Part shown: positions 1 through 64,000 of the stretch, piece after piece
Position numbering within the stretch: the first letter of the stretch is position 1
How the letters are laid out: the number at the start of each line of letters is the position of its first letter
Assembly (NCBI GenBank): GCA_024710005.1
Contig: JANJVQ010000036.1
Coordinates: forward strand, 248,001 to 312,000
DNA from: Paludibacter sp.
GTDB taxonomy: Bacteria > Bacteroidota > Bacteroidia > Bacteroidales > Paludibacteraceae
Length of the DNA stretch: 64,000 nt
Reading direction: 5' to 3'
Made by a program: the position numbers and the translations under genes
Notes under the pieces: model-generated
What the model was told of the DNA's origin: nothing
Database searches by the model: none
The model's input: only the letters and a program-made list of their open reading frames with translations

Positions 1-2
1 GT

Positions 3-392
3 TACGAAGGATTGATTCACGAAGGGGTGAACCTGAATCCGGATGGGACATATACGAAAAACACAAAGATAACGACTGATATTGTGGACTATTACAATAC
101 CGTTGTCTGGAATAGAAATAATGTGGAACAAAACACATTCAGCACCAGTTTTCTGAAAATGAAAGAATGCCGGTTGGATTACAAATTGCCTGCGACTACC
201 CTCAAAAAAATCGGATTTATTCAAAGTGCTTTCGTTGGAGTCTATGCAACCAACCTGTTTATGTTGACTGACTGGCCCCAATATGACCCCGAAGTGGCAG
301 CTTTTGGTGGCGGTTCTTTGAATAGGGGGGTGGAAACCGGTGGTTATCCGATGACACGTACCTATGGGTTTAATCTGAAAGTATCATTCTAA
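3..392 (+). CDS. SusC/RagA-family TonB-dependent receptor, C-terminal fragment
   Basis: This is the 3' end of a gene that begins before the window; the frame is open from base 3 with no stop. About 129 residues remain. They have the character of the last barrel strands of a SusC-type receptor: a run like FLKMKECRLDYKLP, then TNLFMLTDWPQYDPEV, and a final strand ending NLKVSF with a terminal Phe, as expected for outer-membrane beta-barrels. SusC proteins import oligomers across the outer membrane with TonB energy, capped by a SusD lipoprotein. The SusD gene follows within 15 bases, so the two are surely co-transcribed. The TTG at base 12 is internal and not a start. Confidence 0.9.
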   Translation, partial: YEGLIHEGVNLNPDGTYTKNTKITTDIVDYYNTVVWNRNNVEQNTFSTSFLKMKECRLDYKLPATTLKKIGFIQSAFVGVYATNLFMLTDWPQYDPEVAAFGGGSLNRGVETGGYPMTRTYGFNLKVSF

Positions 393-404
393 AAATTGAA
401 ACAA

Positions 405-1970
405 ATGAAATATCTAATTCATATTTTTCTGACACTGATTGTCGCATTTCAATTTTCATGCAGTTCAGGATTCGAAGAACTCAACGACAATCCGAATGTT
501 CCCAAATATTGGGATATTTCTCCGGTTAACCTCCTGGAGGAAACAATATTCTCAGGTGCCGACGGCATGCGCTACCGTACCTGGCTTTTTACGGGCGAAC
601 TGATACAGTACACGGTGTCTGGAACCTCAAACAATGCTTATCACAGGTATGTGATAGGTAATTCGGTGATGGCAAGTACCTGGAACAGTTTGCTGGTATG
701 GGCTGCCAATGCAGATCACATGAGACAACTGGCACGGCTGGAAGGAAAGAAGGATGTTAATACCGAAGCTATTGCGCTTACTTTGAGGACTCTGTATCTG
801 TCAAATGCAACGGACATTTTTGGTGATATTCCTTGCAGTGAAGCTTTCCGCAGTCTTCCCTACTACGATGAAGACAATAACTATGTGGAAGAAACAACCC
901 TTTTTCCGGTATTTGATAAACAGGAGGATGTCTATAAACAACTTTTTGCAACCCTTGAAAAAGCAAATAATTTATTCGATGTAAATCAATCCATTAAAAC
1001 ACCATCGAAAGATCTGATTTATGGTGGAAATATCGCTAAATGGAAGAAATTTAACAACTCGCTTTATCTGAGGTTGTTGATGAGATTAAGTAACCGTAGT
1101 AACCTGAAAATGACTGTTTCAGGTGACGGAACGCAGGAACTGACTGTGTTCGAAAAAATCAATGAAATTTTGAATGATCCGATTAAATATCCTATTTTTA
1201 CCAGTAATGCGGATAACGCAACAATTTTTTATTCGGGTATTACACCTTTTATCAATAGTTTTGGTGACCAGACTGATGGAGCATTTAACGGAAGAAATGC
1301 CGCTGAACAAATTGTAAGTATGATGGATGAGCAGAATGACCCGCGTATTTCCACTTACTTTGTTCAACGTGGTGGAGCCTGGAAAGGCGTTGCCAGTGGC
1401 GCAGGTTCTCAGGATACTGATTCGGACAATTCAGCACGACTGAACAAAAGTGTGTTGGGAGGATATACTTCACCCTATTCTTTGATGAAATATGATGAAG
1501 TGTTGTTTATTCTTTGTGAGGCAGCTAAACTCGGAGCTATTCCGGGTGGCGATGATGCGGCTTCTGCCTACTATCGCACTGCAATCACAGAATCCATAAA
1601 ATACTGGGTGAGTGTAGATCCGAATAAAGCGGGGATTACCGATGAAGCCATTACCAATTTTATTGATAATTATGCTCCCTACGACGGAAGACTGGAAAAT
1701 ATCCTGAACCAAAAATACATCGCTATGTTCTGGGTGGGTTACGAAGCCTGGCATGATTACCGTCGTACCGGTTTCCCGAAACTTAATATCGGGGTAGGAA
1801 CCTTTAACGATCACATTTTGCCTATGCGTTTCGAATATCCAATCAATACAGCTAAGACAAATCCTGCAAACTATCAGGTTGCAGTGGATAGGCTGAAGGC
1901 TGATTATGGAGGTGGAGATGATATGAGAACACCGGTTTGGTGGAGCAGGGCAGCAGCAGCAATTAAATAA
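405..1970 (+). CDS. SusD/RagB-type outer-membrane lipoprotein (SusD_2-like)
   Basis: Surface lipoprotein partner of the preceding SusC gene, expected to bind the substrate and close over the barrel. It has a short signal peptide and lipobox ending in FSC at about residue 19. The C-terminal third contains a WVGYEAWHDYRRTGFP segment, typical of the SusD-like/SusD_2 branch, and the length (about 521 residues) is normal. I chose the ATG at 405; a TTG nine bases upstream only adds MKQ to an already complete signal peptide. The ligand cannot be read from sequence. The neighbours, BACON lipoproteins and metallophosphoesterases, suggest a phosphorylated or phosphodiester substrate. Confidence 0.92.
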   Translation: MKYLIHIFLTLIVAFQFSCSSGFEELNDNPNVPKYWDISPVNLLEETIFSGADGMRYRTWLFTGELIQYTVSGTSNNAYHRYVIGNSVMASTWNSLLVWAANADHMRQLARLEGKKDVNTEAIALTLRTLYLSNATDIFGDIPCSEAFRSLPYYDEDNNYVEETTLFPVFDKQEDVYKQLFATLEKANNLFDVNQSIKTPSKDLIYGGNIAKWKKFNNSLYLRLLMRLSNRSNLKMTVSGDGTQELTVFEKINEILNDPIKYPIFTSNADNATIFYSGITPFINSFGDQTDGAFNGRNAAEQIVSMMDEQNDPRISTYFVQRGGAWKGVASGAGSQDTDSDNSARLNKSVLGGYTSPYSLMKYDEVLFILCEAAKLGAIPGGDDAASAYYRTAITESIKYWVSVDPNKAGITDEAITNFIDNYAPYDGRLENILNQKYIAMFWVGYEAWHDYRRTGFPKLNIGVGTFNDHILPMRFEYPINTAKTNPANYQVAVDRLKADYGGGDDMRTPVWWSRAAAAIK

Positions 1971-2018
1971 ATCAATTATCCGGAATACTACATCTGACAT
2001 CAATTTATAATTTTACAG

Positions 2019-4151
2019 ATGAAAAATAAAATGAAAATAAATCATATTATGCAAAGAACACGAAACAGGAAAAGTGTTTTCCTTTTATTTGCAACAATCA
2101 TAGCGTGCGCATTGGTTTCTTCGTGCGATGAAGATAAACCGGATGATATCGGTGGTACTGATGTGGCCTTTGGAATAACCTATAAGAATTCGAATGGCAT
2201 TGAAATGGATTCATTGTTGCCAACCGATTATGTTTGCAGTTTTCCTCAACAGGGAGGCAGCCGGTATTTCTATGTGGAATCAAATGTGGGAAAATGGAAA
2301 TTGTCGCCGGGAGAAGGACATGAAGCCTGGGTTGAGATTTGGCCGGCAGAAGGCAAAGGTGATGGCAGGTTTGGCATCAAGGCAACTCCGAATACATCAG
2401 CTTATCCGAGAGATTACGCAATTAGCCTGTTGAATAGTGCCGGACAAGTGATGGGTAGCATACCCGTTTATCAGGATCCTGCGCCACCGAGTCTTGCAAT
2501 AAATTATTCAACAACCCCTAAATTTGTATCTTCACTGGGTGAAACATTTGTTGTTAAGGTAACTGCCAACATTGCATGGCAGGCTGCTACAAACGATAGC
2601 TGGATTACAATTGGCGAGGTGACTGATTCGACACAACAAATTATTATTGGTCAGAATCCTGCCGTACAACGCGAAGGTTCCATAACTTTCTCGATGATTG
2701 GAGTGGAGCAGTCGGTAACCATGTATATCAAACAGCTGGATTTGGCCAACGACTTCAGTAATGCAACCAAGGTAACTGTTGCCGACTTGTTGTCGCGTGT
2801 CGGGCCTTCGGGTGTTGGGACAATTGACGATAACCTGTACATCGAAGGGTATGTAATCAGCGATCGCAGTAAAAAGGCACTCGCCAGTACACAAATGGTG
2901 GTTCAGGATGAAAGTAACAAAGGCGTATGGATTGAGTTTACAAACGCTGATGACAACACCTTCAATCTGAACGAAAAGGTGAAGGTTCACATGTATGGAG
3001 CTTCATTTATTCTCGATGCTTCGTCGAAAGCCAGCAAAGTTGAATCCTTCTCGCCGTCGTTTGTACACGATGCTACCCCAACGTCAGGTGTAACTCCTAT
3101 TGAAATTACTGAACTCGTGAACCTGGCTCAATATGAAAATGCGCTGGTTACGCTCAAAGACGTAGAGTTCCCGTTGCCTTATGGTACCTATGTGAACATC
3201 ACAGAGACGTATTATAATAAGAAACCTGCTAACTGGACTGCTACAGCTGAACCATTTGCCGATGATACCGATAATTACGGACATCTGGTAAGGGATAAGA
3301 AAGGAAATACAATTAAGATGTACACTTCTCCTTCTTTCCTTGACAGGTTTAAAATAGTAATGCCTTGGGGCTCAGGCTCACTTACTGGTATTGTTATGAA
3401 ACGGGTGAAAAATAACGTAACCAGTTATTTTATCAGAATCCGGAACAATGAAGACAACAAGGTTTCAGCAGATAAGAATACGGCGCTTTCCAGAGACATC
3501 ATGCAGATGGGGCCGTGGCCAAATAATACTGTCGCATTAAGTTCTATTACGGCATATATTGGAACGGGAACACTCAAATATACTGGTAGAGTAAATCAGA
3601 ATGTGCTAACCTCCAGCAGTGCCGAAGCGTTTTATTATGTTGCTTCACAGGCCAGAATGGAGCCGTGTGATCTGAATGAGGATGGAACACCCACGATTGC
3701 GTACAATAATAATTTATCGTATTATGGTATCAATACACAGTATTGGTGGGGTAATCCTTCCTCCAGTATTTCAGGAGGTAGTTCAGGCGAAGCCTGGGTA
3801 ATTACCACCAGCACCTTGAATGCAACCGGACCGGGCGCTTTGTACCTGCAGTTCTCATCATCGAGCAGTACTTCTGGTCCTGCCCACTTTACGATTGAAT
3901 GGGCAGAAGCCGAGAATACTCCGTTCAATCAGTGGAATCATGTAGCCAACTATACGGTTTGTGATATTAATAACAGTCAGCAACTGATGCAATATGTATT
4001 CAAACTGCCGGATGCTGTGAAAGGTAAATCGAATCTTGTGATTCGACTGAGAGTTAACAGTCAGGAACGCGCGACACTCAACGGAAGTAATATTGGGACA
4101 TCCGGAACTAATCGTCTGGGCTTCATAAGAATTACCCAGCTGAAAAACTAA
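2019..4151 (+). CDS. BACON/DUF5689-domain surface lipoprotein
   Basis: A 710-residue lipoprotein with a long N-region and lipobox ALVSSC near residue 36; internal ATGs at 2031 and 2049 would give more usual signal peptides, so the start is uncertain. Two BACON-like Ig-fold modules occupy roughly residues 50-245, marked by W-x-I patterns and small-polar strands. A DUF5689-like module follows (about 255-480), recognised by YIEGYVISD, IEITELVNLAQYENALVTL and a late RIRNNEDN. The C-terminal 200 residues look like an all-beta jelly-roll module. Such proteins are surface glycan- or ligand-binding partners of SusCD systems. It sits between susD and a metallophosphoesterase with short gaps, implying one operon. 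No catalytic motif was seen. Confidence 0.8.
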   Translation: MKNKMKINHIMQRTRNRKSVFLLFATIIACALVSSCDEDKPDDIGGTDVAFGITYKNSNGIEMDSLLPTDYVCSFPQQGGSRYFYVESNVGKWKLSPGEGHEAWVEIWPAEGKGDGRFGIKATPNTSAYPRDYAISLLNSAGQVMGSIPVYQDPAPPSLAINYSTTPKFVSSLGETFVVKVTANIAWQAATNDSWITIGEVTDSTQQIIIGQNPAVQREGSITFSMIGVEQSVTMYIKQLDLANDFSNATKVTVADLLSRVGPSGVGTIDDNLYIEGYVISDRSKKALASTQMVVQDESNKGVWIEFTNADDNTFNLNEKVKVHMYGASFILDASSKASKVESFSPSFVHDATPTSGVTPIEITELVNLAQYENALVTLKDVEFPLPYGTYVNITETYYNKKPANWTATAEPFADDTDNYGHLVRDKKGNTIKMYTSPSFLDRFKIVMPWGSGSLTGIVMKRVKNNVTSYFIRIRNNEDNKVSADKNTALSRDIMQMGPWPNNTVALSSITAYIGTGTLKYTGRVNQNVLTSSSAEAFYYVASQARMEPCDLNEDGTPTIAYNNNLSYYGINTQYWWGNPSSSISGGSSGEAWVITTSTLNATGPGALYLQFSSSSSTSGPAHFTIEWAEAENTPFNQWNHVANYTVCDINNSQQLMQYVFKLPDAVKGKSNLVIRLRVNSQERATLNGSNIGTSGTNRLGFIRITQLKN

Positions 4152-4167
4152 TATTTAAATTTTTAAC

Positions 4168-6135
4168 ATGTATATTTCGCCAAATAGTCTTGTAAAATTG
4201 TTGTTAGTCATTCTTTTCACATCCATCCTGCATGGGTGTGAAAAGATTGAACCGGATCCTGACGACCCGAATAACCCCGGGCAAACAGTCTTAATTAAGG
4301 ATGTGATTATACCTTCACAGATGAGTCTGGTGAAAGGGAATTCACAGGCCATCAGTGGGAAAGGCTTTGCTGCCGGGGATGAAATAATTTTTAAAGCCGG
4401 AGATGATGAGGTTGTTGTGAACATAGTTACCTTCACGAATACCTATGCAACTTTTATTGTTCCGGAAACATTGAATAACGGGCAATATAGCATTCTTGTC
4501 CAGCGGGATACGAAACGTCAGGAGTTGGGAACAACAACCATTACGATTATCCTGAATTTTAATGTTCCCGACAAACAAGGCGCTACTATTAAAGGTGCTG
4601 TGTATTGCGGGACAAATCCGGTGCAGGGAGTTAGGGTATCGGATGGGATTACAACGACCATAACGGATGAAAATGGTTTCTACTGGCTTAATTCTGATAA
4701 ATTGCACGGCTATGTTTTTGTCTGTACGCCTTCGGGATATCAGCCCAAAACAACCAACAATGCAGTTCCCGGTTTCTGGTCGACGCTTACTGCTGTACCA
4801 ACAACTGCCGAACAACATAATTTCGAATTGATTGAAGTGCAGCAGGATAATTATGTGCTTATGATTGCAACCGACATGCATCTGGCAAACAGAGGGCCAA
4901 CATCCAACAATGATATGGGGCAGTTTAACAATGGTTTTATGGTTGAAGCCAGGCAGTTTGTTGAAAGTCAGACAGACAAGCCGGTGTATACTATTGTATT
5001 GGGGGACATGAGCTGGGATGGATACTGGTACAGCAGAAATTATGATATTTCAAATTATGTGACCACGGTTTCATCGTTTCCTGCACCCATGTACCACGTC
5101 ATGGGAAATCATGACAATGATCCGTATTATGCCAATGATTTTGATGCTGAAAAGAAATACAAAAAAGCACTTGGTCCTACCTATTATTCAATGGATATTG
5201 GTGATGTGCACTATATCTTTCTGGATAATACGATTTTCATCAACACGGGTGGCTTATTGGGAACCGTTGGGGAGAGAAATTATGAAAAGTACTTAACCAA
5301 TACACAGCTAAACTGGTTAAAAGATGATTTAGCAGCTGTGAAGGACAAGAATAAACCGGTAATCGTATCTTTCCATTGCCCAAGTACCAGTAACTATAAT
5401 TCGACCTTTACAACGCAGCTTACGTTTAACCCGTCCTACAAGGCAACTGAGTTTCACCGCTGTTTCGATGGATTCAGCAATGTACATTTCCTGAATGGTC
5501 ATACCCATAATAATGGATACACAACTATTGGTACGAATATACAGGAACACAACATCGCTGCAACATCCGAAACCTGGTGGTGGAGTGGTAAAACCAGCGG
5601 ACTGAATGTTTGTATTGATGGCTCTCCAAGCGGATACGCTGTGTTCGAGGTGAACAGTCAGGATATCAAATGGTATTATAAAGGAATCGGTCTGAGCAAA
5701 TCAAAACAGTTTCGCACTTACGACATGAATAGTGTAAAAGCATTTTTTAGTCGTAGTGATGTGCTTCCGGTCATGGAAAAATTAAGCGGAAACCGGAAAG
5801 ACGATTATGCCTCGTTGGTTAATAATTCTGTATTGATTAATATCTGGAATTATGATCCCGAATGGTCAATCGATGTGAAAGAAAACGGGACTAAACTATC
5901 AACGAAGCGGGTTTTCTTAAAAGATCCACTGCATACATTAGCGTACGATTATCCGCGTATGCGGGATAATGGTTCTGTTACAGATGGTTTTACCACCGGT
6001 AATAATCCACACATGTTTCAGGTTATTGCCGGGAGTTCAACATCAACGCTGGAGATTACGGTAACTGACAGGTTTGGTAATAACTATACCGAGACAATGA
6101 CAAGACCCAAACAATTTGTAGTTTCAATGGAATAA
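4168..6135 (+). CDS. Calcineurin-like metallophosphoesterase lipoprotein with TIG-like domain
   Basis: A 655-residue lipoprotein (lipobox SILHGC) predicted to hydrolyse phosphate mono- or diesters at the surface or in the periplasm. Order of domains: an IPT/TIG-like Ig fold (about 45-130), a carboxypeptidase-regulatory-like N-domain typical of Bacteroidota metallophosphoesterases (about 140-225), the metal-dependent catalytic domain, and a beta-rich C-terminal domain (about 500-655). The metal-binding motifs are intact: ATDMH with Asp236, LGDMSWDG, GNHDND, SFHCPS and NGHTHNNG. The TIG-like domain distinguishes it from the two other phosphoesterases downstream. It lies 16 bases after the BACON/DUF5689 gene, in the same operon. 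Substrate is not evident. Confidence 0.9.
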   Translation: MYISPNSLVKLLLVILFTSILHGCEKIEPDPDDPNNPGQTVLIKDVIIPSQMSLVKGNSQAISGKGFAAGDEIIFKAGDDEVVVNIVTFTNTYATFIVPETLNNGQYSILVQRDTKRQELGTTTITIILNFNVPDKQGATIKGAVYCGTNPVQGVRVSDGITTTITDENGFYWLNSDKLHGYVFVCTPSGYQPKTTNNAVPGFWSTLTAVPTTAEQHNFELIEVQQDNYVLMIATDMHLANRGPTSNNDMGQFNNGFMVEARQFVESQTDKPVYTIVLGDMSWDGYWYSRNYDISNYVTTVSSFPAPMYHVMGNHDNDPYYANDFDAEKKYKKALGPTYYSMDIGDVHYIFLDNTIFINTGGLLGTVGERNYEKYLTNTQLNWLKDDLAAVKDKNKPVIVSFHCPSTSNYNSTFTTQLTFNPSYKATEFHRCFDGFSNVHFLNGHTHNNGYTTIGTNIQEHNIAATSETWWWSGKTSGLNVCIDGSPSGYAVFEVNSQDIKWYYKGIGLSKSKQFRTYDMNSVKAFFSRSDVLPVMEKLSGNRKDDYASLVNNSVLINIWNYDPEWSIDVKENGTKLSTKRVFLKDPLHTLAYDYPRMRDNGSVTDGFTTGNNPHMFQVIAGSSTSTLEITVTDRFGNNYTETMTRPKQFVVSME

Positions 6136-6162
6136 AAATTAAACTTCTAATCTGATAAAAAA

Positions 6163-7686
6163 ATGAAAAGGACATTATTTAAACGGACTACTTTCATCAT
6201 GCTGATGGCTGCATTGGGATTTTTTGCAGTTTCCTGTGTGGAAGATGAAGTGGTATTACAGCCTCAGGTAAATCTGAGCACCTCAACGCTTACGCTTAGC
6301 AGACTTGGAATGAACGAAGAAGGTAATACGGCCACAGTGGATGTTGTTTCCAATATTTACTGGACACTCAAAATTGAGCAGGAAGAAGAATGGTTGTCGG
6401 TTTCGCCTGTGGGTGGAACCGGTGAGACCACACTTTCGTTTGCAGCGCCTTTAAATGATGGAGAAACGCGCACTGCGAAAGTTATTCTGGAAACTTTCGA
6501 TGGCATGAAGAAAGAAATACAGGTAACACAGAACGACAAAGATGAGGTTATTTATTACCTGTTCGAAGATATGGGAAAAGAAGCTGTTCAACAGGTCGAT
6601 GTAAATTTCTTCGATGGGTGGACTAAAGTCGGTATTGGTAGTTTGCTTACAAAATATTCAGGAGCAAATGCAGCCTTGGTTGATAATCAGAATCCATCTG
6701 AAGGATACGCAAATGCCTCCGGGGGGAATAATATTCTGTTTTCAACATTGGAATCAGCTTACAGCTGGGGACCGGTTGGCACCAGAGATGATGAGTACTT
6801 CAACCTGAGTTTTGGTATTTATGCACCTGAAACTTTCAATGCCAATGACCTGAAACTGTATATCAGCAAAGACGGAGAAAGCTGGGTGCCGTTGAAATAT
6901 ACCAGAAGCGGCAATCAGTCAGGATGGGCTAAAGCAGAAAGCAAATATAAGGTTGCTGACCTTTCCTTTGTTTACTACAAAGTGGTTGCAAATAAAATTA
7001 ATTACCGGATTGACGATATTATTTTACTGGAGGATGCCGGGAAAACCGGAGAGGAAGTTATTTTCCAGACGGTTGTGGATGATGGAACTCCTGTTGGGTT
7101 TGAGTATTACAGCGAAGATTTCTCGTGGATAACCGTTGAGACTTTTGGTGGAACTCCGGCGAACTTCCCGACAAATGAGCTGGGTTTCACTAACTCCAAT
7201 ATTACACCTGAGCAAAGGGATACTATTAATAAATACAACTGGAGCCAGGAGCTGGGATCAACTTATTTACGTCTCGGTTTAATGAAAATCGGGAAAACCC
7301 GTGTTGGTAGTGATCTGATTTCACCTCCATTCTCTTCAATTGCTCTGTATAAATCGATAAATGTACAAATTACTTTTGATGTGGCAATGTATGCTTCAGC
7401 GGGAGGCACACCGGATTTGGACGGTATCGTGCTGGAAGTCAGAAATGGTGGGACGATAAATAGTCAAGCTCTGACCAGTTATTTCATGAATGTGGGATTG
7501 TGGATCAATGCTGGTCAGGAACTTACAGAACCTTATAAAACGGTGACAGCCACCATTTATGGAGCAACATCGCGTACACAGTTCAGAATTCGCTCAGGTA
7601 TTGAAAACTCGGAGCAAACCAGATTGAACAAATCGAACAGGTTCTTCTTTGATAACTTCAAGGTTACCAAAGCGCCAAACGAATAA
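6163..7686 (+). CDS. BACON-domain lipoprotein, probable ligand-binding protein
   Basis: A 507-residue lipoprotein with signal peptide and lipobox FFAVSC near residue 25. Residues about 35-125 form a BACON domain (VVSNIYWTLKIEQEEEWLSVSP and a closing EIQVTQND). Two jelly-roll or choice-of-anchor-like modules follow (about 130-290 and 300-507); both close with a strand of the type RIDDIILLED or FFFDNFKVTKA, the usual ending of this fold. There is no sorting domain and no catalytic signature, so a binding or display role is inferred. It is the last gene of the first SusCD operon before a hairpin-bearing gap and is only 27 bases from the phosphoesterase gene. Confidence 0.75.
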   Translation: MKRTLFKRTTFIMLMAALGFFAVSCVEDEVVLQPQVNLSTSTLTLSRLGMNEEGNTATVDVVSNIYWTLKIEQEEEWLSVSPVGGTGETTLSFAAPLNDGETRTAKVILETFDGMKKEIQVTQNDKDEVIYYLFEDMGKEAVQQVDVNFFDGWTKVGIGSLLTKYSGANAALVDNQNPSEGYANASGGNNILFSTLESAYSWGPVGTRDDEYFNLSFGIYAPETFNANDLKLYISKDGESWVPLKYTRSGNQSGWAKAESKYKVADLSFVYYKVVANKINYRIDDIILLEDAGKTGEEVIFQTVVDDGTPVGFEYYSEDFSWITVETFGGTPANFPTNELGFTNSNITPEQRDTINKYNWSQELGSTYLRLGLMKIGKTRVGSDLISPPFSSIALYKSINVQITFDVAMYASAGGTPDLDGIVLEVRNGGTINSQALTSYFMNVGLWINAGQELTEPYKTVTATIYGATSRTQFRIRSGIENSEQTRLNKSNRFFFDNFKVTKAPNE

Positions 7687-7712
7687 CATGTCAGGAAAAC
7701 AAGTGTTGGATA

Positions 7713-7785
7713 AACAGGGTTGCAGGAGGTAAATTCCTGCGACTCTGTTAAAGAATTAAGAATTAAAAATTAAAAATTAAGAATT
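7713..7785 (+). repeat. Long RNA hairpin followed by AT-rich heptamer repeat
   Basis: A stem of 15 base pairs (7713-7727 with 7735-7749, two G-U pairs, loop AAATT-rich) lies downstream of the BACON gene. It is followed by about 4.5 copies of the heptamer AATTAAR at 7754-7785. There is no T-run on the plus strand after the stem, so it is not a canonical intrinsic terminator. It may stabilise the 3' end of the upstream transcript or separate two parts of the operon. Confidence 0.6.
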
Positions 7786-7814
7786 TCTATAACCATATTT
7801 CATATTCTTTCAGG

Positions 7815-10800
7815 ATGAATTTAAAAAAGTATGTGGGTGTTTTATTGTTAGTTGGCGGACTGTATGTATCAGGTTTGTCAGCTCAGGTTCCTACTGCTTC
7901 ATTCGTTATTACGGGAAGAGTTTCCAATCCTGAAAATGCCGGTATTGCCAATGTGGTGGTCAGCGATGGCTATCATGTTACCACAACAGACACCGATGGT
8001 CATTATTCCTTAAACAGTAATAATCTGGCTAAGCATGTCTTTATTTCAATTCCATCAGATTATAAAGTCCCCCACGAGGGCAATATCCCCCGTTTTTATA
8101 AAGCAATCAAAGGTACCACCAGCAATATTACGGTCAATTTTACACTCACGAAACAGGAAGTCGACCAATATCTTGTGCTCACTGTCATGGCCGATCCGCA
8201 GGCACAAATTGCTGTCGACATGAAACGCTTCACTGCCGAGGCTACACCTCATATTGAATGGCTTAAGAATACATATTCACAAGATGTTACATTCATCGGG
8301 ATGACTGCCGGTGATTTGCTTTGGGATGCACCTGCCATGTATCCCGATTATGTGAAAGCATTTCAGAAATTATCCTTTCCATTTTATCAGGTCATCGGAA
8401 ATCACGACCACGATGAGAAAACCACTGGCAATGATTACGTGGCTTCCCATACTTATGAATCCTATTTCGGACCAACCTATTATTCATTCAATCGTGGAGA
8501 TTGTCACTTTGTTGCGTTGGATAATATCATTTACAATACCCGGTCGGATTACAAAGAAGAAATCACACAGCAACAACTGGACTGGTTGCAACAGGATTTG
8601 AGCTATGTTGATAAAAACAAACTCATTATTGTTGTCATGCATGTTCCGGCATACCGAAGAGGTGGAAGTGTTGGTGTGACTAATCTCAGTAAATTGATCA
8701 ACATCCTGAATGGTTATAAGGTTGTGTTTATCTCAGGGCATACCCACAGGATGAATAAAACTCTGATAAACAGCGATATGGTTGAATATACCTTGAGCCC
8801 AACCATGGGTAATTCCTGGGCAGGTGATATTAATGTAGATGGCTGTCCCAATGGTTATGGTGTTTTCGAAATCAGCGGCAACAAACTGGTGAATCATTAT
8901 TACATGTCGACCAACCGTTCCCGGGATTATCAGATGCGTGTCTATCCTGTTGGTTCTGTGAATGCTTTTAGCAATAGTGTTGTTGCCAATGTCTGGAATT
9001 ATGTTCCGGGTTGGAAGGTAGAAGTCTTTGAGAATGGAGTATTCAAAGGTAGCATGAATAAAACAACCGGTTATGATCCTGTTGCTTATGATTATTATAT
9101 CGGCTCGTCAAAACCAACCAGAAAACCAAGTTTGGAACCTGCTACCACGCCAACACTTTTTTATTATACCCCTCTTGATTCTTCAGCAGAGATAAAGGTG
9201 CTTGTTACCGATGATTTTGGAAATATTTTTACAGAATTCCTGAATAAAATGCCGGATAAGAACTACAACCGACAGGTTTTCTTTACTGAAAGTATGGGCG
9301 AGGGTTCTACAACAAGTCCATATCCATCTGTTTTAGAATGGACTGGCTGGCACAATTCAAATATCACGATTAGTACAGGCGACTGTCCAAATCAACCAGA
9401 TGTGAGATCAACGGTTGTAAGTGCAACAGCGACATCTACTTATCCCGAATGCTCAGGGAGCAACAATGTTTATTTCAAAGCTGAAGAACCGGGCACAGAA
9501 AGAGGTTTTGCCATCAATGGTATTGATGCGTCGGCTTTCAAAAACATTCAATTATCCTTTGGATACAGTAAAACCAGTTCGGATGTAAGGAGCGATTTGG
9601 ATGTCTATTATTGGAACGGAACATCCTGGGTTCAAATCTTTTTCTTGTTCAATGAGATATTCCAACCATCCGGATGGTATCGTAGTCCCATTCTGAGTTT
9701 GCCCGAAGATGCCGCCATTAATGCGTTGGGGTTACGTTTTGTAAAACCAGCCAGCTCAACCAACAGCATTCGCATCGACGATGTATGGCTAACGGGTGAG
9801 CCGAAAATATCAGCCAGTCCGGTTGTCAACGACGCCTCTGAAGTTACTGCAACCGGTTTTACTGTTTCATGGGATGAATATCCCAATGCTACCCAATATT
9901 TATTGGATGTTTCTGAGCGTGAAAATTTTGCAGTTGCAGATTCAACCGTACTTGCAGCCTGGACATTCCCCGAAATATATGCAGCGGGAACTGTTGCCGG
10001 GCCCAATATCTTTACTGCTAATAATAAAGATAAGTTTATAAGTTGTTCAGCAACCGGAAATGATTCAAATGCAATTCCATATGGTGCAGGAGATGGATCA
10101 GAAACCAATCCTTATGCGATTTCTTCAACCGGTTGGGAAAATGGTGTTTATAAAAAACATTTTAAAATAGATGTGAATACCATCGGTTTTTCGGGATTAT
10201 CCTTGTCTTCCTGGCAATATTCTTCTGCTAATGGTCCTAAGAATATGAAAGTTCAGTATCGCTTAAACAACACGAGTGCCTGGATTGATGTTCCCCAAAG
10301 TGATTTGGTTATGCCAAGCGCCGCTTATGGTCCAACCAGTCTGTTGACTGACCTGGCTTTGCCAACAGCTTGCGATAATCAGGAAAATGTTTCAATAAGA
10401 TGGACTATGACTTCCTCATTGCGTACATCAGGCCTGTCTTCGTATATCGTAACCGGCGGAGGAACAAGTCGCATCAGCAATATCTATATAAAAGGAAAGG
10501 CAGTTGATGTTGTTTCCGGATATCAAAGCGTAGCGGTTGCAGGTACGTCGCATAGAGTAGCCGGGCTGGAAGACAACAAAACTTACTATTACAGGCTTCG
10601 GGCTACAGATGGAACCTATGTGTCGAATACTTCCGAAGTGAAACAGGTAACCACTTCCGCGACCAGTGTAAAATCTATTTTGAATGATCAGAATGTGCAG
10701 ATTTATTACAACTCTTTAACTGATTGTTTTGAAGTGAAGACTGATGTATGCAGTAACGATATTACTGTTAAGGTTTCGGATATGAGTGGACGCAGGTTGG

Positions 10801-10919
10801 AACAAAAAAACTTAAGTGGTTCGGAAAGGAGTCTCAATGTAAAACATCTTCCCGCGGGAGTGTATATTGTAACGCTGTATGTTGAAGGACAGACTTTCAA
10901 TCAAAAATGTATTAAATAA
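7815..10919 (+). CDS. Multidomain metallophosphoesterase with T9SS sorting domain
   Basis: A 1034-residue secreted enzyme. After a signal peptide ending LSAQ comes the carboxypeptidase-regulatory-like N-domain (about 28-120) and the calcineurin-like catalytic domain with MADPQAQ, AGDLLWDAP, GNHDHDE, MHVPAY and SGHTHRMN, then the beta-rich C-domain to about 490. A jelly-roll follows (about 495-655). Then comes a fibronectin III domain that seems to be split: its first half (about 669-703) and second half (about 899-945) are separated by about 195 residues with a second jelly-roll character. The last 80 residues form a T9SS type A sorting domain (SDMSGRRLE, LPAGVYIVTLY). The first 480 residues are closely related to the next gene. 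Likely a cell-surface or secreted phosphodiesterase. Confidence 0.9.
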   Translation: MNLKKYVGVLLLVGGLYVSGLSAQVPTASFVITGRVSNPENAGIANVVVSDGYHVTTTDTDGHYSLNSNNLAKHVFISIPSDYKVPHEGNIPRFYKAIKGTTSNITVNFTLTKQEVDQYLVLTVMADPQAQIAVDMKRFTAEATPHIEWLKNTYSQDVTFIGMTAGDLLWDAPAMYPDYVKAFQKLSFPFYQVIGNHDHDEKTTGNDYVASHTYESYFGPTYYSFNRGDCHFVALDNIIYNTRSDYKEEITQQQLDWLQQDLSYVDKNKLIIVVMHVPAYRRGGSVGVTNLSKLINILNGYKVVFISGHTHRMNKTLINSDMVEYTLSPTMGNSWAGDINVDGCPNGYGVFEISGNKLVNHYYMSTNRSRDYQMRVYPVGSVNAFSNSVVANVWNYVPGWKVEVFENGVFKGSMNKTTGYDPVAYDYYIGSSKPTRKPSLEPATTPTLFYYTPLDSSAEIKVLVTDDFGNIFTEFLNKMPDKNYNRQVFFTESMGEGSTTSPYPSVLEWTGWHNSNITISTGDCPNQPDVRSTVVSATATSTYPECSGSNNVYFKAEEPGTERGFAINGIDASAFKNIQLSFGYSKTSSDVRSDLDVYYWNGTSWVQIFFLFNEIFQPSGWYRSPILSLPEDAAINALGLRFVKPASSTNSIRIDDVWLTGEPKISASPVVNDASEVTATGFTVSWDEYPNATQYLLDVSERENFAVADSTVLAAWTFPEIYAAGTVAGPNIFTANNKDKFISCSATGNDSNAIPYGAGDGSETNPYAISSTGWENGVYKKHFKIDVNTIGFSGLSLSSWQYSSANGPKNMKVQYRLNNTSAWIDVPQSDLVMPSAAYGPTSLLTDLALPTACDNQENVSIRWTMTSSLRTSGLSSYIVTGGGTSRISNIYIKGKAVDVVSGYQSVAVAGTSHRVAGLEDNKTYYYRLRATDGTYVSNTSEVKQVTTSATSVKSILNDQNVQIYYNSLTDCFEVKTDVCSNDITVKVSDMSGRRLEQKNLSGSERSLNVKHLPAGVYIVTLYVEGQTFNQKCIK

Positions 10920-10986
10920 AGCTATGCCTATCAGTTGGACATATAATCAGAAAAGAGTTTCATCGAAGAAAGGGTGTTCTATAACG

Positions 10987-12432
10987 ATGAGTACTATCAG
11001 ATACTTTACTTTGCTTATGTTTATAAGCGGAATGTTTACGAACATGTTGCATGCGCAAGTATCAGTAGTTTCATTTACCGTTACCGGGAAAGTCTCGACT
11101 CCTGAAAATGTTGGTATTGCCGATGTGGTGGTCAGCGATGGTTATTATGTTACAACGACCAATAATGATGGGAGATATACACTACAAAGCACAAGTTTAG
11201 CGAAACATATTTTTATTTCTGTTCCTGCCGATTGTGATATTCCTCACGAAGGTAATATTCCCCGGTTTTACAAATCAATAAAGGGGACAACTGCTGATAT
11301 TGTCGTTAATTTCACACTCACGAAGAAGGGAAAAGATCAAGCGTTGGTGTTTATTGTCATGGCCGACCCGCAGGCTCAGATACCTGCTGATATGAAACGT
11401 TTTACGACTGAGCCAATACCAGATATTGAAAAATTAAAAAGCAGTTACCCTGGCGATGTGGCGTTTATCGGGATGACAGCAGGCGATTTATTATGGGACG
11501 CTCCCAAGATGTATCCTGATTATGTGAAGGCTTTTGACCAACTGTCATTTCCATTTTACCAGGTAATCGGGAACCACGATTACGATGAAAAAATCAAAGG
11601 AAACGATTACGAGTCTTCGCATTATTTTGAGTCTTATTTCGGACCGACCTATTATTCCTTCAATCGTGGAGATTGTCATTTTATTGCGTTAGATAATATC
11701 ATATACAATACGCGTCCTGATTATAAAGAAGAAATTGCCAGAGAACAATTAGACTGGTTGCAACAAGATTTGAAATATGTTGATAAAAGTAAACTGGTAA
11801 TCATCAGCATGCATTCACCCGTATATCGAATGGATGGAAAAAAGATTTTAAATAATACCGCTGAATTGGTCAAAATTCTGAATGGCTACACAGTTTTAAT
11901 CATTTCAGGGCACACACACCGGATGAATAAAGCGGTTGTTGCAAAAGACATTGTAGATTATACCCTGAGTCCGACAATGGGAAATTCCTGGGCAGGTGAT
12001 TTTAATATTGATGGTTGTCCCAATGGATATGGTGTGTTTGAAATTAAAGGTAATCAGCTTGTCAGTCAATATTATAAATCGACAGGAAAACCAAAAGACT
12101 ATCAGATGAAAGTTTACCCTGTCGGTTCAGTGTCTGAGTTAAGCAAAAGTGTTGTTGCACATGTGTGGAATTATAGTGAAAATTGGAAAGTTGAGGTGTA
12201 TGAAGAAGGTATTTATAAAGGAAAAATGAAAAAAGCAACCGGCTTTGATCCTGATGCGTATAATTATTTTCTTGGTGAGCAAAAACCATCCAGAAAACCA
12301 AAGTTAGAACCGGTAAAGACTTCGAACTTGTTTTATTTCACCCCAACGGACAATAAATCAGAAGTTAAGGTTGTTGTTACAGACAGTTTTGGAAATAAAT
12401 ATATTGAATATATAAATCGTTTATCCGATTGA
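10987..12432 (+). CDS. Metallophosphoesterase, short paralogue of the preceding gene
   Basis: About 481 residues: signal peptide ending MLHAQ, regulatory-like N-domain, calcineurin-like catalytic domain (MADPQAQ, AGDLLWDAP, GNHDYDE, MHSPVY, SGHTHRMN) and beta-rich C-domain. It matches the first ~480 residues of the upstream protein almost position for position but lacks the jelly-roll, fibronectin and sorting domains, so it is probably periplasmic rather than T9SS-exported. The longest open frame begins at 10879, overlapping the previous gene, but that leader is not signal-like; the ATG at 10987 starts directly with a good signal peptide and was chosen. ATG 10924 is a weaker alternative. It arose by tandem duplication followed by loss or gain of the C-terminal half. 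Confidence 0.9.
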   Translation: MSTIRYFTLLMFISGMFTNMLHAQVSVVSFTVTGKVSTPENVGIADVVVSDGYYVTTTNNDGRYTLQSTSLAKHIFISVPADCDIPHEGNIPRFYKSIKGTTADIVVNFTLTKKGKDQALVFIVMADPQAQIPADMKRFTTEPIPDIEKLKSSYPGDVAFIGMTAGDLLWDAPKMYPDYVKAFDQLSFPFYQVIGNHDYDEKIKGNDYESSHYFESYFGPTYYSFNRGDCHFIALDNIIYNTRPDYKEEIAREQLDWLQQDLKYVDKSKLVIISMHSPVYRMDGKKILNNTAELVKILNGYTVLIISGHTHRMNKAVVAKDIVDYTLSPTMGNSWAGDFNIDGCPNGYGVFEIKGNQLVSQYYKSTGKPKDYQMKVYPVGSVSELSKSVVAHVWNYSENWKVEVYEEGIYKGKMKKATGFDPDAYNYFLGEQKPSRKPKLEPVKTSNLFYFTPTDNKSEVKVVVTDSFGNKYIEYINRLSD

Positions 12433-12490
12433 AACCAGAGAATAGTGTTCAGATTTATAAGCAGGAGTCATACAAGCAAATAGTTTTGAT

Positions 12491-12498
12491 TATATTTG
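12491..12498 (+). promoter_or_regulatory. Probable -7 element (TATATTTG) for the glycerol-3-phosphate dehydrogenase gene
   Basis: TATATTTG matches the Bacteroidota -7 consensus TAnnTTTG and lies 47 bases before the start codon. No clear TTTG was found about 20 bases upstream, so the -33 element is weak. It suggests this gene is transcribed separately from the phosphoesterase operon. Confidence 0.5.
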
Positions 12499-12545
12499 CT
12501 TATTGAATAAATCTTATTATAAATCTATAATTATCAGACATTAAC

Positions 12546-14117
12546 ATGCAACGGGAAAAATTAATCAAACAAATTGCCGATAATAACAAGGTTTGGGACA
12601 TGATTGTTATCGGTGGAGGTGCAACAGGACTGGGTGTGACTCTTGATGGAGCACTTCGGGGATATAGTGTTGCCATGTTCGAACAACACGATTTTGCCAA
12701 GTATACGTCCAGTAGCAGTACGAAACTGGTACATGGAGGTGTCAGGTACTTAAAACGCGGCGATGTAGCACTTGTTCGGGAAGCATCAGTTGAAAGAGGC
12801 CGTCTGCGTCGCAATGCTCCTCATCTGGTTAGGAATCTGCCTTTTGTGATACCCAATTATACCCGTTTTGAAGTTTTCTTGTACACCATTGGACTGAAGC
12901 TATACGACATCATTTCCTGGGGAAAATTAAGATTGGGCCATTCGGCTCCAATCTCGACAAGATTGGTCACTAAATATATACCAACCATTAAACAGGAAGG
13001 ATTACGGGGAGGTGTTGTGTACCATGATGGTCAGTTCGACGACTCGCGCCTGGCGGTAAACCTGGCTCAGTCTTGCATTGAGCATGATGCATGTCCGGTG
13101 AATTATATGCGTGTAATTGGTCTTTTACATGACAAGAAAGGGCTGGTTTCGGGTGTTGAAGTAAAAGATTTGGAAACGGATAAAGTTTACCGTGTAAACT
13201 CAAAATGTGTATTCAATGCTACCGGTGTTTCGGTTGACAGCATAATTTCAATGGATGTGCCTACGAAACGTAAAATTGTACAACCGAGTCAGGGTGTACA
13301 CCTGGTATTGGATAGCAGGTTCCTGCCGGGTAAACGTGCCTTGTTAATCCCTGATATTGCTGAGGGTCGTATGTTGTTTGCTGTGCCGTGGCACGAGAAG
13401 ATCGTCGTTGGGATTTCAGATGTTGCCAGCGATATATATGATATGGAGCCTGTACCGTTGAATGAAGAAATTGATTTTATACTGGAAACAGCAGGCAAAT
13501 ACCTGACGATAAAACCGGAACGTAAGGATATTTTATCCATGTTTGCCAGTCAGCGACCCATAGCAGCACCCATCAAAGAAGGAGAGACGGCCAAAGAGAT
13601 TTCGCGTAGTCACAGGGTTGTGGTGTCAAAAAACAACCTTATTACTGTTACAGGTGGCCGGTGGACTACCTACCGTCGCATCGCTGAGGATACGGTGAAT
13701 AAAGCTATCAAAATGAATCTGTTGCCAAAACGGGTGTGTAAATCAAGACTTTTCAGGATACATGGCTATAAACTGAATCCCAACATGTCGAGTCACCTCT
13801 ATGTGTACGGATCAGATATGCCTGCCATAAAAAAAATGATTGATAATGAATCTATGATGGCTGCACTGATACATCCGGATTACAAATACACCGTTGCCGA
13901 AATCATATGGGCTGCGAGAAAAGAAATGGCTAGAACCGTCGAGGATGTCCTTTGCCGCCGTATGAGATTATTGGTTACCGACGCCCGGGCTGCCATAGAA
14001 GCCGCACCTGTGGTTGCACAGATTATGGCTGACGAGTTCGGCTATAATCAGGACTGGATCGACAATCAGATAGAAACATTTAATCGCATAGCACAGAAAT
14101 ATCTTCCAGTAATGTGA
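12546..14117 (+). CDS. glpD: Glycerol-3-phosphate dehydrogenase, FAD-dependent
   Basis: A 523-residue cytoplasmic or membrane-associated flavoprotein oxidising sn-glycerol 3-phosphate to dihydroxyacetone phosphate with electrons to quinone. The N-terminus has the Rossmann dinucleotide motif VIGGGATGLG (from about residue 21), then the GlpD signature TSSSSTKLVHGGVRYL. Downstream motifs YHDGQFDDSRLA, FNATGVSVD and VTGGRWTTYRRIAEDTV, and the C-terminal helical domain (about 400-523), agree with the GlpA/GlpD family at full length. It stands alone among genes for exported proteins, between phosphoesterases and a T9SS protein. That position fits a role in catabolising glycerol 3-phosphate released by the neighbouring enzymes, which is inference. 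Confidence 0.95.
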   Translation: MQREKLIKQIADNNKVWDMIVIGGGATGLGVTLDGALRGYSVAMFEQHDFAKYTSSSSTKLVHGGVRYLKRGDVALVREASVERGRLRRNAPHLVRNLPFVIPNYTRFEVFLYTIGLKLYDIISWGKLRLGHSAPISTRLVTKYIPTIKQEGLRGGVVYHDGQFDDSRLAVNLAQSCIEHDACPVNYMRVIGLLHDKKGLVSGVEVKDLETDKVYRVNSKCVFNATGVSVDSIISMDVPTKRKIVQPSQGVHLVLDSRFLPGKRALLIPDIAEGRMLFAVPWHEKIVVGISDVASDIYDMEPVPLNEEIDFILETAGKYLTIKPERKDILSMFASQRPIAAPIKEGETAKEISRSHRVVVSKNNLITVTGGRWTTYRRIAEDTVNKAIKMNLLPKRVCKSRLFRIHGYKLNPNMSSHLYVYGSDMPAIKKMIDNESMMAALIHPDYKYTVAEIIWAARKEMARTVEDVLCRRMRLLVTDARAAIEAAPVVAQIMADEFGYNQDWIDNQIETFNRIAQKYLPVM

Positions 14118-14154
14118 GAGTATTATAATTATTAACAGTTAAAATTTTATTATT

Positions 14155-15939
14155 ATGAAACACTTTTTGCTTTTTTCATTTATGGCTATCTGTAGCCTGA
14201 CAATTACCCAAGCACAGGTATTTATGACCGAACTGGCAGATCCGTTGGATGCCACCGGAGCACGTTATGTCGAATTGTTCAATGCAGGTGATACTGAGGT
14301 TAACCTGGCAGATCCTGAGGCGAAGTATGGTTTCCTTCGTTACACGAATGGAGGGACAACACCTCAGCAGACAATTTATTATTTAACAGGAACCATCCAG
14401 TCAAAGGGATTTTATGTAGTAACCAAGGATGCTGCAACTTTTACTGCAAAATATGGTGTTGCTCCCAATCAGGAGATTGCAACCACTTCCAGCCCTATTG
14501 ATAACAATGGAGATGACCAAACATTGCTGGTTGTTGTCACTGAAAGTGATACAATTACAATTGACATTTTTGGTGTTCCCGGTGAAGACGGAACAGGTAC
14601 CTGCCATGGCTTTGAAGATGGCAGAGCTGAAAGAATTGCAAGCATCACAAGCGGAAACGGGGGCACCTGGTCGTCGGCTAATTGGAACGTGTGGGGTGTA
14701 GCAGCTGCAACAGGCTGCACCAGTCATGTTACGCAGAGCGTTAGCACGACAGATGGTTTATTCGATCCAGGCGTATGGATTGGTTACACACCGTCTAATA
14801 CGATTGTTACATTTGAATCCACATCATCTAAAATTAACGAAAATGGCGTTTCTGTTGATGTTTGTGTAACCATCGAAAATCCAAGTCCTGGCGTTGCCAC
14901 AACGGTTGACGTGGTAATAAAAGATACAACGCTGGTTAATTCACTTCAGGCAGTTAATGGAGTTGATTATGCAAGCATTACCTCGCCTTACAAACTTACA
15001 TTCCCGGCTGGCAGTTCAGCAAAACAATGTGTCACTTTTACCATTATTGATGATACTCAAACAGAAATACCGGAAACCATCGTGTTGGAGTTAACCAATG
15101 TTGCTGGTGGAGCATCCGCTACAATTGGCACCAGGTCATCACATGTCGTGGAAATAGCTGATAATGATCTTGTTTGCCCGGGAGTTGGCGCCCTGATTAT
15201 ATCGGAAGTAATGCAAAACTCAAAAACCGTGAATGACCCTCCCGGAGAGTGGTTTGAAATATACAATACCACTGATGCCGACATCGACTTGTTTGGTGTC
15301 AAATTCAGAGATGATGTTACCTTATCTGAGTTTTTTATTGTTGACCGCTCGCTAATAATAAAGGCCAAAGATTATGCGGTCTTTGCATATAACGGTGATC
15401 CCGCGACAAACGGAGGAGTGATTGCCGATTATGGATATCCTACCGCAGCAAATTACACATTGGCTAATTCTACCGACGGGATTGTTATAGAATGCAATGG
15501 TGTTATTATTGATTCTATTAGATGGGACGATGGGGCAACTTTTCCGGATCCTGATGGAGCAAGTATGTATCTGCTTTACGATAAATATAACTCAGTAGAT
15601 AACGATAATGGCGCCAATTGGGCTGTGTCGACTACTCCGTACGGTGATGGCGATTTTGGCACACCGGGTACCGGAGATACAGGCTCATCTGTTAATATAA
15701 ACAAGGATGTATCATCATGTAAAATATATCCGAATCCTGCATCAGACTTTATCAGCATAAGTTCTGAAATCAGCATTAGTAGAATCGATATTTACAGTTA
15801 TTCGGGAGCGCTGATTAAACAACTGAATGTTTCAGGCAATAAAGCTGTTATAAATATCAGCGATTTGAATGCAGGAATTTATTTCGTTCAGGTAAAAGAC
15901 GCGTTAGGCGCTAAGATGGAAAGAATCGTGAAGCAATAA
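14155..15939 (+). CDS. Lamin-tail / Calx-beta domain protein with T9SS sorting domain
   Basis: A 594-residue secreted protein. After a signal peptide ending TQAQ come a lamin-tail-type domain (about 22-150; VFMTELADP, RYVELFNAG), a Calx-beta domain (about 215-340; EIPETIVLELTNV closing HVVEIADND), a second lamin-tail domain (about 345-505; LIISEVMQ, GEWFEIYNTT), and a T9SS type A sorting domain (about 515-594; CKIYPNPASD, LNAGIYFVQV). Lamin-tail domains occur in secreted Bacteroidota proteins, often near extracellular nucleases and phosphatases. No enzymatic motif was seen, so it may be an adhesin or scaffold. It follows the glycerol-3-phosphate dehydrogenase gene by 37 bases and is closed by a hairpin. 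Confidence 0.85.
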   Translation: MKHFLLFSFMAICSLTITQAQVFMTELADPLDATGARYVELFNAGDTEVNLADPEAKYGFLRYTNGGTTPQQTIYYLTGTIQSKGFYVVTKDAATFTAKYGVAPNQEIATTSSPIDNNGDDQTLLVVVTESDTITIDIFGVPGEDGTGTCHGFEDGRAERIASITSGNGGTWSSANWNVWGVAAATGCTSHVTQSVSTTDGLFDPGVWIGYTPSNTIVTFESTSSKINENGVSVDVCVTIENPSPGVATTVDVVIKDTTLVNSLQAVNGVDYASITSPYKLTFPAGSSAKQCVTFTIIDDTQTEIPETIVLELTNVAGGASATIGTRSSHVVEIADNDLVCPGVGALIISEVMQNSKTVNDPPGEWFEIYNTTDADIDLFGVKFRDDVTLSEFFIVDRSLIIKAKDYAVFAYNGDPATNGGVIADYGYPTAANYTLANSTDGIVIECNGVIIDSIRWDDGATFPDPDGASMYLLYDKYNSVDNDNGANWAVSTTPYGDGDFGTPGTGDTGSSVNINKDVSSCKIYPNPASDFISISSEISISRIDIYSYSGALIKQLNVSGNKAVINISDLNAGIYFVQVKDALGAKMERIVKQ

Positions 15940-15969
15940 ATTTTTTTCTTCGTTTTAATTGAAGATATA

Positions 15970-16018
15970 ATACTCACCTCTCGTGCAATTCAAAGCCAGG
16001 GGTGAGTATCTTTATTGT
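15970..16018 (+). terminator. Hairpin terminator after the lamin-tail gene
   Basis: A nine-base perfect inverted repeat ATACTCACC (15970-15978) and GGTGAGTAT (16001-16009), with a 22-base loop, is followed by CTTTATTGTATT. It lies 30 bases after the stop codon. Confidence 0.65.
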
Positions 16019-16070
16019 ATTACCTTCCAATGAATTCAATATAACAATTCCTATTTTCGAATAACTTTTT

Positions 16071-16078
16071 TACTTTTG
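16071..16078 (+). promoter_or_regulatory. Probable -7 element (TACTTTTG) for the ECF sigma gene
   Basis: TACTTTTG fits the TAnnTTTG consensus of the Bacteroidota primary sigma factor. A -33 TTTG at the correct distance is not clear. Transcription would begin near 16085, giving a leader of about 70 bases. The element lies inside the 5' arm of an inverted repeat listed separately. Confidence 0.5.
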
Positions 16079-16135
16079 CAGGATGAAGTGACTTGAAGGA
16101 ATAACCTTGTATCATAAATCATCCTGCATTTTTAT
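16077..16135 (+). terminator. Inverted repeat with T-run overlapping the sigma promoter
   Basis: TGCAGGATGA (16077-16086) pairs perfectly with TCATCCTGCA (16119-16128), followed by TTTTTATT. The loop of 32 bases contains a small inner stem (AAGG/CCTT). Because the 5' arm overlaps the -7 element, only transcripts entering from upstream can form the stem; RNA started at the local promoter would lack most of the first arm. Confidence 0.45.
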
Positions 16136-16156
16136 TGTCCGGAAATAAGAGACAGC

Positions 16157-16723
16157 ATGGACTTGGAGCAAAATTTACTAATAGAACTGAAACGTGGAAA
16201 CAAAGAAGCTTTCACGATTTTATTCCGAAAATACTATAAAGACTTAGTATTGTTCGGGGGCAGTATTTTGCGTGACAGGGTGAAATGTGAAGATATCGTG
16301 CAAAATATCTTTCTGAAATTATGGACAGAAAGAGAGAATATCGAGATTGAAAAATCACTGAAATCATTTCTGATCCGTTCGGTTCAAAACAGCTGCCTGG
16401 ATGAGCTGAGACACAAACAAGTCGTTCGCGATCATGAGCTTTATGTAGAGGCATTTAATTATTTTGATTGTCTGGATACTGAAAATTATGTATTATATAG
16501 TGAACTGCAGGATAAATTAAATACTGCTCTTGAAAAAATTCCGGAAACATACAGGGATGCATTTCAGATGAATCGTTTCGAAGGATTAAAATACAAAGAA
16601 ATTGCTGAAAGGTTACAGGTGTCGGAAAGAACGGTCGAGGTTCGCATCAGCAAAGCAATTAGTATGCTTCGTTCTTACCTTAAAGAGTATTTATTGATTG
16701 TGTTGGCAATAATAAATTCATAA
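16157..16723 (+). CDS. ECF RNA polymerase sigma factor (SusC/D-associated type)
   Basis: A 188-residue cytoplasmic sigma-70 family factor with region 2 (about 22-90; DLVLFGGSILRD, CEDIVQNIFLKLW) and region 4 (about 120-175; IPETYRDAFQMNRFEG, YKEIAERLQVSERTVE). It is of the Bacteroidota extracytoplasmic-function type in which an inner-membrane FecR-like anti-sigma receives a signal from the N-terminal STN domain of a SusC receptor. Exactly that set follows: fecR 64 bases downstream and a SusC with an STN domain beyond. It most likely activates the locus from 18,087 to about 37,600, and possibly the upstream phosphoesterase operon. Confidence 0.95.
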   Translation: MDLEQNLLIELKRGNKEAFTILFRKYYKDLVLFGGSILRDRVKCEDIVQNIFLKLWTERENIEIEKSLKSFLIRSVQNSCLDELRHKQVVRDHELYVEAFNYFDCLDTENYVLYSELQDKLNTALEKIPETYRDAFQMNRFEGLKYKEIAERLQVSERTVEVRISKAISMLRSYLKEYLLIVLAIINS

Positions 16724-16787
16724 AATATGTAATAATAATGTGGAAATATAATCATAAAACGTCGTAACTGTAGCAAGGTATAAAAAG

Positions 16788-17819
16788 ATGCAAAATAATA
16801 AAATAGACATATTAATAGCCCGATTACTTTCGAACAACATTACCGTTGAGGAAAGGAAGGTCTTGGATGACTGGTTGTCTGAAAGTCAGGATAACAAGAA
16901 GCATCTCGGTCGAATGATTAACCTGTGGCAATCGTCCAGTCCGTCATTTAATCCAGAAGAAATTAATGCTGAGCATGCGATTCATAATGTGCATCAAAAG
17001 ATAGCAGAAAATGAACGGTTGTCGCCGAAAAAATCATTGAAGATATTAGTTTGGTGGCAAAGAATTGCAGCTGTGCTGTTTATACCTGTTATGGTATTAA
17101 TGGGTTATCTGCTTAGCAGAGATACAGATTTTAACCCTCAAACAGCTTATCAGGAAGTGTTTTCTCCTTATGGTGTTCGTTCGAAAATCAGTTTGCCAGA
17201 CGGTTCCTCCGTGTGGCTGAATTCAGGTAGTAAATTGAAATATCCGATCGAATTTAAAAGCGGGTCACGTAATGTTTCTTTGACCGGAGAGGCTTTTTTT
17301 GAAGTCAGATCAGACAAAAAAAATCCGTTTGTTGTGCATACGGAACAAATGAAAGTGGAAGCAACCGGGACCGCTTTCAATGTTGAGGCATACGAAACGG
17401 ATACCATTGTAGCTGTAACGCTTGTGCATGGCAAGGTTGATGTAGATATCAACGGTAGAAGAAAGCTGGATATGCAACCCAGTCAACGGATTTGCTTTAA
17501 TAATCAGTCGAATAAATATAAACTGTCCACGGTCGATACCTACAAATGGATAGCGTGGAAGGACGGAGTGCTTGCCTTCAGAGATGACAGGCTTGATTAT
17601 GTTTTCAAGAAAATCGGATTGATGTATAATGTCGAGATTTCGGTAAAAGATGTTGATATCGCTTCTCAATTATACCGTGCCACATTCGAGGGAGAATCGC
17701 TGGATGAAATTTTAAATCTGCTCAAACTTTCTGCGCCAATAAGATATGAGCACTCCAAAAGGGTAAGATCCGGTTCTGGAGCTTTCAGCAAAGAAAAAAT
17801 TGAAGTTTACAAAAGGTAG
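16788..17819 (+). CDS. FecR-family anti-sigma regulator
   Basis: A 343-residue inner-membrane regulator. The cytoplasmic N-domain (about 1-85) would hold the sigma factor; a single membrane segment lies at about 88-110 (IAAVLFIPVMVLMGYLL). The periplasmic FecR domain (about 125-225) has YGVRSKISLPDGSSVWLNSG and the FFEVRSDKKNPFVV element. A DUF4974-like C-terminal domain (about 255-325; AFRDDRLDYVFKKIGLMY) would contact the STN domain of the SusC receptor. Together with the upstream sigma gene and the downstream STN-SusC this is a complete trans-envelope signalling set. A strong terminator follows the gene. Confidence 0.95.
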   Translation: MQNNKIDILIARLLSNNITVEERKVLDDWLSESQDNKKHLGRMINLWQSSSPSFNPEEINAEHAIHNVHQKIAENERLSPKKSLKILVWWQRIAAVLFIPVMVLMGYLLSRDTDFNPQTAYQEVFSPYGVRSKISLPDGSSVWLNSGSKLKYPIEFKSGSRNVSLTGEAFFEVRSDKKNPFVVHTEQMKVEATGTAFNVEAYETDTIVAVTLVHGKVDVDINGRRKLDMQPSQRICFNNQSNKYKLSTVDTYKWIAWKDGVLAFRDDRLDYVFKKIGLMYNVEISVKDVDIASQLYRATFEGESLDEILNLLKLSAPIRYEHSKRVRSGSGAFSKEKIEVYKR

Positions 17820-17840
17820 ATCTTTTTTGTATTAAACGAT

Positions 17841-17889
17841 AAAAAATCCACACAGGTAAATATTTTTAATTTACCTATGTGGTTTTTTA
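17841..17889 (+). terminator. Strong intrinsic terminator after fecR
   Basis: The stem CCACACAGGTAAAT pairs with ATTTACCTATGTGG (one mismatch), flanked by A6 on the left and T6 on the right, giving a symmetrical hairpin that can act in both directions. It separates the sigma/fecR transcript from the SusC operon. Confidence 0.9.
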
Positions 17890-18086
17890 TTGCTCATACG
17901 TCATAATCAAAGAGGGATAAGAATCCGCATCTATTCGTGTTTTTATTATGTAAAAAATTCTAATACAAATCATTCAAAATATCATGGAAGAAACATTTAT
18001 TTAGAACCCATTCTGCATTTTTCTGATCAACAGAAACATTAAAACAACATCAATCAACCTTATTTTTAATTAATTCAATAATCATT
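17890..18086. other. Leader region of the second SusCD operon
   Basis: About 200 AT-rich bases between the fecR terminator and susC. No TAnnTTTG element was seen in the plus orientation, which fits transcription by the neighbouring ECF sigma factor rather than the primary one. No repeat or small gene was found. Confidence 0.4.
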
Positions 18087-21000
18087 ATGAATTTTACGCT
18101 CAAAAACAAAATTGCATCGATGAAAAAGCCTTTTTTTAGGCTGAAACTCAATCGGTCTGTGTTCGTTTTTATCATGTGTGGTTTAATCCATCTTTTCCCG
18201 GTTTCATTGCAGGCTCAAAATTTGACGGTAAGCCTGAATATGAAAAATGCAACCGTGGAGGAGGTATTAAATGCAATTGAATCGAAGACTGAATACCGAT
18301 TTCTCTACAACAAACAAATTGTTGATGTAAACCGGAAAGTAACCGTGAATGCCAACAAAGAAGAAGTCAGAAAAATTCTGACGAAGGTTTTTGAAGGTAC
18401 CGACATTACTTTCAGTGTCGACGGAAAACAAATTGTGTTGAGAAAAGCAGAGAAAGCTCCGGTAAAACTAAACACAATCAGGGTAACCGGTGTTGTAACC
18501 GATTTTAACGGACAGGAGATTGTCGGAGCTACTGTCAAGTTAGAGGGAACAACAGCCGGTACCATTACCGATATTGATGGAAAGTTCAGTATTGAAGCAC
18601 CACTTGATGGCAAGCTGAATATCTCGTACATCGGTTATAATGCCGAAACAGTACAGATTGACGGCAAGAGTAATTTGAAAGTAATCCTGAATGAAGATGT
18701 AAAAGCCCTTGACGAATTAGTTGTAATCGGTTATGGAACACAACGCAGGTCGTTGGTTACCAACGCGATTTCGAAGGTAAAGATTGATGAAAGTAATATC
18801 AGAAATGTTGCCAGTCCCGGACAGCTGCTGGAAGGGAGAGTTGCGGGTCTGACTATTGGGACTACCTCGGGTAACCTTGGTACCGGTGAAAGGATGTCAA
18901 TTCGTGGAGCATCTTCTTTGAGTGCAAGCAACCAGCCTTTGTATGTTGTGGATGGTGTGCCAATTACCAATAGCAATGCGAATGTGTTTAATTTTGGTGA
19001 GTCGATGAGTTCGCTTGCCACATTAAATCTGACTGATATTGAATCGATAGAGGTTTTAAAAGACGCAGCTTCTGCAGCCATTTACGGCTCCAGAGGTACA
19101 AACGGTGTAGTGGTTATCACTACAAAATCTGGCAAACAAGGCAGATCTGATATAAAACTGAATGTAAATGCCGGTTTTTCACAGTTTGCCAACAAAAACA
19201 AGATGAAATTTGCTGACTCGGATATGTACATTATGCAATACAATGAAGGGGTAACAAATTATAATAAACAATACGGGTTGAATGTGGGGGATGCCAATTA
19301 TAAAATCCCTATTTCAAATCCCTTCCAGGGCTTGCCTGATTCCGATTGGTTGTCATATATCACTCAAACCGGACATGCATTCAATAGTGATATTTCTTTT
19401 TCAGGAGGTGTAAATAAAACCAATTATTATATTGGAGGTAATATCAGCAGCATGGAGGGTATTATCAAAACAAATGCACTTCAGAAAATCAACCTCAAAG
19501 CAAAAATAAGTCACGAAGTTAGGAAATGGTTAGAAGTGGGAGCCAATGTAAGTGGTAACTATTTAAAGAATAGTCAGGTTCCCGGGGCTAACCTGGGAAG
19601 TACGATCCTGGCCAGAGCGGTAGAACAGCGTCCCTTTGATCGTCCCGTAAAACCGGATGGATCTTATTATCTGGGAGGAACTGATGAGCTTTTGTTTCAC
19701 AACCCGGTTCAGATTCTGAATGAGCAAACAGCCTATTTCGACAATTACCGTTATCTCGGAAATTTCTATGCCATGTTAAAACTTAATGATAAAATTACAT
19801 GGAAGAGTTCTTTCAACAGTGATATCAGCTATACGTATGACTACACTTATTATAATGAGAAACACCCATACAGTACGGGTGCCGGTCGCATTATCGAGTA
19901 TAACAGGTTAAATAAAAATACCCTGGTTGAGAATGTCATGAATTATAATGATGTATTCGGTAAAGTTAACCTTGGGGTGATGCTCGGTCATTCATTTCAA
20001 CAGACTGCTACCAATACATCCATGATAGATGGTCGCGGATTTCCTTCTCCTGCATTTGATGTGCTTTCTGTGGCGTCAGAAATCTACGATGCCAGTGGAA
20101 GTTTATCCGAATTCGCCATGGAATCATATTTTGGTCGTGCTACGATGGCTTATATGGAAAAGTATCTCATGACATTAACGCTCCGTACCGACGGTTCGTC
20201 CAAGTTTGCCCCTCAAACCCGCTGGGGTTGGTTCCCATCTGCTTCGCTGGGTTGGAATGTTTCGAAAGAGGATTTTATGAAGGACAGCGGAGTAGATATG
20301 AAATTCAGGGTTAGTTACGGGAAGACAGGAAATCAGGATGGAATTGGAAACTATGCGTATCAGTCGCTGATGTCGGGAGGAAAGAATTACGGAGAAGTCA
20401 GCGGTATTGCCGTAACTTCCTTCGGTAATAACGAGCTTACCTGGGAAACTGCTGATCAGTACGACGTAGGGTTGGATATGGAATTTCTCAAGGGTCGTGT
20501 AAACCTAATTGTCGATGCATATCTGAAAAATACCAATAATCTGTTGTACAGTAAACCGATACACGCAACTACGGGTATGACCAGTATCATGAGTAATATT
20601 GGTTCTATGCGCAATCTGGGACTTGAGTTTAGCCTTAATACCGATTTCCGGATTGGAAGTATAAACTGGATTTCTCAGTTTAATATAGCCACCAATCAAA
20701 ATAAGATAACTTCATTGCTTGGCGATGATCAACCCATGTCGATCGGCGCTAACCGTGCATTGCAGGTTGGTAAGGAACTCGGAGCTTTTTATCTCTTTAA
20801 GATGGAAGGAATTTACCAGTACGACGGAGAAGTGCCTCAAGAATTTTATGATCTGGGGATCAGAGCTGGTGATGTGAAATGGCTGGATGTTGATGGAAAC
20901 AATATTATCAATGACAACGACCGTCAGGTCATGGATGCACCAACACCTGATTTCTTTGGTGGATGGAACAACTCCTTTAAATATAAAGCTTTCCAACTGG

Positions 21001-21446
21001 ATGTCTTTATGACCTATATGTATGGAAATAAGGTGTATAACCAGCGGAAAGGAACCACCATTGGCCGTTTGGGAGCCAGGTTTGCTGTGCTGGAAGATTA
21101 TGTGGAGAAACGCTGGACGGGTCCGGGTAGTACAAATAAATACCCGAGAGCGATTAATAGTGATACCAATAACGACAGGAACTCCGACAGGTGGCTTGAG
21201 GACGGATCTTTTGTGCGGTTACGCAACCTGACATTCAGCTATAATGTCCCAAACAAATACCTGACAAAATTAAATATTAAAGGCCTGAGATTGTACGCAC
21301 AGGGTGATAACCTGTTGTTGTTGAGCCGTTATTCGGGTTACGATCCTGAAGTTAGTACCGAGACTGACCCGCGTTTAAGTGGTGTGGATTTGTTGAATGT
21401 GCCTCAGCCCCGATCAATCAGTTTTGGAGCCAACATTAGTTTCTAA
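18087..21446 (+). CDS. SusC/RagA TonB-dependent receptor with STN signalling domain
   Basis: A 1119-residue outer-membrane transporter. After a signal peptide ending SLQAQ there is an STN (secretin/TonB N-terminal) domain at about 40-130 (VEEVLNAIESKTEYRF, ITFSVDGKQIVL), then a carboxypeptidase-regulatory-like domain (about 133-215), the plug with VVIGYGTQRR, RGASSLSASNQPLYVVDG and IEVLKDAASAAIYGSRG, and a 22-strand-type barrel ending NISF. The STN domain marks it as a transducer to the FecR/ECF sigma pair encoded just upstream. A second ATG at 18120 is also possible. SusD follows by 20 bases. It is expected to import the ligand that induces this locus. Confidence 0.95.
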   Translation: MNFTLKNKIASMKKPFFRLKLNRSVFVFIMCGLIHLFPVSLQAQNLTVSLNMKNATVEEVLNAIESKTEYRFLYNKQIVDVNRKVTVNANKEEVRKILTKVFEGTDITFSVDGKQIVLRKAEKAPVKLNTIRVTGVVTDFNGQEIVGATVKLEGTTAGTITDIDGKFSIEAPLDGKLNISYIGYNAETVQIDGKSNLKVILNEDVKALDELVVIGYGTQRRSLVTNAISKVKIDESNIRNVASPGQLLEGRVAGLTIGTTSGNLGTGERMSIRGASSLSASNQPLYVVDGVPITNSNANVFNFGESMSSLATLNLTDIESIEVLKDAASAAIYGSRGTNGVVVITTKSGKQGRSDIKLNVNAGFSQFANKNKMKFADSDMYIMQYNEGVTNYNKQYGLNVGDANYKIPISNPFQGLPDSDWLSYITQTGHAFNSDISFSGGVNKTNYYIGGNISSMEGIIKTNALQKINLKAKISHEVRKWLEVGANVSGNYLKNSQVPGANLGSTILARAVEQRPFDRPVKPDGSYYLGGTDELLFHNPVQILNEQTAYFDNYRYLGNFYAMLKLNDKITWKSSFNSDISYTYDYTYYNEKHPYSTGAGRIIEYNRLNKNTLVENVMNYNDVFGKVNLGVMLGHSFQQTATNTSMIDGRGFPSPAFDVLSVASEIYDASGSLSEFAMESYFGRATMAYMEKYLMTLTLRTDGSSKFAPQTRWGWFPSASLGWNVSKEDFMKDSGVDMKFRVSYGKTGNQDGIGNYAYQSLMSGGKNYGEVSGIAVTSFGNNELTWETADQYDVGLDMEFLKGRVNLIVDAYLKNTNNLLYSKPIHATTGMTSIMSNIGSMRNLGLEFSLNTDFRIGSINWISQFNIATNQNKITSLLGDDQPMSIGANRALQVGKELGAFYLFKMEGIYQYDGEVPQEFYDLGIRAGDVKWLDVDGNNIINDNDRQVMDAPTPDFFGGWNNSFKYKAFQLDVFMTYMYGNKVYNQRKGTTIGRLGARFAVLEDYVEKRWTGPGSTNKYPRAINSDTNNDRNSDRWLEDGSFVRLRNLTFSYNVPNKYLTKLNIKGLRLYAQGDNLLLLSRYSGYDPEVSTETDPRLSGVDLLNVPQPRSISFGANISF

Positions 21447-21466
21447 TATTTAAAAGGAAATAAATC

Positions 21467-22738
21467 ATGAAAAAGAATATAATTGGAATTTTATTGGGCA
21501 CCTTAATACTATCTTCCTGTGCCGATTCATTAAATATCTTTTCTCATTCAGCCGTATCTCCGGATGCGGTGACAGAAAAGGATCTACCGGCATTACGCCT
21601 GGGAATGTATAACTCCGTACAAAACGATCCGGGAGAAAGAGCTTTTATTTTCTTCGATATACTCGGAGGAACGCTTTCAACCAGCTCTGGTAATCCGAAG
21701 GACTTGATATATGGTACCTTAAACCCTTTGAATGGGTATATTGCCAGTAGCTGGAACGGATATTTTTCAGCATTGTATCAGGTGAATAACCTCATTTCGA
21801 TAACGGATAATATGTCCTCTACGCAAGCTATCAGAAACACCGTGAAAGGTGAAGCGCATTATTTCAGAGCATATATCTATTTCTGTCTCGCATCCCGCTG
21901 GGGAGATGTGCCCATCATCCGCAAAAATACGCTGGATCTGGTATTCCGTGACCCGATCAGCGATGTGTGGAACTTCATAGAAGAAGACCTGGACGTAGCC
22001 ATAGATTTATTGGGAACTTCATCGAGTTACTATTATGTATCTAAAGATGCAGCCACAGCCCTGAAAGCGCGTGTCTTGCTGAGTGCAGGGAAAAAAGCCG
22101 AGGCAGCAGCCTTAGCCGAGGAGCTAATCACTTCACCGAAATATAAACTGGATTCATACGACAAGATTTTCAGAAAAGTGCTGAATACAGAAATCATTTT
22201 TGCCTTCGAAAATATCGCCGCTGAATCAGGTAACAATCTCGGAGATTTATTCTATACGTATGCACATCCGAATAAAGGGCAGTATGCCTACAGACCTCCG
22301 CAGGCTGTCATGGATATGTACGAACCAGCTGATAAAAGGAAGGAAATCTCTGTAACTACTGTTTCAGGAAGCAACTGTATCAATAAATACCCGAGCGGAC
22401 AAGCAGGAAGAGATCCGATTATTATTTCCCGACTGGCTGAAATGTATTTAATCAGTGCCGAAGGTCAGGGACGTAATAACGGGGTTGGCAGACTGAACGA
22501 ATTGAGACGTTTCCGCGGACTGACGGATATTTTCCCGGCAACCGATGATGCTTATATTGATGCGATACTACTGGAAAGGAAGAAAGAGCTGATTGCTGAA
22601 AACTTCATGTATCATGATTATGTGAGAACAGGAAAAGCGGCAAGTGTGCTCGAATTACTGCCTCATCAACATGTACTCCCAATCCCGGGAAGAGAGTTGC
22701 AATTGAACCCGAATCTTACTCCCAATCCGAATTATTAA
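21467..22738 (+). CDS. SusD/RagB-type lipoprotein
   Basis: A 423-residue surface lipoprotein paired with the STN-SusC immediately upstream. It has lipobox LILSSC at residue 18, the helical TPR-like core (KGEAHYFRAYIYFCLASRWGDVP) and the typical C-terminal sequence HVLPIPGRELQLNPNL with a final PNPNY. It is shorter than the common 500-600 residues, suggesting a reduced substrate loop set. It is followed by the phosphodiester glycosidase lipoprotein gene after 24 bases. Confidence 0.95.
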   Translation: MKKNIIGILLGTLILSSCADSLNIFSHSAVSPDAVTEKDLPALRLGMYNSVQNDPGERAFIFFDILGGTLSTSSGNPKDLIYGTLNPLNGYIASSWNGYFSALYQVNNLISITDNMSSTQAIRNTVKGEAHYFRAYIYFCLASRWGDVPIIRKNTLDLVFRDPISDVWNFIEEDLDVAIDLLGTSSSYYYVSKDAATALKARVLLSAGKKAEAAALAEELITSPKYKLDSYDKIFRKVLNTEIIFAFENIAAESGNNLGDLFYTYAHPNKGQYAYRPPQAVMDMYEPADKRKEISVTTVSGSNCINKYPSGQAGRDPIIISRLAEMYLISAEGQGRNNGVGRLNELRRFRGLTDIFPATDDAYIDAILLERKKELIAENFMYHDYVRTGKAASVLELLPHQHVLPIPGRELQLNPNLTPNPNY

Positions 22739-22762
22739 TCCAAGATTTAAAATTATTGTATC

Positions 22763-23686
22763 ATGAAAGATATTAAATTATATTTTCTGCTTTTATTCTT
22801 CGCGGGCTTGTTTGCCTGTGAAGAAACGGAAACACAAACTGTTTATAAGCCTGTTCCCAAGACAGAAACAGGAGCTAAACTGGTGAATGGTACGGATTTG
22901 TTCGCGCATATTTCGTCGGACACATCCTATACGGTAACCAGTGGTGTGCAGGCAACTGAAATCAAATACCTGTCGATGAAAGGCGTTGCCATGAAGATTT
23001 TTATTTTTGAAGTCGACCTGACCGACCCGTCAGTAAGTATTGAAGCTTCTTCTCCGAATAACCAAACTGTTTTTGCCATGCAACCCATGACTGTACAGGC
23101 TACTTTTGTGGACCAACCCGGTCATAAAGTCTATGGAGGCACCAATGCCGACTTTTTTAATACTTCCACCGGGCAACCCAGAAGTATATTCTATAAAAAT
23201 GGAGTAGCCATTAAAACAGCATTTCAGGATGCCAACCGTACTTTTTTCGCGATTACCAAAGATAAAAAGGCAATTGTTGGTGACCAGACCACTTATCCCG
23301 TAGTTAAAGATAATATCAAAGAAGCCGTTGGTGGATTGTACTGGTTGGTTTCAGATAGCGCGCTGGTAAAACAAACAGACACTACCATCGAACCCAGAAC
23401 CTGCATTGGTGTGTCAAGTGATAGTACCAAAGTTTATATGCTGGCAGTGGATGGTCGTAATTTCTGGCATTCAAACGGGATGTCGTTTGAAGAACTGGGT
23501 AAATGTATGATGGCCCTGGGAGCTTATAATTCAGTGAACCTGGACGGTGGTGGTTCCACAACCTTTTTCATCAGAAATACACCCGAATTTACCGACGGCA
23601 GGTTTGAAGTGAGAAACTGGCCTTCGGATAATGGCGGAAAGGAACGGGCTGTGGCAAACGGCTTATTAATCATCTCGAATAATTAA
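22763..23686 (+). CDS. Phosphodiester glycosidase (NAGPA-like) lipoprotein
   Basis: A 307-residue lipoprotein (lipobox GLFAC at residue 19) whose residues about 40-307 match the phosphodiester glycosidase family, which includes the lysosomal uncovering enzyme that removes GlcNAc from a phosphodiester. Motifs seen are GGTNADFF, PRTCIGV, LAVDGRN, VNLDGGGSTT and RAVANGLLII, all intact. The expected reaction is hydrolysis of a sugar-1-phosphodiester, releasing the sugar and leaving a phosphomonoester that the downstream alkaline phosphatase could then remove. The gene directly follows susD, the usual place for a key surface enzyme. A close relative is fused to a beta-helix in the protein at 26,986. 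Confidence 0.9.
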   Translation: MKDIKLYFLLLFFAGLFACEETETQTVYKPVPKTETGAKLVNGTDLFAHISSDTSYTVTSGVQATEIKYLSMKGVAMKIFIFEVDLTDPSVSIEASSPNNQTVFAMQPMTVQATFVDQPGHKVYGGTNADFFNTSTGQPRSIFYKNGVAIKTAFQDANRTFFAITKDKKAIVGDQTTYPVVKDNIKEAVGGLYWLVSDSALVKQTDTTIEPRTCIGVSSDSTKVYMLAVDGRNFWHSNGMSFEELGKCMMALGAYNSVNLDGGGSTTFFIRNTPEFTDGRFEVRNWPSDNGGKERAVANGLLIISNN

Positions 23687-23702
23687 AATCAGGAATCTAA
23701 TC

Positions 23703-25502
23703 ATGTTTTATATTATGAACATACTTCAGAAAAAATTGAATCTTTTCCGGTTGATACTGGGCCTAATCGTTATTGGAGCTTTTTCTTGTGTTGAAGAAGA
23801 CCTGGGCAGTTTCAAACCCAAAGACCCGAACATGGTATTTGGCGATGCAGATACAGTATATGTAAGTAAAGATGCCGCCGATTATAAAGTGATGCTCACC
23901 TCCAATCTTCCCTGGAGGGTTAAATCGGATGCAGAATGGGTAACAGTGAACACAAAACAAGGTCTTGAGTCTGACTCTGTTTCCTTCTCAATAGCGAAAA
24001 ATCCTACCACATCGGTTCGTACGGCACGCTTGACCGCCTGGATTACGCAGGAATATGAAAATGTAATCATCATCAAACAGGAAGCAGGCGATCCATTACC
24101 GGATATTTCGAATGATTACTATGTGAAGGTCGACGGTAGTGCGACAAATGATGGCTTGAGCTGGGAAACAGCAACTACGCTCGATAATGCACTGGCTTTG
24201 GCTGAAACGAAAGACCAGATTCATATTGCGGCGGGGACGTATAATCCGACCGTTGTTGCAACAGGTGGAAATGAAGCCAGTCCGGGTGACCTGACTTTTG
24301 AAATAAAGAAGAATATTACACTGACAGGAGGTTATCCTGCTAATGCAACAACAGGTGCAACAGCCGATCCTGCCCTGCATGTTACTACCCTGAGCGGAAA
24401 TATGAGCGGTCAGTTTGCTTATCATGTTATCACGGTTACAGCTCCGGTTGAAGAGGGACTCAAAATCAAATTTGAAAATATCAATATCACCGGTGGAAAA
24501 TCAGCTGCTAACGGTACAGCTAATTTAAGTATCAACGGATTGAATTATCCACGTTTAAACGGTGGCGCCGGTGTCATCGCGAGAGCAGTTGTTGAGTTTG
24601 TAAATTGTCGTATCCACGAAAACAAAGCAGATCATCATACTCCGGGCCTTTACATTTTCTCGGGTGCTCAGGTTACATTTATCAATTGTTCATTAGATAA
24701 AAATACCGGTACCAGTGCAAGTGGAGCAAATGGTGGTGCCATCTGGAACGATGGTTCAACAGTCTATTTTATCAATTCAGCTGTTTCTTACAATGGTAAC
24801 TCTGGTGTTGGCGGAGGTATATATGCTTATAATGCGTCAGTTCCGTCCAAAACATACATGTTCAACACAACGCTTGATAATAACTATGCTGCGCACAAAG
24901 CTGGTTATTACGGCCGTGAGAACTCTGTCGGCTTGATGGTTAACTGTACTGTTTATGGCAACAATTCGACTCATGCCACTAATTCCGGAGCAGGTATCTG
25001 CTTGTATGCCAATGCAACAACAACACGATTCGATATAATCAGTTCTACCATCACAGGTAATGTCTCTGTTGGAACTGCGGATCCAAGCGGGGGTATCCGG
25101 GTAAATGACGCCAATTGTACACTTAATATTTACAATTCAATCATCTCCGGAAACCTGGGTGGTGGAAATCCCGGCGATATCTATGCGCCGGCATCCGTAA
25201 ATTACAACAAAACCTATTCGGTTATTTCCGGATTGATTTACGATGGAAGCGGTAACGAAGTATCGGGGCAGGCATTTGATCCAACAACTATGTTAGGTGC
25301 TTTTGCCAATAACGGCGGTGTCGGATATACCTGTCTGCTCACCGGAAGTCCGAATCCAGCCGAAACTCTGGGTATGACTTCAGCTCAGTTATCAACGCTG
25401 GGACTAAACTTCGAACCAGCTATATCTGATGATGTAACTACATTCGATCAGCTTGGTAAAACGCGTGTAGGAAAAACATCGATTGGAGCTTGTGTTAAAT
25501 AA
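23703..25502 (+). CDS. BACON plus parallel beta-helix surface lipoprotein
   Basis: A 599-residue lipoprotein (lipobox GAFSC near residue 29). Residues about 40-125 are a BACON domain (LTSNLPWRVKSDAEWVTV). The rest begins with the NDYYVKVDGSATNDGLSWETATTL segment seen in the next three beta-helix genes, followed by right-handed beta-helix rungs rich in N and G to about residue 590, closing TSIGACVK; the family is often labelled choice-of-anchor Q. The start at 23703 has AGGA seven bases upstream; ATG 23715 is also possible. Such helices bind or cleave polysaccharides, but no catalytic residues could be assigned. Confidence 0.82.
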   Translation: MFYIMNILQKKLNLFRLILGLIVIGAFSCVEEDLGSFKPKDPNMVFGDADTVYVSKDAADYKVMLTSNLPWRVKSDAEWVTVNTKQGLESDSVSFSIAKNPTTSVRTARLTAWITQEYENVIIIKQEAGDPLPDISNDYYVKVDGSATNDGLSWETATTLDNALALAETKDQIHIAAGTYNPTVVATGGNEASPGDLTFEIKKNITLTGGYPANATTGATADPALHVTTLSGNMSGQFAYHVITVTAPVEEGLKIKFENINITGGKSAANGTANLSINGLNYPRLNGGAGVIARAVVEFVNCRIHENKADHHTPGLYIFSGAQVTFINCSLDKNTGTSASGANGGAIWNDGSTVYFINSAVSYNGNSGVGGGIYAYNASVPSKTYMFNTTLDNNYAAHKAGYYGRENSVGLMVNCTVYGNNSTHATNSGAGICLYANATTTRFDIISSTITGNVSVGTADPSGGIRVNDANCTLNIYNSIISGNLGGGNPGDIYAPASVNYNKTYSVISGLIYDGSGNEVSGQAFDPTTMLGAFANNGGVGYTCLLTGSPNPAETLGMTSAQLSTLGLNFEPAISDDVTTFDQLGKTRVGKTSIGACVK

Positions 25503-25510
25503 CTAAACTT

Positions 25511-25552
25511 TTTATGGTGTACCGGAATAAGCTATTTCTGGTACACCATAAA
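25511..25552. repeat. Perfect 13-bp inverted repeat between beta-helix and phosphatase genes
   Basis: TTTATGGTGTACC (25511-25523) and GGTACACCATAAA (25540-25552) form a strong hairpin with a 16-base loop. The T-run lies on the 5' side, so on the plus strand it is not a canonical terminator. It may be an RNA-processing or stabilising element that sets the expression of the genes on either side. Confidence 0.6.
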
Positions 25553-25572
25553 ACAATTTAAGATTGCTATAC

Positions 25573-26973
25573 ATGAATTTAAGAAAGATCTGCACCGGTT
25601 TGTTGTTCCTGTTGCTGAGTTTCACAGTTTCCGGAAAATCACCGAAATATGTATTTTATTTCATTGGCGACGGGATGGGTTTTAACCACATCACAGCCAC
25701 TTCTTTTTATCAGTCTGCCGATGTGTCTGATTTAACAGACAAGTTGCTTTTTCCTCATTTCCCTGTGACCGGTATTGTGAAAACACGTTCGGCATCTCAC
25801 TATATTACCGATTCTTCGGCTGGTGGGACGGCGCTGGCAAGTGGTCACAAAGCAAATAACAAGGCCGTAGGTTTAAATTCCAGAAATGAACCGGTGTTCT
25901 CAATCATCCATAAAGCAAAAACAAATAAATGGATGACCGGAGTCATTACTTCTACCAGTGTAGATGATGCAACTCCCTCTTCCTTTTATGCCCACGCCGA
26001 TAGCCGGGGCATGTATTACGAAATTGGAGTACAGGCAGCAAAATCAGCTATAAATTTTCTCGGAGGTGCTGGCTTTAAGTCATATACTAATCCTCAGAAT
26101 TCGAATGATCCTCATTTGTTGGATGTATTGTCGGCAAATGGCTTCGTGGTTTACAAAGGATTGAATCAGTACAAAAATGAAAAAAAATACAACCAACCCG
26201 TCGTGCTAATTCCTGACCGGGATTATCCGGGAACTGCACTGCCTTATGCCATCGATAGAACTCCGGAAGACCTGACACTGCATCAGTTGACTACTTCGGC
26301 GATTGATTACTTTAAAACAAATAAAGCCAGTCGTTTTATGTTGGTTGTGGAAGGCGGGCGCATCGATCACGGCTCTCATCCAAATGATGGGGCGACTGCA
26401 ATCAAAGAATTGATTGATATGGATAAAAGTATACAACTGGCATACGATTTTTACTTGCAACACCCCAGGGAAACCCTGATTATACTGACTTCCGATCATG
26501 AGACAGGCGGACTTGCACTTGGCACGGTCGGGTCCAATCTGGATTTGCAGAGTCTGGATAAACAGAAGGCATCATTGGGTAAGTTGTCGGGTTTAATCGA
26601 TGGCCTTCACAGTCGGTATCCGGAAGGAGTGCTCTGGGAACATGTCGTTACATTGCTGGAAGAAAATATGGGTTTCTGGAAGGACATAAAAATCTCGAAA
26701 CGCGATGAAGCAAGACTGAAAGCGTGTTATGAAGAAACCTTCGTTAGTAAAACAGCAAAAAAGATTGTAACAACTTATTCAGTAGATGAACCTTTGGCCA
26801 TGCTGGCGATTGAAATTATCAACAAGCATGCGAATATAGGCTGGACAACCAAAAACCATTCAGGTGCATCGGTTCCTGTATTCGCGATTGGTGCCGGAGC
26901 GGAAATGTTTAGCGGGATGATGGAAAATACTGATGTCCCTAAAAGACTGGAAAAGGTTTGCCGGATAAAGTAA
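25573..26973 (+). CDS. Alkaline phosphatase
   Basis: A 466-residue secreted or periplasmic alkaline phosphatase that removes phosphate from monoesters using zinc and magnesium. The signal peptide ends near TVSG. Active-site features include FIGDGMGFNHI (metal-binding Asp), the nucleophile region TDSSAGGTALASG, VEGGRIDHGSHPNDG, LTSDHETGG and the late His in TKNHSGASVPV. The length is normal for the PhoA-type family. I used the ATG at 25573 rather than a TTG nine bases upstream because it opens the signal peptide directly. Flanked by phosphodiester glycosidase genes, it would complete dephosphorylation of their products. Confidence 0.95.
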   Translation: MNLRKICTGLLFLLLSFTVSGKSPKYVFYFIGDGMGFNHITATSFYQSADVSDLTDKLLFPHFPVTGIVKTRSASHYITDSSAGGTALASGHKANNKAVGLNSRNEPVFSIIHKAKTNKWMTGVITSTSVDDATPSSFYAHADSRGMYYEIGVQAAKSAINFLGGAGFKSYTNPQNSNDPHLLDVLSANGFVVYKGLNQYKNEKKYNQPVVLIPDRDYPGTALPYAIDRTPEDLTLHQLTTSAIDYFKTNKASRFMLVVEGGRIDHGSHPNDGATAIKELIDMDKSIQLAYDFYLQHPRETLIILTSDHETGGLALGTVGSNLDLQSLDKQKASLGKLSGLIDGLHSRYPEGVLWEHVVTLLEENMGFWKDIKISKRDEARLKACYEETFVSKTAKKIVTTYSVDEPLAMLAIEIINKHANIGWTTKNHSGASVPVFAIGAGAEMFSGMMENTDVPKRLEKVCRIK

Positions 26974-26985
26974 AAAAGATTAGTA

Positions 26986-29187
26986 ATGCTGAAGGTAAGG
27001 AAAGAAAATAGAAAAACGGTTAGTCGAAAGATTTTCTTGTATGTGCTTTTCGCATTGCTGGTGGTGAACATACAAGCAAGAGATTATTTTGTAAAAACTT
27101 CAGGTTTGTCGCATACCGATGGCATGAGCTGGCAAACCGCTACAACACTTGATAAAGCGCTAATGCAGGCGCAAAGCGGAGATGTGATTTACCTGGCAGC
27201 AGGAACATATTCTCCGGTATCAAAGATAACAGGAGGAAGTCTGGACGAAGACAGCACATTTGAAATAAAACAAAATATCAGCATAATTGGAGGGTATCCT
27301 GTTGATCCGGAACATAGCGATGTCCCGGTTAAGGATAACAGGACCATCCTGAGTGGAATCATTACGGATAAAAAGGTTTTTCATGTGGTAACCATCACAG
27401 CTCCTGTTGAGCAAGATGAAAAAGTTAGATTGAGTAATCTCATCATTACAGGAGGCAGAGCCGGGGCAAACGAATCAGGGAATGTAATGGTTAACGGGTT
27501 GAATTATCCGCGTTTCAATGGTGGAGCCATCATCATCGGTAAATCATCGGTAGAGATAAACCAATGTGAGATTTCTGAGAATGAGTCGCTTTATCATACC
27601 CCGGGGATTTACGTGTTTTCTGGCGCCGATGTGACACTTCGTCATTGCACGATAGAAAAAAATACGGGGTCGGTAAATGGCGGAGGATTGTGGAATGATG
27701 CCTCTACTGTTACGTGTTTTAACTGCAACATTGCCTACAACGAAACAGGAGGAGTGGGTTGCGGCATATATGCCTTTAATGCATCAAATCCATCCAAAAC
27801 ATACCTCTACAACACAACGATTAACCATAATAAAGCCGGACATAAAGCCGGATATTATGGTCGGGAAAAGTCGGTCGGTGTCATGATTAATTGTACGGTT
27901 TACGGGAATGAAACAACACGTGAAACTAATGGTGGCGGAGGAATCAGCCTGTATGCCAATAACCGGTCGGAAAATGCCGCCCGCCTGGATATCATTAGCT
28001 CTACCATAAACCGGAATGCAGGTGTGCTGAATGATGGTGGAGGTATAAGGTTGAACGATCAGTTTTGTAAATTGAATGTTTATAACTCGGTCATATCAGG
28101 GAATTTCAATGAAGATATTGCTTTGTTTAACAATGCTGATTTCTTTGTCCGGAATTCGGTGCTTGGAGAGAAAGTGTATGATGATTCAGGAAATATTATT
28201 GCTGATGATTTTATGCCGGGAACGATGATAGAAGAGCTTGCTGATAATGGAGGATTCAATAAAACCTGTCGTTTAATCGGAGCAAATAATCCGGCTTTTT
28301 ATCATGGGATGTCTTCCGTTGAATTACTTCAAGTTGCTAATACCTTATCGCCGGCTATTCCGCTGACGAGTATCGGGGAGAAGCTGGTCAGGGGAACAGG
28401 AATGTTTGATTATATCGTTACAGATAATTCATATGTAGTTACAGAAGGTGTGATTGCAACTGAAATAAGTTATGTTGCTACATCCTCTTTGGCGATGAAA
28501 CTTTTCGTGTTTGAAGTTGATCTCACAAATCCATTCATCAGCATTGAAGCATCAACACCAAATAACGGGAATACATTTACGCGACAGAAGATGACAGTAC
28601 AGGCAACGTATGAAGATCAGGCAGGGCATAAAGTGTATGGCGGTGTAAATGGCGATTTCTTTGATATGACAACCGGTGTTCCCAGGAGTATCCTGTATAA
28701 ATCGGGCGTGGGTATAAAAACAGAGTTTCAGGATGCAAACAGGACCTTTTTTGCGATAACGAAAAATAAAGAAGCAATCGTTGGTGACCAGAATACTTAT
28801 CCTGCAGTTAAGAATACGATTCAGGAGGCTGTAGGAGGAATGTATTGGCTGGTCAAGGACAGCGCCATTTATAAAATCAACAATACGGTGCTTGAACCGA
28901 GGACATGTGTAGGAATCTCAAAAGATAAGAAGAAGGTTTTCTTCCTTGCTGTCGATGGACGAAATGAATCGTATTCAAACGGGATGACATTTGAACAGCT
29001 AAGCAAATGTCTGCTGGCGCTTGGGTCATTCAATGGCATTAACCTGGATGGAGGAGGTTCGACCACTTTCTTTGTCAGAAATACACCGGAGTTTACGTCC
29101 GGACGTTTTGAAATCCGGAATAAGCCTTCGGATGCAGCCGGAGAAAGGGCTGTTGCAAATGGATTATTAATTATTTCAACTAAATAA
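26986..29187 (+). CDS. Beta-helix / phosphodiester glycosidase fusion protein
   Basis: A 733-residue exported protein with signal peptide ending NIQA. Residues about 24-470 are a parallel beta-helix close to that of the gene at 23,703 (shared GLNYPRFNGGA, GREKSVGVMINCTVYG). Residues about 475-733 are a phosphodiester glycosidase domain close to the one at 22,763 (GGVNGDFF, PRTCVGI, LAVDGRN, INLDGGGSTT, RAVANGLLII). It therefore joins in one chain, in reverse order, two activities encoded separately just upstream. That link strongly suggests the helix recognises the polymer on which the glycosidase acts. It begins 12 bases after the phosphatase stop, so it is co-transcribed. Confidence 0.9.
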   Translation: MLKVRKENRKTVSRKIFLYVLFALLVVNIQARDYFVKTSGLSHTDGMSWQTATTLDKALMQAQSGDVIYLAAGTYSPVSKITGGSLDEDSTFEIKQNISIIGGYPVDPEHSDVPVKDNRTILSGIITDKKVFHVVTITAPVEQDEKVRLSNLIITGGRAGANESGNVMVNGLNYPRFNGGAIIIGKSSVEINQCEISENESLYHTPGIYVFSGADVTLRHCTIEKNTGSVNGGGLWNDASTVTCFNCNIAYNETGGVGCGIYAFNASNPSKTYLYNTTINHNKAGHKAGYYGREKSVGVMINCTVYGNETTRETNGGGGISLYANNRSENAARLDIISSTINRNAGVLNDGGGIRLNDQFCKLNVYNSVISGNFNEDIALFNNADFFVRNSVLGEKVYDDSGNIIADDFMPGTMIEELADNGGFNKTCRLIGANNPAFYHGMSSVELLQVANTLSPAIPLTSIGEKLVRGTGMFDYIVTDNSYVVTEGVIATEISYVATSSLAMKLFVFEVDLTNPFISIEASTPNNGNTFTRQKMTVQATYEDQAGHKVYGGVNGDFFDMTTGVPRSILYKSGVGIKTEFQDANRTFFAITKNKEAIVGDQNTYPAVKNTIQEAVGGMYWLVKDSAIYKINNTVLEPRTCVGISKDKKKVFFLAVDGRNESYSNGMTFEQLSKCLLALGSFNGINLDGGGSTTFFVRNTPEFTSGRFEIRNKPSDAAGERAVANGLLIISTK

Positions 29188-29225
29188 AAACTGATTTTTA
29201 TTACTAACATAAAAATTTTTACATC

Positions 29226-30911
29226 ATGAAAAAATTACATTTTACACTTTTAAGTTTATGGGTTGGATCTCTGTTTGCCATCACTGTGGCACAAACCAAC
29301 TATTATGTTAAACCGGTAGCCTCAGGCGAAGCAACAGGTTTATCGTGGGAAAATGCATCAACACTGAATGCAGCTCTCTCAGTTTCTGTCTCTGGTGATG
29401 TCATTCATCTGGCTGCGGGTAAGTATACACCATCTGCATTAATCACAACCGGAACAGATGATTTGGACATGACTTTTGAAATTAAAAGCAACATTTCCCT
29501 CATTGGAGGATATCCGGCAAACCCGATAGCCGCAGATTTGCCATCTAAAGAGAACGAAACAATACTTGATGGCGAAATTGCCGTAGGTTATAACGCTTAT
29601 CACGTGGTTGCCATTACTGCTCCTGTCGAAGAAGGAAAGAAGGTGTCAATGAGCCATATCAGCATCAAAGGAGGAAAACCGGCTTCTTCCGGAACAGCTT
29701 TGACAATCAATGGACTTAGTTATGCCCGCACCAGTGGAGGTGCTGTTACAATAGGTGGTGCAGCGCTGGAACTGAATAATTGCCGGATATTTGATAACCT
29801 GGGTCACAACTGCCCCGGGTTGTATGCTTTCTCTAATGCTAAAGTTGTTGTTGATGAATGCGTGTTTGAAAATAATATCGGTGGTGGAAATGGCGCCAGT
29901 ATGTGGATTGATGCTTCTACTATTGATGTGTTTAATTCTAATTTTATCGGCAATAAAAATTCAGGTGTGGGTGCCATTCAAATCATTGCAAATGCGAAGG
30001 CAAATTTTTATAATTCAACCATCACTAATAATGTGTCCGGATATAACCATACTACTACTTCCCGAAACGGATCAGGCATTTACATCCGGAATGGTTCTCA
30101 GGTTCAGGTTGTAAACTGCACCATCTACGGAAATGAAAGCAACGGTAATGGTGCCGGTATCGCACTGCATACAACTACCGCCTATACAGGCACCAGTGTC
30201 GATGTGATCGGATCAACAATTGCCAATAACAAATCTTTATTGCTTGATAACTCAACTGCCGGTATATTTGCCCTCACAACAGGATGTGCCGTGAATGTTT
30301 ATAACTCAATCATATCAGGTAATATGGCAAAGGGAACATCAAATTTCGATGTGGCGGTTACTTCTGGTACTACACTTGTTACAAAAAGTTCAGTTGTGGG
30401 CGACAAGGTATTCGATGGCGATGGTGTTCTGGTCTCAGCAGTTACTTTCAATCGCGAAACCATGCTGGATACCCTGGCTAATAACGGAGGTAAAACTGAA
30501 ACGGTAAAACTGTTACTCGATGACAGTGCTAATCCGGCCAGAACCTATGGCATGACTGCAGCAAACCTGATAACACTGGGAAATTCCCTGAATCCGGTTG
30601 TGCCTGAAAGTATTGTCGCGTTCGACCAGTTGGGCAACAGTCGCTCTGCCAGCATTATGGGGGCATGGACAGCAAATGCTGCTTCATCGGGTATGAATGA
30701 AAATGATGCAACAAGACCATTGATTTACAGCCGTGACAATAAACTGTGGGTACAAAGTGAAAATGCACGATCAATCACGGTGTTTAATATCGCAGGTCAG
30801 CGTATTGTTACCGTAAAAGCAGAAGGTAATCTGACTTCCATCAGCAATCTTACCAAAGGAAGCATATACATAGTAAATGTGGATGGTAAAAACTCAAAAG
30901 TGGTCTTCTAA
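29226..30911 (+). CDS. Parallel beta-helix protein with T9SS-like C-terminus
   Basis: A 561-residue secreted protein: signal peptide ending VAQ, then the NYYVKPV..GLSWENASTLNAAL opening and a right-handed beta-helix to about residue 485 (repeated short strands such as VVNCTIYGNESNGNGAGIAL). The last 70 residues (VQSENARSITVFNIAGQR, IYIVNVDGKNSKVVF) resemble a compact T9SS type A sorting domain. Very similar to the next gene (shared NSNFIGNKNSGVGAIQI and NGSGIY elements), so the two are tandem duplicates. No catalytic residues recognised; polysaccharide binding or lyase-like activity is possible. Confidence 0.82.
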   Translation: MKKLHFTLLSLWVGSLFAITVAQTNYYVKPVASGEATGLSWENASTLNAALSVSVSGDVIHLAAGKYTPSALITTGTDDLDMTFEIKSNISLIGGYPANPIAADLPSKENETILDGEIAVGYNAYHVVAITAPVEEGKKVSMSHISIKGGKPASSGTALTINGLSYARTSGGAVTIGGAALELNNCRIFDNLGHNCPGLYAFSNAKVVVDECVFENNIGGGNGASMWIDASTIDVFNSNFIGNKNSGVGAIQIIANAKANFYNSTITNNVSGYNHTTTSRNGSGIYIRNGSQVQVVNCTIYGNESNGNGAGIALHTTTAYTGTSVDVIGSTIANNKSLLLDNSTAGIFALTTGCAVNVYNSIISGNMAKGTSNFDVAVTSGTTLVTKSSVVGDKVFDGDGVLVSAVTFNRETMLDTLANNGGKTETVKLLLDDSANPARTYGMTAANLITLGNSLNPVVPESIVAFDQLGNSRSASIMGAWTANAASSGMNENDATRPLIYSRDNKLWVQSENARSITVFNIAGQRIVTVKAEGNLTSISNLTKGSIYIVNVDGKNSKVVF

Positions 30912-30943
30912 CTGAAAAAACTTAATCACAAATAAATACAATC

Positions 30944-32626
30944 ATGAAAAAAATCCAATTATCAATAAGCTTTATGCTCATAGGCGTGCTGCTAATGAAT
31001 CTGCAGGCTGTTAATTATTATGTTACGAGTACTGGTTTGGTTAGTAATGACGGACTGTCGTGGGCAACGCCGATGACGCTGAATGCTGCGCTTGCAGTGG
31101 CTCAGGATGATGACGTTATACATATTGGTGCCGGAACCTATGTCCCTGCAGACTATATAACAAGCGGAACGCTGGAAGGAGACAAAACCTTTGAAATTAA
31201 AACCAATGTGGCGCTGATTGGTGGATATCCTGCCAGTCCGGCTCCCGGTGACAACCCTTCGGATGCCAATGAAACAATCCTGAACGGAAATGAAACTTGT
31301 TACCACGTTGTAGCAGTAACAGCACCGGCAACTGAGGGTAAAAAGGTTAGCATCGACAATGTTACGATTACGGGTGGGAATGCTGCTGCATCTGGGACAG
31401 CTTTGACAATCAACAGCCTGAGCTTTGTACGTGTAAACGGAAGTGCCATGATTATCGGTGGAGCAGTGGTGGAAATTAATAATTCAAAAATCATCAATAA
31501 TAAATCGATGCTTCACACACCCGGCGTATATGGCTTCTCAGGTGCAGATTTAACGGTCAACAATTGTCTGGTACAAAATAATATCGGACAGGCTTCTTCT
31601 GGTAATGGGGCGAGCTTCTGGTTTGCGGCATCAACATTACGGGTTAATAACTCCAATATTATCGGAAATAAAAATTCCGGAGTGGGTGCGATTCAGATTA
31701 TAACCAATGCAAAAGGATATTTTTACAATACTACCATTGCCAATAATGTTGCAGGTTATAATAGTACAACCAGTTCCCGCAATGGGTCGGGAATTTATGT
31801 GCGCGATGGTTCACAGGTACAGGTGGTTAATTGTACAATCTATGGTAATGAAAGCAATGGAAACGGAGCGGGTATCGCCCTGCACACGTCAAATTTGCCA
31901 AATACCCTGGAAGTCATCAGTTCAACAATTACCGGAAATAAATCCAAATTACTGAATCCATCTACAGCAGGAATATTTGCTCTGACAGCAGGATGCACCA
32001 TCAATATCCACAACTCAATTGTTTCGGGAAACACGGCATTAGGTGCAAATAATCATGATGCTGCAGTTACTTCTACAAGTGTCCTGACGCCGAAGAACTC
32101 AACCATTGGCGAGAAGATATATGATGGCTCCGCCGTTGAGGTTGCGGATAAAACATTTACTGTAGCGACCATGCTGGGAACTTTAGCGGATAATGGAGGA
32201 ACTACACAGACCTGTAAATTGCTGCTCGATTCAGAATCTAACCCTGCATTTACATTGGGAATGAGTTCGGCTGTCTTGCAGTCACTGGGAGGATCGCTAA
32301 CTCCGGTTGTGCCCGAAAGTATCGTTATGTATGACCAGCTGGGTAATCAGCGTGCGGGTGTAGTAATGGGTGCCTGGGTTGCCAATGGTCCGTTCTCAAA
32401 CACAATAGATGTGGTTGAAAAACAATTGCCGGTAGCTTATGCAGCTCAAAACGGGATTGTGGTGAAAACGCAAGCGGGTGACAGAGTTGTTGTCTTTAAC
32501 ATGACCGGTCAACGTGTGTTTGATGTGACTGCCAGTGGAGATATTACCCGTATCGACAATAAGTTGCAAAAAGGCAATGTATATATTGTCAATGTAAATG
32601 GAAAAAATTCAAAAGTGTTGTTTTAG
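30944..32626 (+). CDS. Parallel beta-helix protein with T9SS-like C-terminus, paralogue
   Basis: A 560-residue exported beta-helix protein, tandem copy of the preceding gene with the same opening (NYYVTSTGLVSNDGLSWATP), the same helix core and the same C-terminal module (VVVFNMTGQRVFDV, NVYIVNVNGKNSKVLF). Signal peptide ends NLQA. Copies differ mainly in early rungs, which would alter the ligand-facing surface. A hairpin follows the gene. Confidence 0.82.
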   Translation: MKKIQLSISFMLIGVLLMNLQAVNYYVTSTGLVSNDGLSWATPMTLNAALAVAQDDDVIHIGAGTYVPADYITSGTLEGDKTFEIKTNVALIGGYPASPAPGDNPSDANETILNGNETCYHVVAVTAPATEGKKVSIDNVTITGGNAAASGTALTINSLSFVRVNGSAMIIGGAVVEINNSKIINNKSMLHTPGVYGFSGADLTVNNCLVQNNIGQASSGNGASFWFAASTLRVNNSNIIGNKNSGVGAIQIITNAKGYFYNTTIANNVAGYNSTTSSRNGSGIYVRDGSQVQVVNCTIYGNESNGNGAGIALHTSNLPNTLEVISSTITGNKSKLLNPSTAGIFALTAGCTINIHNSIVSGNTALGANNHDAAVTSTSVLTPKNSTIGEKIYDGSAVEVADKTFTVATMLGTLADNGGTTQTCKLLLDSESNPAFTLGMSSAVLQSLGGSLTPVVPESIVMYDQLGNQRAGVVMGAWVANGPFSNTIDVVEKQLPVAYAAQNGIVVKTQAGDRVVVFNMTGQRVFDVTASGDITRIDNKLQKGNVYIVNVNGKNSKVLF

Positions 32627-32638
32627 TTAGGTCTCTTT

Positions 32639-32676
32639 TGTGGTGGATGGATTGCGGTTTCGCACCATCCGCCACA
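32639..32676 (+). terminator. Hairpin after the beta-helix genes
   Basis: TGTGGTGGATGG (32639-32650) pairs with CCATCCGCCACA (32665-32676, one G-U pair), with an inner stem TGCG/CGCA at 32653-32664. The downstream sequence is only moderately T-rich, so partial termination or RNA processing is more likely than complete termination. Confidence 0.55.
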
Positions 32677-32707
32677 TTAGCATGTCTCAGCTTTATTTGT
32701 TCTCAAG

Positions 32708-33565
32708 ATGAAAAAAATACTCTTATTGAATTTATTGTGTTGCTGGTTTTTCTGTCTTTCAGCTCAACAAAAGACTTTTAAAGTCATAACTTATAATATT
32801 TTTGAAGGCATGACCCTCGATACGACGGCAAACAAAGATTTGTTTGTTGATTGGGTAAAACAACAGAATCCGGATATTCTGGCCTTGCAGGAAGTTAATA
32901 AGTTTACCCAGCTTACACTGGAAACCATGGCCCGAAGATACAACCATCCCTATGCTGTGTTGTTGAAAGAAAAAGGTTTTCCTGTTGCGTTAACATCGAA
33001 ATATCCGATTGTCAACGTTCAGAAAGTGCTTGATAATATGCATCATGGATTTATCAGAGCCGACATAGCCGGATTCAATGTGCTTGTAGTACATCTTTCA
33101 CCACACAAGTACTGGAAAAGGCATGAAGAAATTGAAGTTATTCTGCAAACGGCAACAACACAAGCCAATCAGCATAAAACCATCATCATGGGAGATTTCA
33201 ATGCAATATCAATAGCTGATGGTGATTTCTATGCCAATGGAAAGATACTTGAAAAATATGTGGATATGGGAAAGAGATATGCTTACCATGACAACCTGAT
33301 CGATGGAAAACTTGATTTTGGAGTTCATGAAAAAATAGTAAATCAGGGTTATATTGATATTTTTAAACTGAAGCATCCAACCTATGATTTTACACGACCA
33401 ACACTCAAAACGGCTGATGAAGGCAGAAATGCTTCTTCCCGGATTGATTTTATATACGTGAGTAAGAAGATGAAATCCAAGGTGCTGGAATCGGCAATCA
33501 TCAAAGATGCCTTTACCAATTATTACTCTGATCATTATCCGGTGATGATGGTGTTGAAGAGGTAA
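32708..33565 (+). CDS. Endonuclease/exonuclease/phosphatase-family hydrolase, exported
   Basis: A 285-residue secreted enzyme with a short signal peptide ending LSAQ. The family core is intact: TYNIFEG (metal Asn), LALQEVN (metal Glu), HLSPH, MGDFNA (catalytic Asp/Asn) and the terminal SDHYPV His. The family cleaves phosphodiesters or phosphomonoesters in nucleic acids, sphingomyelin, inositol phosphates and similar substrates; which applies here cannot be read. Context with phosphodiester glycosidases and phosphatases supports action on the same polymer or on released head groups. Confidence 0.88.
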   Translation: MKKILLLNLLCCWFFCLSAQQKTFKVITYNIFEGMTLDTTANKDLFVDWVKQQNPDILALQEVNKFTQLTLETMARRYNHPYAVLLKEKGFPVALTSKYPIVNVQKVLDNMHHGFIRADIAGFNVLVVHLSPHKYWKRHEEIEVILQTATTQANQHKTIIMGDFNAISIADGDFYANGKILEKYVDMGKRYAYHDNLIDGKLDFGVHEKIVNQGYIDIFKLKHPTYDFTRPTLKTADEGRNASSRIDFIYVSKKMKSKVLESAIIKDAFTNYYSDHYPVMMVLKR

Positions 33566-33601
33566 TTTCAATCAGATAATAAACATATAAGGAGCAGTCT
33601 C

Positions 33602-35254
33602 ATGAGAATTCTTTTTTCGGTATTAATTTCTGCTATTGTGCTGCTGACACAGGCACAGTCATACGAGCACCTGATTATATATGGTCAGAGCTTGTCAACG
33701 GGTCACCAGTCCTGGCCACCCTTGTCAACTACGCCGGTACCCGGTAATTATATGATAGGTACCCAGGTGTGGTCCAATTTCGGCAATACGGTGTTGAACC
33801 AATTGAATCCGCTGCTTGCGAATGTAGCATCTTCGACTGCATCATTGGCAAAAAACAGGGCAAACATGATATACGCCGAATCGCCGGTTGTTGCAGCTGC
33901 CAATCACATTCAGCTAAAAACCAACGGTCAGCATCAGTTTATTGCAACTTCCTGTGGTACCGGTGGAAAAACGATTGAAGAACTTTCGAAGGAACATTAT
34001 AATCCTGTTTGCTATAGTCATTTCAGCAATGCCATTCAGTATGCCTCCTCAATATCAAACAGCCTCCATTGTCCGGCCATCATCTGGATGCAGGGGGAAT
34101 ACAACTATACTGTTCCTTCTGGCAATAGTGGTCTGACCTCTGGCAGCAGACCGGCTTCGGATAAAGCGACCTATAAATCGCTGATGTTGACGTTGAAGGA
34201 AAACATGCAGGCCGACATCATGAAGAAATACAACCAGACGGATGCTCCATTGTTTATTACCTATCAGGCCGGGGTGCAATACACCCGTGGTACTTATCTG
34301 ACGGTTGGAATGGCGCAGTTGGAGGCCTCGAACGAACAGGAAGACATCGTGTGTGCCGGCCCGGTTTACCCGATGACCGACAGAGGCGGACATCTTGATT
34401 CGAATGGATATCGCTGGTTTGGTGAAATGCTGGGCAAGGTTTACTATCGCACCAAAATACTTGGTGAAGATTTCAAACCACTGCAACCGGCAGAGTTATC
34501 CAGAACATCTAATCCTAAGGAAATTAAGATCAGGTTCTTAGTCCCCAAGTTGCCGCTTGTGATTGACGAACAACTGGTAAACAAAGTAACCAGCGCCGGT
34601 TTTGAATTATACCTCAACGGAGCTAAAAAAATAATTACAGGGGTGAGAGTTGAAGGCGATTGCGTCATTTTGACTGCACTGACTGACTTAACGGGAGATG
34701 TAGAAATTATCTATGCCGGAACGAACAATGCCGGTCATGGAAATTTACGTGACAGCGATGATTATCCAGCCTATTACAATTATATTGATCTGGATAAAAG
34801 AAATCCGGATAACAGTTATTTTTACCCGAGAGATGCTGCAGAAACCACCCTTCGTCCGTCGTATGAGCCACGCGATGGAACAGGGATTATGTATGAGAAA
34901 CCTTACCCCTTGTATAATTTCAGTGTGGCATTTTATTATAAACTCAATGCAAGTGCACAAACCATGCTTGTGCCGGGGCTGGAGAATTATACTGCTGTCC
35001 AAAATATCCGGAGAAATGATGTGTTTAAACCCGGTTACAGAAATGGAATGCTGTTTATTCCGGCATCAGAAAAAGCTTATAACCGTATCAGTATAACCGC
35101 TTTGTCGGGTCAAACGATATTTGTGCTGGATGAACCGCGATTAATCCGGGGTGAGAATAAATACTATGTTTTACCTGATTTGTCAAAAGGCATCTATTTA
35201 GTAAATATTCAATCGGAGAATAATCAATTTATATCGAAAATATTAGTTAAATGA
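33602..35254 (+). CDS. Sialate O-acetylesterase-like SGNH hydrolase with T9SS domain
   Basis: A 550-residue secreted esterase. Signal peptide ends LTQAQ. The catalytic module (about 20-290) has the nucleophile block IIYGQSLSTG, SCGTGGKTI, WMQGEYN and GHLDSNGYRWFG, arranged as in the sialate O-acetylesterase/carbohydrate acetylesterase branch of SGNH hydrolases. A beta-rich module occupies about 295-480. The C-terminal 70 residues (ISITALSGQTIFVL, LSKGIYLVNIQ) form a T9SS sorting domain. Likely removes O-acetyl or other acyl substituents from a glycan, clearing it for the other enzymes. Confidence 0.8.
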   Translation: MRILFSVLISAIVLLTQAQSYEHLIIYGQSLSTGHQSWPPLSTTPVPGNYMIGTQVWSNFGNTVLNQLNPLLANVASSTASLAKNRANMIYAESPVVAAANHIQLKTNGQHQFIATSCGTGGKTIEELSKEHYNPVCYSHFSNAIQYASSISNSLHCPAIIWMQGEYNYTVPSGNSGLTSGSRPASDKATYKSLMLTLKENMQADIMKKYNQTDAPLFITYQAGVQYTRGTYLTVGMAQLEASNEQEDIVCAGPVYPMTDRGGHLDSNGYRWFGEMLGKVYYRTKILGEDFKPLQPAELSRTSNPKEIKIRFLVPKLPLVIDEQLVNKVTSAGFELYLNGAKKIITGVRVEGDCVILTALTDLTGDVEIIYAGTNNAGHGNLRDSDDYPAYYNYIDLDKRNPDNSYFYPRDAAETTLRPSYEPRDGTGIMYEKPYPLYNFSVAFYYKLNASAQTMLVPGLENYTAVQNIRRNDVFKPGYRNGMLFIPASEKAYNRISITALSGQTIFVLDEPRLIRGENKYYVLPDLSKGIYLVNIQSENNQFISKILVK

Positions 35255-35346
35255 AATGATATCAACCGGCATTTTATCGGAGATATAATTTAGAACTTAG
35301 TCTGAACATAATCAAGAACACAATAATCCATTAAAAAGTGAATAAT

Positions 35347-36204
35347 ATGAAGAAAATAATTATTTCATTGTCTGCGTTTTTCTTATGCTGTTTATTTGTA
35401 GGTGCACAGACACCCGCAGATTCAGCAGTAGTGGTTGATTTTAAATGGACAGAAATGTCATTGGGTAAAGGTATTGTGAATAAACAGGGTTCAATTCCCA
35501 ATTTGTATGGAGGTACGCAGAACGTGAACATTATGGTAATTGATCTGAAATCAGCTAATTACAAAGTCGGGGTGGTTTTTCCTGACACCTGTAATATAAC
35601 CAGCGAAATGGCAAAGTCGAGCAATGCAATTGCCGCCATCAATGGCTCGTACTATGATGAGGAAACATTCGAATCAACTTGCTACTACCGGGTTGATGGA
35701 AAAACGGTTTCTTATACAACAGATAATGAATTTCGTCGTGTGAATGGTGCATTGCGTATAAAAAAAGGGAAAGTTGACATTATTCCATGGAGCAAAGAAA
35801 TTGAAAAATCATACAATGAAAAAAAAGGAATTGTGCTGTCGTCAGGTCCAATGATGGTGTATGATAACAAAGTAAGTGATTTTTCCTGGTTGACCTATCC
35901 TCGTTTTACAGATGTAAAACATCCGCGCAGCGCCATGGCGATTGCTAAAGATAATAAGTTATGGCTTATTACGGTGGACGGGCGGTTCAAAGGGAAAGCA
36001 GACGGGATGACTATTCCGGAATTGGCCCACATGCTGAAAGTGTTAGGTTGCAAAAAAGCATTGAACCTGGATGGAGGAAGATCTACCACACTTTGGTCAA
36101 ATGCAGCTCCGGAAAATGGTGTGTTGAATAAACCTGCTGCCAATAAGATTTTTGACTCATATGGCGAGCGGTATAATTGTAATACGATAATCATTTACAA
36201 GTAA
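35347..36204 (+). CDS. Phosphodiester glycosidase (NAGPA-like), stand-alone secreted form
   Basis: A 285-residue secreted protein with signal peptide ending FVGAQ and one phosphodiester glycosidase domain (about 45-285). Motifs seen: AAINGSYYD, HPRSAMAI, ITVDGRF, NLDGGRSTTLW and TIIIYK. It is more divergent than the two other family members here: the usual DGGGSTT is DGGRSTT, ending the Gly triplet with Arg, and NADFF is NGSYYD. It may differ in substrate. I used ATG 35347; a GTG at 35338 is an alternative. Confidence 0.85.
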   Translation: MKKIIISLSAFFLCCLFVGAQTPADSAVVVDFKWTEMSLGKGIVNKQGSIPNLYGGTQNVNIMVIDLKSANYKVGVVFPDTCNITSEMAKSSNAIAAINGSYYDEETFESTCYYRVDGKTVSYTTDNEFRRVNGALRIKKGKVDIIPWSKEIEKSYNEKKGIVLSSGPMMVYDNKVSDFSWLTYPRFTDVKHPRSAMAIAKDNKLWLITVDGRFKGKADGMTIPELAHMLKVLGCKKALNLDGGRSTTLWSNAAPENGVLNKPAANKIFDSYGERYNCNTIIIYK

Positions 36205-36253
36205 CACGAACGGCATTTGAAAGGATTCTGAATATATAATAAATTTTAAAGGT

Positions 36254-37624
36254 ATGAAACGCGTAATAATCCTGATTTGCGTACTGATTTCGATGCAATA
36301 CGCTTTCGCTCAAAAAACATTTAACCCGATGGGTCAGGCCCGGCATGTGGTGTGGGGGCAAGGATTCGGGCAGAATAGTTTCTTAAGATTCCCGGCTGAT
36401 GCCCAACAAACCATTCCGTCGGATGTATGGAACCAGACCCAACGCTCCAGTGGTTTACATGTTCGTTTTATAACAAATTCTGCTAATATTACGGTCAATT
36501 ATACCTTGTCATCGCAATATAGCAGCAACAACTGGTTCAGTTCGGTGGGAGCAAATGGTTTAGACTTATATGCCCGCAAGCCCGACGGGAAATGGTATTG
36601 GTGTCATCCCGGATCCCGGACAATTGGAAGTCAGTTTAAGTACAGCAGTATCAATCCTGATGATGCGACTTATGCTTCCGATGGATATGAATATGTACTT
36701 TATTTCCCGACTTTTGCCATTACTTCGTCAATATCTGTCACAGTCGATTCGGATGCACAATTTGAATTTCTTACGGTTACCAACGAAAAGAAACCCATCG
36801 TGGTGTACGGAACTTCCATTGTGCACGGTGCAGTTTGCTCCCGTCCCGGAAATACGTGGACAAGTATCGTTGGCCGGAATTTCCCGGATTACCCGGTTGT
36901 GAATCTTGGTTTCAGTGGTGTTGGCAGGATGGAACCTGAGGTTATAGAGGTAATAAACCGGATTGATGCATCGATATATATTCTCGACTGTCTGCCTAAT
37001 TTTTCCAATACGACTATGCCTCCACTGATTGACGGCAGGTACAAAAGTGCAATCGACACGCTGACTAAGTATCATCCGGATGCGGCAATTGTATTAACGG
37101 AACATGTCGGGTATGCCGATATGGAGATGTGGAAAGCCAGAAAGGATTTGGTGATGGCGGATAATGTCGAACTGAAAAAGGTGTATGATTATTTTATGCA
37201 GAAAGGGTATACAAATCTGTATTATCTTTCACGCAGCGACTTGGGTCTGGATATGTCGGCAGATATTGGTGATTATGTACATCCGAATGACAAAGGGATG
37301 TACCGCTACGCGGAAGTCTATACGGCAAAGATTACGGAAATCCTCCATGATCAGGAATCTGCTGTTAAAAAGATAAATGCAGCATCCCTGCGTGTCAAAC
37401 CCAATCCTAATAAGGGTAGTTTCTCTGTAACAATACCTGATTCTTTTCGCCAGTCTGGCAGGCTGGAAATCTTTAATATGGAAGGAAAAAGCGTTTATTC
37501 TGAATTAATAAACCCGCAAACAGATATACTTCATATTGAAAATCCGAGTTTAAGTGCAGGTAATTACTTGTTGGTGCTAAACAACAAAAAAGAAAGGGTT
37601 ACCGGAGATTTGGTTGTTCGTTGA
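36254..37624 (+). CDS. SGNH/GDSL hydrolase with GxDLY N-domain and T9SS domain
   Basis: A 456-residue secreted esterase. Signal peptide ends AFAQ. The N-terminal beta domain (about 25-170) carries the GLDLY hallmark of the GxDLY family that precedes this GDSL type. The catalytic domain (about 175-370) has YGTSIVHG (Ser), NLGFSGVGRMEPE, and DYVHPNDKG with the Asp/His pair. The last 75 residues (RVKPNPNKGSFSVTI, LSAGNYLLVLNNK) are a T9SS type A sorting domain. Likely deacylates glycans. It is the last plus-strand gene before a bidirectional terminator. Confidence 0.85.
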   Translation: MKRVIILICVLISMQYAFAQKTFNPMGQARHVVWGQGFGQNSFLRFPADAQQTIPSDVWNQTQRSSGLHVRFITNSANITVNYTLSSQYSSNNWFSSVGANGLDLYARKPDGKWYWCHPGSRTIGSQFKYSSINPDDATYASDGYEYVLYFPTFAITSSISVTVDSDAQFEFLTVTNEKKPIVVYGTSIVHGAVCSRPGNTWTSIVGRNFPDYPVVNLGFSGVGRMEPEVIEVINRIDASIYILDCLPNFSNTTMPPLIDGRYKSAIDTLTKYHPDAAIVLTEHVGYADMEMWKARKDLVMADNVELKKVYDYFMQKGYTNLYYLSRSDLGLDMSADIGDYVHPNDKGMYRYAEVYTAKITEILHDQESAVKKINAASLRVKPNPNKGSFSVTIPDSFRQSGRLEIFNMEGKSVYSELINPQTDILHIENPSLSAGNYLLVLNNKKERVTGDLVVR

Positions 37625-37627
37625 AAA

Positions 37628-37671
37628 ACTAAAAAGCTCCTGATTAAAGTCAAATCAGGAGCTTTTTAGTT
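37628..37671. terminator. Bidirectional intrinsic terminator
   Basis: AACTAAAAAGCTCCTGATT (37628-37646) and AATCAGGAGCTTTTTAGTT (37653-37671) form a 19-bp perfect stem with A-runs and T-runs on the two sides. It ends both the SGNH gene and the convergent DUF4886 gene, whose stop codon overlaps the last bases. Confidence 0.92.
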
Positions 37672-38521
37672 ATTTCTTTTTCTCCATCGAACTTACCTTA
37701 AACGGTTTCTTCACCGCTAAATGTGCCGCCTTTTTCGCAACCATGGCTTCTTCCGGACTAACCCCGGGTGGTATATAAGTGTTTTTCATGACTGGCTTTT
37801 TCAGGAAAAACTCATACCAGGTACAAGCAGCAGTAAACCTGCCGAGTCCCAGACTCAAATGATATCCGTCACGGGTAAAGTTGTCGCCTACGAAGCTGGT
37901 CCTGCCATTTTGAATGGCGGTTCCTGAAGGAATGACAAGTTTGATTCCCGCCTTCTTGACGGCCTCTTTTACAGAACTTACAATTGCCTGATACATCTGC
38001 ATTTGGTTTTTATCGTAGTTGTCAAAACCCTTGTGTTTCGAATCGGCTGCATATGCCCAGGTCTGATGAAAAGCAAACTGAACCTTCGGATTGGTTGCCA
38101 GTTCTTTTGTGTATGCCAACAAGTTTGGAAGATAGGGGAAGTAACTGTCTGTTAATCCTGAAAACGGACTGGCCTGCTGAAAAGTGATGTAATCCCATTC
38201 TTCATCCTGAATCGCCGTTTTCAGTTTTTGTTTGGCAACAACGGTCGTATCCCCATTTACAATCTTACGATAGGAATACGCTGCCGAATCTTTCTCGGCG
38301 TTCAGCCAGTGTCGTTCCAGACTGCACCCGCCAATGTACATGTTGGCGATGATTAGCTTAACCCCATCAGCTTTGGCTAAATCATCGACGTATGATTCGG
38401 CAGCATCGGTCGAAAAGCTGTTTCCGATGGCTAAAATTTTAACGACCTGCTGAGCGTTTACAACCTGAAGCCAGCACAGACTGACAATCAGAAGCAGAAT
38501 GAATGTGTTTGTCTTTTTCAT
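37670..38521 (-). CDS. DUF4886-family secreted protein (SGNH-like)
   Basis: A 283-residue exported protein with signal peptide ending VVNAQ. It matches the DUF4886 family: ILAIGNSFSTDAAESY (SGNH-type Ser block), ITFQQASPFSG, and TRDGYHLSLGLGRF (Asp/His). The fold is SGNH-esterase-like and the family commonly occurs in polysaccharide loci, probably as a carbohydrate esterase. It converges on the phosphodiester locus and shares its terminator, but it is transcribed in the other direction from the region upstream of pyruvate dehydrogenase E1alpha, so it is not in that operon. Confidence 0.85.
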   Translation of the reverse strand: MKKTNTFILLLIVSLCWLQVVNAQQVVKILAIGNSFSTDAAESYVDDLAKADGVKLIIANMYIGGCSLERHWLNAEKDSAAYSYRKIVNGDTTVVAKQKLKTAIQDEEWDYITFQQASPFSGLTDSYFPYLPNLLAYTKELATNPKVQFAFHQTWAYAADSKHKGFDNYDKNQMQMYQAIVSSVKEAVKKAGIKLVIPSGTAIQNGRTSFVGDNFTRDGYHLSLGLGRFTAACTWYEFFLKKPVMKNTYIPPGVSPEEAMVAKKAAHLAVKKPFKVSSMEKKK

Positions 38522-38690
38522 GATTTCGTTTTTTTGAACACGTAAAAGTACAAAAAAATTACTTCCATTGTCACTTTACAGAACCTTATGCCGGTTTTAT
38601 TGTTATAGAAAAAACAAAGCTGAAAGCAGGTTGTATGATGAATGTTGGTTGTGTGGTGATGAAAGGCTTGTTTAAAACAGAAGAAACTAT

Positions 38691-39779
38691 ATGATATTTA
38701 ACGATTTCAATCCTTTAGAAGATAAGACTTTCCGGATTATCGACAACGAAGGCAAGGTGATTGACAAAGCCCGGATGCCGGAGTTAGACCAAGAAACCAT
38801 TTTAAATGCGTATAAATCCATGCTGTTCGCACGTACGGCCGACCAAATGGCAGTATCGTACCAGCGACAGGGCCGGATGTACACCTATCCGCCTATATTG
38901 GGACAAGAAGCCATTCAGGTGGCAGCGGGGATGATTATCCGTGAGCAGGACTGGTTAGTGCCGGCCTTCCGGGAGATGGCGCTGATGCTCGCAAAAGGGG
39001 TTTCGCTCAAAGAAATTTTCCTGTATTACCTCGGTAATGAAGAAGGCAGTAACTTTGCCAAAGCCAATCACGTACTTCCTATTTGTGTTCCTATTGGTTC
39101 TCAATATCTACATGCTACCGGCATCGGTTATTCCGTAAAATATCAACAGAAAGATGAGGTTGTTTTTCCTTTCATTGGCGATGGGGGTACTTCTGAGGGT
39201 GACTTCAGCGAAGCGCTCAACTTTGCCGCCGTGTGGGAAGCCCCCGTGGTGTTTACCATTCAGAATAACCAATACGCGATATCGGTTCCGGTGAAGAGTC
39301 AGACCCGCTCCATTAACTTAGCTGTAAAAGCAGTTGGTTTCGGCATGCCGGGCATCAAAGTAGATGGCAATGACTTTTTCGCGATGTATGTAGCGTATAA
39401 AGAAGCGCTGGAACATGCCCGTGCAGGCAAAGGTCCGGTTCTGATTGAAGCCTACACCTATCGGAAAGGGGCGCATACCACTTCCGATGACCCATCGAAA
39501 TACCGCACCAGGGAAGAAGAGAAATCATGGGAAAAGACAGACCCTTTGGCGCGGTTGAAGAAGTATATGGATAGTCAGGGTATCGTGTTGGAAAACGAAG
39601 AAGAGTTGATTCAATCCTATAAAGAAGAAGTGGATAAACAGTTTTTGGAAGCGGAGAATTTCAGACCTTATGATTTGGAAGACGTATTCAATTATATGTA
39701 TGTGGAGATGCCGGATGATTTGAAAAGGCAGAAAGCGAATTACGAACAATATTTAAGCTGGAAGGAAAAGAGAAAATGA
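38691..39779 (+). CDS. pdhA: Pyruvate dehydrogenase E1 component, alpha subunit
   Basis: A 362-residue cytoplasmic subunit of the 2-oxo acid dehydrogenase complex that decarboxylates pyruvate on thiamine diphosphate. The ThDP motif GDGGTSEGDFSEALNFAA..NNQYAIS (about 165-205) is complete, and RQGRMYTYPPILGQEA and HTTSDDPSKYRT match the Bacillus-type PDH E1alpha better than branched-chain enzymes. It overlaps the E1beta gene by four bases (ATGA), so translation is coupled. Confidence 0.93.
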   Translation: MIFNDFNPLEDKTFRIIDNEGKVIDKARMPELDQETILNAYKSMLFARTADQMAVSYQRQGRMYTYPPILGQEAIQVAAGMIIREQDWLVPAFREMALMLAKGVSLKEIFLYYLGNEEGSNFAKANHVLPICVPIGSQYLHATGIGYSVKYQQKDEVVFPFIGDGGTSEGDFSEALNFAAVWEAPVVFTIQNNQYAISVPVKSQTRSINLAVKAVGFGMPGIKVDGNDFFAMYVAYKEALEHARAGKGPVLIEAYTYRKGAHTTSDDPSKYRTREEEKSWEKTDPLARLKKYMDSQGIVLENEEELIQSYKEEVDKQFLEAENFRPYDLEDVFNYMYVEMPDDLKRQKANYEQYLSWKEKRK

Positions 39780-40753
39780 GTGTCATGAATATGGTGCAAG
39801 CCATCAACAATGCTTTTGATATCAAGCTTGCAGAGGATAAAACGGTGGTGATGTTCGGGGAAGATGTAGGCGTGGAAGGTGGTGTTTTCAGGGTGACCGA
39901 AGGCTTGCAAAAGAAATACGGTGTGCAGCGGGTGTTTGATACACCAATTGCTGAATCGGCCATCGTGGGAACAGGTCTGGGAATGGCCATGTCGGGTCTG
40001 CGACCGGTCGTGGAACTGCAATTTGATGGTTTTACCTATCCTGCTTTCAACCAGATTATTTCGAATGTGTCGCGGATGCACAACCGTACCCGCGGAAGAT
40101 TCAAAGCGCCGATGGTGATTCGTTTTCCTTACGGTGGCGCCATCAATGCCATCGAGCATCATTCTGAGAGTCCGGAGGCCTTGTATGCGCACATCCCGGG
40201 CATCAAGGTCGTGGTTCCCTCGACACCTTATGATGCCAAGGGACTGATGATTTCAGCTATAGAAACCGATGATCCGGTGATTTTCATGGAGCCGAAACGG
40301 ATTTACCGGGCGATTAAACAGGAAGTGCCGGAGGAGAAATTCTCGATTCCGATAGGAAAAGCCAAGGTGCTGAAAGAAGGAACGGATGTGACGGTTATTG
40401 CTTTCGGAGCACTGATTAGAGAATGTCAGAAAGCCATCGTGATGGCGGAAGAAGCGGGGATATCTGTAGAGTTGATTGACCTGCGCACCATTTACCCGAT
40501 TGACCGCGAAACGATTGTGAATTCAATCAAGAAAACCGGGCGGGTGGTAATTGTGGCCGAAGCCTCTGAATCTTTCAGTGTAGGTTCCGAACTGATGGCC
40601 ATTGCCAACGAAGAGGCCTTTTTGTCGCTCGAAGCCCCTCCCAAACGGGTAATGGGATTCGATACGATTGTGCCCCTCGCGCAGGGCGAACCGTATTACA
40701 TGGTTTTCCCTGACCGGATTTTTTACGAAATTGAGAAAACGGCCAAATATTAG
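39776..40753 (+). CDS. pdhB: Pyruvate dehydrogenase E1 component, beta subunit
   Basis: A 325-residue transketolase-like E1beta subunit. Typical segments: FGEDVGVEGGVFRVTEGL, DTPIAESAIVGTGLGMA, RFPYGGAI, HSESPEALYAHIPG and DLRTIYPID. Full length for the family. It begins inside the stop codon of the E1alpha gene. A 190-base spacer packed with small repeats separates it from the E2 gene. Confidence 0.93.
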   Translation: MSVMNMVQAINNAFDIKLAEDKTVVMFGEDVGVEGGVFRVTEGLQKKYGVQRVFDTPIAESAIVGTGLGMAMSGLRPVVELQFDGFTYPAFNQIISNVSRMHNRTRGRFKAPMVIRFPYGGAINAIEHHSESPEALYAHIPGIKVVVPSTPYDAKGLMISAIETDDPVIFMEPKRIYRAIKQEVPEEKFSIPIGKAKVLKEGTDVTVIAFGALIRECQKAIVMAEEAGISVELIDLRTIYPIDRETIVNSIKKTGRVVIVAEASESFSVGSELMAIANEEAFLSLEAPPKRVMGFDTIVPLAQGEPYYMVFPDRIFYEIEKTAKY

Positions 40754-40788
40754 CGGAGAACGGAGAACGGAGAACGGAAAACGGAAAA
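40754..40788. repeat. Five tandem heptamers (CGGAGAA / CGGAAAA)
   Basis: Starting right after the E1beta stop codon there are five perfect-period 7-bp units: three CGGAGAA and two CGGAAAA. The copy number is likely to vary between strains. It is non-coding. Confidence 0.9.
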
Positions 40789-40793
40789 CCCAT

Positions 40794-40925
40794 GCCCTGA
40801 AAGGGCAACAGATCAATAGCCCGGGGTTTTAACCCCCGGGAAAATATGGAGAATGTAAATCCCGATGGGTTTTAACCCCGGGAAAATGTTGAGAATATAA
40901 ACCCCGTTGGTTTTTTACCCCGGGG
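40794..40925. repeat. GC-rich hairpin repeats, 41-42 bp period
   Basis: A small stem GCCCT-GAA-AGGGC (40794-40806) precedes about 2.5 units of 41-42 bases starting at 40820, 40861 and 40903. Each unit begins with a palindrome of the type CCCGGGGTTTTAACCCCCGGG followed by AAAATxxxGAGAATxTAAA. The units differ by a few substitutions. The palindromic heads and dispersed look suggest a Bacteroidota intergenic repeat family moved by a REP-type system elsewhere, which is inference. Confidence 0.8.
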
Positions 40926-40942
40926 AACGAAACGATAATAAT

Positions 40943-42205
40943 ATGAAATACATTTTTAAATTCCCCGACATCGGTGAGGGCCTCGAAGAAGGCACCATCC
41001 TCGAAGTTTACGTGAAAGTCGGTCAGACCGTGAAAGCGGGTGATTTGCTGGTGAACATGGAAACCGACAAGGTGGCGGCGGATATTCCTTCTCCGAAAGC
41101 AGGTAAGATTATCCGCATCTTCGGTAATGTGGGGGATGTGATTCATGTCGGCAAACCACTTGTGGAACTGGAATTAGCCAATGGTGAGTCCGCACAGGAT
41201 GCTTCTGCTGAAATGTCTTCTGAAGATGAAGGTGCTGCCGGCGTGGTGGGTACCATGGAAATGGCGGATGTAAATGCAGTCCTGCCCCCGAGCGATGAGG
41301 CTTATTCTGCTGCAGAGCTTGTCAGGTCAACACCCAAGGCTTTTGCGACTCCGCATGTGCGGGCGTTGGCGAAAGAGCTTGACATTGATATTAATCAGGT
41401 TAATGGTACCGGACAGGGTGGCAGGGTGACCAAAGAAGACATTGAACAATACGTGGCGAAGCAAAGTCCGGTTGAAAAAGCCTTCTTCGCGCAGGTGTAT
41501 GAACAGGAAGATGTGACCTACGAGCCATTGACGCAGATTCGCAAGACCATCGCGCGCAATATGATCAATTCGAAGCACAACGCTGCGCATGTTACGGTAT
41601 TGGAGGAAATTGAGGTGTCGGAGTTGATTGCTATCCGCGAAAAATACAAACAACCTTTTGCTGAGCGGGGAGCGAAGCTGACATACCTGCCATTCATTGT
41701 TAAAGCTGCCGTTCAGGCTTTGAAAAAGCATCGTATCATGAATTCGCAGATGGATATGGACAACAACAGGATGATTTACAAGAACCGCTATAACATCGGT
41801 ATCGCGATGGATACGCCTGAGGGATTGGTGGTGCCGGTGATACAGGATGCCGACCGGTTGAGTATTTTCGAAATCAGTCAGAAAATCACCGAGTTTACCG
41901 TTAAAGCCCAGGAAAGAAAACTGACCATCGACGACATGAAAGACGGAACATTTACCATTACCAACTTTGGTGCAATCAGTGGCATCTACGGAACACCGGT
42001 CATCAATTACCCGCAGGCAGGCATCCTGGGTGTGGGGCGTATCGTGAAGCAGCCGGTAGTCAAAGACGACCAGATTGTCATTGGTTACGTGTTGGGTTTG
42101 TCGCTGACCGTTGACCACCGCATCGTGGATGGTGGTGATACTGCCCGCTTTGTAAGACAGGTGATGGATCATTTAGCTGATCCTGTTTCTTTGCTGATGG
42201 AGTAA
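40943..42205 (+). CDS. pdhC: Dihydrolipoyl acetyltransferase (E2) of the 2-oxo acid dehydrogenase complex
   Basis: A 420-residue E2 core protein. One lipoyl domain (about 1-78) with METDKVAADIPSP, whose Lys is the lipoylation site; an Ala/Ser/Glu-rich linker; a peripheral-subunit-binding domain (about 135-175; TPHVRALAKELDIDINQV, GQGGRVTKEDIEQYV); and a catalytic acyltransferase domain with DHRIVDGGDTARF near the C-terminus. The true start is ATG 40943; the longer frame from 40907 begins inside the repeat array. No E3 gene is nearby, so the complex uses a dihydrolipoamide dehydrogenase encoded elsewhere. Confidence 0.93.
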   Translation: MKYIFKFPDIGEGLEEGTILEVYVKVGQTVKAGDLLVNMETDKVAADIPSPKAGKIIRIFGNVGDVIHVGKPLVELELANGESAQDASAEMSSEDEGAAGVVGTMEMADVNAVLPPSDEAYSAAELVRSTPKAFATPHVRALAKELDIDINQVNGTGQGGRVTKEDIEQYVAKQSPVEKAFFAQVYEQEDVTYEPLTQIRKTIARNMINSKHNAAHVTVLEEIEVSELIAIREKYKQPFAERGAKLTYLPFIVKAAVQALKKHRIMNSQMDMDNNRMIYKNRYNIGIAMDTPEGLVVPVIQDADRLSIFEISQKITEFTVKAQERKLTIDDMKDGTFTITNFGAISGIYGTPVINYPQAGILGVGRIVKQPVVKDDQIVIGYVLGLSLTVDHRIVDGGDTARFVRQVMDHLADPVSLLME

Positions 42206-42222
42206 CATTAATGTAGAAAAAT

Positions 42223-42864
42223 ATGCACAAGGACATCGCCGACATCAGGATAAATTACGCCAAGAAAAGTTTAGACGAGAAAGATGCCGAAAGGAATGCT
42301 TTCGATATGTTCGAGCGCTGGTGGAACGAAGCGATGGAGTCTGAAATAGCAGAAGTCAATGCCATGACATTAGCCACAGTCAACAATGGCATTCCCAATG
42401 CCCGTATTGTCTTGCTAAAAGCCTTCGATGAACGTGGTTTTGTGTTTTTTACGAATTACAACAGCCAGAAAGGAACTGAACTGAAAGAAAATCCGAATGT
42501 ATGTCTGGTCTTTTTCTGGAAAGAGATGGAAAGACAAATCCGCATCACCGGAGTTGCCGAGAAAACTACAATACAGGAAAGTATCGACTATTTCAACAGT
42601 CGGCCCGACGAACATAAATTAGGCGCCTGGGCTTCAGCGCAGAGTCTGGTTGTGGCCGGAAAAGGCTTTCTGAAAGAAACTTTTGATTATTATGCCGAAC
42701 GATTTAAACGAGGCGCTATCCCTAAGCCACCACATTGGGGCGGTTATCGCGTAAAGCCGACTTCTATCGAATTCTGGCAGGGGCGTCCCAATCGCTTACA
42801 TGATCGGTTGCTGTATACCCTGCAGGAGAGCGGGGACTGGAAGATAGAGCGGTTGCAGCCTTAA
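42223..42864 (+). CDS. pdxH: Pyridoxamine 5'-phosphate oxidase
   Basis: A 213-residue FMN enzyme that oxidises pyridoxamine or pyridoxine 5'-phosphate to pyridoxal phosphate. Family blocks are complete: AMTLATVNNGIPNARIVLLK, FFTNYNSQKGTEL, FWKEMERQIRITG, and the C-terminal WGGYRVKPTSIEFWQGRPNRLHDR..WKIERLQP. Length is typical. It lies 17 bases after the E2 gene and may be co-transcribed. Confidence 0.96.
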   Translation: MHKDIADIRINYAKKSLDEKDAERNAFDMFERWWNEAMESEIAEVNAMTLATVNNGIPNARIVLLKAFDERGFVFFTNYNSQKGTELKENPNVCLVFFWKEMERQIRITGVAEKTTIQESIDYFNSRPDEHKLGAWASAQSLVVAGKGFLKETFDYYAERFKRGAIPKPPHWGGYRVKPTSIEFWQGRPNRLHDRLLYTLQESGDWKIERLQP

Positions 42865-43038
42865 CTTGATTTCCAACTTGATTCTTTCAAGCAACTTTAG
42901 TGAAAAGATGAAAACCTAAGACTATCCCAACTTTATTCTTAACTTGATTCTTCCAATCAACTTCAGTGATTGGCAACCTCCAGCACCTGAGCTCCCTAAC
43001 TTTATGTATAACTTGATTGCTACAAGCAACTTCAGTGC
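42863..43038. repeat. Degenerate tandem repeats, about 66-69 bp, between convergent genes
   Basis: The element AACTTGATT recurs at 42863, 42875, 42941 and 43010. Units starting at 42875, 42941 and 43010 also share CAAnCAACTTxAGTG just after it and AACTTTAT before the next. The second unit holds a clean stem TTGATT-CTTCC-AATCAA; the others are imperfect. The array lies between the stop codons of the pyridoxamine oxidase gene and the minus-strand gene and overlaps the last codons of the latter. Confidence 0.75.
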
Positions 43039-44426
43039 AGATAGCCAAACAGTCCTTTCTCCTTAATCCGCTGATACACCCTCTCCGGCACATACTGCGC
43101 CAATCTGGCATCCCCCGACTCAATTAACTGCGTAATGAACTCGGTCGTTATACCTGTATCATTCGATGTAATTGTTTTCAGTATCAGAATCTTTCCGGTT
43201 AGATTAAGATATTGCCACAACAGCCGGATATCAGCAGGGAAATGAGCATCATCGGGATAAATTATTTCCCCGGTATCTGTATTAAGTGAAGGATAAAGGT
43301 ATACCTTTACATTGTCTTCGAATAAGCCACCCATCATCTGGAGGATACCCCCGCGCAGGTCGGTGTAGCTGGTATGGTCAAGTACCTTGTCGAAAGTTGG
43401 CAAGCCCATCACGATGCGAAGCTTGATGATGCGGAATTGCCCGAAATAGCGCACCAGCTCGAAGTATCGCTGGAAACAGGAGACCATCACACTTTGTCCC
43501 ATGAGGTTGAGTAAATCGACCCGGTGGAGGAAGTCCTGTTCATCCACCGATTCGCCCTGCATCAGGTAGTTCAAAGAAATTTCACAAAAAGCAATAGTGT
43601 TATCCGGCGTGTAATCCTCATCCCGTTTGAAAACCTGTAGGCTGTCCTCGATGAATTTCATTCCCAAATTGGTAATAGGACGGAAATATCCTCTTGTCAA
43701 CAGAATGTTTTTCTTGTACAGCATTTCCCCTGGTTGCATCACCCGACCTGTTTTATCGAACATGATGGCCGGAGTCATATTGTTGCTTACCAGCATCAGG
43801 TTGAGGATGCGGTTATCCACCTTGTTCATATCCGGACCTTCGGTGTAAACATAGTCAATTTCCAACCGGTCGGTGTCTAAGTTATCAAGCAAGCCCAGCA
43901 GGATACCAACCGGGTCTTCCCCCATGAAAAGTCCCCCGTGAATAAGGTTGATGCCTAATGCACCTAATGTATATTGCTGTAACAAGGTGTCTTTTTCAAG
44001 CAACTTGATGTGAATCAAAATCATGTTGGGGTGGTAGCGGTCGCTCCCTTCAGCCATGATACCCAGCCAGCCATTGCCCTGATTGGTTTTGGAGAAATTG
44101 ATGGTTTCAACTGTATTGGCGAAGGCAAAGAAACGTTGTGGGTTCTTTTTGTCTAAGATCTTTATCAGTTCGTCGTATTCATACTGCACCATTTTACGCA
44201 ACCGCTCTTCGGCCACATAACGCGATGGCTGTCCTTCGTTGTAGAAGTAGTCACTGAAAAGCTTGTCGTAAGCCGAAACTGTTTTTGCTACCGTATTCGA
44301 GGCGCCACCCGCCTGAAATAAGTGCCGGGCCGTTTCCTGACCGCCGCCAATTTCGGCGACGGTGCCGTAGTAATTGCTTTCGATGTTGATTTTGACTGCT
44401 TTTTCTTTGGTGCTGAGTATCTTCAT
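43032..44426 (-). CDS. Conserved cytoplasmic protein of unknown function
   Basis: A 464-residue protein with no signal peptide or membrane segment. Near the N-terminus is a well-preserved block (about 20-55), AEIGGGQETARHLFQAGG followed by NTVAKTVSAYD, and later YVAEERLRKMVQYEYDELI and HGGLFMGEDPVGILLGLLDN. I believe these mark a widespread family of uncharacterised bacterial proteins; some homologues carry transferred names such as nicotinate-nucleotide adenylyltransferase, which I cannot support because no HxGH motif is visible. It is convergent with the pyridoxamine oxidase gene and divergent from a SemiSWEET gene. Function unknown. Confidence 0.75.
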   Translation of the reverse strand: MKILSTKEKAVKINIESNYYGTVAEIGGGQETARHLFQAGGASNTVAKTVSAYDKLFSDYFYNEGQPSRYVAEERLRKMVQYEYDELIKILDKKNPQRFFAFANTVETINFSKTNQGNGWLGIMAEGSDRYHPNMILIHIKLLEKDTLLQQYTLGALGINLIHGGLFMGEDPVGILLGLLDNLDTDRLEIDYVYTEGPDMNKVDNRILNLMLVSNNMTPAIMFDKTGRVMQPGEMLYKKNILLTRGYFRPITNLGMKFIEDSLQVFKRDEDYTPDNTIAFCEISLNYLMQGESVDEQDFLHRVDLLNLMGQSVMVSCFQRYFELVRYFGQFRIIKLRIVMGLPTFDKVLDHTSYTDLRGGILQMMGGLFEDNVKVYLYPSLNTDTGEIIYPDDAHFPADIRLLWQYLNLTGKILILKTITSNDTGITTEFITQLIESGDARLAQYVPERVYQRIKEKGLFGYLH

Positions 44427-44536
44427 AGGGGGTGTGCGTTCTGAATTGTAGATATAACAACCTGTTTAATAAATTGTTTGAACAACTTCAGAAATACGAA
44501 AAAAGAAACAAAATGATTTTTACATGAAAAAATATT

Positions 44537-44544
44537 TATCTTTG
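44537..44544 (+). promoter_or_regulatory. Probable -7 element (TATCTTTG) for the SemiSWEET gene
   Basis: TATCTTTG matches TAnnTTTG and lies 24 bases before the start codon, so the transcript would have a very short leader. The matching -33 TTTG is not clear. Confidence 0.55.
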
Positions 44545-44568
44545 CGTCAAAATCACACTAATTAAATT

Positions 44569-44850
44569 ATGACAACACTTGAATTTGTTGGAGCAACTGC
44601 CTCACTGTTATCAATATTGAATCAATTTCCGCAGGCTATCAAGGTATTTCGGACCAAAGACACACATAGCATTTCTTTGCTGATGTATTGTATCGTTGTG
44701 GTTTGTATTTCGATGTGGCTGGTTTACGGGTTGATGCTGAAAGATGGTCCTCTTATATGGGCGAACGCCATCTCGTTGATACCCATTGTTTACATCTTTA
44801 TTATAAAGGTGAGCAACACCATACGGAAGATCGATAAATTTACAATTTGA
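44569..44850 (+). CDS. SemiSWEET sugar transporter (PQ-loop)
   Basis: A 93-residue three-helix membrane protein of the MtN3/SWEET family. The first helix carries the PQ motif (FPQAIKVFRTKDTHSISL), followed by VVVCISMWLVYGLM and IWANAISLIPIVYIFIIKV. Bacterial SemiSWEETs dimerise and let mono- or disaccharides cross the inner membrane by alternating access. The stop codon is two bases from that of the convergent Nudix regulator. Its placement beside a sugar-type regulator and a glycan locus suggests a sugar product of that locus as substrate, which is inference. Confidence 0.92.
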   Translation: MTTLEFVGATASLLSILNQFPQAIKVFRTKDTHSISLLMYCIVVVCISMWLVYGLMLKDGPLIWANAISLIPIVYIFIIKVSNTIRKIDKFTI

Positions 44851-44852
44851 AT

Positions 44853-45581
44853 TTACACCCTGAAATCAAACCGTTCCGATCGGTTTTGCTCGTAAATATC
44901 CCGATTGAAAGAATAATAACGGGCAGGTTTATGAGAAACACCCGTCTGAATCTCATCTAATTGGATGAGATAAGGCATTTTGTTGATTTTCCGCCTGAAA
45001 TTTCTTTTGTCGTACGAAGTGTTGAAAACTACTTCATATACTTTTTGCATTTGCGTGAGGGTGAACTTCTCCGGTAGTAATTCAAAAATGAGCGGTTCGT
45101 GCAGCAAATCATAACGAAGTTTCTTCAGGGCTTCTTCAAATATCTCATTGTGATCAAACATCAGTTCACTGATTTCATAGGCATTTGTCCACTTTGCTAC
45201 ATCAATCAGTTTGGAGTTGTCAATACAGGCTATGTTTATCAAAGAATAAAAACCTACCGTCAGAACCCGTTCGTCGAGTAAACGGGGTTTTACCCATTCA
45301 AAATCCTGCATTCTTCTTTTTAACCTTTCAGGATCACTGAAAACCCAAAACTGTTTCACAAAAATATCTTCCAGCCCTGTTTGCTCTTTTAATATCCTGG
45401 CCGCAGTTGCATTAATGTCTTCATTCCTGCGTACATGATTTCCCGGTAATTTCCATTCTTCAATGATTTCGTTCTTATAAGGTACATGCTCTTTACGTAC
45501 CAGCACAGAAAGCTCATTTTCGTAATAGCCAAAAATCACACAGTCGACAGATATGGTAGGCAGAATTTGATTGTTGTCCAT
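44853..45581 (-). CDS. Nudix-fold transcriptional regulator (NrtR/AraR-like)
   Basis: A 242-residue DNA-binding regulator. The N-terminal Nudix domain (about 8-140; SVDCVIFGYYENELSVLV, EEWKLPGNHV) has a degenerate catalytic box: the REUxEExGU segment reads RILKEQTGL, so hydrolysis is probably lost and the domain senses a ligand. The C-terminal part (about 155-235; FTLTQMQKVYEVVFNTSYDKRNFRRKI) is the winged-helix domain of Nudix-related regulators. Bacteroidota members include an arabinose-responsive regulator, so a sugar or sugar-derived effector is likely. It is divergent from the GH3-SusCD locus, with palindromic sites in between. Confidence 0.9.
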   Translation of the reverse strand: MDNNQILPTISVDCVIFGYYENELSVLVRKEHVPYKNEIIEEWKLPGNHVRRNEDINATAARILKEQTGLEDIFVKQFWVFSDPERLKRRMQDFEWVKPRLLDERVLTVGFYSLINIACIDNSKLIDVAKWTNAYEISELMFDHNEIFEEALKKLRYDLLHEPLIFELLPEKFTLTQMQKVYEVVFNTSYDKRNFRRKINKMPYLIQLDEIQTGVSHKPARYYSFNRDIYEQNRSERFDFRV

Positions 45582-45627
45582 GGAGTTTGTTTCTATTCAA
45601 TTAAGATGTCAGTTCAAAGAATTTTTG

Positions 45628-45660
45628 CAAAGATAGATAAAATATATTATATTCTGCAAA
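45628..45660 (-). promoter_or_regulatory. Promoter of the Nudix regulator gene
   Basis: On the minus strand a -33 TTTG (CAAA at 45657-45660) and a -7 TATCTTTG (45628-45635) are separated by 21 bases, a good match to the Bacteroidota consensus. Transcription would start about 40 bases before the regulator start codon. Confidence 0.7.
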
Positions 45661-45663
45661 AAA

Positions 45664-45682
45664 TAGTGTCTTTTTAACACAG
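45664..45682. promoter_or_regulatory. Predicted operator 1, regulator side
   Basis: TAGTGT-CTTTTTA-ACACAG, an inverted repeat with a 7-base spacer, just upstream of the -33 element of the Nudix regulator promoter. It has the same arms and spacer length as operator 2, arguing for recognition by one protein, most likely the Nudix regulator. Confidence 0.65.
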
Positions 45683-45729
45683 TAATTATGTTGTTCTTTT
45701 TCAGTGATTTGTGTTGTAAGCTTACTACT

Positions 45730-45748
45730 TAGTGTAAAAAAAACACGA
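45730..45748. promoter_or_regulatory. Predicted operator 2, glycan locus side
   Basis: TAGTGT-AAAAAAA-ACACGA, same arms and 7-base spacer as operator 1, six bases upstream of the -33 element of the GH3 operon promoter. The position suits activation, or repression by looping with operator 1, which is 66 bases away. Confidence 0.65.
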
Positions 45749-45753
45749 ATTTA

Positions 45754-45785
45754 TTTGGATGATAAAAAAAGAACACATATATTTG
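45754..45785 (+). promoter_or_regulatory. Promoter of the GH3-SusCD-GH30 operon
   Basis: A -33 TTTG (45754-45757) and a -7 TATATTTG (45778-45785) separated by 20 bases match the Bacteroidota consensus. Transcription would begin about 45792, giving a leader of about 60 bases. Confidence 0.75.
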
Positions 45786-45801
45786 CAACCGAATACTTAT
45801 T

Positions 45802-45814
45802 GTGTTAACGACAC
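45802..45814. promoter_or_regulatory. Possible third operator, downstream of the start point
   Basis: GTGT-TAACG-ACAC is a perfect inverted repeat with a 5-base spacer, followed by another TTACACTTAA. It resembles operators 1 and 2 but with a shorter spacer, and lies just after the predicted transcription start, where binding would repress. Confidence 0.4.
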
Positions 45815-45851
45815 TTACACTTAAGCGCATAACTTTAAATTAAAGAATCCT

Positions 45852-48158
45852 ATGAATAAAACGCCCATTGCGAAGCTGATACCTTTCGTTTTCTTATTTT
45901 TTCTGTTTTCCTGTTCTGTAGGGAAAAGAGACAAGATTGATCAGGAGATTGAAAGTTTGCTTACGAAAATGACCCTGGAAGAGAAAGTCGGGCAAATGGC
46001 CCAAATAACGCTTGATGTGATTGGTAAGGGTGATAGCCGGTATAATAGTTACGAACCGTTTTCTGTTGATACAGCAATGCTTCGTAAAGCAATATTGGAA
46101 TATCATGTCGGTTCGGTATTGAATACTACTAATAATTACGCGTTACCACCTGCTCAATGGAACGAGATTATCGGGTTCATTCAGCAAGTCGCTATGGAGG
46201 AATCCCGTTTAAGAATTCCGGTAGTTTATGGAATTGATGCAATCCATGGTGTTACATATACTGAAGGTGCTACCATCTTTCCCCAACAAATAACACTGGC
46301 AGCTACATTTGATCCCGTTCATGCTTACAATATGGCGAGAGTAACTGCATATGAGACAAGAGCCAGTGGTATCCCCTGGAATTTCTCTCCAGTGTTGGAT
46401 CTGGGATCAGATCCTCGTTTTTCCCGTCAGTTTGAAGGTTTTGGAGAAGATCCTTACCTGATTGGGGTAATGGGTGAACAAATGATCCTGGGTTATGAAG
46501 GCATAACCGATAGTGTGAACAGTCCTTATAAAGTGGCGACATGTGTAAAACACTTCTTAGGTTACGCTGTTCCTGCTTCAGGAAAAGACCGTACACCAGC
46601 GTACATTCCTGAGAATATGCTTCGAGAGTATCATCTGGAACCATTTAAAAAAGCAATTGATGCGGGAGCAGAATCGGTCATGATTAATTCCGGAATCATC
46701 AATGGTATATCTGTGCATGCGAATCACAAGATAATAACGGAACTGCTTAAAGAAGAACTGAAATTTGAAGGAGTTGTGGTGTCCGACTGGATGGACATTA
46801 TTAACTTGCACACCCGGGATAAAATCGCCGTTGATAATAAAGAGGCTATTAAGCTGGCCATTAATGCCGGAATTGACATGTCGATGATACCTTATGAATT
46901 TGAGCGGTTTTGTCAGAATTTGGTTGCTTTAGTGAAAGAGGGTGAAGTGAAAGAAAGCAGGGTTGACGATGCCGTGCGAAGGATTCTTAAAATGAAGATG
47001 AAACTGGGATTATGGGAAAATCCTGTTACAAGAATTGATGATTATCCTGAATTTGCTTCGGAGAAATCAGCACGGGAAGCATATCAAGCAGCGGCAGAAG
47101 CAATTACGCTCTTGAAAAATGAAAATAACATGCTGCCGTTATCAAAGTCGACAAAAATCCTCGTTACCGGCCCAAACGCCAATAGCATGCGGGTATTGAA
47201 TGGCGGATGGACTTATTCCTGGCAAGGAGAAAAAACAGATCATTATGCACAACAATACAATACCATTCTTGAAGCCATTCAGCATAAAGTTGGTGCAGTA
47301 AACGTGAAATATGTTCCTGGTGTAAGTTATGTGGAAGGCGGGCATTATTATGAAGACAAAGAAGACCGTTTCGGTGAAGCCATACGGCAGGCTAAAAATG
47401 TGGATGTCGTGGTTCTTTGTCTCGGGGAAAACAGCTACACTGAAAAACCGGGGGATTTAAATGACCTGACGCTTAGTCATAATCAACTGAATTTAGCCAA
47501 AGAGCTTGCTAAAACGGGTAAGCCTGTAGTAATGGTGCTGAGCGAAGGTCGTCCGCGTTGCATCAGCGCGATAGAACCTTTGATGGCCGGAATTGTGCTG
47601 ACTTATCTTCCCGGAAACTACGGAGGTGATGCCTTGGCAGATATCCTGTTCGGGGACGTGAATCCTTCGGGAAAATTACCTTATACCTATCCTTCTTATC
47701 CAAATTCTTTGGTTACTTATTATCATAAACCGGCTGAAGAGCAAAAAAGAGCAGAAGGAGCTTATATCTATGAATCAGATTACAATCCTCAGTACGAGTT
47801 TGGTTTTGGACTTAATTATACGAGCTTTGAATACAGTAATCTACGAATATCCTCAGAGACGATTGATAAAAACAAACCAGTTGAGATATTTGTTGATATA
47901 ATGAACACCGGATCGCGCTCCGGGAAAGAAGTTGTGATGTTATACACCTCTGACTTGTATGCAAGTATTACCCCGGATGTAAAACGTTTAAGGCGGTTTA
48001 CTAAAATTGAATTAGAACCCGGGGAGAAAAAAACGGTCAAATTTGAATTAAACGCGCGGGATCTTGCTTTTATAACCCCGGATGGGAAGTGGGTCACGGA
48101 ACCGGGCGATTTTGAAATCAAAACCGGATCTTTGAAACAAACAATAAAGTATGAGTAA
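45852..48158 (+). CDS. GH3 beta-glucosidase lipoprotein
   Basis: A 768-residue exo-acting glycosidase, lipid-anchored (lipobox LFSC near residue 21), probably on the periplasmic face. GH3 N-domain features: VVYGIDAIHGVTYTEGATIFP, FSPVLDLGSDPRFSRQFEGFGEDP, KHFLGY, and VVVSDWMD with the nucleophile Asp312. The second domain carries LGENSYTEKPGDLNDLTL, including the expected acid/base Glu region, and the C-terminal fibronectin-like domain closes GDFEIKTGS. Among GH3 this resembles Bacteroidota beta-glucosidases acting on beta-glucans. It is the first gene of the locus, 22 bases before susC. Confidence 0.92.
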   Translation: MNKTPIAKLIPFVFLFFLFSCSVGKRDKIDQEIESLLTKMTLEEKVGQMAQITLDVIGKGDSRYNSYEPFSVDTAMLRKAILEYHVGSVLNTTNNYALPPAQWNEIIGFIQQVAMEESRLRIPVVYGIDAIHGVTYTEGATIFPQQITLAATFDPVHAYNMARVTAYETRASGIPWNFSPVLDLGSDPRFSRQFEGFGEDPYLIGVMGEQMILGYEGITDSVNSPYKVATCVKHFLGYAVPASGKDRTPAYIPENMLREYHLEPFKKAIDAGAESVMINSGIINGISVHANHKIITELLKEELKFEGVVVSDWMDIINLHTRDKIAVDNKEAIKLAINAGIDMSMIPYEFERFCQNLVALVKEGEVKESRVDDAVRRILKMKMKLGLWENPVTRIDDYPEFASEKSAREAYQAAAEAITLLKNENNMLPLSKSTKILVTGPNANSMRVLNGGWTYSWQGEKTDHYAQQYNTILEAIQHKVGAVNVKYVPGVSYVEGGHYYEDKEDRFGEAIRQAKNVDVVVLCLGENSYTEKPGDLNDLTLSHNQLNLAKELAKTGKPVVMVLSEGRPRCISAIEPLMAGIVLTYLPGNYGGDALADILFGDVNPSGKLPYTYPSYPNSLVTYYHKPAEEQKRAEGAYIYESDYNPQYEFGFGLNYTSFEYSNLRISSETIDKNKPVEIFVDIMNTGSRSGKEVVMLYTSDLYASITPDVKRLRRFTKIELEPGEKKTVKFELNARDLAFITPDGKWVTEPGDFEIKTGSLKQTIKYE

Positions 48159-48179
48159 TTAACCAATAAATTATAATCA

Positions 48180-51100
48180 ATGAAAATCACGAAAAACAAA
48201 CAAAAACCGGGGGTAATCTTACCGGACAGTAAATATCTGTTGCGATTTGCCCTGATTCTGCTGTTGGTTGTTCCTATGCGCTTATCGGCTCAGAACATTA
48301 CACTGACAGGGGTAGTGATTGATGCAGCCAATGATCCCATTATTGGTGCGAACGTTTTGCTAAAAGGAACCACGACAGGAACCATTACCGACTTCGATGG
48401 TATTTTTTCGATAGATGTTGCAGTTGGCGATGTCCTCGTGATCAGCTATATCGGCATGAACCCACGGGAAGTGACTGTAGGAACCTCTAATAATATCAGG
48501 GTCGTACTGACTGAAGATACCAAAACACTTGAAGAGGTGGTTGTTATTGGGTACGGAACACAAAAGAAGAAAGACCTGACAACGGCAGTCTCTTCTGTTT
48601 CAGGGAAAGAAATAGCCGAACGCCCCATTATCGCTGCCGCACAGGCTCTGCAAGGTAAAGCTGCCGGGGTACAGGTGATTCAACCATCGGGAAAACCCGG
48701 GGCAGGATTGTCAATACGTGTCCGCGGTTCAACGTCCATCAGTTCCAGTAATGAACCATTGTATGTTGTCGATGGAACACCTACGAATGACATCAGTAAT
48801 CTGAACCCTTCGGATATTGAAAATATGTCAATTCTGAAGGATGCCTCTTCTGCCGCTATTTACGGTTCACGGGCGGCCAACGGGGTGGTGTTGATTACAA
48901 CGAAAAGAGGAACTAAAGGAGAAGCCCAAATCAACCTGAGTTCATATTTTGGATTTTCGAAGGTGGGAAAGATTTTACCTACACTGAATACAAGTCAGTA
49001 TTATGATTTGATGGATGAGATTTATGGTGAAGGATATGTTGACCGTACCAATATCAATTTCACCGATTGGAATAATGAAATTTTCGGTACAGGGTATCAG
49101 CAGAATTATCAACTGACTTTCAGTGGCGCCACTGATAAAACGAACTACTATGTTTCAGGAGGTTATCAAAAGGAGGATGGAATCATCTCCCCTGCCTGGT
49201 ACGACCGCTTGTCGTTCCGTACCAATCTGGATACAGAAATTAAAAGTTGGTTGCATCTTTCAACCAACCTGAATGTGACACGCACCAAACGCCGGGACGC
49301 AACTGACAACACATCCTCGGGACGTGGAGGCATTATTCTCAGTGTGTTAAATACGCCGCCTTTCCTCGAAATCTGGGATCCGGCACATCCGGGTCAATAT
49401 GCGGTAAATCCTTTCCAACCTTCATGGGAAAACCCGGTGGCGCAGGCTTCATCTTATAATATGAATAATGACTACCGCCTGATGGGGAATGTGGCCATGA
49501 CCATCGACTTTACAAAGGAATTGAAATTCAAATCTTCTTTTTCCACCGATTTTACTTCCCACCAGTGGGATTCGTTTATTGATCCGGTAAAAACCGGATA
49601 CGGACGCCAGAACAACGGATTGGGAGAAGCGGCACGGGATACTTATCTGACCTGGCTCACCGAACATTTGCTTACTTATGATAAAAGCTGGGGTAAACAT
49701 ACTGTATCTGCATTGGCAGGTATGACAGCGCAGGAATATCATCATGAAAATTCCTATCAGGCTGTGAAAGATTTTGTAAAAGGAGTACAAAATAACAAGG
49801 AGTACATGACCCTGAACTGGGCGAACCAGATTACTGCTTCGACTACAAGTGCTGATGAATGGGCATTGGTTTCCGGATTAGCACGTTTACACTACAACTG
49901 GGATAGTCGTTATTTGGCAACAGCCAATTTACGTGTTGATGCGTCTTCCAAGCTTCATCCAAATCACAGGACGGGTATCTTTCCTTCTTTCTCTGCCGGA
50001 TGGAGAATTTCGGCAGAAGAGTTCTGGGGGGGCCTGGCTGATGTGGCTAATGATATGAAATTACGTATTGGTTGGGGAAAGAACGGTAACCAGGAAGGAC
50101 TGTCGTCTTATTCGTATTACAACCTGAATTATGTGCAGAAAATCACAGAAACGGGTTCGGGACCTTCAATCAAACCGGTCAGTACGATGGGGAATCCGGA
50201 CCTGACATGGGAAACTACCACTCAAACGAATGCAGGGATTGATTTGAGTCTTTTTAATTCAAGAATTGTCCTCGCTCTGGACGCCTATTATAAAAAGACA
50301 ACGGATCTGATTCGCATTGTATATCTACCGGAAACCGTAGGCAGAAACCCTGTTCGAAATTCCGGAGAGATTGAGAATAAGGGACTTGAATTCCAGCTTA
50401 CAACAAGAAACCTCACGGGGGTATTTAAATGGGATACTGATTTTAACATGTCATTTAACACGAATCAAACCATGAATTTCGACTTCAATAAACCAACCTT
50501 TCAGGGATTTGTCGAATCAAATGGTCAAACAGCAACGATTCTGAAAGGTGGTTATCCCCTGGGTACTTTCTACGGATATATTGCCGATGGCGTTGATCCT
50601 GAAACCGGAAACATGATTTATCGCGATCTGAATAATAATAATATTTTAGATGCCGGCGACCGCACAGTAATTGGGAGTCCGCATCCAGAGTTTATTTACG
50701 GGATGACAAATACATTGAGTTATAAAGGGTTTACGCTCAACTTCTTTTTCCAGGGAACTTACGGTAATGATATTTACAATGCTTCGCGTATTGATACCGA
50801 AGGGATGTTTGATACTAAAAATCAGTCTGTTCGTGTACTGGATCGCTGGCAGCGTCCCGGGATGATAACCACGATTCCGAGAGCCTCTTCTGAAGGAGAT
50901 ACGCAGAATGTGCTTACTTCAACCCGTTTTATTGAAGATGGATCTTACCTTCGCCTCAAAACATTGACGCTCTCGTATAATCTTGATAGAAAATTACTGG
51001 GAAGTCAGAAAATCATCAGCAATGTAAACATCTATGCAACCGCAACTAATTTGTTTACCCTGACAAATTATTCCGGCTATGATCCGGAAGTGAACTATGC

Positions 51101-51188
51101 CGGAAACAGTGGTACCGTGCTTGGAATTGACTATGGTACGTATCCGCAAAGCAAGTCTGTTATTTTTGGTTTAAACGTTAACTTTTAA
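48180..51188 (+). CDS. SusC-type TonB-dependent receptor of the glucan locus
   Basis: A 1002-residue outer-membrane oligosaccharide importer. Signal peptide ends LSAQ; a carboxypeptidase-regulatory-like domain (about 38-125; LTGVVIDAANDPIIGANVLLKG), the plug (VVIGYGTQKKKDLTTAV, RVRGSTSISSSNEPLYVVDG, SILKDASSAAIYGSRAANG) and a barrel ending LNVNF follow. There is no STN domain, so it is not coupled to a sigma factor; regulation is by the Nudix protein or another cytoplasmic sensor. It precedes its SusD partner by three bases. Confidence 0.95.
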   Translation: MKITKNKQKPGVILPDSKYLLRFALILLLVVPMRLSAQNITLTGVVIDAANDPIIGANVLLKGTTTGTITDFDGIFSIDVAVGDVLVISYIGMNPREVTVGTSNNIRVVLTEDTKTLEEVVVIGYGTQKKKDLTTAVSSVSGKEIAERPIIAAAQALQGKAAGVQVIQPSGKPGAGLSIRVRGSTSISSSNEPLYVVDGTPTNDISNLNPSDIENMSILKDASSAAIYGSRAANGVVLITTKRGTKGEAQINLSSYFGFSKVGKILPTLNTSQYYDLMDEIYGEGYVDRTNINFTDWNNEIFGTGYQQNYQLTFSGATDKTNYYVSGGYQKEDGIISPAWYDRLSFRTNLDTEIKSWLHLSTNLNVTRTKRRDATDNTSSGRGGIILSVLNTPPFLEIWDPAHPGQYAVNPFQPSWENPVAQASSYNMNNDYRLMGNVAMTIDFTKELKFKSSFSTDFTSHQWDSFIDPVKTGYGRQNNGLGEAARDTYLTWLTEHLLTYDKSWGKHTVSALAGMTAQEYHHENSYQAVKDFVKGVQNNKEYMTLNWANQITASTTSADEWALVSGLARLHYNWDSRYLATANLRVDASSKLHPNHRTGIFPSFSAGWRISAEEFWGGLADVANDMKLRIGWGKNGNQEGLSSYSYYNLNYVQKITETGSGPSIKPVSTMGNPDLTWETTTQTNAGIDLSLFNSRIVLALDAYYKKTTDLIRIVYLPETVGRNPVRNSGEIENKGLEFQLTTRNLTGVFKWDTDFNMSFNTNQTMNFDFNKPTFQGFVESNGQTATILKGGYPLGTFYGYIADGVDPETGNMIYRDLNNNNILDAGDRTVIGSPHPEFIYGMTNTLSYKGFTLNFFFQGTYGNDIYNASRIDTEGMFDTKNQSVRVLDRWQRPGMITTIPRASSEGDTQNVLTSTRFIEDGSYLRLKTLTLSYNLDRKLLGSQKIISNVNIYATATNLFTLTNYSGYDPEVNYAGNSGTVLGIDYGTYPQSKSVIFGLNVNF

Positions 51189-51191
51189 AAC

Positions 51192-52706
51192 ATGAGGCTC
51201 ATGAAAACTAAAATATTCAATCTATTATGCTCAGGAATTTTATTCTTAACGTTTGTATCCTGTGAAGATTTCCTGACAAGAGCTCCCATCTCCGATGTCA
51301 CTGATGAGATGTTGGGTATTGACCCTGACGCGAACAGTGACTCCGTGAAATATAACAGTGTGGAGCTGGCAGAGGCTATCCTCTCATCGGCTTACAGGAG
51401 TTTCCAGACAGAGTATTATCAACTCGACCGTTACATCATCGGCGATGCACAGTCGGATAACTGCTACTCCGGAGAACCAAAAGCCCAGACTGTGCAAATC
51501 GATCAGTTCTCTGTTGATGCTAATAACGGTAATGTTCGCCGTGACTGGAGTTATATGTACAGCCAGATTTCCGGAGCAAACTCTATTATTCAGTGGGTTC
51601 CGTTGAATAGTGATCCTAATCTTACTGAAATAAGAAAGAAAGAGATTGTGGGAGAAGCCAGTTTTATACGGGCAGTCGCATACTTTAACCTGGTGAGATT
51701 GTACGGAGATGTACCTCTGGTATTGAAAGAAATTCCCACACTCTCGAATGATAATCTCGAAGAGGTGTATCCTTTGTTGTATCCGGCCCGTCAACCTGCT
51801 GATTCAGTATATGCTCAGATCATCAAAGACCTTGAGTATGCTACGGTTAATTGTAAAGATTATTCGGCTAATAAGTTTGTCATAACCAAACCGCTGGCGC
51901 ATGCCGTGTTGGCAGAAGTATATGCAACAAAAGGTGCCCCGGATAATGTTGACTGGACAAAGGTTAGATTTCATGCGTCTATTGTAACCTCTAATGTAAA
52001 TTATGATTTGATGCCGGCTTTTGATGATTTATGGGCTGCTGCTGCCGATGAGTCAGGAAATAAAAATGAACATTGTAAGGAATCCCTGTTCGAAGTGGAT
52101 TGTAATAGTTGGGCTACCATAGGCAATTGGTCGTATCAGATGTTTATGGGAACCGATTGGAAAAAGTTTAATACTCCGAGTAAGGATATTGAAAAAGCTT
52201 TCAACGACGCTGGTGATACGAGACGTAAACAGGCAAGTATTCTCTATCAGGATGTTACAGGAAAATGGTCGGATCAGGTATGGCCTGCCAGCGCTTATCC
52301 TTTCATTTACAAGCAAAGGGTCAACGAAAAGGGAAATATTATCCTGTGGCGACTTGCCTCTACCATTTTGTTACAGGCTGAGGCTGAAAACGAACTGAAT
52401 AATCTTGAACCTGCCAAAAACCTGTTGAAGAAAGTCCGCAACAGAGCGGGATTGGGTAATCCTGTTTCAACCACCAAAGAACAACTCCGTTTGGAGATTG
52501 AAAAGGAACGCCGGCTGGAGCTGGCTTTTGAAGGCTACCGTTGGTTTGACCTGGTACGTACGGGCCGCGCTATTCAGGTGATGCAGTCGTGCACAGATGT
52601 TCAAAGTACCTATGCTGTCAGGCTGACTGAAAACAGGTTGATTTGGCCGATACCGCAAACAGAGCTCGACCAGAATGATTTATTGATTCAGAATCCGGGT
52701 TATTAA
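51192..52706 (+). CDS. SusD-type lipoprotein of the glucan locus
   Basis: A 504-residue surface lipoprotein (lipobox TFVSC near residue 23) paired with the preceding SusC. Core SusD segments are present: GEASFIRAVAYFNLVRLYGDVPLVL, FVITKPLAHAVLAEVYATKG, and the C-terminal IEKERRLELAFEGYRWFDLVRTG..LIWPIPQTELDQN ending NPGY. Internal ATG at 51201 is an alternative start. It would bind the glucan oligomers destined for the barrel. Confidence 0.95.
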   Translation: MRLMKTKIFNLLCSGILFLTFVSCEDFLTRAPISDVTDEMLGIDPDANSDSVKYNSVELAEAILSSAYRSFQTEYYQLDRYIIGDAQSDNCYSGEPKAQTVQIDQFSVDANNGNVRRDWSYMYSQISGANSIIQWVPLNSDPNLTEIRKKEIVGEASFIRAVAYFNLVRLYGDVPLVLKEIPTLSNDNLEEVYPLLYPARQPADSVYAQIIKDLEYATVNCKDYSANKFVITKPLAHAVLAEVYATKGAPDNVDWTKVRFHASIVTSNVNYDLMPAFDDLWAAAADESGNKNEHCKESLFEVDCNSWATIGNWSYQMFMGTDWKKFNTPSKDIEKAFNDAGDTRRKQASILYQDVTGKWSDQVWPASAYPFIYKQRVNEKGNIILWRLASTILLQAEAENELNNLEPAKNLLKKVRNRAGLGNPVSTTKEQLRLEIEKERRLELAFEGYRWFDLVRTGRAIQVMQSCTDVQSTYAVRLTENRLIWPIPQTELDQNDLLIQNPGY

Positions 52707-52729
52707 TTTAATGCTAATAAATTGATGTT

Positions 52730-54187
52730 ATGAAGAAAATATTTAATAAATCAATATTGGGACTGCTGGCTGTATTGTTGCTGGTTTCATGCCGGCAGGA
52801 AGAACTCAGGGTACGTTTCCCTGCTTCTATGCCTGTTTTCGACAGCATTTCCGTTGCTGAAAATGCGATCGTTTACGGAGATTCAATCAGTCTGAGTCTT
52901 GGAGTTTCCGATCCGCTGACACCGCTTTCTACGCTTGAAATAAAAGTGGTGGTGAACGATGAGATCATAGCTTCCGAAAGTATCCGGACAAAAGGATACA
53001 GCGCTGCTTACACCCAGCGGTACGGGGTGCCTTTTGTCGCTCACATGCCCGATGGAGCGGAAGTGGAAGTACATGTTTCTTCCATCAACATTGAGGGAAC
53101 GAAAAAAGACACTGTTATTTTTAATACCATTGCTTCGCGTCCGCCAATACCCACTATATTTATGGTAACCAATACTTCAACAGCGGAGTTGAAGTTAGTG
53201 GATGCAGGAAATTACATCTATGAAGCGACAGGTCTGACTTTTGGAAATGAAATCAGTTTCAGGTTAGTGACGAAAGTTGACCGGTTTAAGAAGCCTGACT
53301 GGAAAAATGCGGAAAACATTGCTTTTGGATGGGTAAACAATGGTTTGGGATTGGTGTACCCTGTTATTGAAGGAACCTCTGTTAAAAGTATTACCGGCGA
53401 AATGATTACGCTGTCCGACCCTACACTCGTCGGGTTCAATAAAGTCACTCTTGACCTGTATAACTTCACTGTCAAAGGCGATGGCGATAAACTGGTGCCG
53501 GCAACTTCAATGGATGTTTCAACATTTGGAACCGTTGAATTATCTTCAACCAATAACCTGAATGTTACAACCAAGGAGAACTGGAAAAAGGGACAAATGT
53601 ATCTTGGTAAAGGAACGGTGATGACTTTCTCCGGAATTACTGATTTGTCGAACAGCCTGACGCCTGATTTCTTTGATGTGAAAACTGCAACGACTGCTGA
53701 GTTCCTGGGAGAAACCGGTATTTATACGGTATATTATTTACCCAGACTTAATTATTTGTGGGTTGAACAACCGACAGCAGTTTATCCGGATGCCTTGTGG
53801 TTGTGTGGCGTAGGTTTCGGCCCGCACAAAACTCCGCATGAAAAATCTTCTTCGTGGAACTGGAATACGCCGCTTGAATATAAGTATTGTCGTAAAGTAG
53901 CTGATGGTGTGTATGAAGCTGTTTTTTATGCTGAACATGTAATTGACCCTGTACCAACAGCAGAATCGTGGCGACTGACCTTCAGTGCTAAGTTCTTCCA
54001 CCAGCGTAACTGGGGCGGGGAGGAAGATGCGCGGACTTATACGATGCCAAACAGTTTACTGTTTGCTCCAACCGATTCGGATAAAGGAAACTTTGTTGGT
54101 ACCGCCGACTTTGCGGCTGTGCCGGGAGTATATCGGTTTACAATTAATACGAAGACCAAAACGACTTCTTTTGTAAAAATAAACTAA
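52730..54187 (+). CDS. SusE/SusF-like surface glycan-binding lipoprotein
   Basis: A 485-residue lipoprotein (lipobox LLVSC near residue 22) directly after susD, the usual place of a surface glycan-binding protein. It consists of Ig-like beta modules: an N-terminal one about 25-135, a middle about 140-330, and a C-terminal about 335-485 that closes VYRFTINTKTKTTSFVKI, the typical SusE/F domain end. The run of Trp and Tyr residues around 345-415 (ALWLCGVGFGPH, SSSWNWNTPLEYKYC) could form a binding platform. No enzymatic motif. Confidence 0.82.
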   Translation: MKKIFNKSILGLLAVLLLVSCRQEELRVRFPASMPVFDSISVAENAIVYGDSISLSLGVSDPLTPLSTLEIKVVVNDEIIASESIRTKGYSAAYTQRYGVPFVAHMPDGAEVEVHVSSINIEGTKKDTVIFNTIASRPPIPTIFMVTNTSTAELKLVDAGNYIYEATGLTFGNEISFRLVTKVDRFKKPDWKNAENIAFGWVNNGLGLVYPVIEGTSVKSITGEMITLSDPTLVGFNKVTLDLYNFTVKGDGDKLVPATSMDVSTFGTVELSSTNNLNVTTKENWKKGQMYLGKGTVMTFSGITDLSNSLTPDFFDVKTATTAEFLGETGIYTVYYLPRLNYLWVEQPTAVYPDALWLCGVGFGPHKTPHEKSSSWNWNTPLEYKYCRKVADGVYEAVFYAEHVIDPVPTAESWRLTFSAKFFHQRNWGGEEDARTYTMPNSLLFAPTDSDKGNFVGTADFAAVPGVYRFTINTKTKTTSFVKIN

Positions 54188-54255
54188 CGTTAACGTAGCA
54201 GAAAATCTTTCCGGCAAATAATGGCCGGGAAGATTCCTGCTCAATTCTTACAGAA

Positions 54256-55689
54256 ATGTTCCATAAAATAGCCATATTGTTGTTGTCTGCCATTATTATC
54301 TTCAGTTGTAAAGACCCTGAGATTATAGAACCGGAACCGGAACCTGTTGACTCAATAGGTGATGTAAATGTATGGCTTACCTCCGGCAATGAAGTCTTTT
54401 TGATGAAACGCCAGTCCTCAGTCGATTTCTCAAGAGAACTGGGTGATTTCACGATTGTACTGGACACCGCGGTTACTCATCAGGAAATGGATGGCTTCGG
54501 GGCTGCCCTGACCGGTTCTTCGGCATACCTGATTAAGCAAATGCGCCCTGCCGACCGGGATAAATTACTGAAAGACCTATTCGATCCAGCGCAGGGGATA
54601 GGTTTGAATTACCTGCGCATTACCATTGGGTCTTCCGATTTTTCCATTGGAACCTACAGCTATTGTGATAATCCGGATATCAACAGTTTCGGAATTCCCC
54701 AGCGCGACCGAGACGATTTGCTCCCCGTACTGCGAATGATTCTGGCAATTAATCCTTCAATCAAGATACTGGCAAGTCCCTGGAGCGCACCGGCCTGGAT
54801 GAAACAAAATAACAGCATGTACGGAGGAAGTCTGAAAGGAAATTCTGTATATAACGATTTTGCCGAATATTTTGTACGCTATATCAAAGCTTTCGAGTCA
54901 GAAGGGATTAGTGTTGACGCCATTACCATACAAAATGAACCGATGCATGAAACAGGCGGTTATCCGACCATGAAAATGTTGTGGGAAGAACAAAATACGA
55001 TTATCAGGGATTACCTGGGACCTAAATTCGTTGAGCATAATATAAAGACGAAAATTATTATCTGGGATCATAATTTTGACATGGCTTATTATCCCATTAA
55101 TATCCTCAACGATCCCCTGACGCGTCAATATGTGGCAGGAACCGGGTGGCACGGGTATGGTGGTGATGCTTCTGCCATTGATGCAGTACAAGCGCTACAT
55201 CCTGATAAGGACGTTTATTTCACAGAACAATCAGGAGGGGGCTGGAATACCGATACCCGCATGGGGAATATGTTCTGGTATATGAAAAACTTCCTGATGG
55301 CGTCGGTAAACCGGGGTTCGAAAAATTTTATCATGTGGAACCTGGCCTTGAATCCCCAGAACGGTCCGACAACTACCACCGGAGGATGTCAAAACTGCCG
55401 GGGCGTGGTAACTGTTAAACCAGATGGTACTTATACCAGAAATGAAGAGTATTACTTGTTGGGACATTTCTCGAAATTTGTCCGACTGGGTGCGAAAAGA
55501 ATTAAAAACAGCGCCACAAATCTGCCTGATGGAATGACACTCTCTTCTTTTATGAACACCGACGGATCTAAAGTAGTCGTTGTCATTAACCGGAGTGGTG
55601 CCAGAAAGCAATATAACATCCGGTGCGGAGCCCGTAAGTTTCTATACAATCAACTGGATGAATCTGTTGTAAGCTTTTACTTTAAATAA
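54256..55689 (+). CDS. GH30 glycoside hydrolase, lipoprotein
   Basis: A 477-residue lipid-anchored hydrolase (lipobox IIFSC at about residue 17). The family 30 pattern is clear: DGFGAALTGSSAYLI near the start, NYLRITIGSSDFS, ILASPWSAPAWMK, the acid/base TIQNEP with Glu228 and the nucleophile YFTEQSGGGW with Glu324, then the beta-domain ending. Family 30 includes beta-glucosylceramidases and endo-beta-1,6-glucanases; next to GH3 and SusCD the latter is favoured. The next gene is a second GH30, six bases on. Confidence 0.92.
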   Translation: MFHKIAILLLSAIIIFSCKDPEIIEPEPEPVDSIGDVNVWLTSGNEVFLMKRQSSVDFSRELGDFTIVLDTAVTHQEMDGFGAALTGSSAYLIKQMRPADRDKLLKDLFDPAQGIGLNYLRITIGSSDFSIGTYSYCDNPDINSFGIPQRDRDDLLPVLRMILAINPSIKILASPWSAPAWMKQNNSMYGGSLKGNSVYNDFAEYFVRYIKAFESEGISVDAITIQNEPMHETGGYPTMKMLWEEQNTIIRDYLGPKFVEHNIKTKIIIWDHNFDMAYYPINILNDPLTRQYVAGTGWHGYGGDASAIDAVQALHPDKDVYFTEQSGGGWNTDTRMGNMFWYMKNFLMASVNRGSKNFIMWNLALNPQNGPTTTTGGCQNCRGVVTVKPDGTYTRNEEYYLLGHFSKFVRLGAKRIKNSATNLPDGMTLSSFMNTDGSKVVVVINRSGARKQYNIRCGARKFLYNQLDESVVSFYFK

Positions 55690-55695
55690 AATAAC

Positions 55696-57081
55696 ATGAA
55701 GAGAACCATGAAACAATTCTTGATTTTACTTTTTACACTGATTTTTATGGGGTGCAATTCCGGAAAAGGAACGGTACAGGTATGGTCGTCATTGCCTGAT
55801 ACCGGTCAACTTCTGGTGAGTTCTTCCATCCCTTCGGAAATGTCCGGAGACGAGGTGAAAGACATCGTGGAGATATTTCCTGAACAAACCTGCCAAACGG
55901 TATTGGGAGTGGGTGCAGCCCTTACGCACTCGTCTGCGTATGTTTTTCATCATTTTCTGGACTCTCTGAGACGCGACTCATTGTTCCGTGTGTTATTTAC
56001 GCCAGAAGGCATCGGGATAAATTATACCCGTTTGTGCGTTGGCGCTTCCGATTTTTCTTTCAATCTATTCAGTTATAGTGAGAAAGAAGATTTTACGCTC
56101 GGTAATTTCTCCATTGCAGAAGATTATAAGGATGTAATACCCATGCTGAAAGAGATTCTCAGCATCAATCCGGACCTGCAGATTATGGCATCCCCCTGGA
56201 GTCCCCCGGGCTGGATGAAAACTTCCGGGAGCATGGTGGGAGGTAAATTACGACCCGGTTGTTATGATGTTTATGCCGAATATCTGATTAAATACCTGCA
56301 GGCCTATCAGCAGGAAGGGATTGAAATTCACACCATGACTGTCCAGAATGAACCGGAATACGGAACCGCCGCCTATCCTTGCATGGATATGACAGCGGAT
56401 GAACAAAAGTTGTTTATACGCGATCATTTAGGCCCTAAATTGTCGGCATCCGGACTGAAAACTAAAATCGTCTTGTTTGACCACAATTGTGATAATCCCG
56501 ATTATCCCATTAGCATTATGAATGACTCAATAGCCAAAAGTTATGTGGATGGTTCCGGTTTTCATCTTTACAAGGGAGAAATTTCTGCTTTGTGTAAGGT
56601 GAAGGAGGCGCACCCTGATAAGAGCCTGTATTTTACAGAACAGTCGGGAGGAGGATGGGCGCCTGATTTCGATCAGAATGTCCGTTGGTACGTTGGAGAA
56701 CTTTTTGCCGGTGCCATGAATTGCTGGAGTAAAAATGCCCTGCTATGGAATCTTGCCCTCGATGAAAACGATGGTCCCAAGAATTTTGGCTGCCAGAATT
56801 GCTGGGGAGTTGTACAGGTCAGTTCAAAAGGTAAGGTAAAACAGAATGCGGAATACTATGCAATCGGTCATTATGGCAAGGTGGTACAACCCAATGCGGT
56901 ACGACTTGTATCGGCAGGTGAAGCACTGAAAGGAGTCGCCTTCCGTAATCCTGATGGCAGTTTTGTTTATTTGGCTGTGTATCATGGAAAAGAAACAGGG
57001 AATGTCCGGCTGAAATGTGCAGAAACCATGTTTGATTATACCTTCAGGCCCGGCGAAGTGGTGTCTTTCAAATGGAAATAA
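55696..57081 (+). CDS. GH30 glycoside hydrolase, second copy
   Basis: A 461-residue GH30 lipoprotein (lipobox IFMGC), paralogue of the preceding gene. It has LGVGAALTHSSAYVF, NYTRLCVGASDFSF, IMASPWSPPGWMK, acid/base TVQNEP with Glu219 and nucleophile YFTEQSGGGW with Glu315. The loops after the acid/base (EYGTAAYPCMD against MHETGGYPTMK) differ, which could give a different chain-length or branch preference. Starting ATG 55696 or 55708; both keep the lipobox. Confidence 0.92.
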   Translation: MKRTMKQFLILLFTLIFMGCNSGKGTVQVWSSLPDTGQLLVSSSIPSEMSGDEVKDIVEIFPEQTCQTVLGVGAALTHSSAYVFHHFLDSLRRDSLFRVLFTPEGIGINYTRLCVGASDFSFNLFSYSEKEDFTLGNFSIAEDYKDVIPMLKEILSINPDLQIMASPWSPPGWMKTSGSMVGGKLRPGCYDVYAEYLIKYLQAYQQEGIEIHTMTVQNEPEYGTAAYPCMDMTADEQKLFIRDHLGPKLSASGLKTKIVLFDHNCDNPDYPISIMNDSIAKSYVDGSGFHLYKGEISALCKVKEAHPDKSLYFTEQSGGGWAPDFDQNVRWYVGELFAGAMNCWSKNALLWNLALDENDGPKNFGCQNCWGVVQVSSKGKVKQNAEYYAIGHYGKVVQPNAVRLVSAGEALKGVAFRNPDGSFVYLAVYHGKETGNVRLKCAETMFDYTFRPGEVVSFKWK

Positions 57082-57125
57082 ATTTCTTTTATCTCAATTA
57101 ATATAAATCTTTTAAAATTAGTAGT

Positions 57126-58298
57126 ATGAAAAAAGTTTTTACTTTCGTAATCGCCTTATTAGGCTTGTTTATTGTGCAGCCAGTAGCTGCGTTGACGTAT
57201 AACGTCACGGTTCCGGCAGGTACGAATGCCTGTTATATTGTAGGGGGAATGAATGGCTGGAGTTTTAATACTCCAATGACAAAAGTCGATGCGACTCATT
57301 ACACGATTGATTTGCCTAATGCAAAAGAAACTGATGAGTATAAGTATTGGTCGGGTCCGGACTGGAAATATGAAGAAGCCGATGCCCAGGGGCAAAAGCT
57401 GGCAGCAAACAGAACCTGGCAACAAAACGATGTTGTTGCAAATTGGCTGGAAGTTTTCCAACTGGACGAAAGAGATGTTACCATTGAAGTATTAGCACCG
57501 GCTGAGGTAAAAGTATTATACATTGTTGGAGCTTTTAATGGTTGGGCAAGTCCGTCAGAAGCATCTAAAATGAATTTCGTATCGGAGGATGTAAACGGAA
57601 AGATATTCTCGAAAACGGTACATAGTTTAGATGCTTTCAATATGGAGTTTAAATTTTGTGCCGGACCGGCATGGTCATACGAGCAGACTGATCCATCAAC
57701 AAATTACAAGTATGGTACAACGGAAAACTCAACCGCCGTTGTGGTAAATGCTTTCAAAGCCATCTTCGATCCGGATAAAACAGGAACTATTAACATTACC
57801 GCCACTGTACCCGCAGGTACCGACAGTGTGTGGATCATGGGAGACTTCTTGGGTTGGAACATGGGCAATGCAATGAAAGCAACGAAAAATCAGGATGGAA
57901 CGTTCTCTTTTGCTATCCCAATGGTAATGAGTATCGAATACCGGTTGTATAACAAACCGGACTGGGGGTATCCGGAGGTGGGAGAAGCCGATCCTGCAAA
58001 GGAATTGCCAAATCGTTCAGCAGTATATCCTGCCGATGCTAATACCAATATCACCGTATGGGGTTGGTTGAAAAACATTTCAGGACTGCCGTTGATTAAT
58101 TTTGACGAGTATAAAGTCTATTCGAAAGATAGCAGAGTCGTCGTGGAAGGAGTAAAATCGGCAGTAAGGGTATTTGATATGAGCGGAAGAATGATTGAAT
58201 CACAGATTATAAATGGCACATTCTCTTCCCGCAATTTATCTTCCGGTCTGTATATTCTCCGGGTTGACGATGCTGTAACAAAAATCGCCGTACAATAA
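57126..58298 (+). CDS. Secreted protein with three carbohydrate-binding-like repeats and T9SS domain
   Basis: A 390-residue exported protein. After a signal peptide ending PVAA there are three successive ~95-residue beta modules (about 25-120, 121-215, 218-315), each with a core of the type VPAGTxxxYIVGGMNGWxF, a W/Y-rich second half and K/N-rich strands, similar to starch-binding/E-set folds. The last 65 residues (RVFDMSGRMIES, LSSGLYILRVDD) are a T9SS type A sorting domain. Last gene of the glucan locus, ended by a strong terminator. Probably a secreted or surface glycan-binding protein. No catalytic residues seen. Confidence 0.8.
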   Translation: MKKVFTFVIALLGLFIVQPVAALTYNVTVPAGTNACYIVGGMNGWSFNTPMTKVDATHYTIDLPNAKETDEYKYWSGPDWKYEEADAQGQKLAANRTWQQNDVVANWLEVFQLDERDVTIEVLAPAEVKVLYIVGAFNGWASPSEASKMNFVSEDVNGKIFSKTVHSLDAFNMEFKFCAGPAWSYEQTDPSTNYKYGTTENSTAVVVNAFKAIFDPDKTGTINITATVPAGTDSVWIMGDFLGWNMGNAMKATKNQDGTFSFAIPMVMSIEYRLYNKPDWGYPEVGEADPAKELPNRSAVYPADANTNITVWGWLKNISGLPLINFDEYKVYSKDSRVVVEGVKSAVRVFDMSGRMIESQIINGTFSSRNLSSGLYILRVDDAVTKIAVQ

Positions 58299-58325
58299 AT
58301 AGCACACAAGCAGGCTTTAATAACC

Positions 58326-58358
58326 AGGGGCGTTCAGAATTTCTGAATGCCCCTTTTT
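58326..58358 (+). terminator. Strong intrinsic terminator of the glucan locus
   Basis: GGGGCGTTCAGAA (58327-58339) pairs with TTCTGAATGCCCC (58341-58353, one G-U pair), followed by T5. It ends the operon that begins near 45,792. Confidence 0.92.
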
Positions 58359-58426
58359 CTGATTTCCGGTGACAGGAGTTTTGCGTGTTTAGGGGTCGAT
58401 ATGAACTGAAAATGCAATTTTTTATG

Positions 58427-58434
58427 TAAGTTTG
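58427..58434 (+). promoter_or_regulatory. Probable -7 element (TAAGTTTG) for the sirtuin gene
   Basis: TAAGTTTG matches TAnnTTTG and lies 24 bases before the chosen start codon. A good -33 element was not found. Confidence 0.5.
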
Positions 58435-58458
58435 CATGTCTCTTTGATAAATACTGTT

Positions 58459-59148
58459 ATGAGAAAACTCATTGTCTTAACCGGTGCCGGCATGTCGGCC
58501 GAAAGCGGCATCTCAACTTTCAGGGATTCCGGAGGTTTGTGGGAGAAGTATAAGATTGAGGATGTTGCCACACCCGAAGCTTTTCACGCGAATCCGCAAT
58601 TGGTGCATCATTTTTACAATTTGCGCAGGAAGCAGTTGCTCGATGCCCAACCGAACATGGGGCATTATGAATTAGTGAAGTTGGAGAACGATTTTGATGT
58701 CAGGATTATCACCCAGAACGTGGACAACCTGCATGAAAGAGCCGGTAGTCTGCATGTGCAGCACTTGCACGGGGAGTTGATGAAAATGCGTTCGACGGGT
58801 CCGGGACAAGAGGTTTTCGATGTTACACCCGATAAAGTGGAGTTTGCTCCCGGTGATTTATGTCCGAAAGGTTACCCGCTTCGACCCCACATCGTGTGGT
58901 TTGGCGAAATGGTACCGGAGTATGAATATGCCGCACAAGTTGTGTCATTGGCAGATGTCGTGCTGATTGTCGGCACTTCCATGCAGGTCTATCCCGCTGC
59001 CGGGTTGTTGCATCATGCCCCGGCGAATGTGCCTGTCTACCTCGTTGACCCGAAAGAAGTAGCGGTATCACGACCGAATGTGCAACATATCAAACTGGGA
59101 GCAACGGAGGGGATAAAGAAGTTTAGGGAGATGATATTTGCCAGATGA
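58459..59148 (+). CDS. cobB: Sirtuin NAD-dependent protein deacylase
   Basis: A 229-residue cytoplasmic deacylase that removes acyl groups from lysines using NAD. NAD-binding GAGMSAESGISTFRD, TQNVDNLHERAGS with the catalytic HLHGE His, and GTSMQVYPAAGL are present. The HFYNLRR segment holds the Y-x-x-R pair associated with acidic acyl (succinyl, malonyl) preference in class III sirtuins. Only one Cys is present in the whole protein, so the usual zinc tetrad is absent. The ATG at 58459 was chosen; the longer frame from 58432 overlaps the promoter element. Confidence 0.92.
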   Translation: MRKLIVLTGAGMSAESGISTFRDSGGLWEKYKIEDVATPEAFHANPQLVHHFYNLRRKQLLDAQPNMGHYELVKLENDFDVRIITQNVDNLHERAGSLHVQHLHGELMKMRSTGPGQEVFDVTPDKVEFAPGDLCPKGYPLRPHIVWFGEMVPEYEYAAQVVSLADVVLIVGTSMQVYPAAGLLHHAPANVPVYLVDPKEVAVSRPNVQHIKLGATEGIKKFREMIFAR

Positions 59149-59270
59149 TATTTTTTAAACCACAAAAGGCACAAAAGAAGACAAAAGGAAACAGAAAAGA
59201 TAAATATAAAATATTAAACCACATTAGTCACATAAGTATGCCTAAGTGAATATAATTTATCGCTAAAAAA

Positions 59271-62207
59271 ATGATAACATACCATCACACTATACCTTTC
59301 AATCAATTAAAAACCACCTTTTCAGGTGATTTATACACCGACAACATCCACCTGTCAATATACGCCACGGATGCATCGCCTTACCGGCAATTGCCGCTGG
59401 CGGTTGCTTATCCCAAAGATGCGAATGATATTAAGGAATTGATACGTTTTGCACGGGAGCAAAAGGTAAATTTGATACCTCGTACGGCCGGTACCTCGCT
59501 CGCCGGACAGGTAGTAGGAGAAGGTCTGGTGGTGGATGTGTCCCGGTACATGACCGGCATCATCGAACTAAATGTTGAAGAGAAATGGGTGAAAGTACAG
59601 CCGGGTGTGATATTGGATGAATTGAATAAGTTTCTGGCGCCGCACGGACTGTTTTTCGGACCGGAGACTTCCACTTCCAATCGCTGTATGATAGGCGGGA
59701 TGGTGGGGAACAATGCTTGCGGGGCGCATTCTCTGATTTATGGGAGTACGCGTGACCACCTGCTTAGTGTAAAAGTATTGCTCAGCGATGGCAGTGAAAC
59801 GGTGTTTGAATCGGTTTCAGTTGGAGAGTTTGAGGAAAAATGTGTTGGAGAAAAGCTTGAAAATAAAATCTACCGTCAGCTTAAAGAGATACTTTCCAAC
59901 CCGGAGAACCAGCAGGAAATCGGGGAGCAGTACCCCGACAAACAGCTTCGTCGCCGCAATACCGGCTACGCAATTGATATATTGCTTGATTCGGCACCTT
60001 TTACGCCCGATGCTCCGGATGATTTGAATGTGGCGAAATTAATTGCCGGTTCGGAAGGTACCCTGGCATTCATCACCGAAATAAAACTGAATCTGGTGCC
60101 ACTTCCTCCGAAAATCAAAGGCGTGATGGCGGCACATTTCGAAACACTGGAAGAAGCGTTGGAAGCCAATCTGATAGCCCTCGAATTTAAGCCGGGAGCA
60201 GTGGAGATGATGGACAGAACCATCCTGGAATTGACGAAAGATAATATTAGCCAGCAACCCAACCGCTTTTTTCTCTCCGGTAACCCCGAAGCCATCCTGA
60301 TTATTGAATTTGCAAGAGAAACCAAAGAGGAGATAGAAGATATATGTCAACAGATGGAAGCTAAACTGCGTGCACGTGACCTCGGCTTTCATTACCCGGT
60401 CATCTGGGGAAAAGACATCAACCGAATCTGGAACTTGCGCAAATCGGGATTGGGTGTGCTTTCGAATATGAAGGGAGATGCCAAACCGGTGAGTCTGATT
60501 GAAGATACGGCTGTTCCGGTGCAGAATCTATCCGCTTATATTGCCGAGTTCAAACGACTGTTAGCAAGTTACCGGCTTTCCTGTGTGTATCATGCTCATG
60601 TAGGAACCGGTGAGTTACACCTTCGACCGGTATTGAACCTGAAACTCAAAGAAGATGTGAAAATCTTCCGGGAACTGGGGACTAAAGTCGCATTGCTGGT
60701 GAAGAAGTACAAAGGTTCGTTGAGCGGGGAACATGGCGACGGTCGCCTGCGTGGGGAATTTATCCCGCTCATGGTCGGCAATAAAAACTATGAACTGCTC
60801 AAACAAATCAAGCAAACCTGGGATCCTGATAATATCTTTAATCCCGGAAAGATTACCGGTACGCCCCCGATGGATACTTCCTTGCGGTACGAGCCTGGAC
60901 AGCCGACTCGTGAGATAGAGACCATTTTCAATTTTAGTTCAGAGATGGGCTACATGCGTGCGGTTGAGAAGTGTAATGGCTCGGGTGATTGCAGGAAAAC
61001 CGAGATTACGGGCGGACTGATGTGCCCGAGTTATATGGCATCGCGCGATGAAGAGCAAACGACCCGTGCCCGTGCGAACATCCTGCGGGAATATCTGACA
61101 CATTCCACCAAAAAAAATCCGTTTGACCACGAAGAAATATACAAGGTGCTCGATTTGTGCCTTTCCTGCAAGGGCTGTAAATCCGAATGTCCCTCGAATG
61201 TGGACATGGCCAAACTGAAAGCGGAGTTTCTGCAACATTACCACGATGCCAATGGAGTTCCTTTGCGCACCAAACTGATTGCCAATATTAATGGTCTCAA
61301 CAAGATAGGGTCGAAATTGCCGGCGTTGACCAATTTCATCTTAGATAAAACTGCCTTGCCTTCGTTGCTGGGCTTTACGTCGGAACGAAAACTGCCATTG
61401 CTTGCCAAACAAACTTTCAGCAGTTGGTACAAAAAACATTATCGGGTTTTGGCGAAATCAGCCAAACTGAAAAAAGGGAAGAAAGTCTATTTATTTAATG
61501 ATGAATTTACCAATCATTACGATGCAGAGCTGGGCCAGAAAGCCGTGAAGTTGTTGGTCGCACTTGGTTATGAAGTGCTTATTCCCGAACATGTTGAAAG
61601 TGGACGTGCATACATCTCCAAAGGATTAATCCGTAAAGCGAAGAAATTAGCCGAAAAGAATGTGCGTTTACTGAAAGATATCGTATCGAAGAAAACACCC
61701 CTGATCGGGATTGAACCTTCCTCCATTCTTTCCTTCCGGGATGAATATCCTGATTTGGTAGAAGCCTCTTTGCGTCACGATGCCAGACAATTAGCCGGTC
61801 ATACTTTCTTAATCGATGAGTTTATCGTGCAGGAGTTCAAAGCAGGCAGCATTGATGCAACCGCTTTTCATGAGGAGGAAAAGAACATCAGTCTGCATTG
61901 CCATTGCCACCAGAAAGCCATCGCTTCTTCCCAATCGACATTGGATATGCTCTCCATTCCTAAAAACTATCATGTCACCGAAATACCTTCGGGATGTTGT
62001 GGTATGGCCGGTTCCTTCGGGTACGAAAAAGAACATTACGAACTCTCGCAGCAAATCGGGGAACTGGTGTTGTTTAAACAGGTCGAACAATTACCCGGTA
62101 ATACGCTGGTGGTGGCGCAGGGCACCAGTTGTCGCTCGCAGATAAAGGACGGGACCAAAAGGGAGGCATTGCATCCTGTGGAGGTGTTGTTTGGGGCGTT
62201 GAGGTGA
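59271..62207 (+). CDS. FAD-linked oxidase / Fe-S oxidoreductase fusion (D-lactate dehydrogenase type)
   Basis: A 978-residue fusion of a glycolate/D-lactate-type flavoprotein and an iron-sulfur subunit. Residues about 45-250: FAD-binding domain (LIPRTAGTSLAGQVVGEGL, GGMVGNNACGAHS). About 260-535: FAD-oxidase C-terminal domain with HAHVGTGELHLRP and GEHGDGRLRGEF. About 565-660: ferredoxin-type Cys clusters (CNGSGDC..GGLMCPSY; CLSCKGCKSECPS). About 740-978: CCG-type domain (HCHCHQK, PSGCCGMAGSFGYE). It probably oxidises D-lactate or a 2-hydroxy acid and passes electrons to the respiratory chain. It stands alone and is followed by a repeat-filled gap. Confidence 0.92.
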   Translation: MITYHHTIPFNQLKTTFSGDLYTDNIHLSIYATDASPYRQLPLAVAYPKDANDIKELIRFAREQKVNLIPRTAGTSLAGQVVGEGLVVDVSRYMTGIIELNVEEKWVKVQPGVILDELNKFLAPHGLFFGPETSTSNRCMIGGMVGNNACGAHSLIYGSTRDHLLSVKVLLSDGSETVFESVSVGEFEEKCVGEKLENKIYRQLKEILSNPENQQEIGEQYPDKQLRRRNTGYAIDILLDSAPFTPDAPDDLNVAKLIAGSEGTLAFITEIKLNLVPLPPKIKGVMAAHFETLEEALEANLIALEFKPGAVEMMDRTILELTKDNISQQPNRFFLSGNPEAILIIEFARETKEEIEDICQQMEAKLRARDLGFHYPVIWGKDINRIWNLRKSGLGVLSNMKGDAKPVSLIEDTAVPVQNLSAYIAEFKRLLASYRLSCVYHAHVGTGELHLRPVLNLKLKEDVKIFRELGTKVALLVKKYKGSLSGEHGDGRLRGEFIPLMVGNKNYELLKQIKQTWDPDNIFNPGKITGTPPMDTSLRYEPGQPTREIETIFNFSSEMGYMRAVEKCNGSGDCRKTEITGGLMCPSYMASRDEEQTTRARANILREYLTHSTKKNPFDHEEIYKVLDLCLSCKGCKSECPSNVDMAKLKAEFLQHYHDANGVPLRTKLIANINGLNKIGSKLPALTNFILDKTALPSLLGFTSERKLPLLAKQTFSSWYKKHYRVLAKSAKLKKGKKVYLFNDEFTNHYDAELGQKAVKLLVALGYEVLIPEHVESGRAYISKGLIRKAKKLAEKNVRLLKDIVSKKTPLIGIEPSSILSFRDEYPDLVEASLRHDARQLAGHTFLIDEFIVQEFKAGSIDATAFHEEEKNISLHCHCHQKAIASSQSTLDMLSIPKNYHVTEIPSGCCGMAGSFGYEKEHYELSQQIGELVLFKQVEQLPGNTLVVAQGTSCRSQIKDGTKREALHPVEVLFGALR

Positions 62208-62216
62208 AGTGCAGGC

Positions 62217-62262
62217 CATCGGGGTTTGCTTCGTCGGCTTCGCCAACTTGCAATGACGGGCA
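62217..62262. repeat. Single REP-like unit
   Basis: GGTTTGCTTCGTCGGCTTCG is followed by CCAACTTGCAATGACGGG, a short palindromic unit related to the ends of the larger elements nearby. It lies 10 bases after the stop of the FAD/Fe-S gene. Confidence 0.7.
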
Positions 62263-62282
62263 AACGACCAAATGCGATTGTT

Positions 62283-62527
62283 GAGGGGGTTGCTTCGTCG
62301 TTCACCTTGTGAACTCCTCGCAATGACGGTGCGTTGATTATGGTCATATAAACGTCGCAATTGGGTTTGCGAACTTATTAAGTGATTTGCAGCGACGGGT
62401 TCGGGGGTCAATAGCGCCCATCGTGAAAAAATGTTGATGGGTTGTACAAGCTTGGACGATGGGTATTTATTAAATGCGATGGCCCCGTCATTGCGAGGAG
62501 TGCAAAGCGCGACGAGGCAACCTCCTC
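62283..62527. repeat. REP-ended ~245 bp element, copy A
   Basis: The element runs from GAGGGGGTTGCTTCGTCG to GGCAACCTCCTC. Each end is a REP-like hairpin (GTTCAC-CTT-GTGAAC at the left), in inverted orientation, and the middle has a second inverted repeat built on GCGCCCATCGT/ACGATGGG. The reverse complement of copy B (63686-63929) aligns along its whole length at roughly 80% by eye. It is non-coding and fills most of the 360-base gap between the FAD/Fe-S and PepSY genes. Nothing else was found in that gap. Confidence 0.85.
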
Positions 62528-62567
62528 GCACCTACACTTGGTAAATTATTAGTACACAAATACTACT

Positions 62568-63647
62568 TTATTTTTTCTTCTTCCTTTTCTTCCTAAACCA
62601 CATATAATACCCCGTAACCGGCAAACTTGCCCCGATTAACCCACTGATAAATGTGAGTATCTTCGACCAGATGCCCCAGAAGTTGCCGACATGCAGTGAA
62701 TAGGTCCAACCCCAGATTTTGGATGCCTTGTCCTGGTCTTTGTACAGGTTGATACCAGTTATCTCACCCGTTTGCTTGTCGAAATCGTACTTGTCGGTGG
62801 CGCGTGAGGTCGGTGCGTTTTTTTGATGTACCACTGCTGAACCGTCCTGGATGCGGACATATTTGAAATTCTGGTTTTGCTGCTTCAGTTCATCGGCAAC
62901 AGCCTGCCAAATCTCGATGTTGACCTTTTTGGGTTCTTTTTTCTCACCTCTGCCGCCTCCTTCCCGTGCCTTTTCCTGCGGAACTTCCGCCCCGAATAGC
63001 CTGAAAACGCCGTTTCGGTACCATTCGAACGACCACATCAACCCGGTTACCGCGCCCACGAATAAAATCAGAAAGGCATAAGCGCCCAACACGCTGTGCA
63101 AATCGTACATCAGTCGACGGAAACCTTTTTTGCCTTGTATGGTGAAACTTCTTTTCTTCAGTTTCTTCGGAAACCAGATGATGACTCCCGTTATCAGGAT
63201 AAATACAAATACCAGGGTGGATATTCCGACGGAGTATTTGCCCCAGGTGCGCGTGTCGTCGAGTAGCCAGCGGTGCAGCGACATCACTACGAAAAACGGA
63301 CTTTCCCGATAGTGGAAAATATCGGTTACCTGACCGGTATATTGATTCACATAGGCTGTCACGCGGAAGCCTTCTGCTAATCCCATCGCGTAGGTGCGCT
63401 TCGGGTCGGATTCTATCCTGACATCCTTAACCTGATTGTCGGTCAGCTGACTGTTCACCATTGGAATCAGTTGTTCCAACGGAATAGGTTCTTGCTGCAT
63501 TGTGTTGACAAAATACCGTTCCGGATGCGCCCATTCCTGCAACTCGTCCTGAAAAACCAGGATGGAGCCACTGAGGCAAACGATAACGAGGATAATGCCG
63601 ACCGGGATGGACAACCATTTATGGAGTGCAAGGAAGAATTTTCGCAT
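62568..63647 (-). CDS. PepSY-domain inner-membrane protein (iron-uptake associated type)
   Basis: A 359-residue inner-membrane protein of the PepSY-TM family. Four hydrophobic segments: about 10-32 (WLSIPVGIILVIVCLSGSI), 140-165 (LVFVFILITGVIIWFP), 185-215 (LGAYAFLILFVGAVTG) and 325-348 (IWSKILTFISGLIGAS). Two short conserved histidine-bearing elements (LHKWLSIPVG, LHSVLGAYA) fit ferric-siderophore-reductase-like roles proposed for the family. In Bacteroidota this gene usually follows a TonB-dependent siderophore or heme receptor, and the end of such a receptor lies upstream on the same strand. Likely handles iron reduction or release, by inference. Confidence 0.9.
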   Translation of the reverse strand: MRKFFLALHKWLSIPVGIILVIVCLSGSILVFQDELQEWAHPERYFVNTMQQEPIPLEQLIPMVNSQLTDNQVKDVRIESDPKRTYAMGLAEGFRVTAYVNQYTGQVTDIFHYRESPFFVVMSLHRWLLDDTRTWGKYSVGISTLVFVFILITGVIIWFPKKLKKRSFTIQGKKGFRRLMYDLHSVLGAYAFLILFVGAVTGLMWSFEWYRNGVFRLFGAEVPQEKAREGGGRGEKKEPKKVNIEIWQAVADELKQQNQNFKYVRIQDGSAVVHQKNAPTSRATDKYDFDKQTGEITGINLYKDQDKASKIWGWTYSLHVGNFWGIWSKILTFISGLIGASLPVTGYYMWFRKKRKKKK

Positions 63648-63685
63648 GATAATTTTGTTATATATAATACAGAACCTGTTATGAA

Positions 63686-63929
63686 GAGGGGGTTGCTTCG
63701 TCGGCTTTGCCGACTCGCAATGTCGAGGTCATCGCATTTAAAAAAATACCCGTCGTCCAAGTTTGCATAACACATCAACATTATTGCACGACGGGCACTA
63801 TTGCCCCCGGAACCCGTCGCTGCAAATCACTCAATAAGTTAGCAAAAGCTCAAGCGACGTTTATTTGCCCCCAATTAACGCACCGTCATTGCGAGGAGTT
63901 CACAAAGTGAACGACGTGGCAACCCCCTC
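63686..63929. repeat. REP-ended ~245 bp element, copy B (inverted relative to copy A)
   Basis: It runs from GAGGGGGTTGCTTCGTCG to GGCAACCCCCTC. The left REP hairpin is GTCGGC-TTT-GCCGAC (63700-63714) and the right one GTTCAC-AAA-GTGAAC. The orientation is opposite to copy A, so the two face each other across the PepSY gene. It occupies nearly all of the space between the receptor stop codon and the PepSY start. No other feature was found in this gap. Confidence 0.85.
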
Positions 63930-63941
63930 TACAATCAATCC

Positions 63942-64000
63942 TCAAAACCGATACGACAACACAGCTGCCAAATTCAGCGGATCAATCTGGTTGATGTAAC
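63942..64000 (-). CDS. TonB-dependent receptor, C-terminal fragment
   Basis: Only 18 codons and the stop fall within the window, on the minus strand. They read YINQIDPLNLAAVLSYRF, an amphipathic last strand ending in Phe, which is the expected C-terminus of an outer-membrane beta-barrel. With the PepSY gene next on the same strand, it is probably an iron-siderophore or heme receptor. The gene continues beyond base 64,000. Confidence 0.7.
   Translation of the reverse strand, partial: YINQIDPLNLAAVLSYRF

What the first reader, a model, noticed from the sequence alone, without database searches (positions are those of the whole stretch)
1..37624. Candidate phosphodiester-polymer utilization locus around two SusCD systems
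Seen directly: three metallophosphoesterases, three phosphodiester glycosidase domains, an alkaline phosphatase, an endonuclease/exonuclease/phosphatase-fold enzyme and a glycerol-3-phosphate dehydrogenase lie in one 37 kb run with two SusC/SusD pairs, an ECF sigma/FecR pair and two secreted SGNH or sialate-esterase-like enzymes. No classical glycoside hydrolase or lyase signature was recognised in this run. Known: NAGPA-family enzymes split sugar-1-phosphodiesters, and alkaline phosphatases remove the phosphate then exposed. Inference: the locus degrades a polymer joined or decorated by phosphodiesters, such as teichoic-acid-like glycerol phosphate polymers, phosphomannan, GPI-type or inositol-phosphate glycans, or phospholipid head groups. 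An alternative is a general phosphate-scavenging set that also attacks extracellular DNA.
Basis: partly seen in the sequence, partly recalled or inferred. Interest (0 to 1): 0.82.

Follow-up and report, generated by a model that had tools for sequence, protein, structure and literature searches.

The report
Two adjacent phosphodiester-polymer uptake loci
A fermenting bacterium carries two neighbouring gene sets that appear to capture, cut and import phosphate-linked surface polymers, possibly the teichoic acids of other bacteria's cell walls, and one of the sets is of a type that recurs in scattered Bacteroidota.

Summary
The gene content reported for 1-37624 is real, but it is two same-strand systems, the first cut by the window edge. 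Unit A (from 7.0 kb upstream to 15939) reads GlpD-GlpT-GDPD-SusC-SusD-DUF5689-MPE-BACON-MPE-MPE-GlpD-LTD. It holds both GlpD, the one GDPD, the one GlpT above cut-off and all three MetallophosC proteins found in the genome. Its core recurs in two other Bacteroidales genomes and on a Hymenobacter plasmid. Unit B (16157-37624) is an ECF/FecR-SusC-SusD-NAGPA locus of a recurrent though uncommon type: all 18 loci found by NAGPA sequence have SusD directly upstream; 0 of 29 ordinary SusD relatives have NAGPA beside them. NAGPA, SusC and SusD distances co-vary (rho 0.88-0.90). Best reading: unit A imports and catabolises sn-glycerol-3-phosphodiesters; unit B cleaves sugar-1-phosphodiesters of a glycan. 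Wall teichoic acid fits both (chemistry from PMC7086022) but is unproven; lipid head groups and phosphate scavenging stay open.

The parts
3..392 (+). Unit A: C-terminus of SusC_A (whole gene is L008:11021-14392, upstream of the window; preceded there by GlpD 6979-8553, GlpT 8565-9905, GDPD 10019-10951; window base 1 is L008 base 14001)
   Evidence: TIGR04056 611 bits; GlpT TIGR00712 722 bits vs cut-off 632.55
396..1970 (+). Unit A: SusD_A (SusD-like_2)
   Evidence: PF12771 6.6e-89
2019..4151 (+). Unit A: BACON + DUF5689 protein, presumed surface binding lipoprotein
   Evidence: N-terminus with Cys-Asp-Glu-Asp read by eye (the script's lipobox pattern was loose)
4168..6135 (+). Unit A: MPE1, calcineurin-like phosphoesterase (MetallophosN-Metallophos-MetallophosC), probable lipoprotein
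   Evidence: GNHD and GHTH invariant in the four-row alignment..LHGCEK read by eye, not flagged by the script
6163..7686 (+). Unit A: BACON lipoprotein, presumed surface binding protein
7815..10919 (+). Unit A: MPE2, calcineurin-like phosphoesterase with type IX secretion tail
   Evidence: PF18962
10879..12432 (+). Unit A: MPE3, calcineurin-like phosphoesterase, 66% identical to MPE2; true start probably near 10987
   Evidence: weak model (pLDDT 61) closest to GpdQ glycerophosphodiesterase 2dxl, E 1.7e-6
12546..14117 (+). Unit A: GlpD-type sn-glycerol-3-phosphate dehydrogenase
   Evidence: PF01266, PF16901; best NCBIfam models are glycerol-3-phosphate dehydrogenase/oxidase, below cut-off
14155..15939 (+). 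Unit A end: Calx-beta/lamin-tail-domain protein with type IX secretion tail
   Evidence: not found at this place in the close relative L102
16157..16723 (+). Unit B: ECF sigma factor
16788..17819 (+). Unit B: FecR anti-sigma factor
18087..21446 (+). Unit B: SusC_B with STN signalling domain
   Evidence: PF07660; TIGR04056 859 bits
21467..22738 (+). Unit B: SusD_B
22763..23686 (+). Unit B: NAGPA_B1 phosphodiester glycosidase family protein, predicted lipoprotein
   Evidence: PF09992 2.7e-37; full-length match to 3OHG 3.1e-28, weak matches to solved NAGPA enzymes; lipobox
23703..25502 (+). Unit B: BACON + beta-helix lipoprotein, presumed surface glycan-binding protein
25564..26973 (+). Unit B: PhoA-family alkaline phosphatase
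   Evidence: PF00245 1e-65; 3a52 6.9e-45
26986..29187 (+). Unit B: beta-helix fused to a second NAGPA domain (64% identical to NAGPA_B1)
29226..30911 (+). Unit B: secreted beta-helix protein
   Evidence: AF2 pLDDT 81, PL9-like fold; no invariant Asp/Glu/Lys in the helix core
30944..32626 (+). Unit B: secreted beta-helix protein, paralogue
32708..33565 (+). Unit B: secreted endonuclease/exonuclease/phosphatase-fold enzyme, exonuclease III-like
33602..35254 (+). Unit B: SASA-domain esterase-like protein with type IX secretion tail
35338..36204 (+). Unit B: NAGPA_B3, third phosphodiester glycosidase family protein
   Evidence: PF09992 8.9e-34; 49% identical to the B. finegoldii copy
36254..37624 (+). 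Unit B: GxDLY + SGNH esterase with type IX secretion tail

Best explanation
Two adjacent outer-membrane nutrient systems for phosphodiester-linked polymers. Unit A: secreted and surface calcineurin-like phosphodiesterases cut a glycerol-phosphate polymer or glycerophosphodiester; SusCD imports the pieces; periplasmic GDPD frees sn-glycerol-3-phosphate; GlpT carries it inward; GlpD oxidises it to DHAP. Unit B: SusC_B, signalling through FecR/ECF, induces a locus in which the lipoprotein NAGPA_B1 and two secreted NAGPA domains cleave sugar-1-phosphodiesters, alkaline phosphatase removes the exposed phosphate, and SGNH/SASA esterases strip acyl groups. Shown: gene content, order, genome-wide concentration, conservation. 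Inferred: every enzymatic step, localisation, regulation and the substrate. Most likely common substrate: bacterial wall teichoic acid-type glycopolymers, whose glycerol type is sn-glycerol-3-phosphate and whose linker GlcNAc is joined by a phosphodiester to C6 of MurNAc.
For: Unit A holds the 2 GlpD, 1 GDPD, 1 above-cut-off GlpT and 3 MetallophosC proteins found in the genome. Recurrence: GlpD-GlpT-MPE1-SusC-SusD-MPE2-BACON (L121) and ECF-FecR-SusC-SusD-DUF5689-MPE1-BACON (L120); SusC-SusD-MPE-GDPD on a Hymenobacter plasmid, ranked first by both MPE3 and SusD_A. MPE3 model nearest GpdQ. Unit B: SusD directly upstream of NAGPA in 18 of 18 and 15 of 20 (3 shared records) against 0 of 29 control SusD loci with 1.5 kb flanks and 0 of 20 control stretches of 18-20 kb; rho 0.88-0.90, 0 of 2000 permutations as high. 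Further phosphodiester enzymes in NAGPA loci: NPP type; GDPD 3, EEP 3, further NAGPA 4 among 47 accessory proteins. MPE and NAGPA share a SusCD neighbourhood elsewhere: 2 of 9 MPE-found stretches of the family (L131, L134; weak NAGPA hits, 38 bits) and B. finegoldii L270. Chemistry: WTA of B. subtilis is sn-Gro-3-P, GlpQ (exo) and PhoD (endo) degrade it, and a glycosidic phosphodiester bond joins its linker to MurNAc C6 (PMC7086022, abstract and passages). GH20 in 4 of 47 accessory proteins suits HexNAc.
Against: No growth, expression or enzyme data. Units A and B were seen side by side only here and in a close relative (L102), so a shared substrate is weakly supported. Phospholipid head groups are also sn-glycero-3-phosphodiesters (recalled). 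No muramidase or amidase family was hit in either unit; the one NamZ next to a NAGPA-like gene (L160) sits beside a copy lacking the NLDGGGS motif. NAGPA of this type is uncommon: 18 of 395 phylum genomes match at 1e-25, only 3 of them over most of the profile, and among 200 family genomes only the own genome has full-length matches. In 5 of 20 stretches NAGPA has no SusD directly upstream. A GDPD also lies beside 1 of 20 control SusCDs. The EEP protein is nearest to exonuclease III. The MPE3 model is weak (pLDDT 61) and the MPE sequence profile matches purple acid phosphatases rather than GpdQ.
Confidence: 0.5

Rival explanations
1. Phosphate-scavenging systems like the PUS loci of Flavobacterium: SusCD plus phosphatases and phosphodiesterases, induced by low phosphate, taking any organic phosphorus.
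For: PUS I and II pair SusCD with PDEs or a PME instead of CAZymes, and PUS III/IV hold polygalacturonase-like lipoproteins (PMC8115612 section 16); the window has SusCD, AlkP, PDE-type enzymes and beta-helix proteins.
Against: Unit B has its own ECF/FecR and an STN-bearing SusC, an arrangement present in 17 of 18 related loci (the 18th is cut off; in L107 and L108 the ECF gene is on the other strand), which points to substrate sensing. Unit A carries carbon-catabolic GlpT and two GlpD genes. GH20 and SGNH genes accompany NAGPA elsewhere.
Confidence: 0.2
2. Use of glycerophospholipid head groups and GPI/phosphoinositol-type glycans: deacylated phospholipids go to unit A, phosphoglycans to unit B.
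For: GDPD and GpdQ-like enzymes act on glycerophosphodiesters from lipids (recalled; GpdQ match); GPI-type glycans carry phosphodiesters (recalled); NPP and EEP enzymes occur near NAGPA.
Against: Apart from the GDSL/SGNH esterase no lipase or phospholipase family was hit in the run; small head groups would not obviously need three secreted MPEs and surface binding lipoproteins.
Confidence: 0.2
3. Extracellular DNA or nucleotide use.
For: EEP protein closest to exonuclease III; LTD and DUF5689 domains often accompany nucleases (recalled).
Against: GDPD, GlpT, GlpD and NAGPA have no known role in DNA use (recalled); no nucleoside transporter or 5'-nucleotidase family hit in units A/B.
Confidence: 0.05
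4. NAGPA-family members here are not phosphodiester glycosidases but cleave or remodel another glycosidic bond, and the associated phosphatases are incidental.
For: The closest solved relative, 3OHG, is named only a DUF2233 protein; NAGPA loci also hold GH20, GH3 or GH43/PL8 genes.
Against: The R-T, DG and NLDGGGS positions are shared with solved NAGPA enzymes; phosphodiester enzymes recur beside it.
Confidence: 0.12

Closest known systems
PUS loci (phosphate utilisation systems, PusCD) of Flavobacterium johnsoniae (PMC8115612)
   Same: SusCD pair beside phosphodiesterases or a phosphatase, no classical CAZymes; polygalacturonase-like lipoproteins in PUS III/IV (section 16 read).
   Different: No NAGPA, GlpT/GlpD or ECF/FecR is mentioned for PUS in section 16 or the passages read (figures not held); PUS are defined by low-phosphate induction, untested here.
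Bacillus subtilis wall teichoic acid turnover (GlpQ exo + PhoD calcineurin-like endo; PMC7086022 abstract and passages, PMC11188070 passages)
   Same: A GDPD-family enzyme and calcineurin-like phosphodiesterases acting toward sn-glycerol-3-phosphate.
   Different: There the cell degrades its own wall; here a Gram-negative with SusCD import. The MPEs are MetallophosN/C type; no PhoD family hit.
3OHG DUF2233 protein (recalled as B. ovatus BACOVA_00430)
   Same: Full-length homologue of NAGPA_B1; its near-identical B. finegoldii copy (E 1e-190) lies in an ECF-FecR-SusC-SusD-NAGPA-BACON-NAGPA locus.
   Different: That locus adds two GH3 genes, DUF6528 and a calcineurin-PQQ fusion, and its SusC/SusD score only 312 and 27 bits against those of the window's genome.
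Lysosomal uncovering enzyme NAGPA (solved as 6pki, 6pkg, 6pku, 6pky)
   Same: Same domain family; R-T, DG and NLDGGGS positions align.
   Different: Only weak sequence matches, E 1.7e-5 to 6.3e-5; acts on GlcNAc-1-P-6-mannose of lysosomal enzymes (recalled).
Classical polysaccharide utilisation loci
   Same: SusCD, ECF/FecR, lipoproteins, secreted enzymes in one run.
   Different: No Pfam GH/PL in the run; phosphodiester enzymes take their place.

Membership tests
Polysaccharide utilisation locus (unit B) | Tandem SusC-SusD | tested here: met
Polysaccharide utilisation locus (unit B) | Linked regulator (ECF/FecR, HTCS or SusR) | tested here: met
   present in 17 of 18 related loci, the 18th cut off
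Polysaccharide utilisation locus (unit B) | Linked glycoside hydrolase or polysaccharide lyase | tested here: inconclusive
   None by Pfam in the window; beta-helix fold like PL9 with no invariant acidic or Lys residue in the core; GH20 or GH3 in some relatives
PUS (phosphate utilisation system) | SusCD next to phosphatases/phosphodiesterases | tested here: met
PUS (phosphate utilisation system) | Induced by phosphate depletion | not testable with these tools
   no expression data; PHO-box scan not run
NAGPA (PF09992) phosphodiester glycosidase | Domain above curated cut-off | tested here: met
   129, 118.9 and 117.6 bits against 25
NAGPA (PF09992) phosphodiester glycosidase | NLDGGGS and DG signature shared with solved NAGPA | tested here: met
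   NAGPA_B1 and the fused domain; NAGPA_B3 reads NLDGGRS
NAGPA (PF09992) phosphodiester glycosidase | Activity on sugar-1-phosphodiesters | not testable with these tools
   needs assay
Glycerophosphodiester / glycerol-3-phosphate pathway (unit A) | GDPD domain | tested here: met
   PF03009 8.7e-29; NCBIfam equivalogs below cut-off
Glycerophosphodiester / glycerol-3-phosphate pathway (unit A) | GlpT transporter | tested here: met
   TIGR00712 722 bits vs 632.55; NF008433 728 vs 748, just below
Glycerophosphodiester / glycerol-3-phosphate pathway (unit A) | GlpD equivalog score | tested here: inconclusive
   Both copies hit GlpD model NF008899 but under cut-off (281.8 and 241.1 vs 360)
Teichoic acid degradation system | Endo and exo GroP phosphodiesterases | tested here: inconclusive
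   GDPD plus three MPEs present; substrate untested; MPEs are not PhoD family by Pfam

The most novel reading that the evidence does not exclude
A Gram-negative teichoic-acid utilisation locus: unit A eats the sn-glycerol-3-phosphate chain of other bacteria's wall teichoic acid while unit B's NAGPA enzymes unhook or clean the GlcNAc-1-phosphate linker from peptidoglycan. SusCD-NAGPA loci, seen here in Paludibacter, Proteiniphilum, Maribellus, Bacteroides, Pedobacter, Olivibacter, Rufibacter, Echinicola and Sinomicrobium records among others, would then be a phylum-wide though scattered system for feeding on phosphoglycopolymers of bacterial walls.
Probability: 0.28. Interest if true: 0.85.

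Novelty: new variant of a known kind. Interest (0 to 1): 0.62.

Why it matters
Bacteroidota are known for SusCD loci built on glycosidases and lyases. A recurrent locus type whose hallmark enzyme is a phosphodiester glycosidase, beside another that feeds a glycerol-3-phosphate pathway, points to phosphate-linked polymers as a nutrient class. The solved protein 3OHG gains a genomic setting, and the substrate question becomes directly testable with B. subtilis wall teichoic acid. No paper describing a SusCD-NAGPA locus appeared among the listings of ten searches of the held open-access library; several listings were capped (for example 15 of 427) and most subscription papers are not held.

Tried and rejected
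DNA use as the main function: set aside because glp and NAGPA genes do not fit. One single 37 kb locus: rejected because each unit was seen without the other within the flanks fetched. Beta-helix proteins as proven lyases: rejected; the six Foldseek matches at E<=0.001 have TM 0.23-0.39 to the query, and no Asp, Glu or Lys is invariant or nearly so between residues 147 and 331 of the first row of ten; PL9 catalytic residues were not mapped. NAGPA-NamZ adjacency (L160) as proof of a peptidoglycan target: rejected because that copy lacks the NLDGGGS motif. GDPD enrichment near NAGPA: not claimed; GDPD in 3 of 47 accessory proteins of NAGPA loci, and one GDPD beside 1 of 20 control loci (DUF4996 in 1 of 31 control proteins). 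The 31 control proteins come from 11 of the 20 control loci, the other 9 having no same-strand run of qualifying genes, and one search lists only 25 of 75 families, so the absence of NAGPA, EEP, AlkP and MPE in controls rests on phmmer with reference proteins of the window's own genome, which favours close relatives. A family search around G257 found only that genome, 1 of 181. Counterexamples: one search took 20 of the 35 places listed; in L241-L245 no SusD lies directly upstream of NAGPA (one gene between in L243 and L245; L244 shows no SusCD hit). The MPE family also occurs beside a carboxypeptidase-regulatory-like protein without an adjacent SusD (Parabacteroides) and, among nine MPE-found family stretches, one has no SusD hit (L132). 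NAGPA hits outside Bacteroidota (Metabacillus, Pseudobutyrivibrio) gave no informative neighbours. A second structure library was not available.

Many of the 31, and of the 18, are close relatives (for example 3 Echinicola, 3 Sinomicrobium, 2 Rufibacter, 2 Proteiniphilum).


Full report
WHERE IT IS. The window is G000:C25:248001-312000 of a 3.24 Mb, 36-contig genome. A Paludibacter sp. reactor MAG (L102) carries a 96% identical NAGPA protein in the same order, so the organism is Paludibacter-like (Bacteroidales, recalled).

CHECK OF THE OBSERVATION. Extra facts: the first SusC is almost wholly upstream; before it come a GDPD, GlpT and a second GlpD, starting 7.0 kb upstream of the window (L008). 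The MFS protein passes the glpT equivalog model (722 bits, cut-off 632.55) and falls just short of another (728 vs 748). Four proteins or domains form a paralogous beta-helix family, one of them fused to NAGPA. GC is 42.7%.

UNIT A. Order: GlpD-GlpT-GDPD-SusC-SusD_A-DUF5689/BACON-MPE1-BACON-MPE2(T9SS)-MPE3-GlpD-LTD(T9SS), all on one strand. Searches of the own genome found 3 MetallophosC proteins, 2 DAO_C-type GlpD, 1 GDPD and 2 hits to glpT at E<=1e-20, 1 over cut-off. All lie in unit A except the weaker glpT hit, which lies at the second NAGPA locus below. GDPD and the MPEs have hydrophobic, secretion-type N-termini and GlpD does not (a simple script, not a trained predictor; it missed some probable lipoproteins). 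AlphaFold2 on MPE3 with four sequences was weak (pLDDT 61), yet its three best PDB matches are all the GpdQ glycerophosphodiesterase (2dxl E 1.7e-6). The sequence profile of the three MPEs matches purple acid phosphatases instead.

UNIT A ELSEWHERE. SusD_A relatives occur in 128 of 393 order-level genomes at E<=1e-20. For the nine nearest non-own genomes (L120-L125, L135-L137, up to 20 kb each), an MPE-family or calcineurin-like protein lies within three genes of SusD_A in five (L120-L124). In L125 and L136 the adjacent protein has an HxH..TDH signature that I recall as PHP-like (no family search). L135 and L137 show neither. L121 keeps GlpD-GlpT-MPE1-SusC-SusD-MPE2-BACON; L120 keeps ECF-FecR-SusC-SusD-DUF5689-MPE1-BACON. 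In the plasmid collection the record ranked first for MPE3 and for SusD_A is the same, Hymenobacter radiodurans NZ_CP037921, where SusC, SusD, calcineurin phosphoesterase and GDPD are consecutive; Hymenobacter sp. HDW8 holds a near copy in which SusD is annotated only in part, so the two count as one.

MPE IN THE FAMILY. MPE2 relatives occur in 32 of 200 family genomes at E<=1e-20. Nine MPE-found stretches were opened (L126-L134): 8 hold a SusD hit, 2 hold EEP hits (L126, L128), and 2 hold a weak NAGPA hit of 38 bits (L131, L134). None of the nine shows the full unit A order.

UNIT B. Order: ECF-FecR-SusC(STN)-SusD-NAGPA_B1-BACON/beta-helix-AlkP-beta-helix/NAGPA-beta-helix-beta-helix-EEP-SASA-NAGPA_B3-SGNH, with gaps of 12 to 83 bases from SusC on (coordinates). 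The 7 NAGPA domains found in the genome are 3 here, 1 about 84 kb downstream (L009), 1 in L010 and 2 in L011. L009 reads MFS-ECF-FecR-SusC-SusD-NAGPA-NHL-NHL-GH20/SGNH-EEP, a sister locus.

LINKAGE TEST. One scan of genome contigs with a three-sequence NAGPA alignment gave 18 loci. In all 18 the gene directly upstream of NAGPA is SusD and SusC precedes it; ECF and FecR are present in 17, the last being cut off, and in two (L107, L108) the ECF gene is on the other strand. Several of the 18 are congeners. Control: among SusD_B relatives in 395 phylum-level genomes, the 29 loci opened (nearest non-own genomes, 28-35% identity, 1.5 kb flanks) contain no NAGPA hit, and 20 of them opened at 18-20 kb contain no NAGPA, EEP, AlkP or MPE hit and one GDPD hit. 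In the family of G588 25 of 181 genomes have such NAGPA proteins; of 20 stretches fetched, 15 have SusD directly upstream, 3 of these 15 being records already among the 18. For 31 selected loci, NAGPA distances correlate with SusD (rho 0.896) and SusC (0.879) distances; none of 2000 permutations reached this, maximum 0.41. Shared ancestry of the genomes contributes to such correlations. The slot after NAGPA is a beta-helix protein (11), an NHL propeller (14), nothing (4) or other (2); these labels need 4 changes on the NAGPA tree against 14.2 in shuffles, so two stable subtypes exist.

HOW COMMON. In 200 family genomes, 21 match NAGPA_B1 at 1e-10, but outside the own genome the matches cover only its C-terminal part, mostly inside longer proteins. 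In 395 phylum genomes, 18 match at 1e-25 and only 3 (own, G257, G588) over most of the profile. The type is scattered and uncommon outside the family of G588.

ACCESSORY GENES. Among 47 accessory proteins from 16 external NAGPA loci, Pfam finds a further NAGPA in 4, GH20 in 4, GxDLY/SGNH in 4, GDPD in 3 and EEP in 3; an NPP-type phosphodiesterase is in L106. One genome (L234/L239) has both NAGPA subtypes in tandem, with two GDPD, one EEP, two GH20/SGNH hits and an alkaline phosphatase relative.

BACTEROIDES. B. finegoldii TSDC17.2-1.1 records hold an ECF-FecR-SusC-SusD-NAGPA-BACON-NAGPA-DUF6528-GH3-GH3-PQQ locus (L270). Its second NAGPA matches 3OHG at 1e-190. The PQQ protein carries a stretch like the MPE N-terminal domain and a calcineurin-like stretch with GNHD, so phosphoesterase and NAGPA meet again in one locus. 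A second record (L269) has FecR, a frame that matches SusD_B and NAGPA_B1 in one protein, BACON, NAGPA_B3 (49% identical) and a short alkaline phosphatase: the window's gene set in an apparently eroded state.

MECHANISM. From PMC7086022 (abstract and passages): in B. [quoted passage not shown] GlpQ is exolytic and stops at substituted units; PhoD is endolytic; the linker ManNAc-GlcNAc is joined to C6 of MurNAc by a glycosidic phosphodiester. [quoted passage not shown] Unit A supplies a GDPD plus calcineurin-type enzymes and the downstream route for sn-G3P. Unit B supplies an enzyme whose lysosomal relative cleaves GlcNAc-1-P-6-hexose (recalled), the same bond type as the WTA linker. That match is an argument, not a test.

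ALTERNATIVES. PUS loci (PMC8115612, passages and section 16) are the nearest described systems. The STN/FecR/ECF chain and the GlpT/GlpD genes argue for substrate-driven carbon use, but no regulon evidence was obtained. Lipid head groups remain a serious rival for unit A.

VERDICT. Novelty: new variant of a known kind.

Noticed in passing
L009 (G000:C25:360000-379000): Second NAGPA-SusCD locus in the same genome, about 84 kb downstream, next to the genome's only other glpT-model hit at 1e-20 (below cut-off), with NHL propellers, GH20/SGNH and EEP.
   Followed up: yes
window 37670-38521: DUF4886 protein on the opposite strand just after unit B; DUF4886 relatives also lie near NAGPA genes in L241 and L244.
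   Followed up: partly
window 44853-58298: NrtR-like regulator followed by a separate GH3-SusC-SusD-DUF5016-GH30-GH30 locus, an ordinary glycan utilisation locus.
   Followed up: no
L269 (Bacteroides finegoldii NZ_OY725947): Apparently eroded relative of unit B: one frame matches both SusD_B and NAGPA_B1, and the alkaline phosphatase is short.
   Followed up: partly
L160 (G588:C1:282001-301900): NAGPA-like protein without the NLDGGGS motif next to a NamZ exo-N-acetylmuramidase gene, between two SusC/SusD pairs.
   Followed up: partly
window 7815-12432: MPE2 and MPE3 are a tandem duplication (66% identical); the listed start of MPE3 overlaps the end of MPE2 and the true start is probably near 10987.
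   Followed up: partly
L010 and L011: Larger NAGPA proteins of about 750-860 aa near PL8, GH43 and EEP genes (L010) or GH9/deacetylase and GHL10 genes (L011), a different NAGPA context in the same genome.
   Followed up: no
L274 (Hymenobacter radiodurans plasmid NZ_CP037921): Minimal unit A (SusC-SusD-MPE-GDPD) on a plasmid, two small genes away from a recombinase gene, suggesting mobility.
   Followed up: partly
L128 (G114:C70:30001-49900): Same-genus stretch with SusC/SusD hits, MPE, three EEP hits, a relative of the L009 sugar-phosphate-type MFS transporter and a SASA/beta-helix protein side by side: a third mix of the same parts.
   Followed up: no
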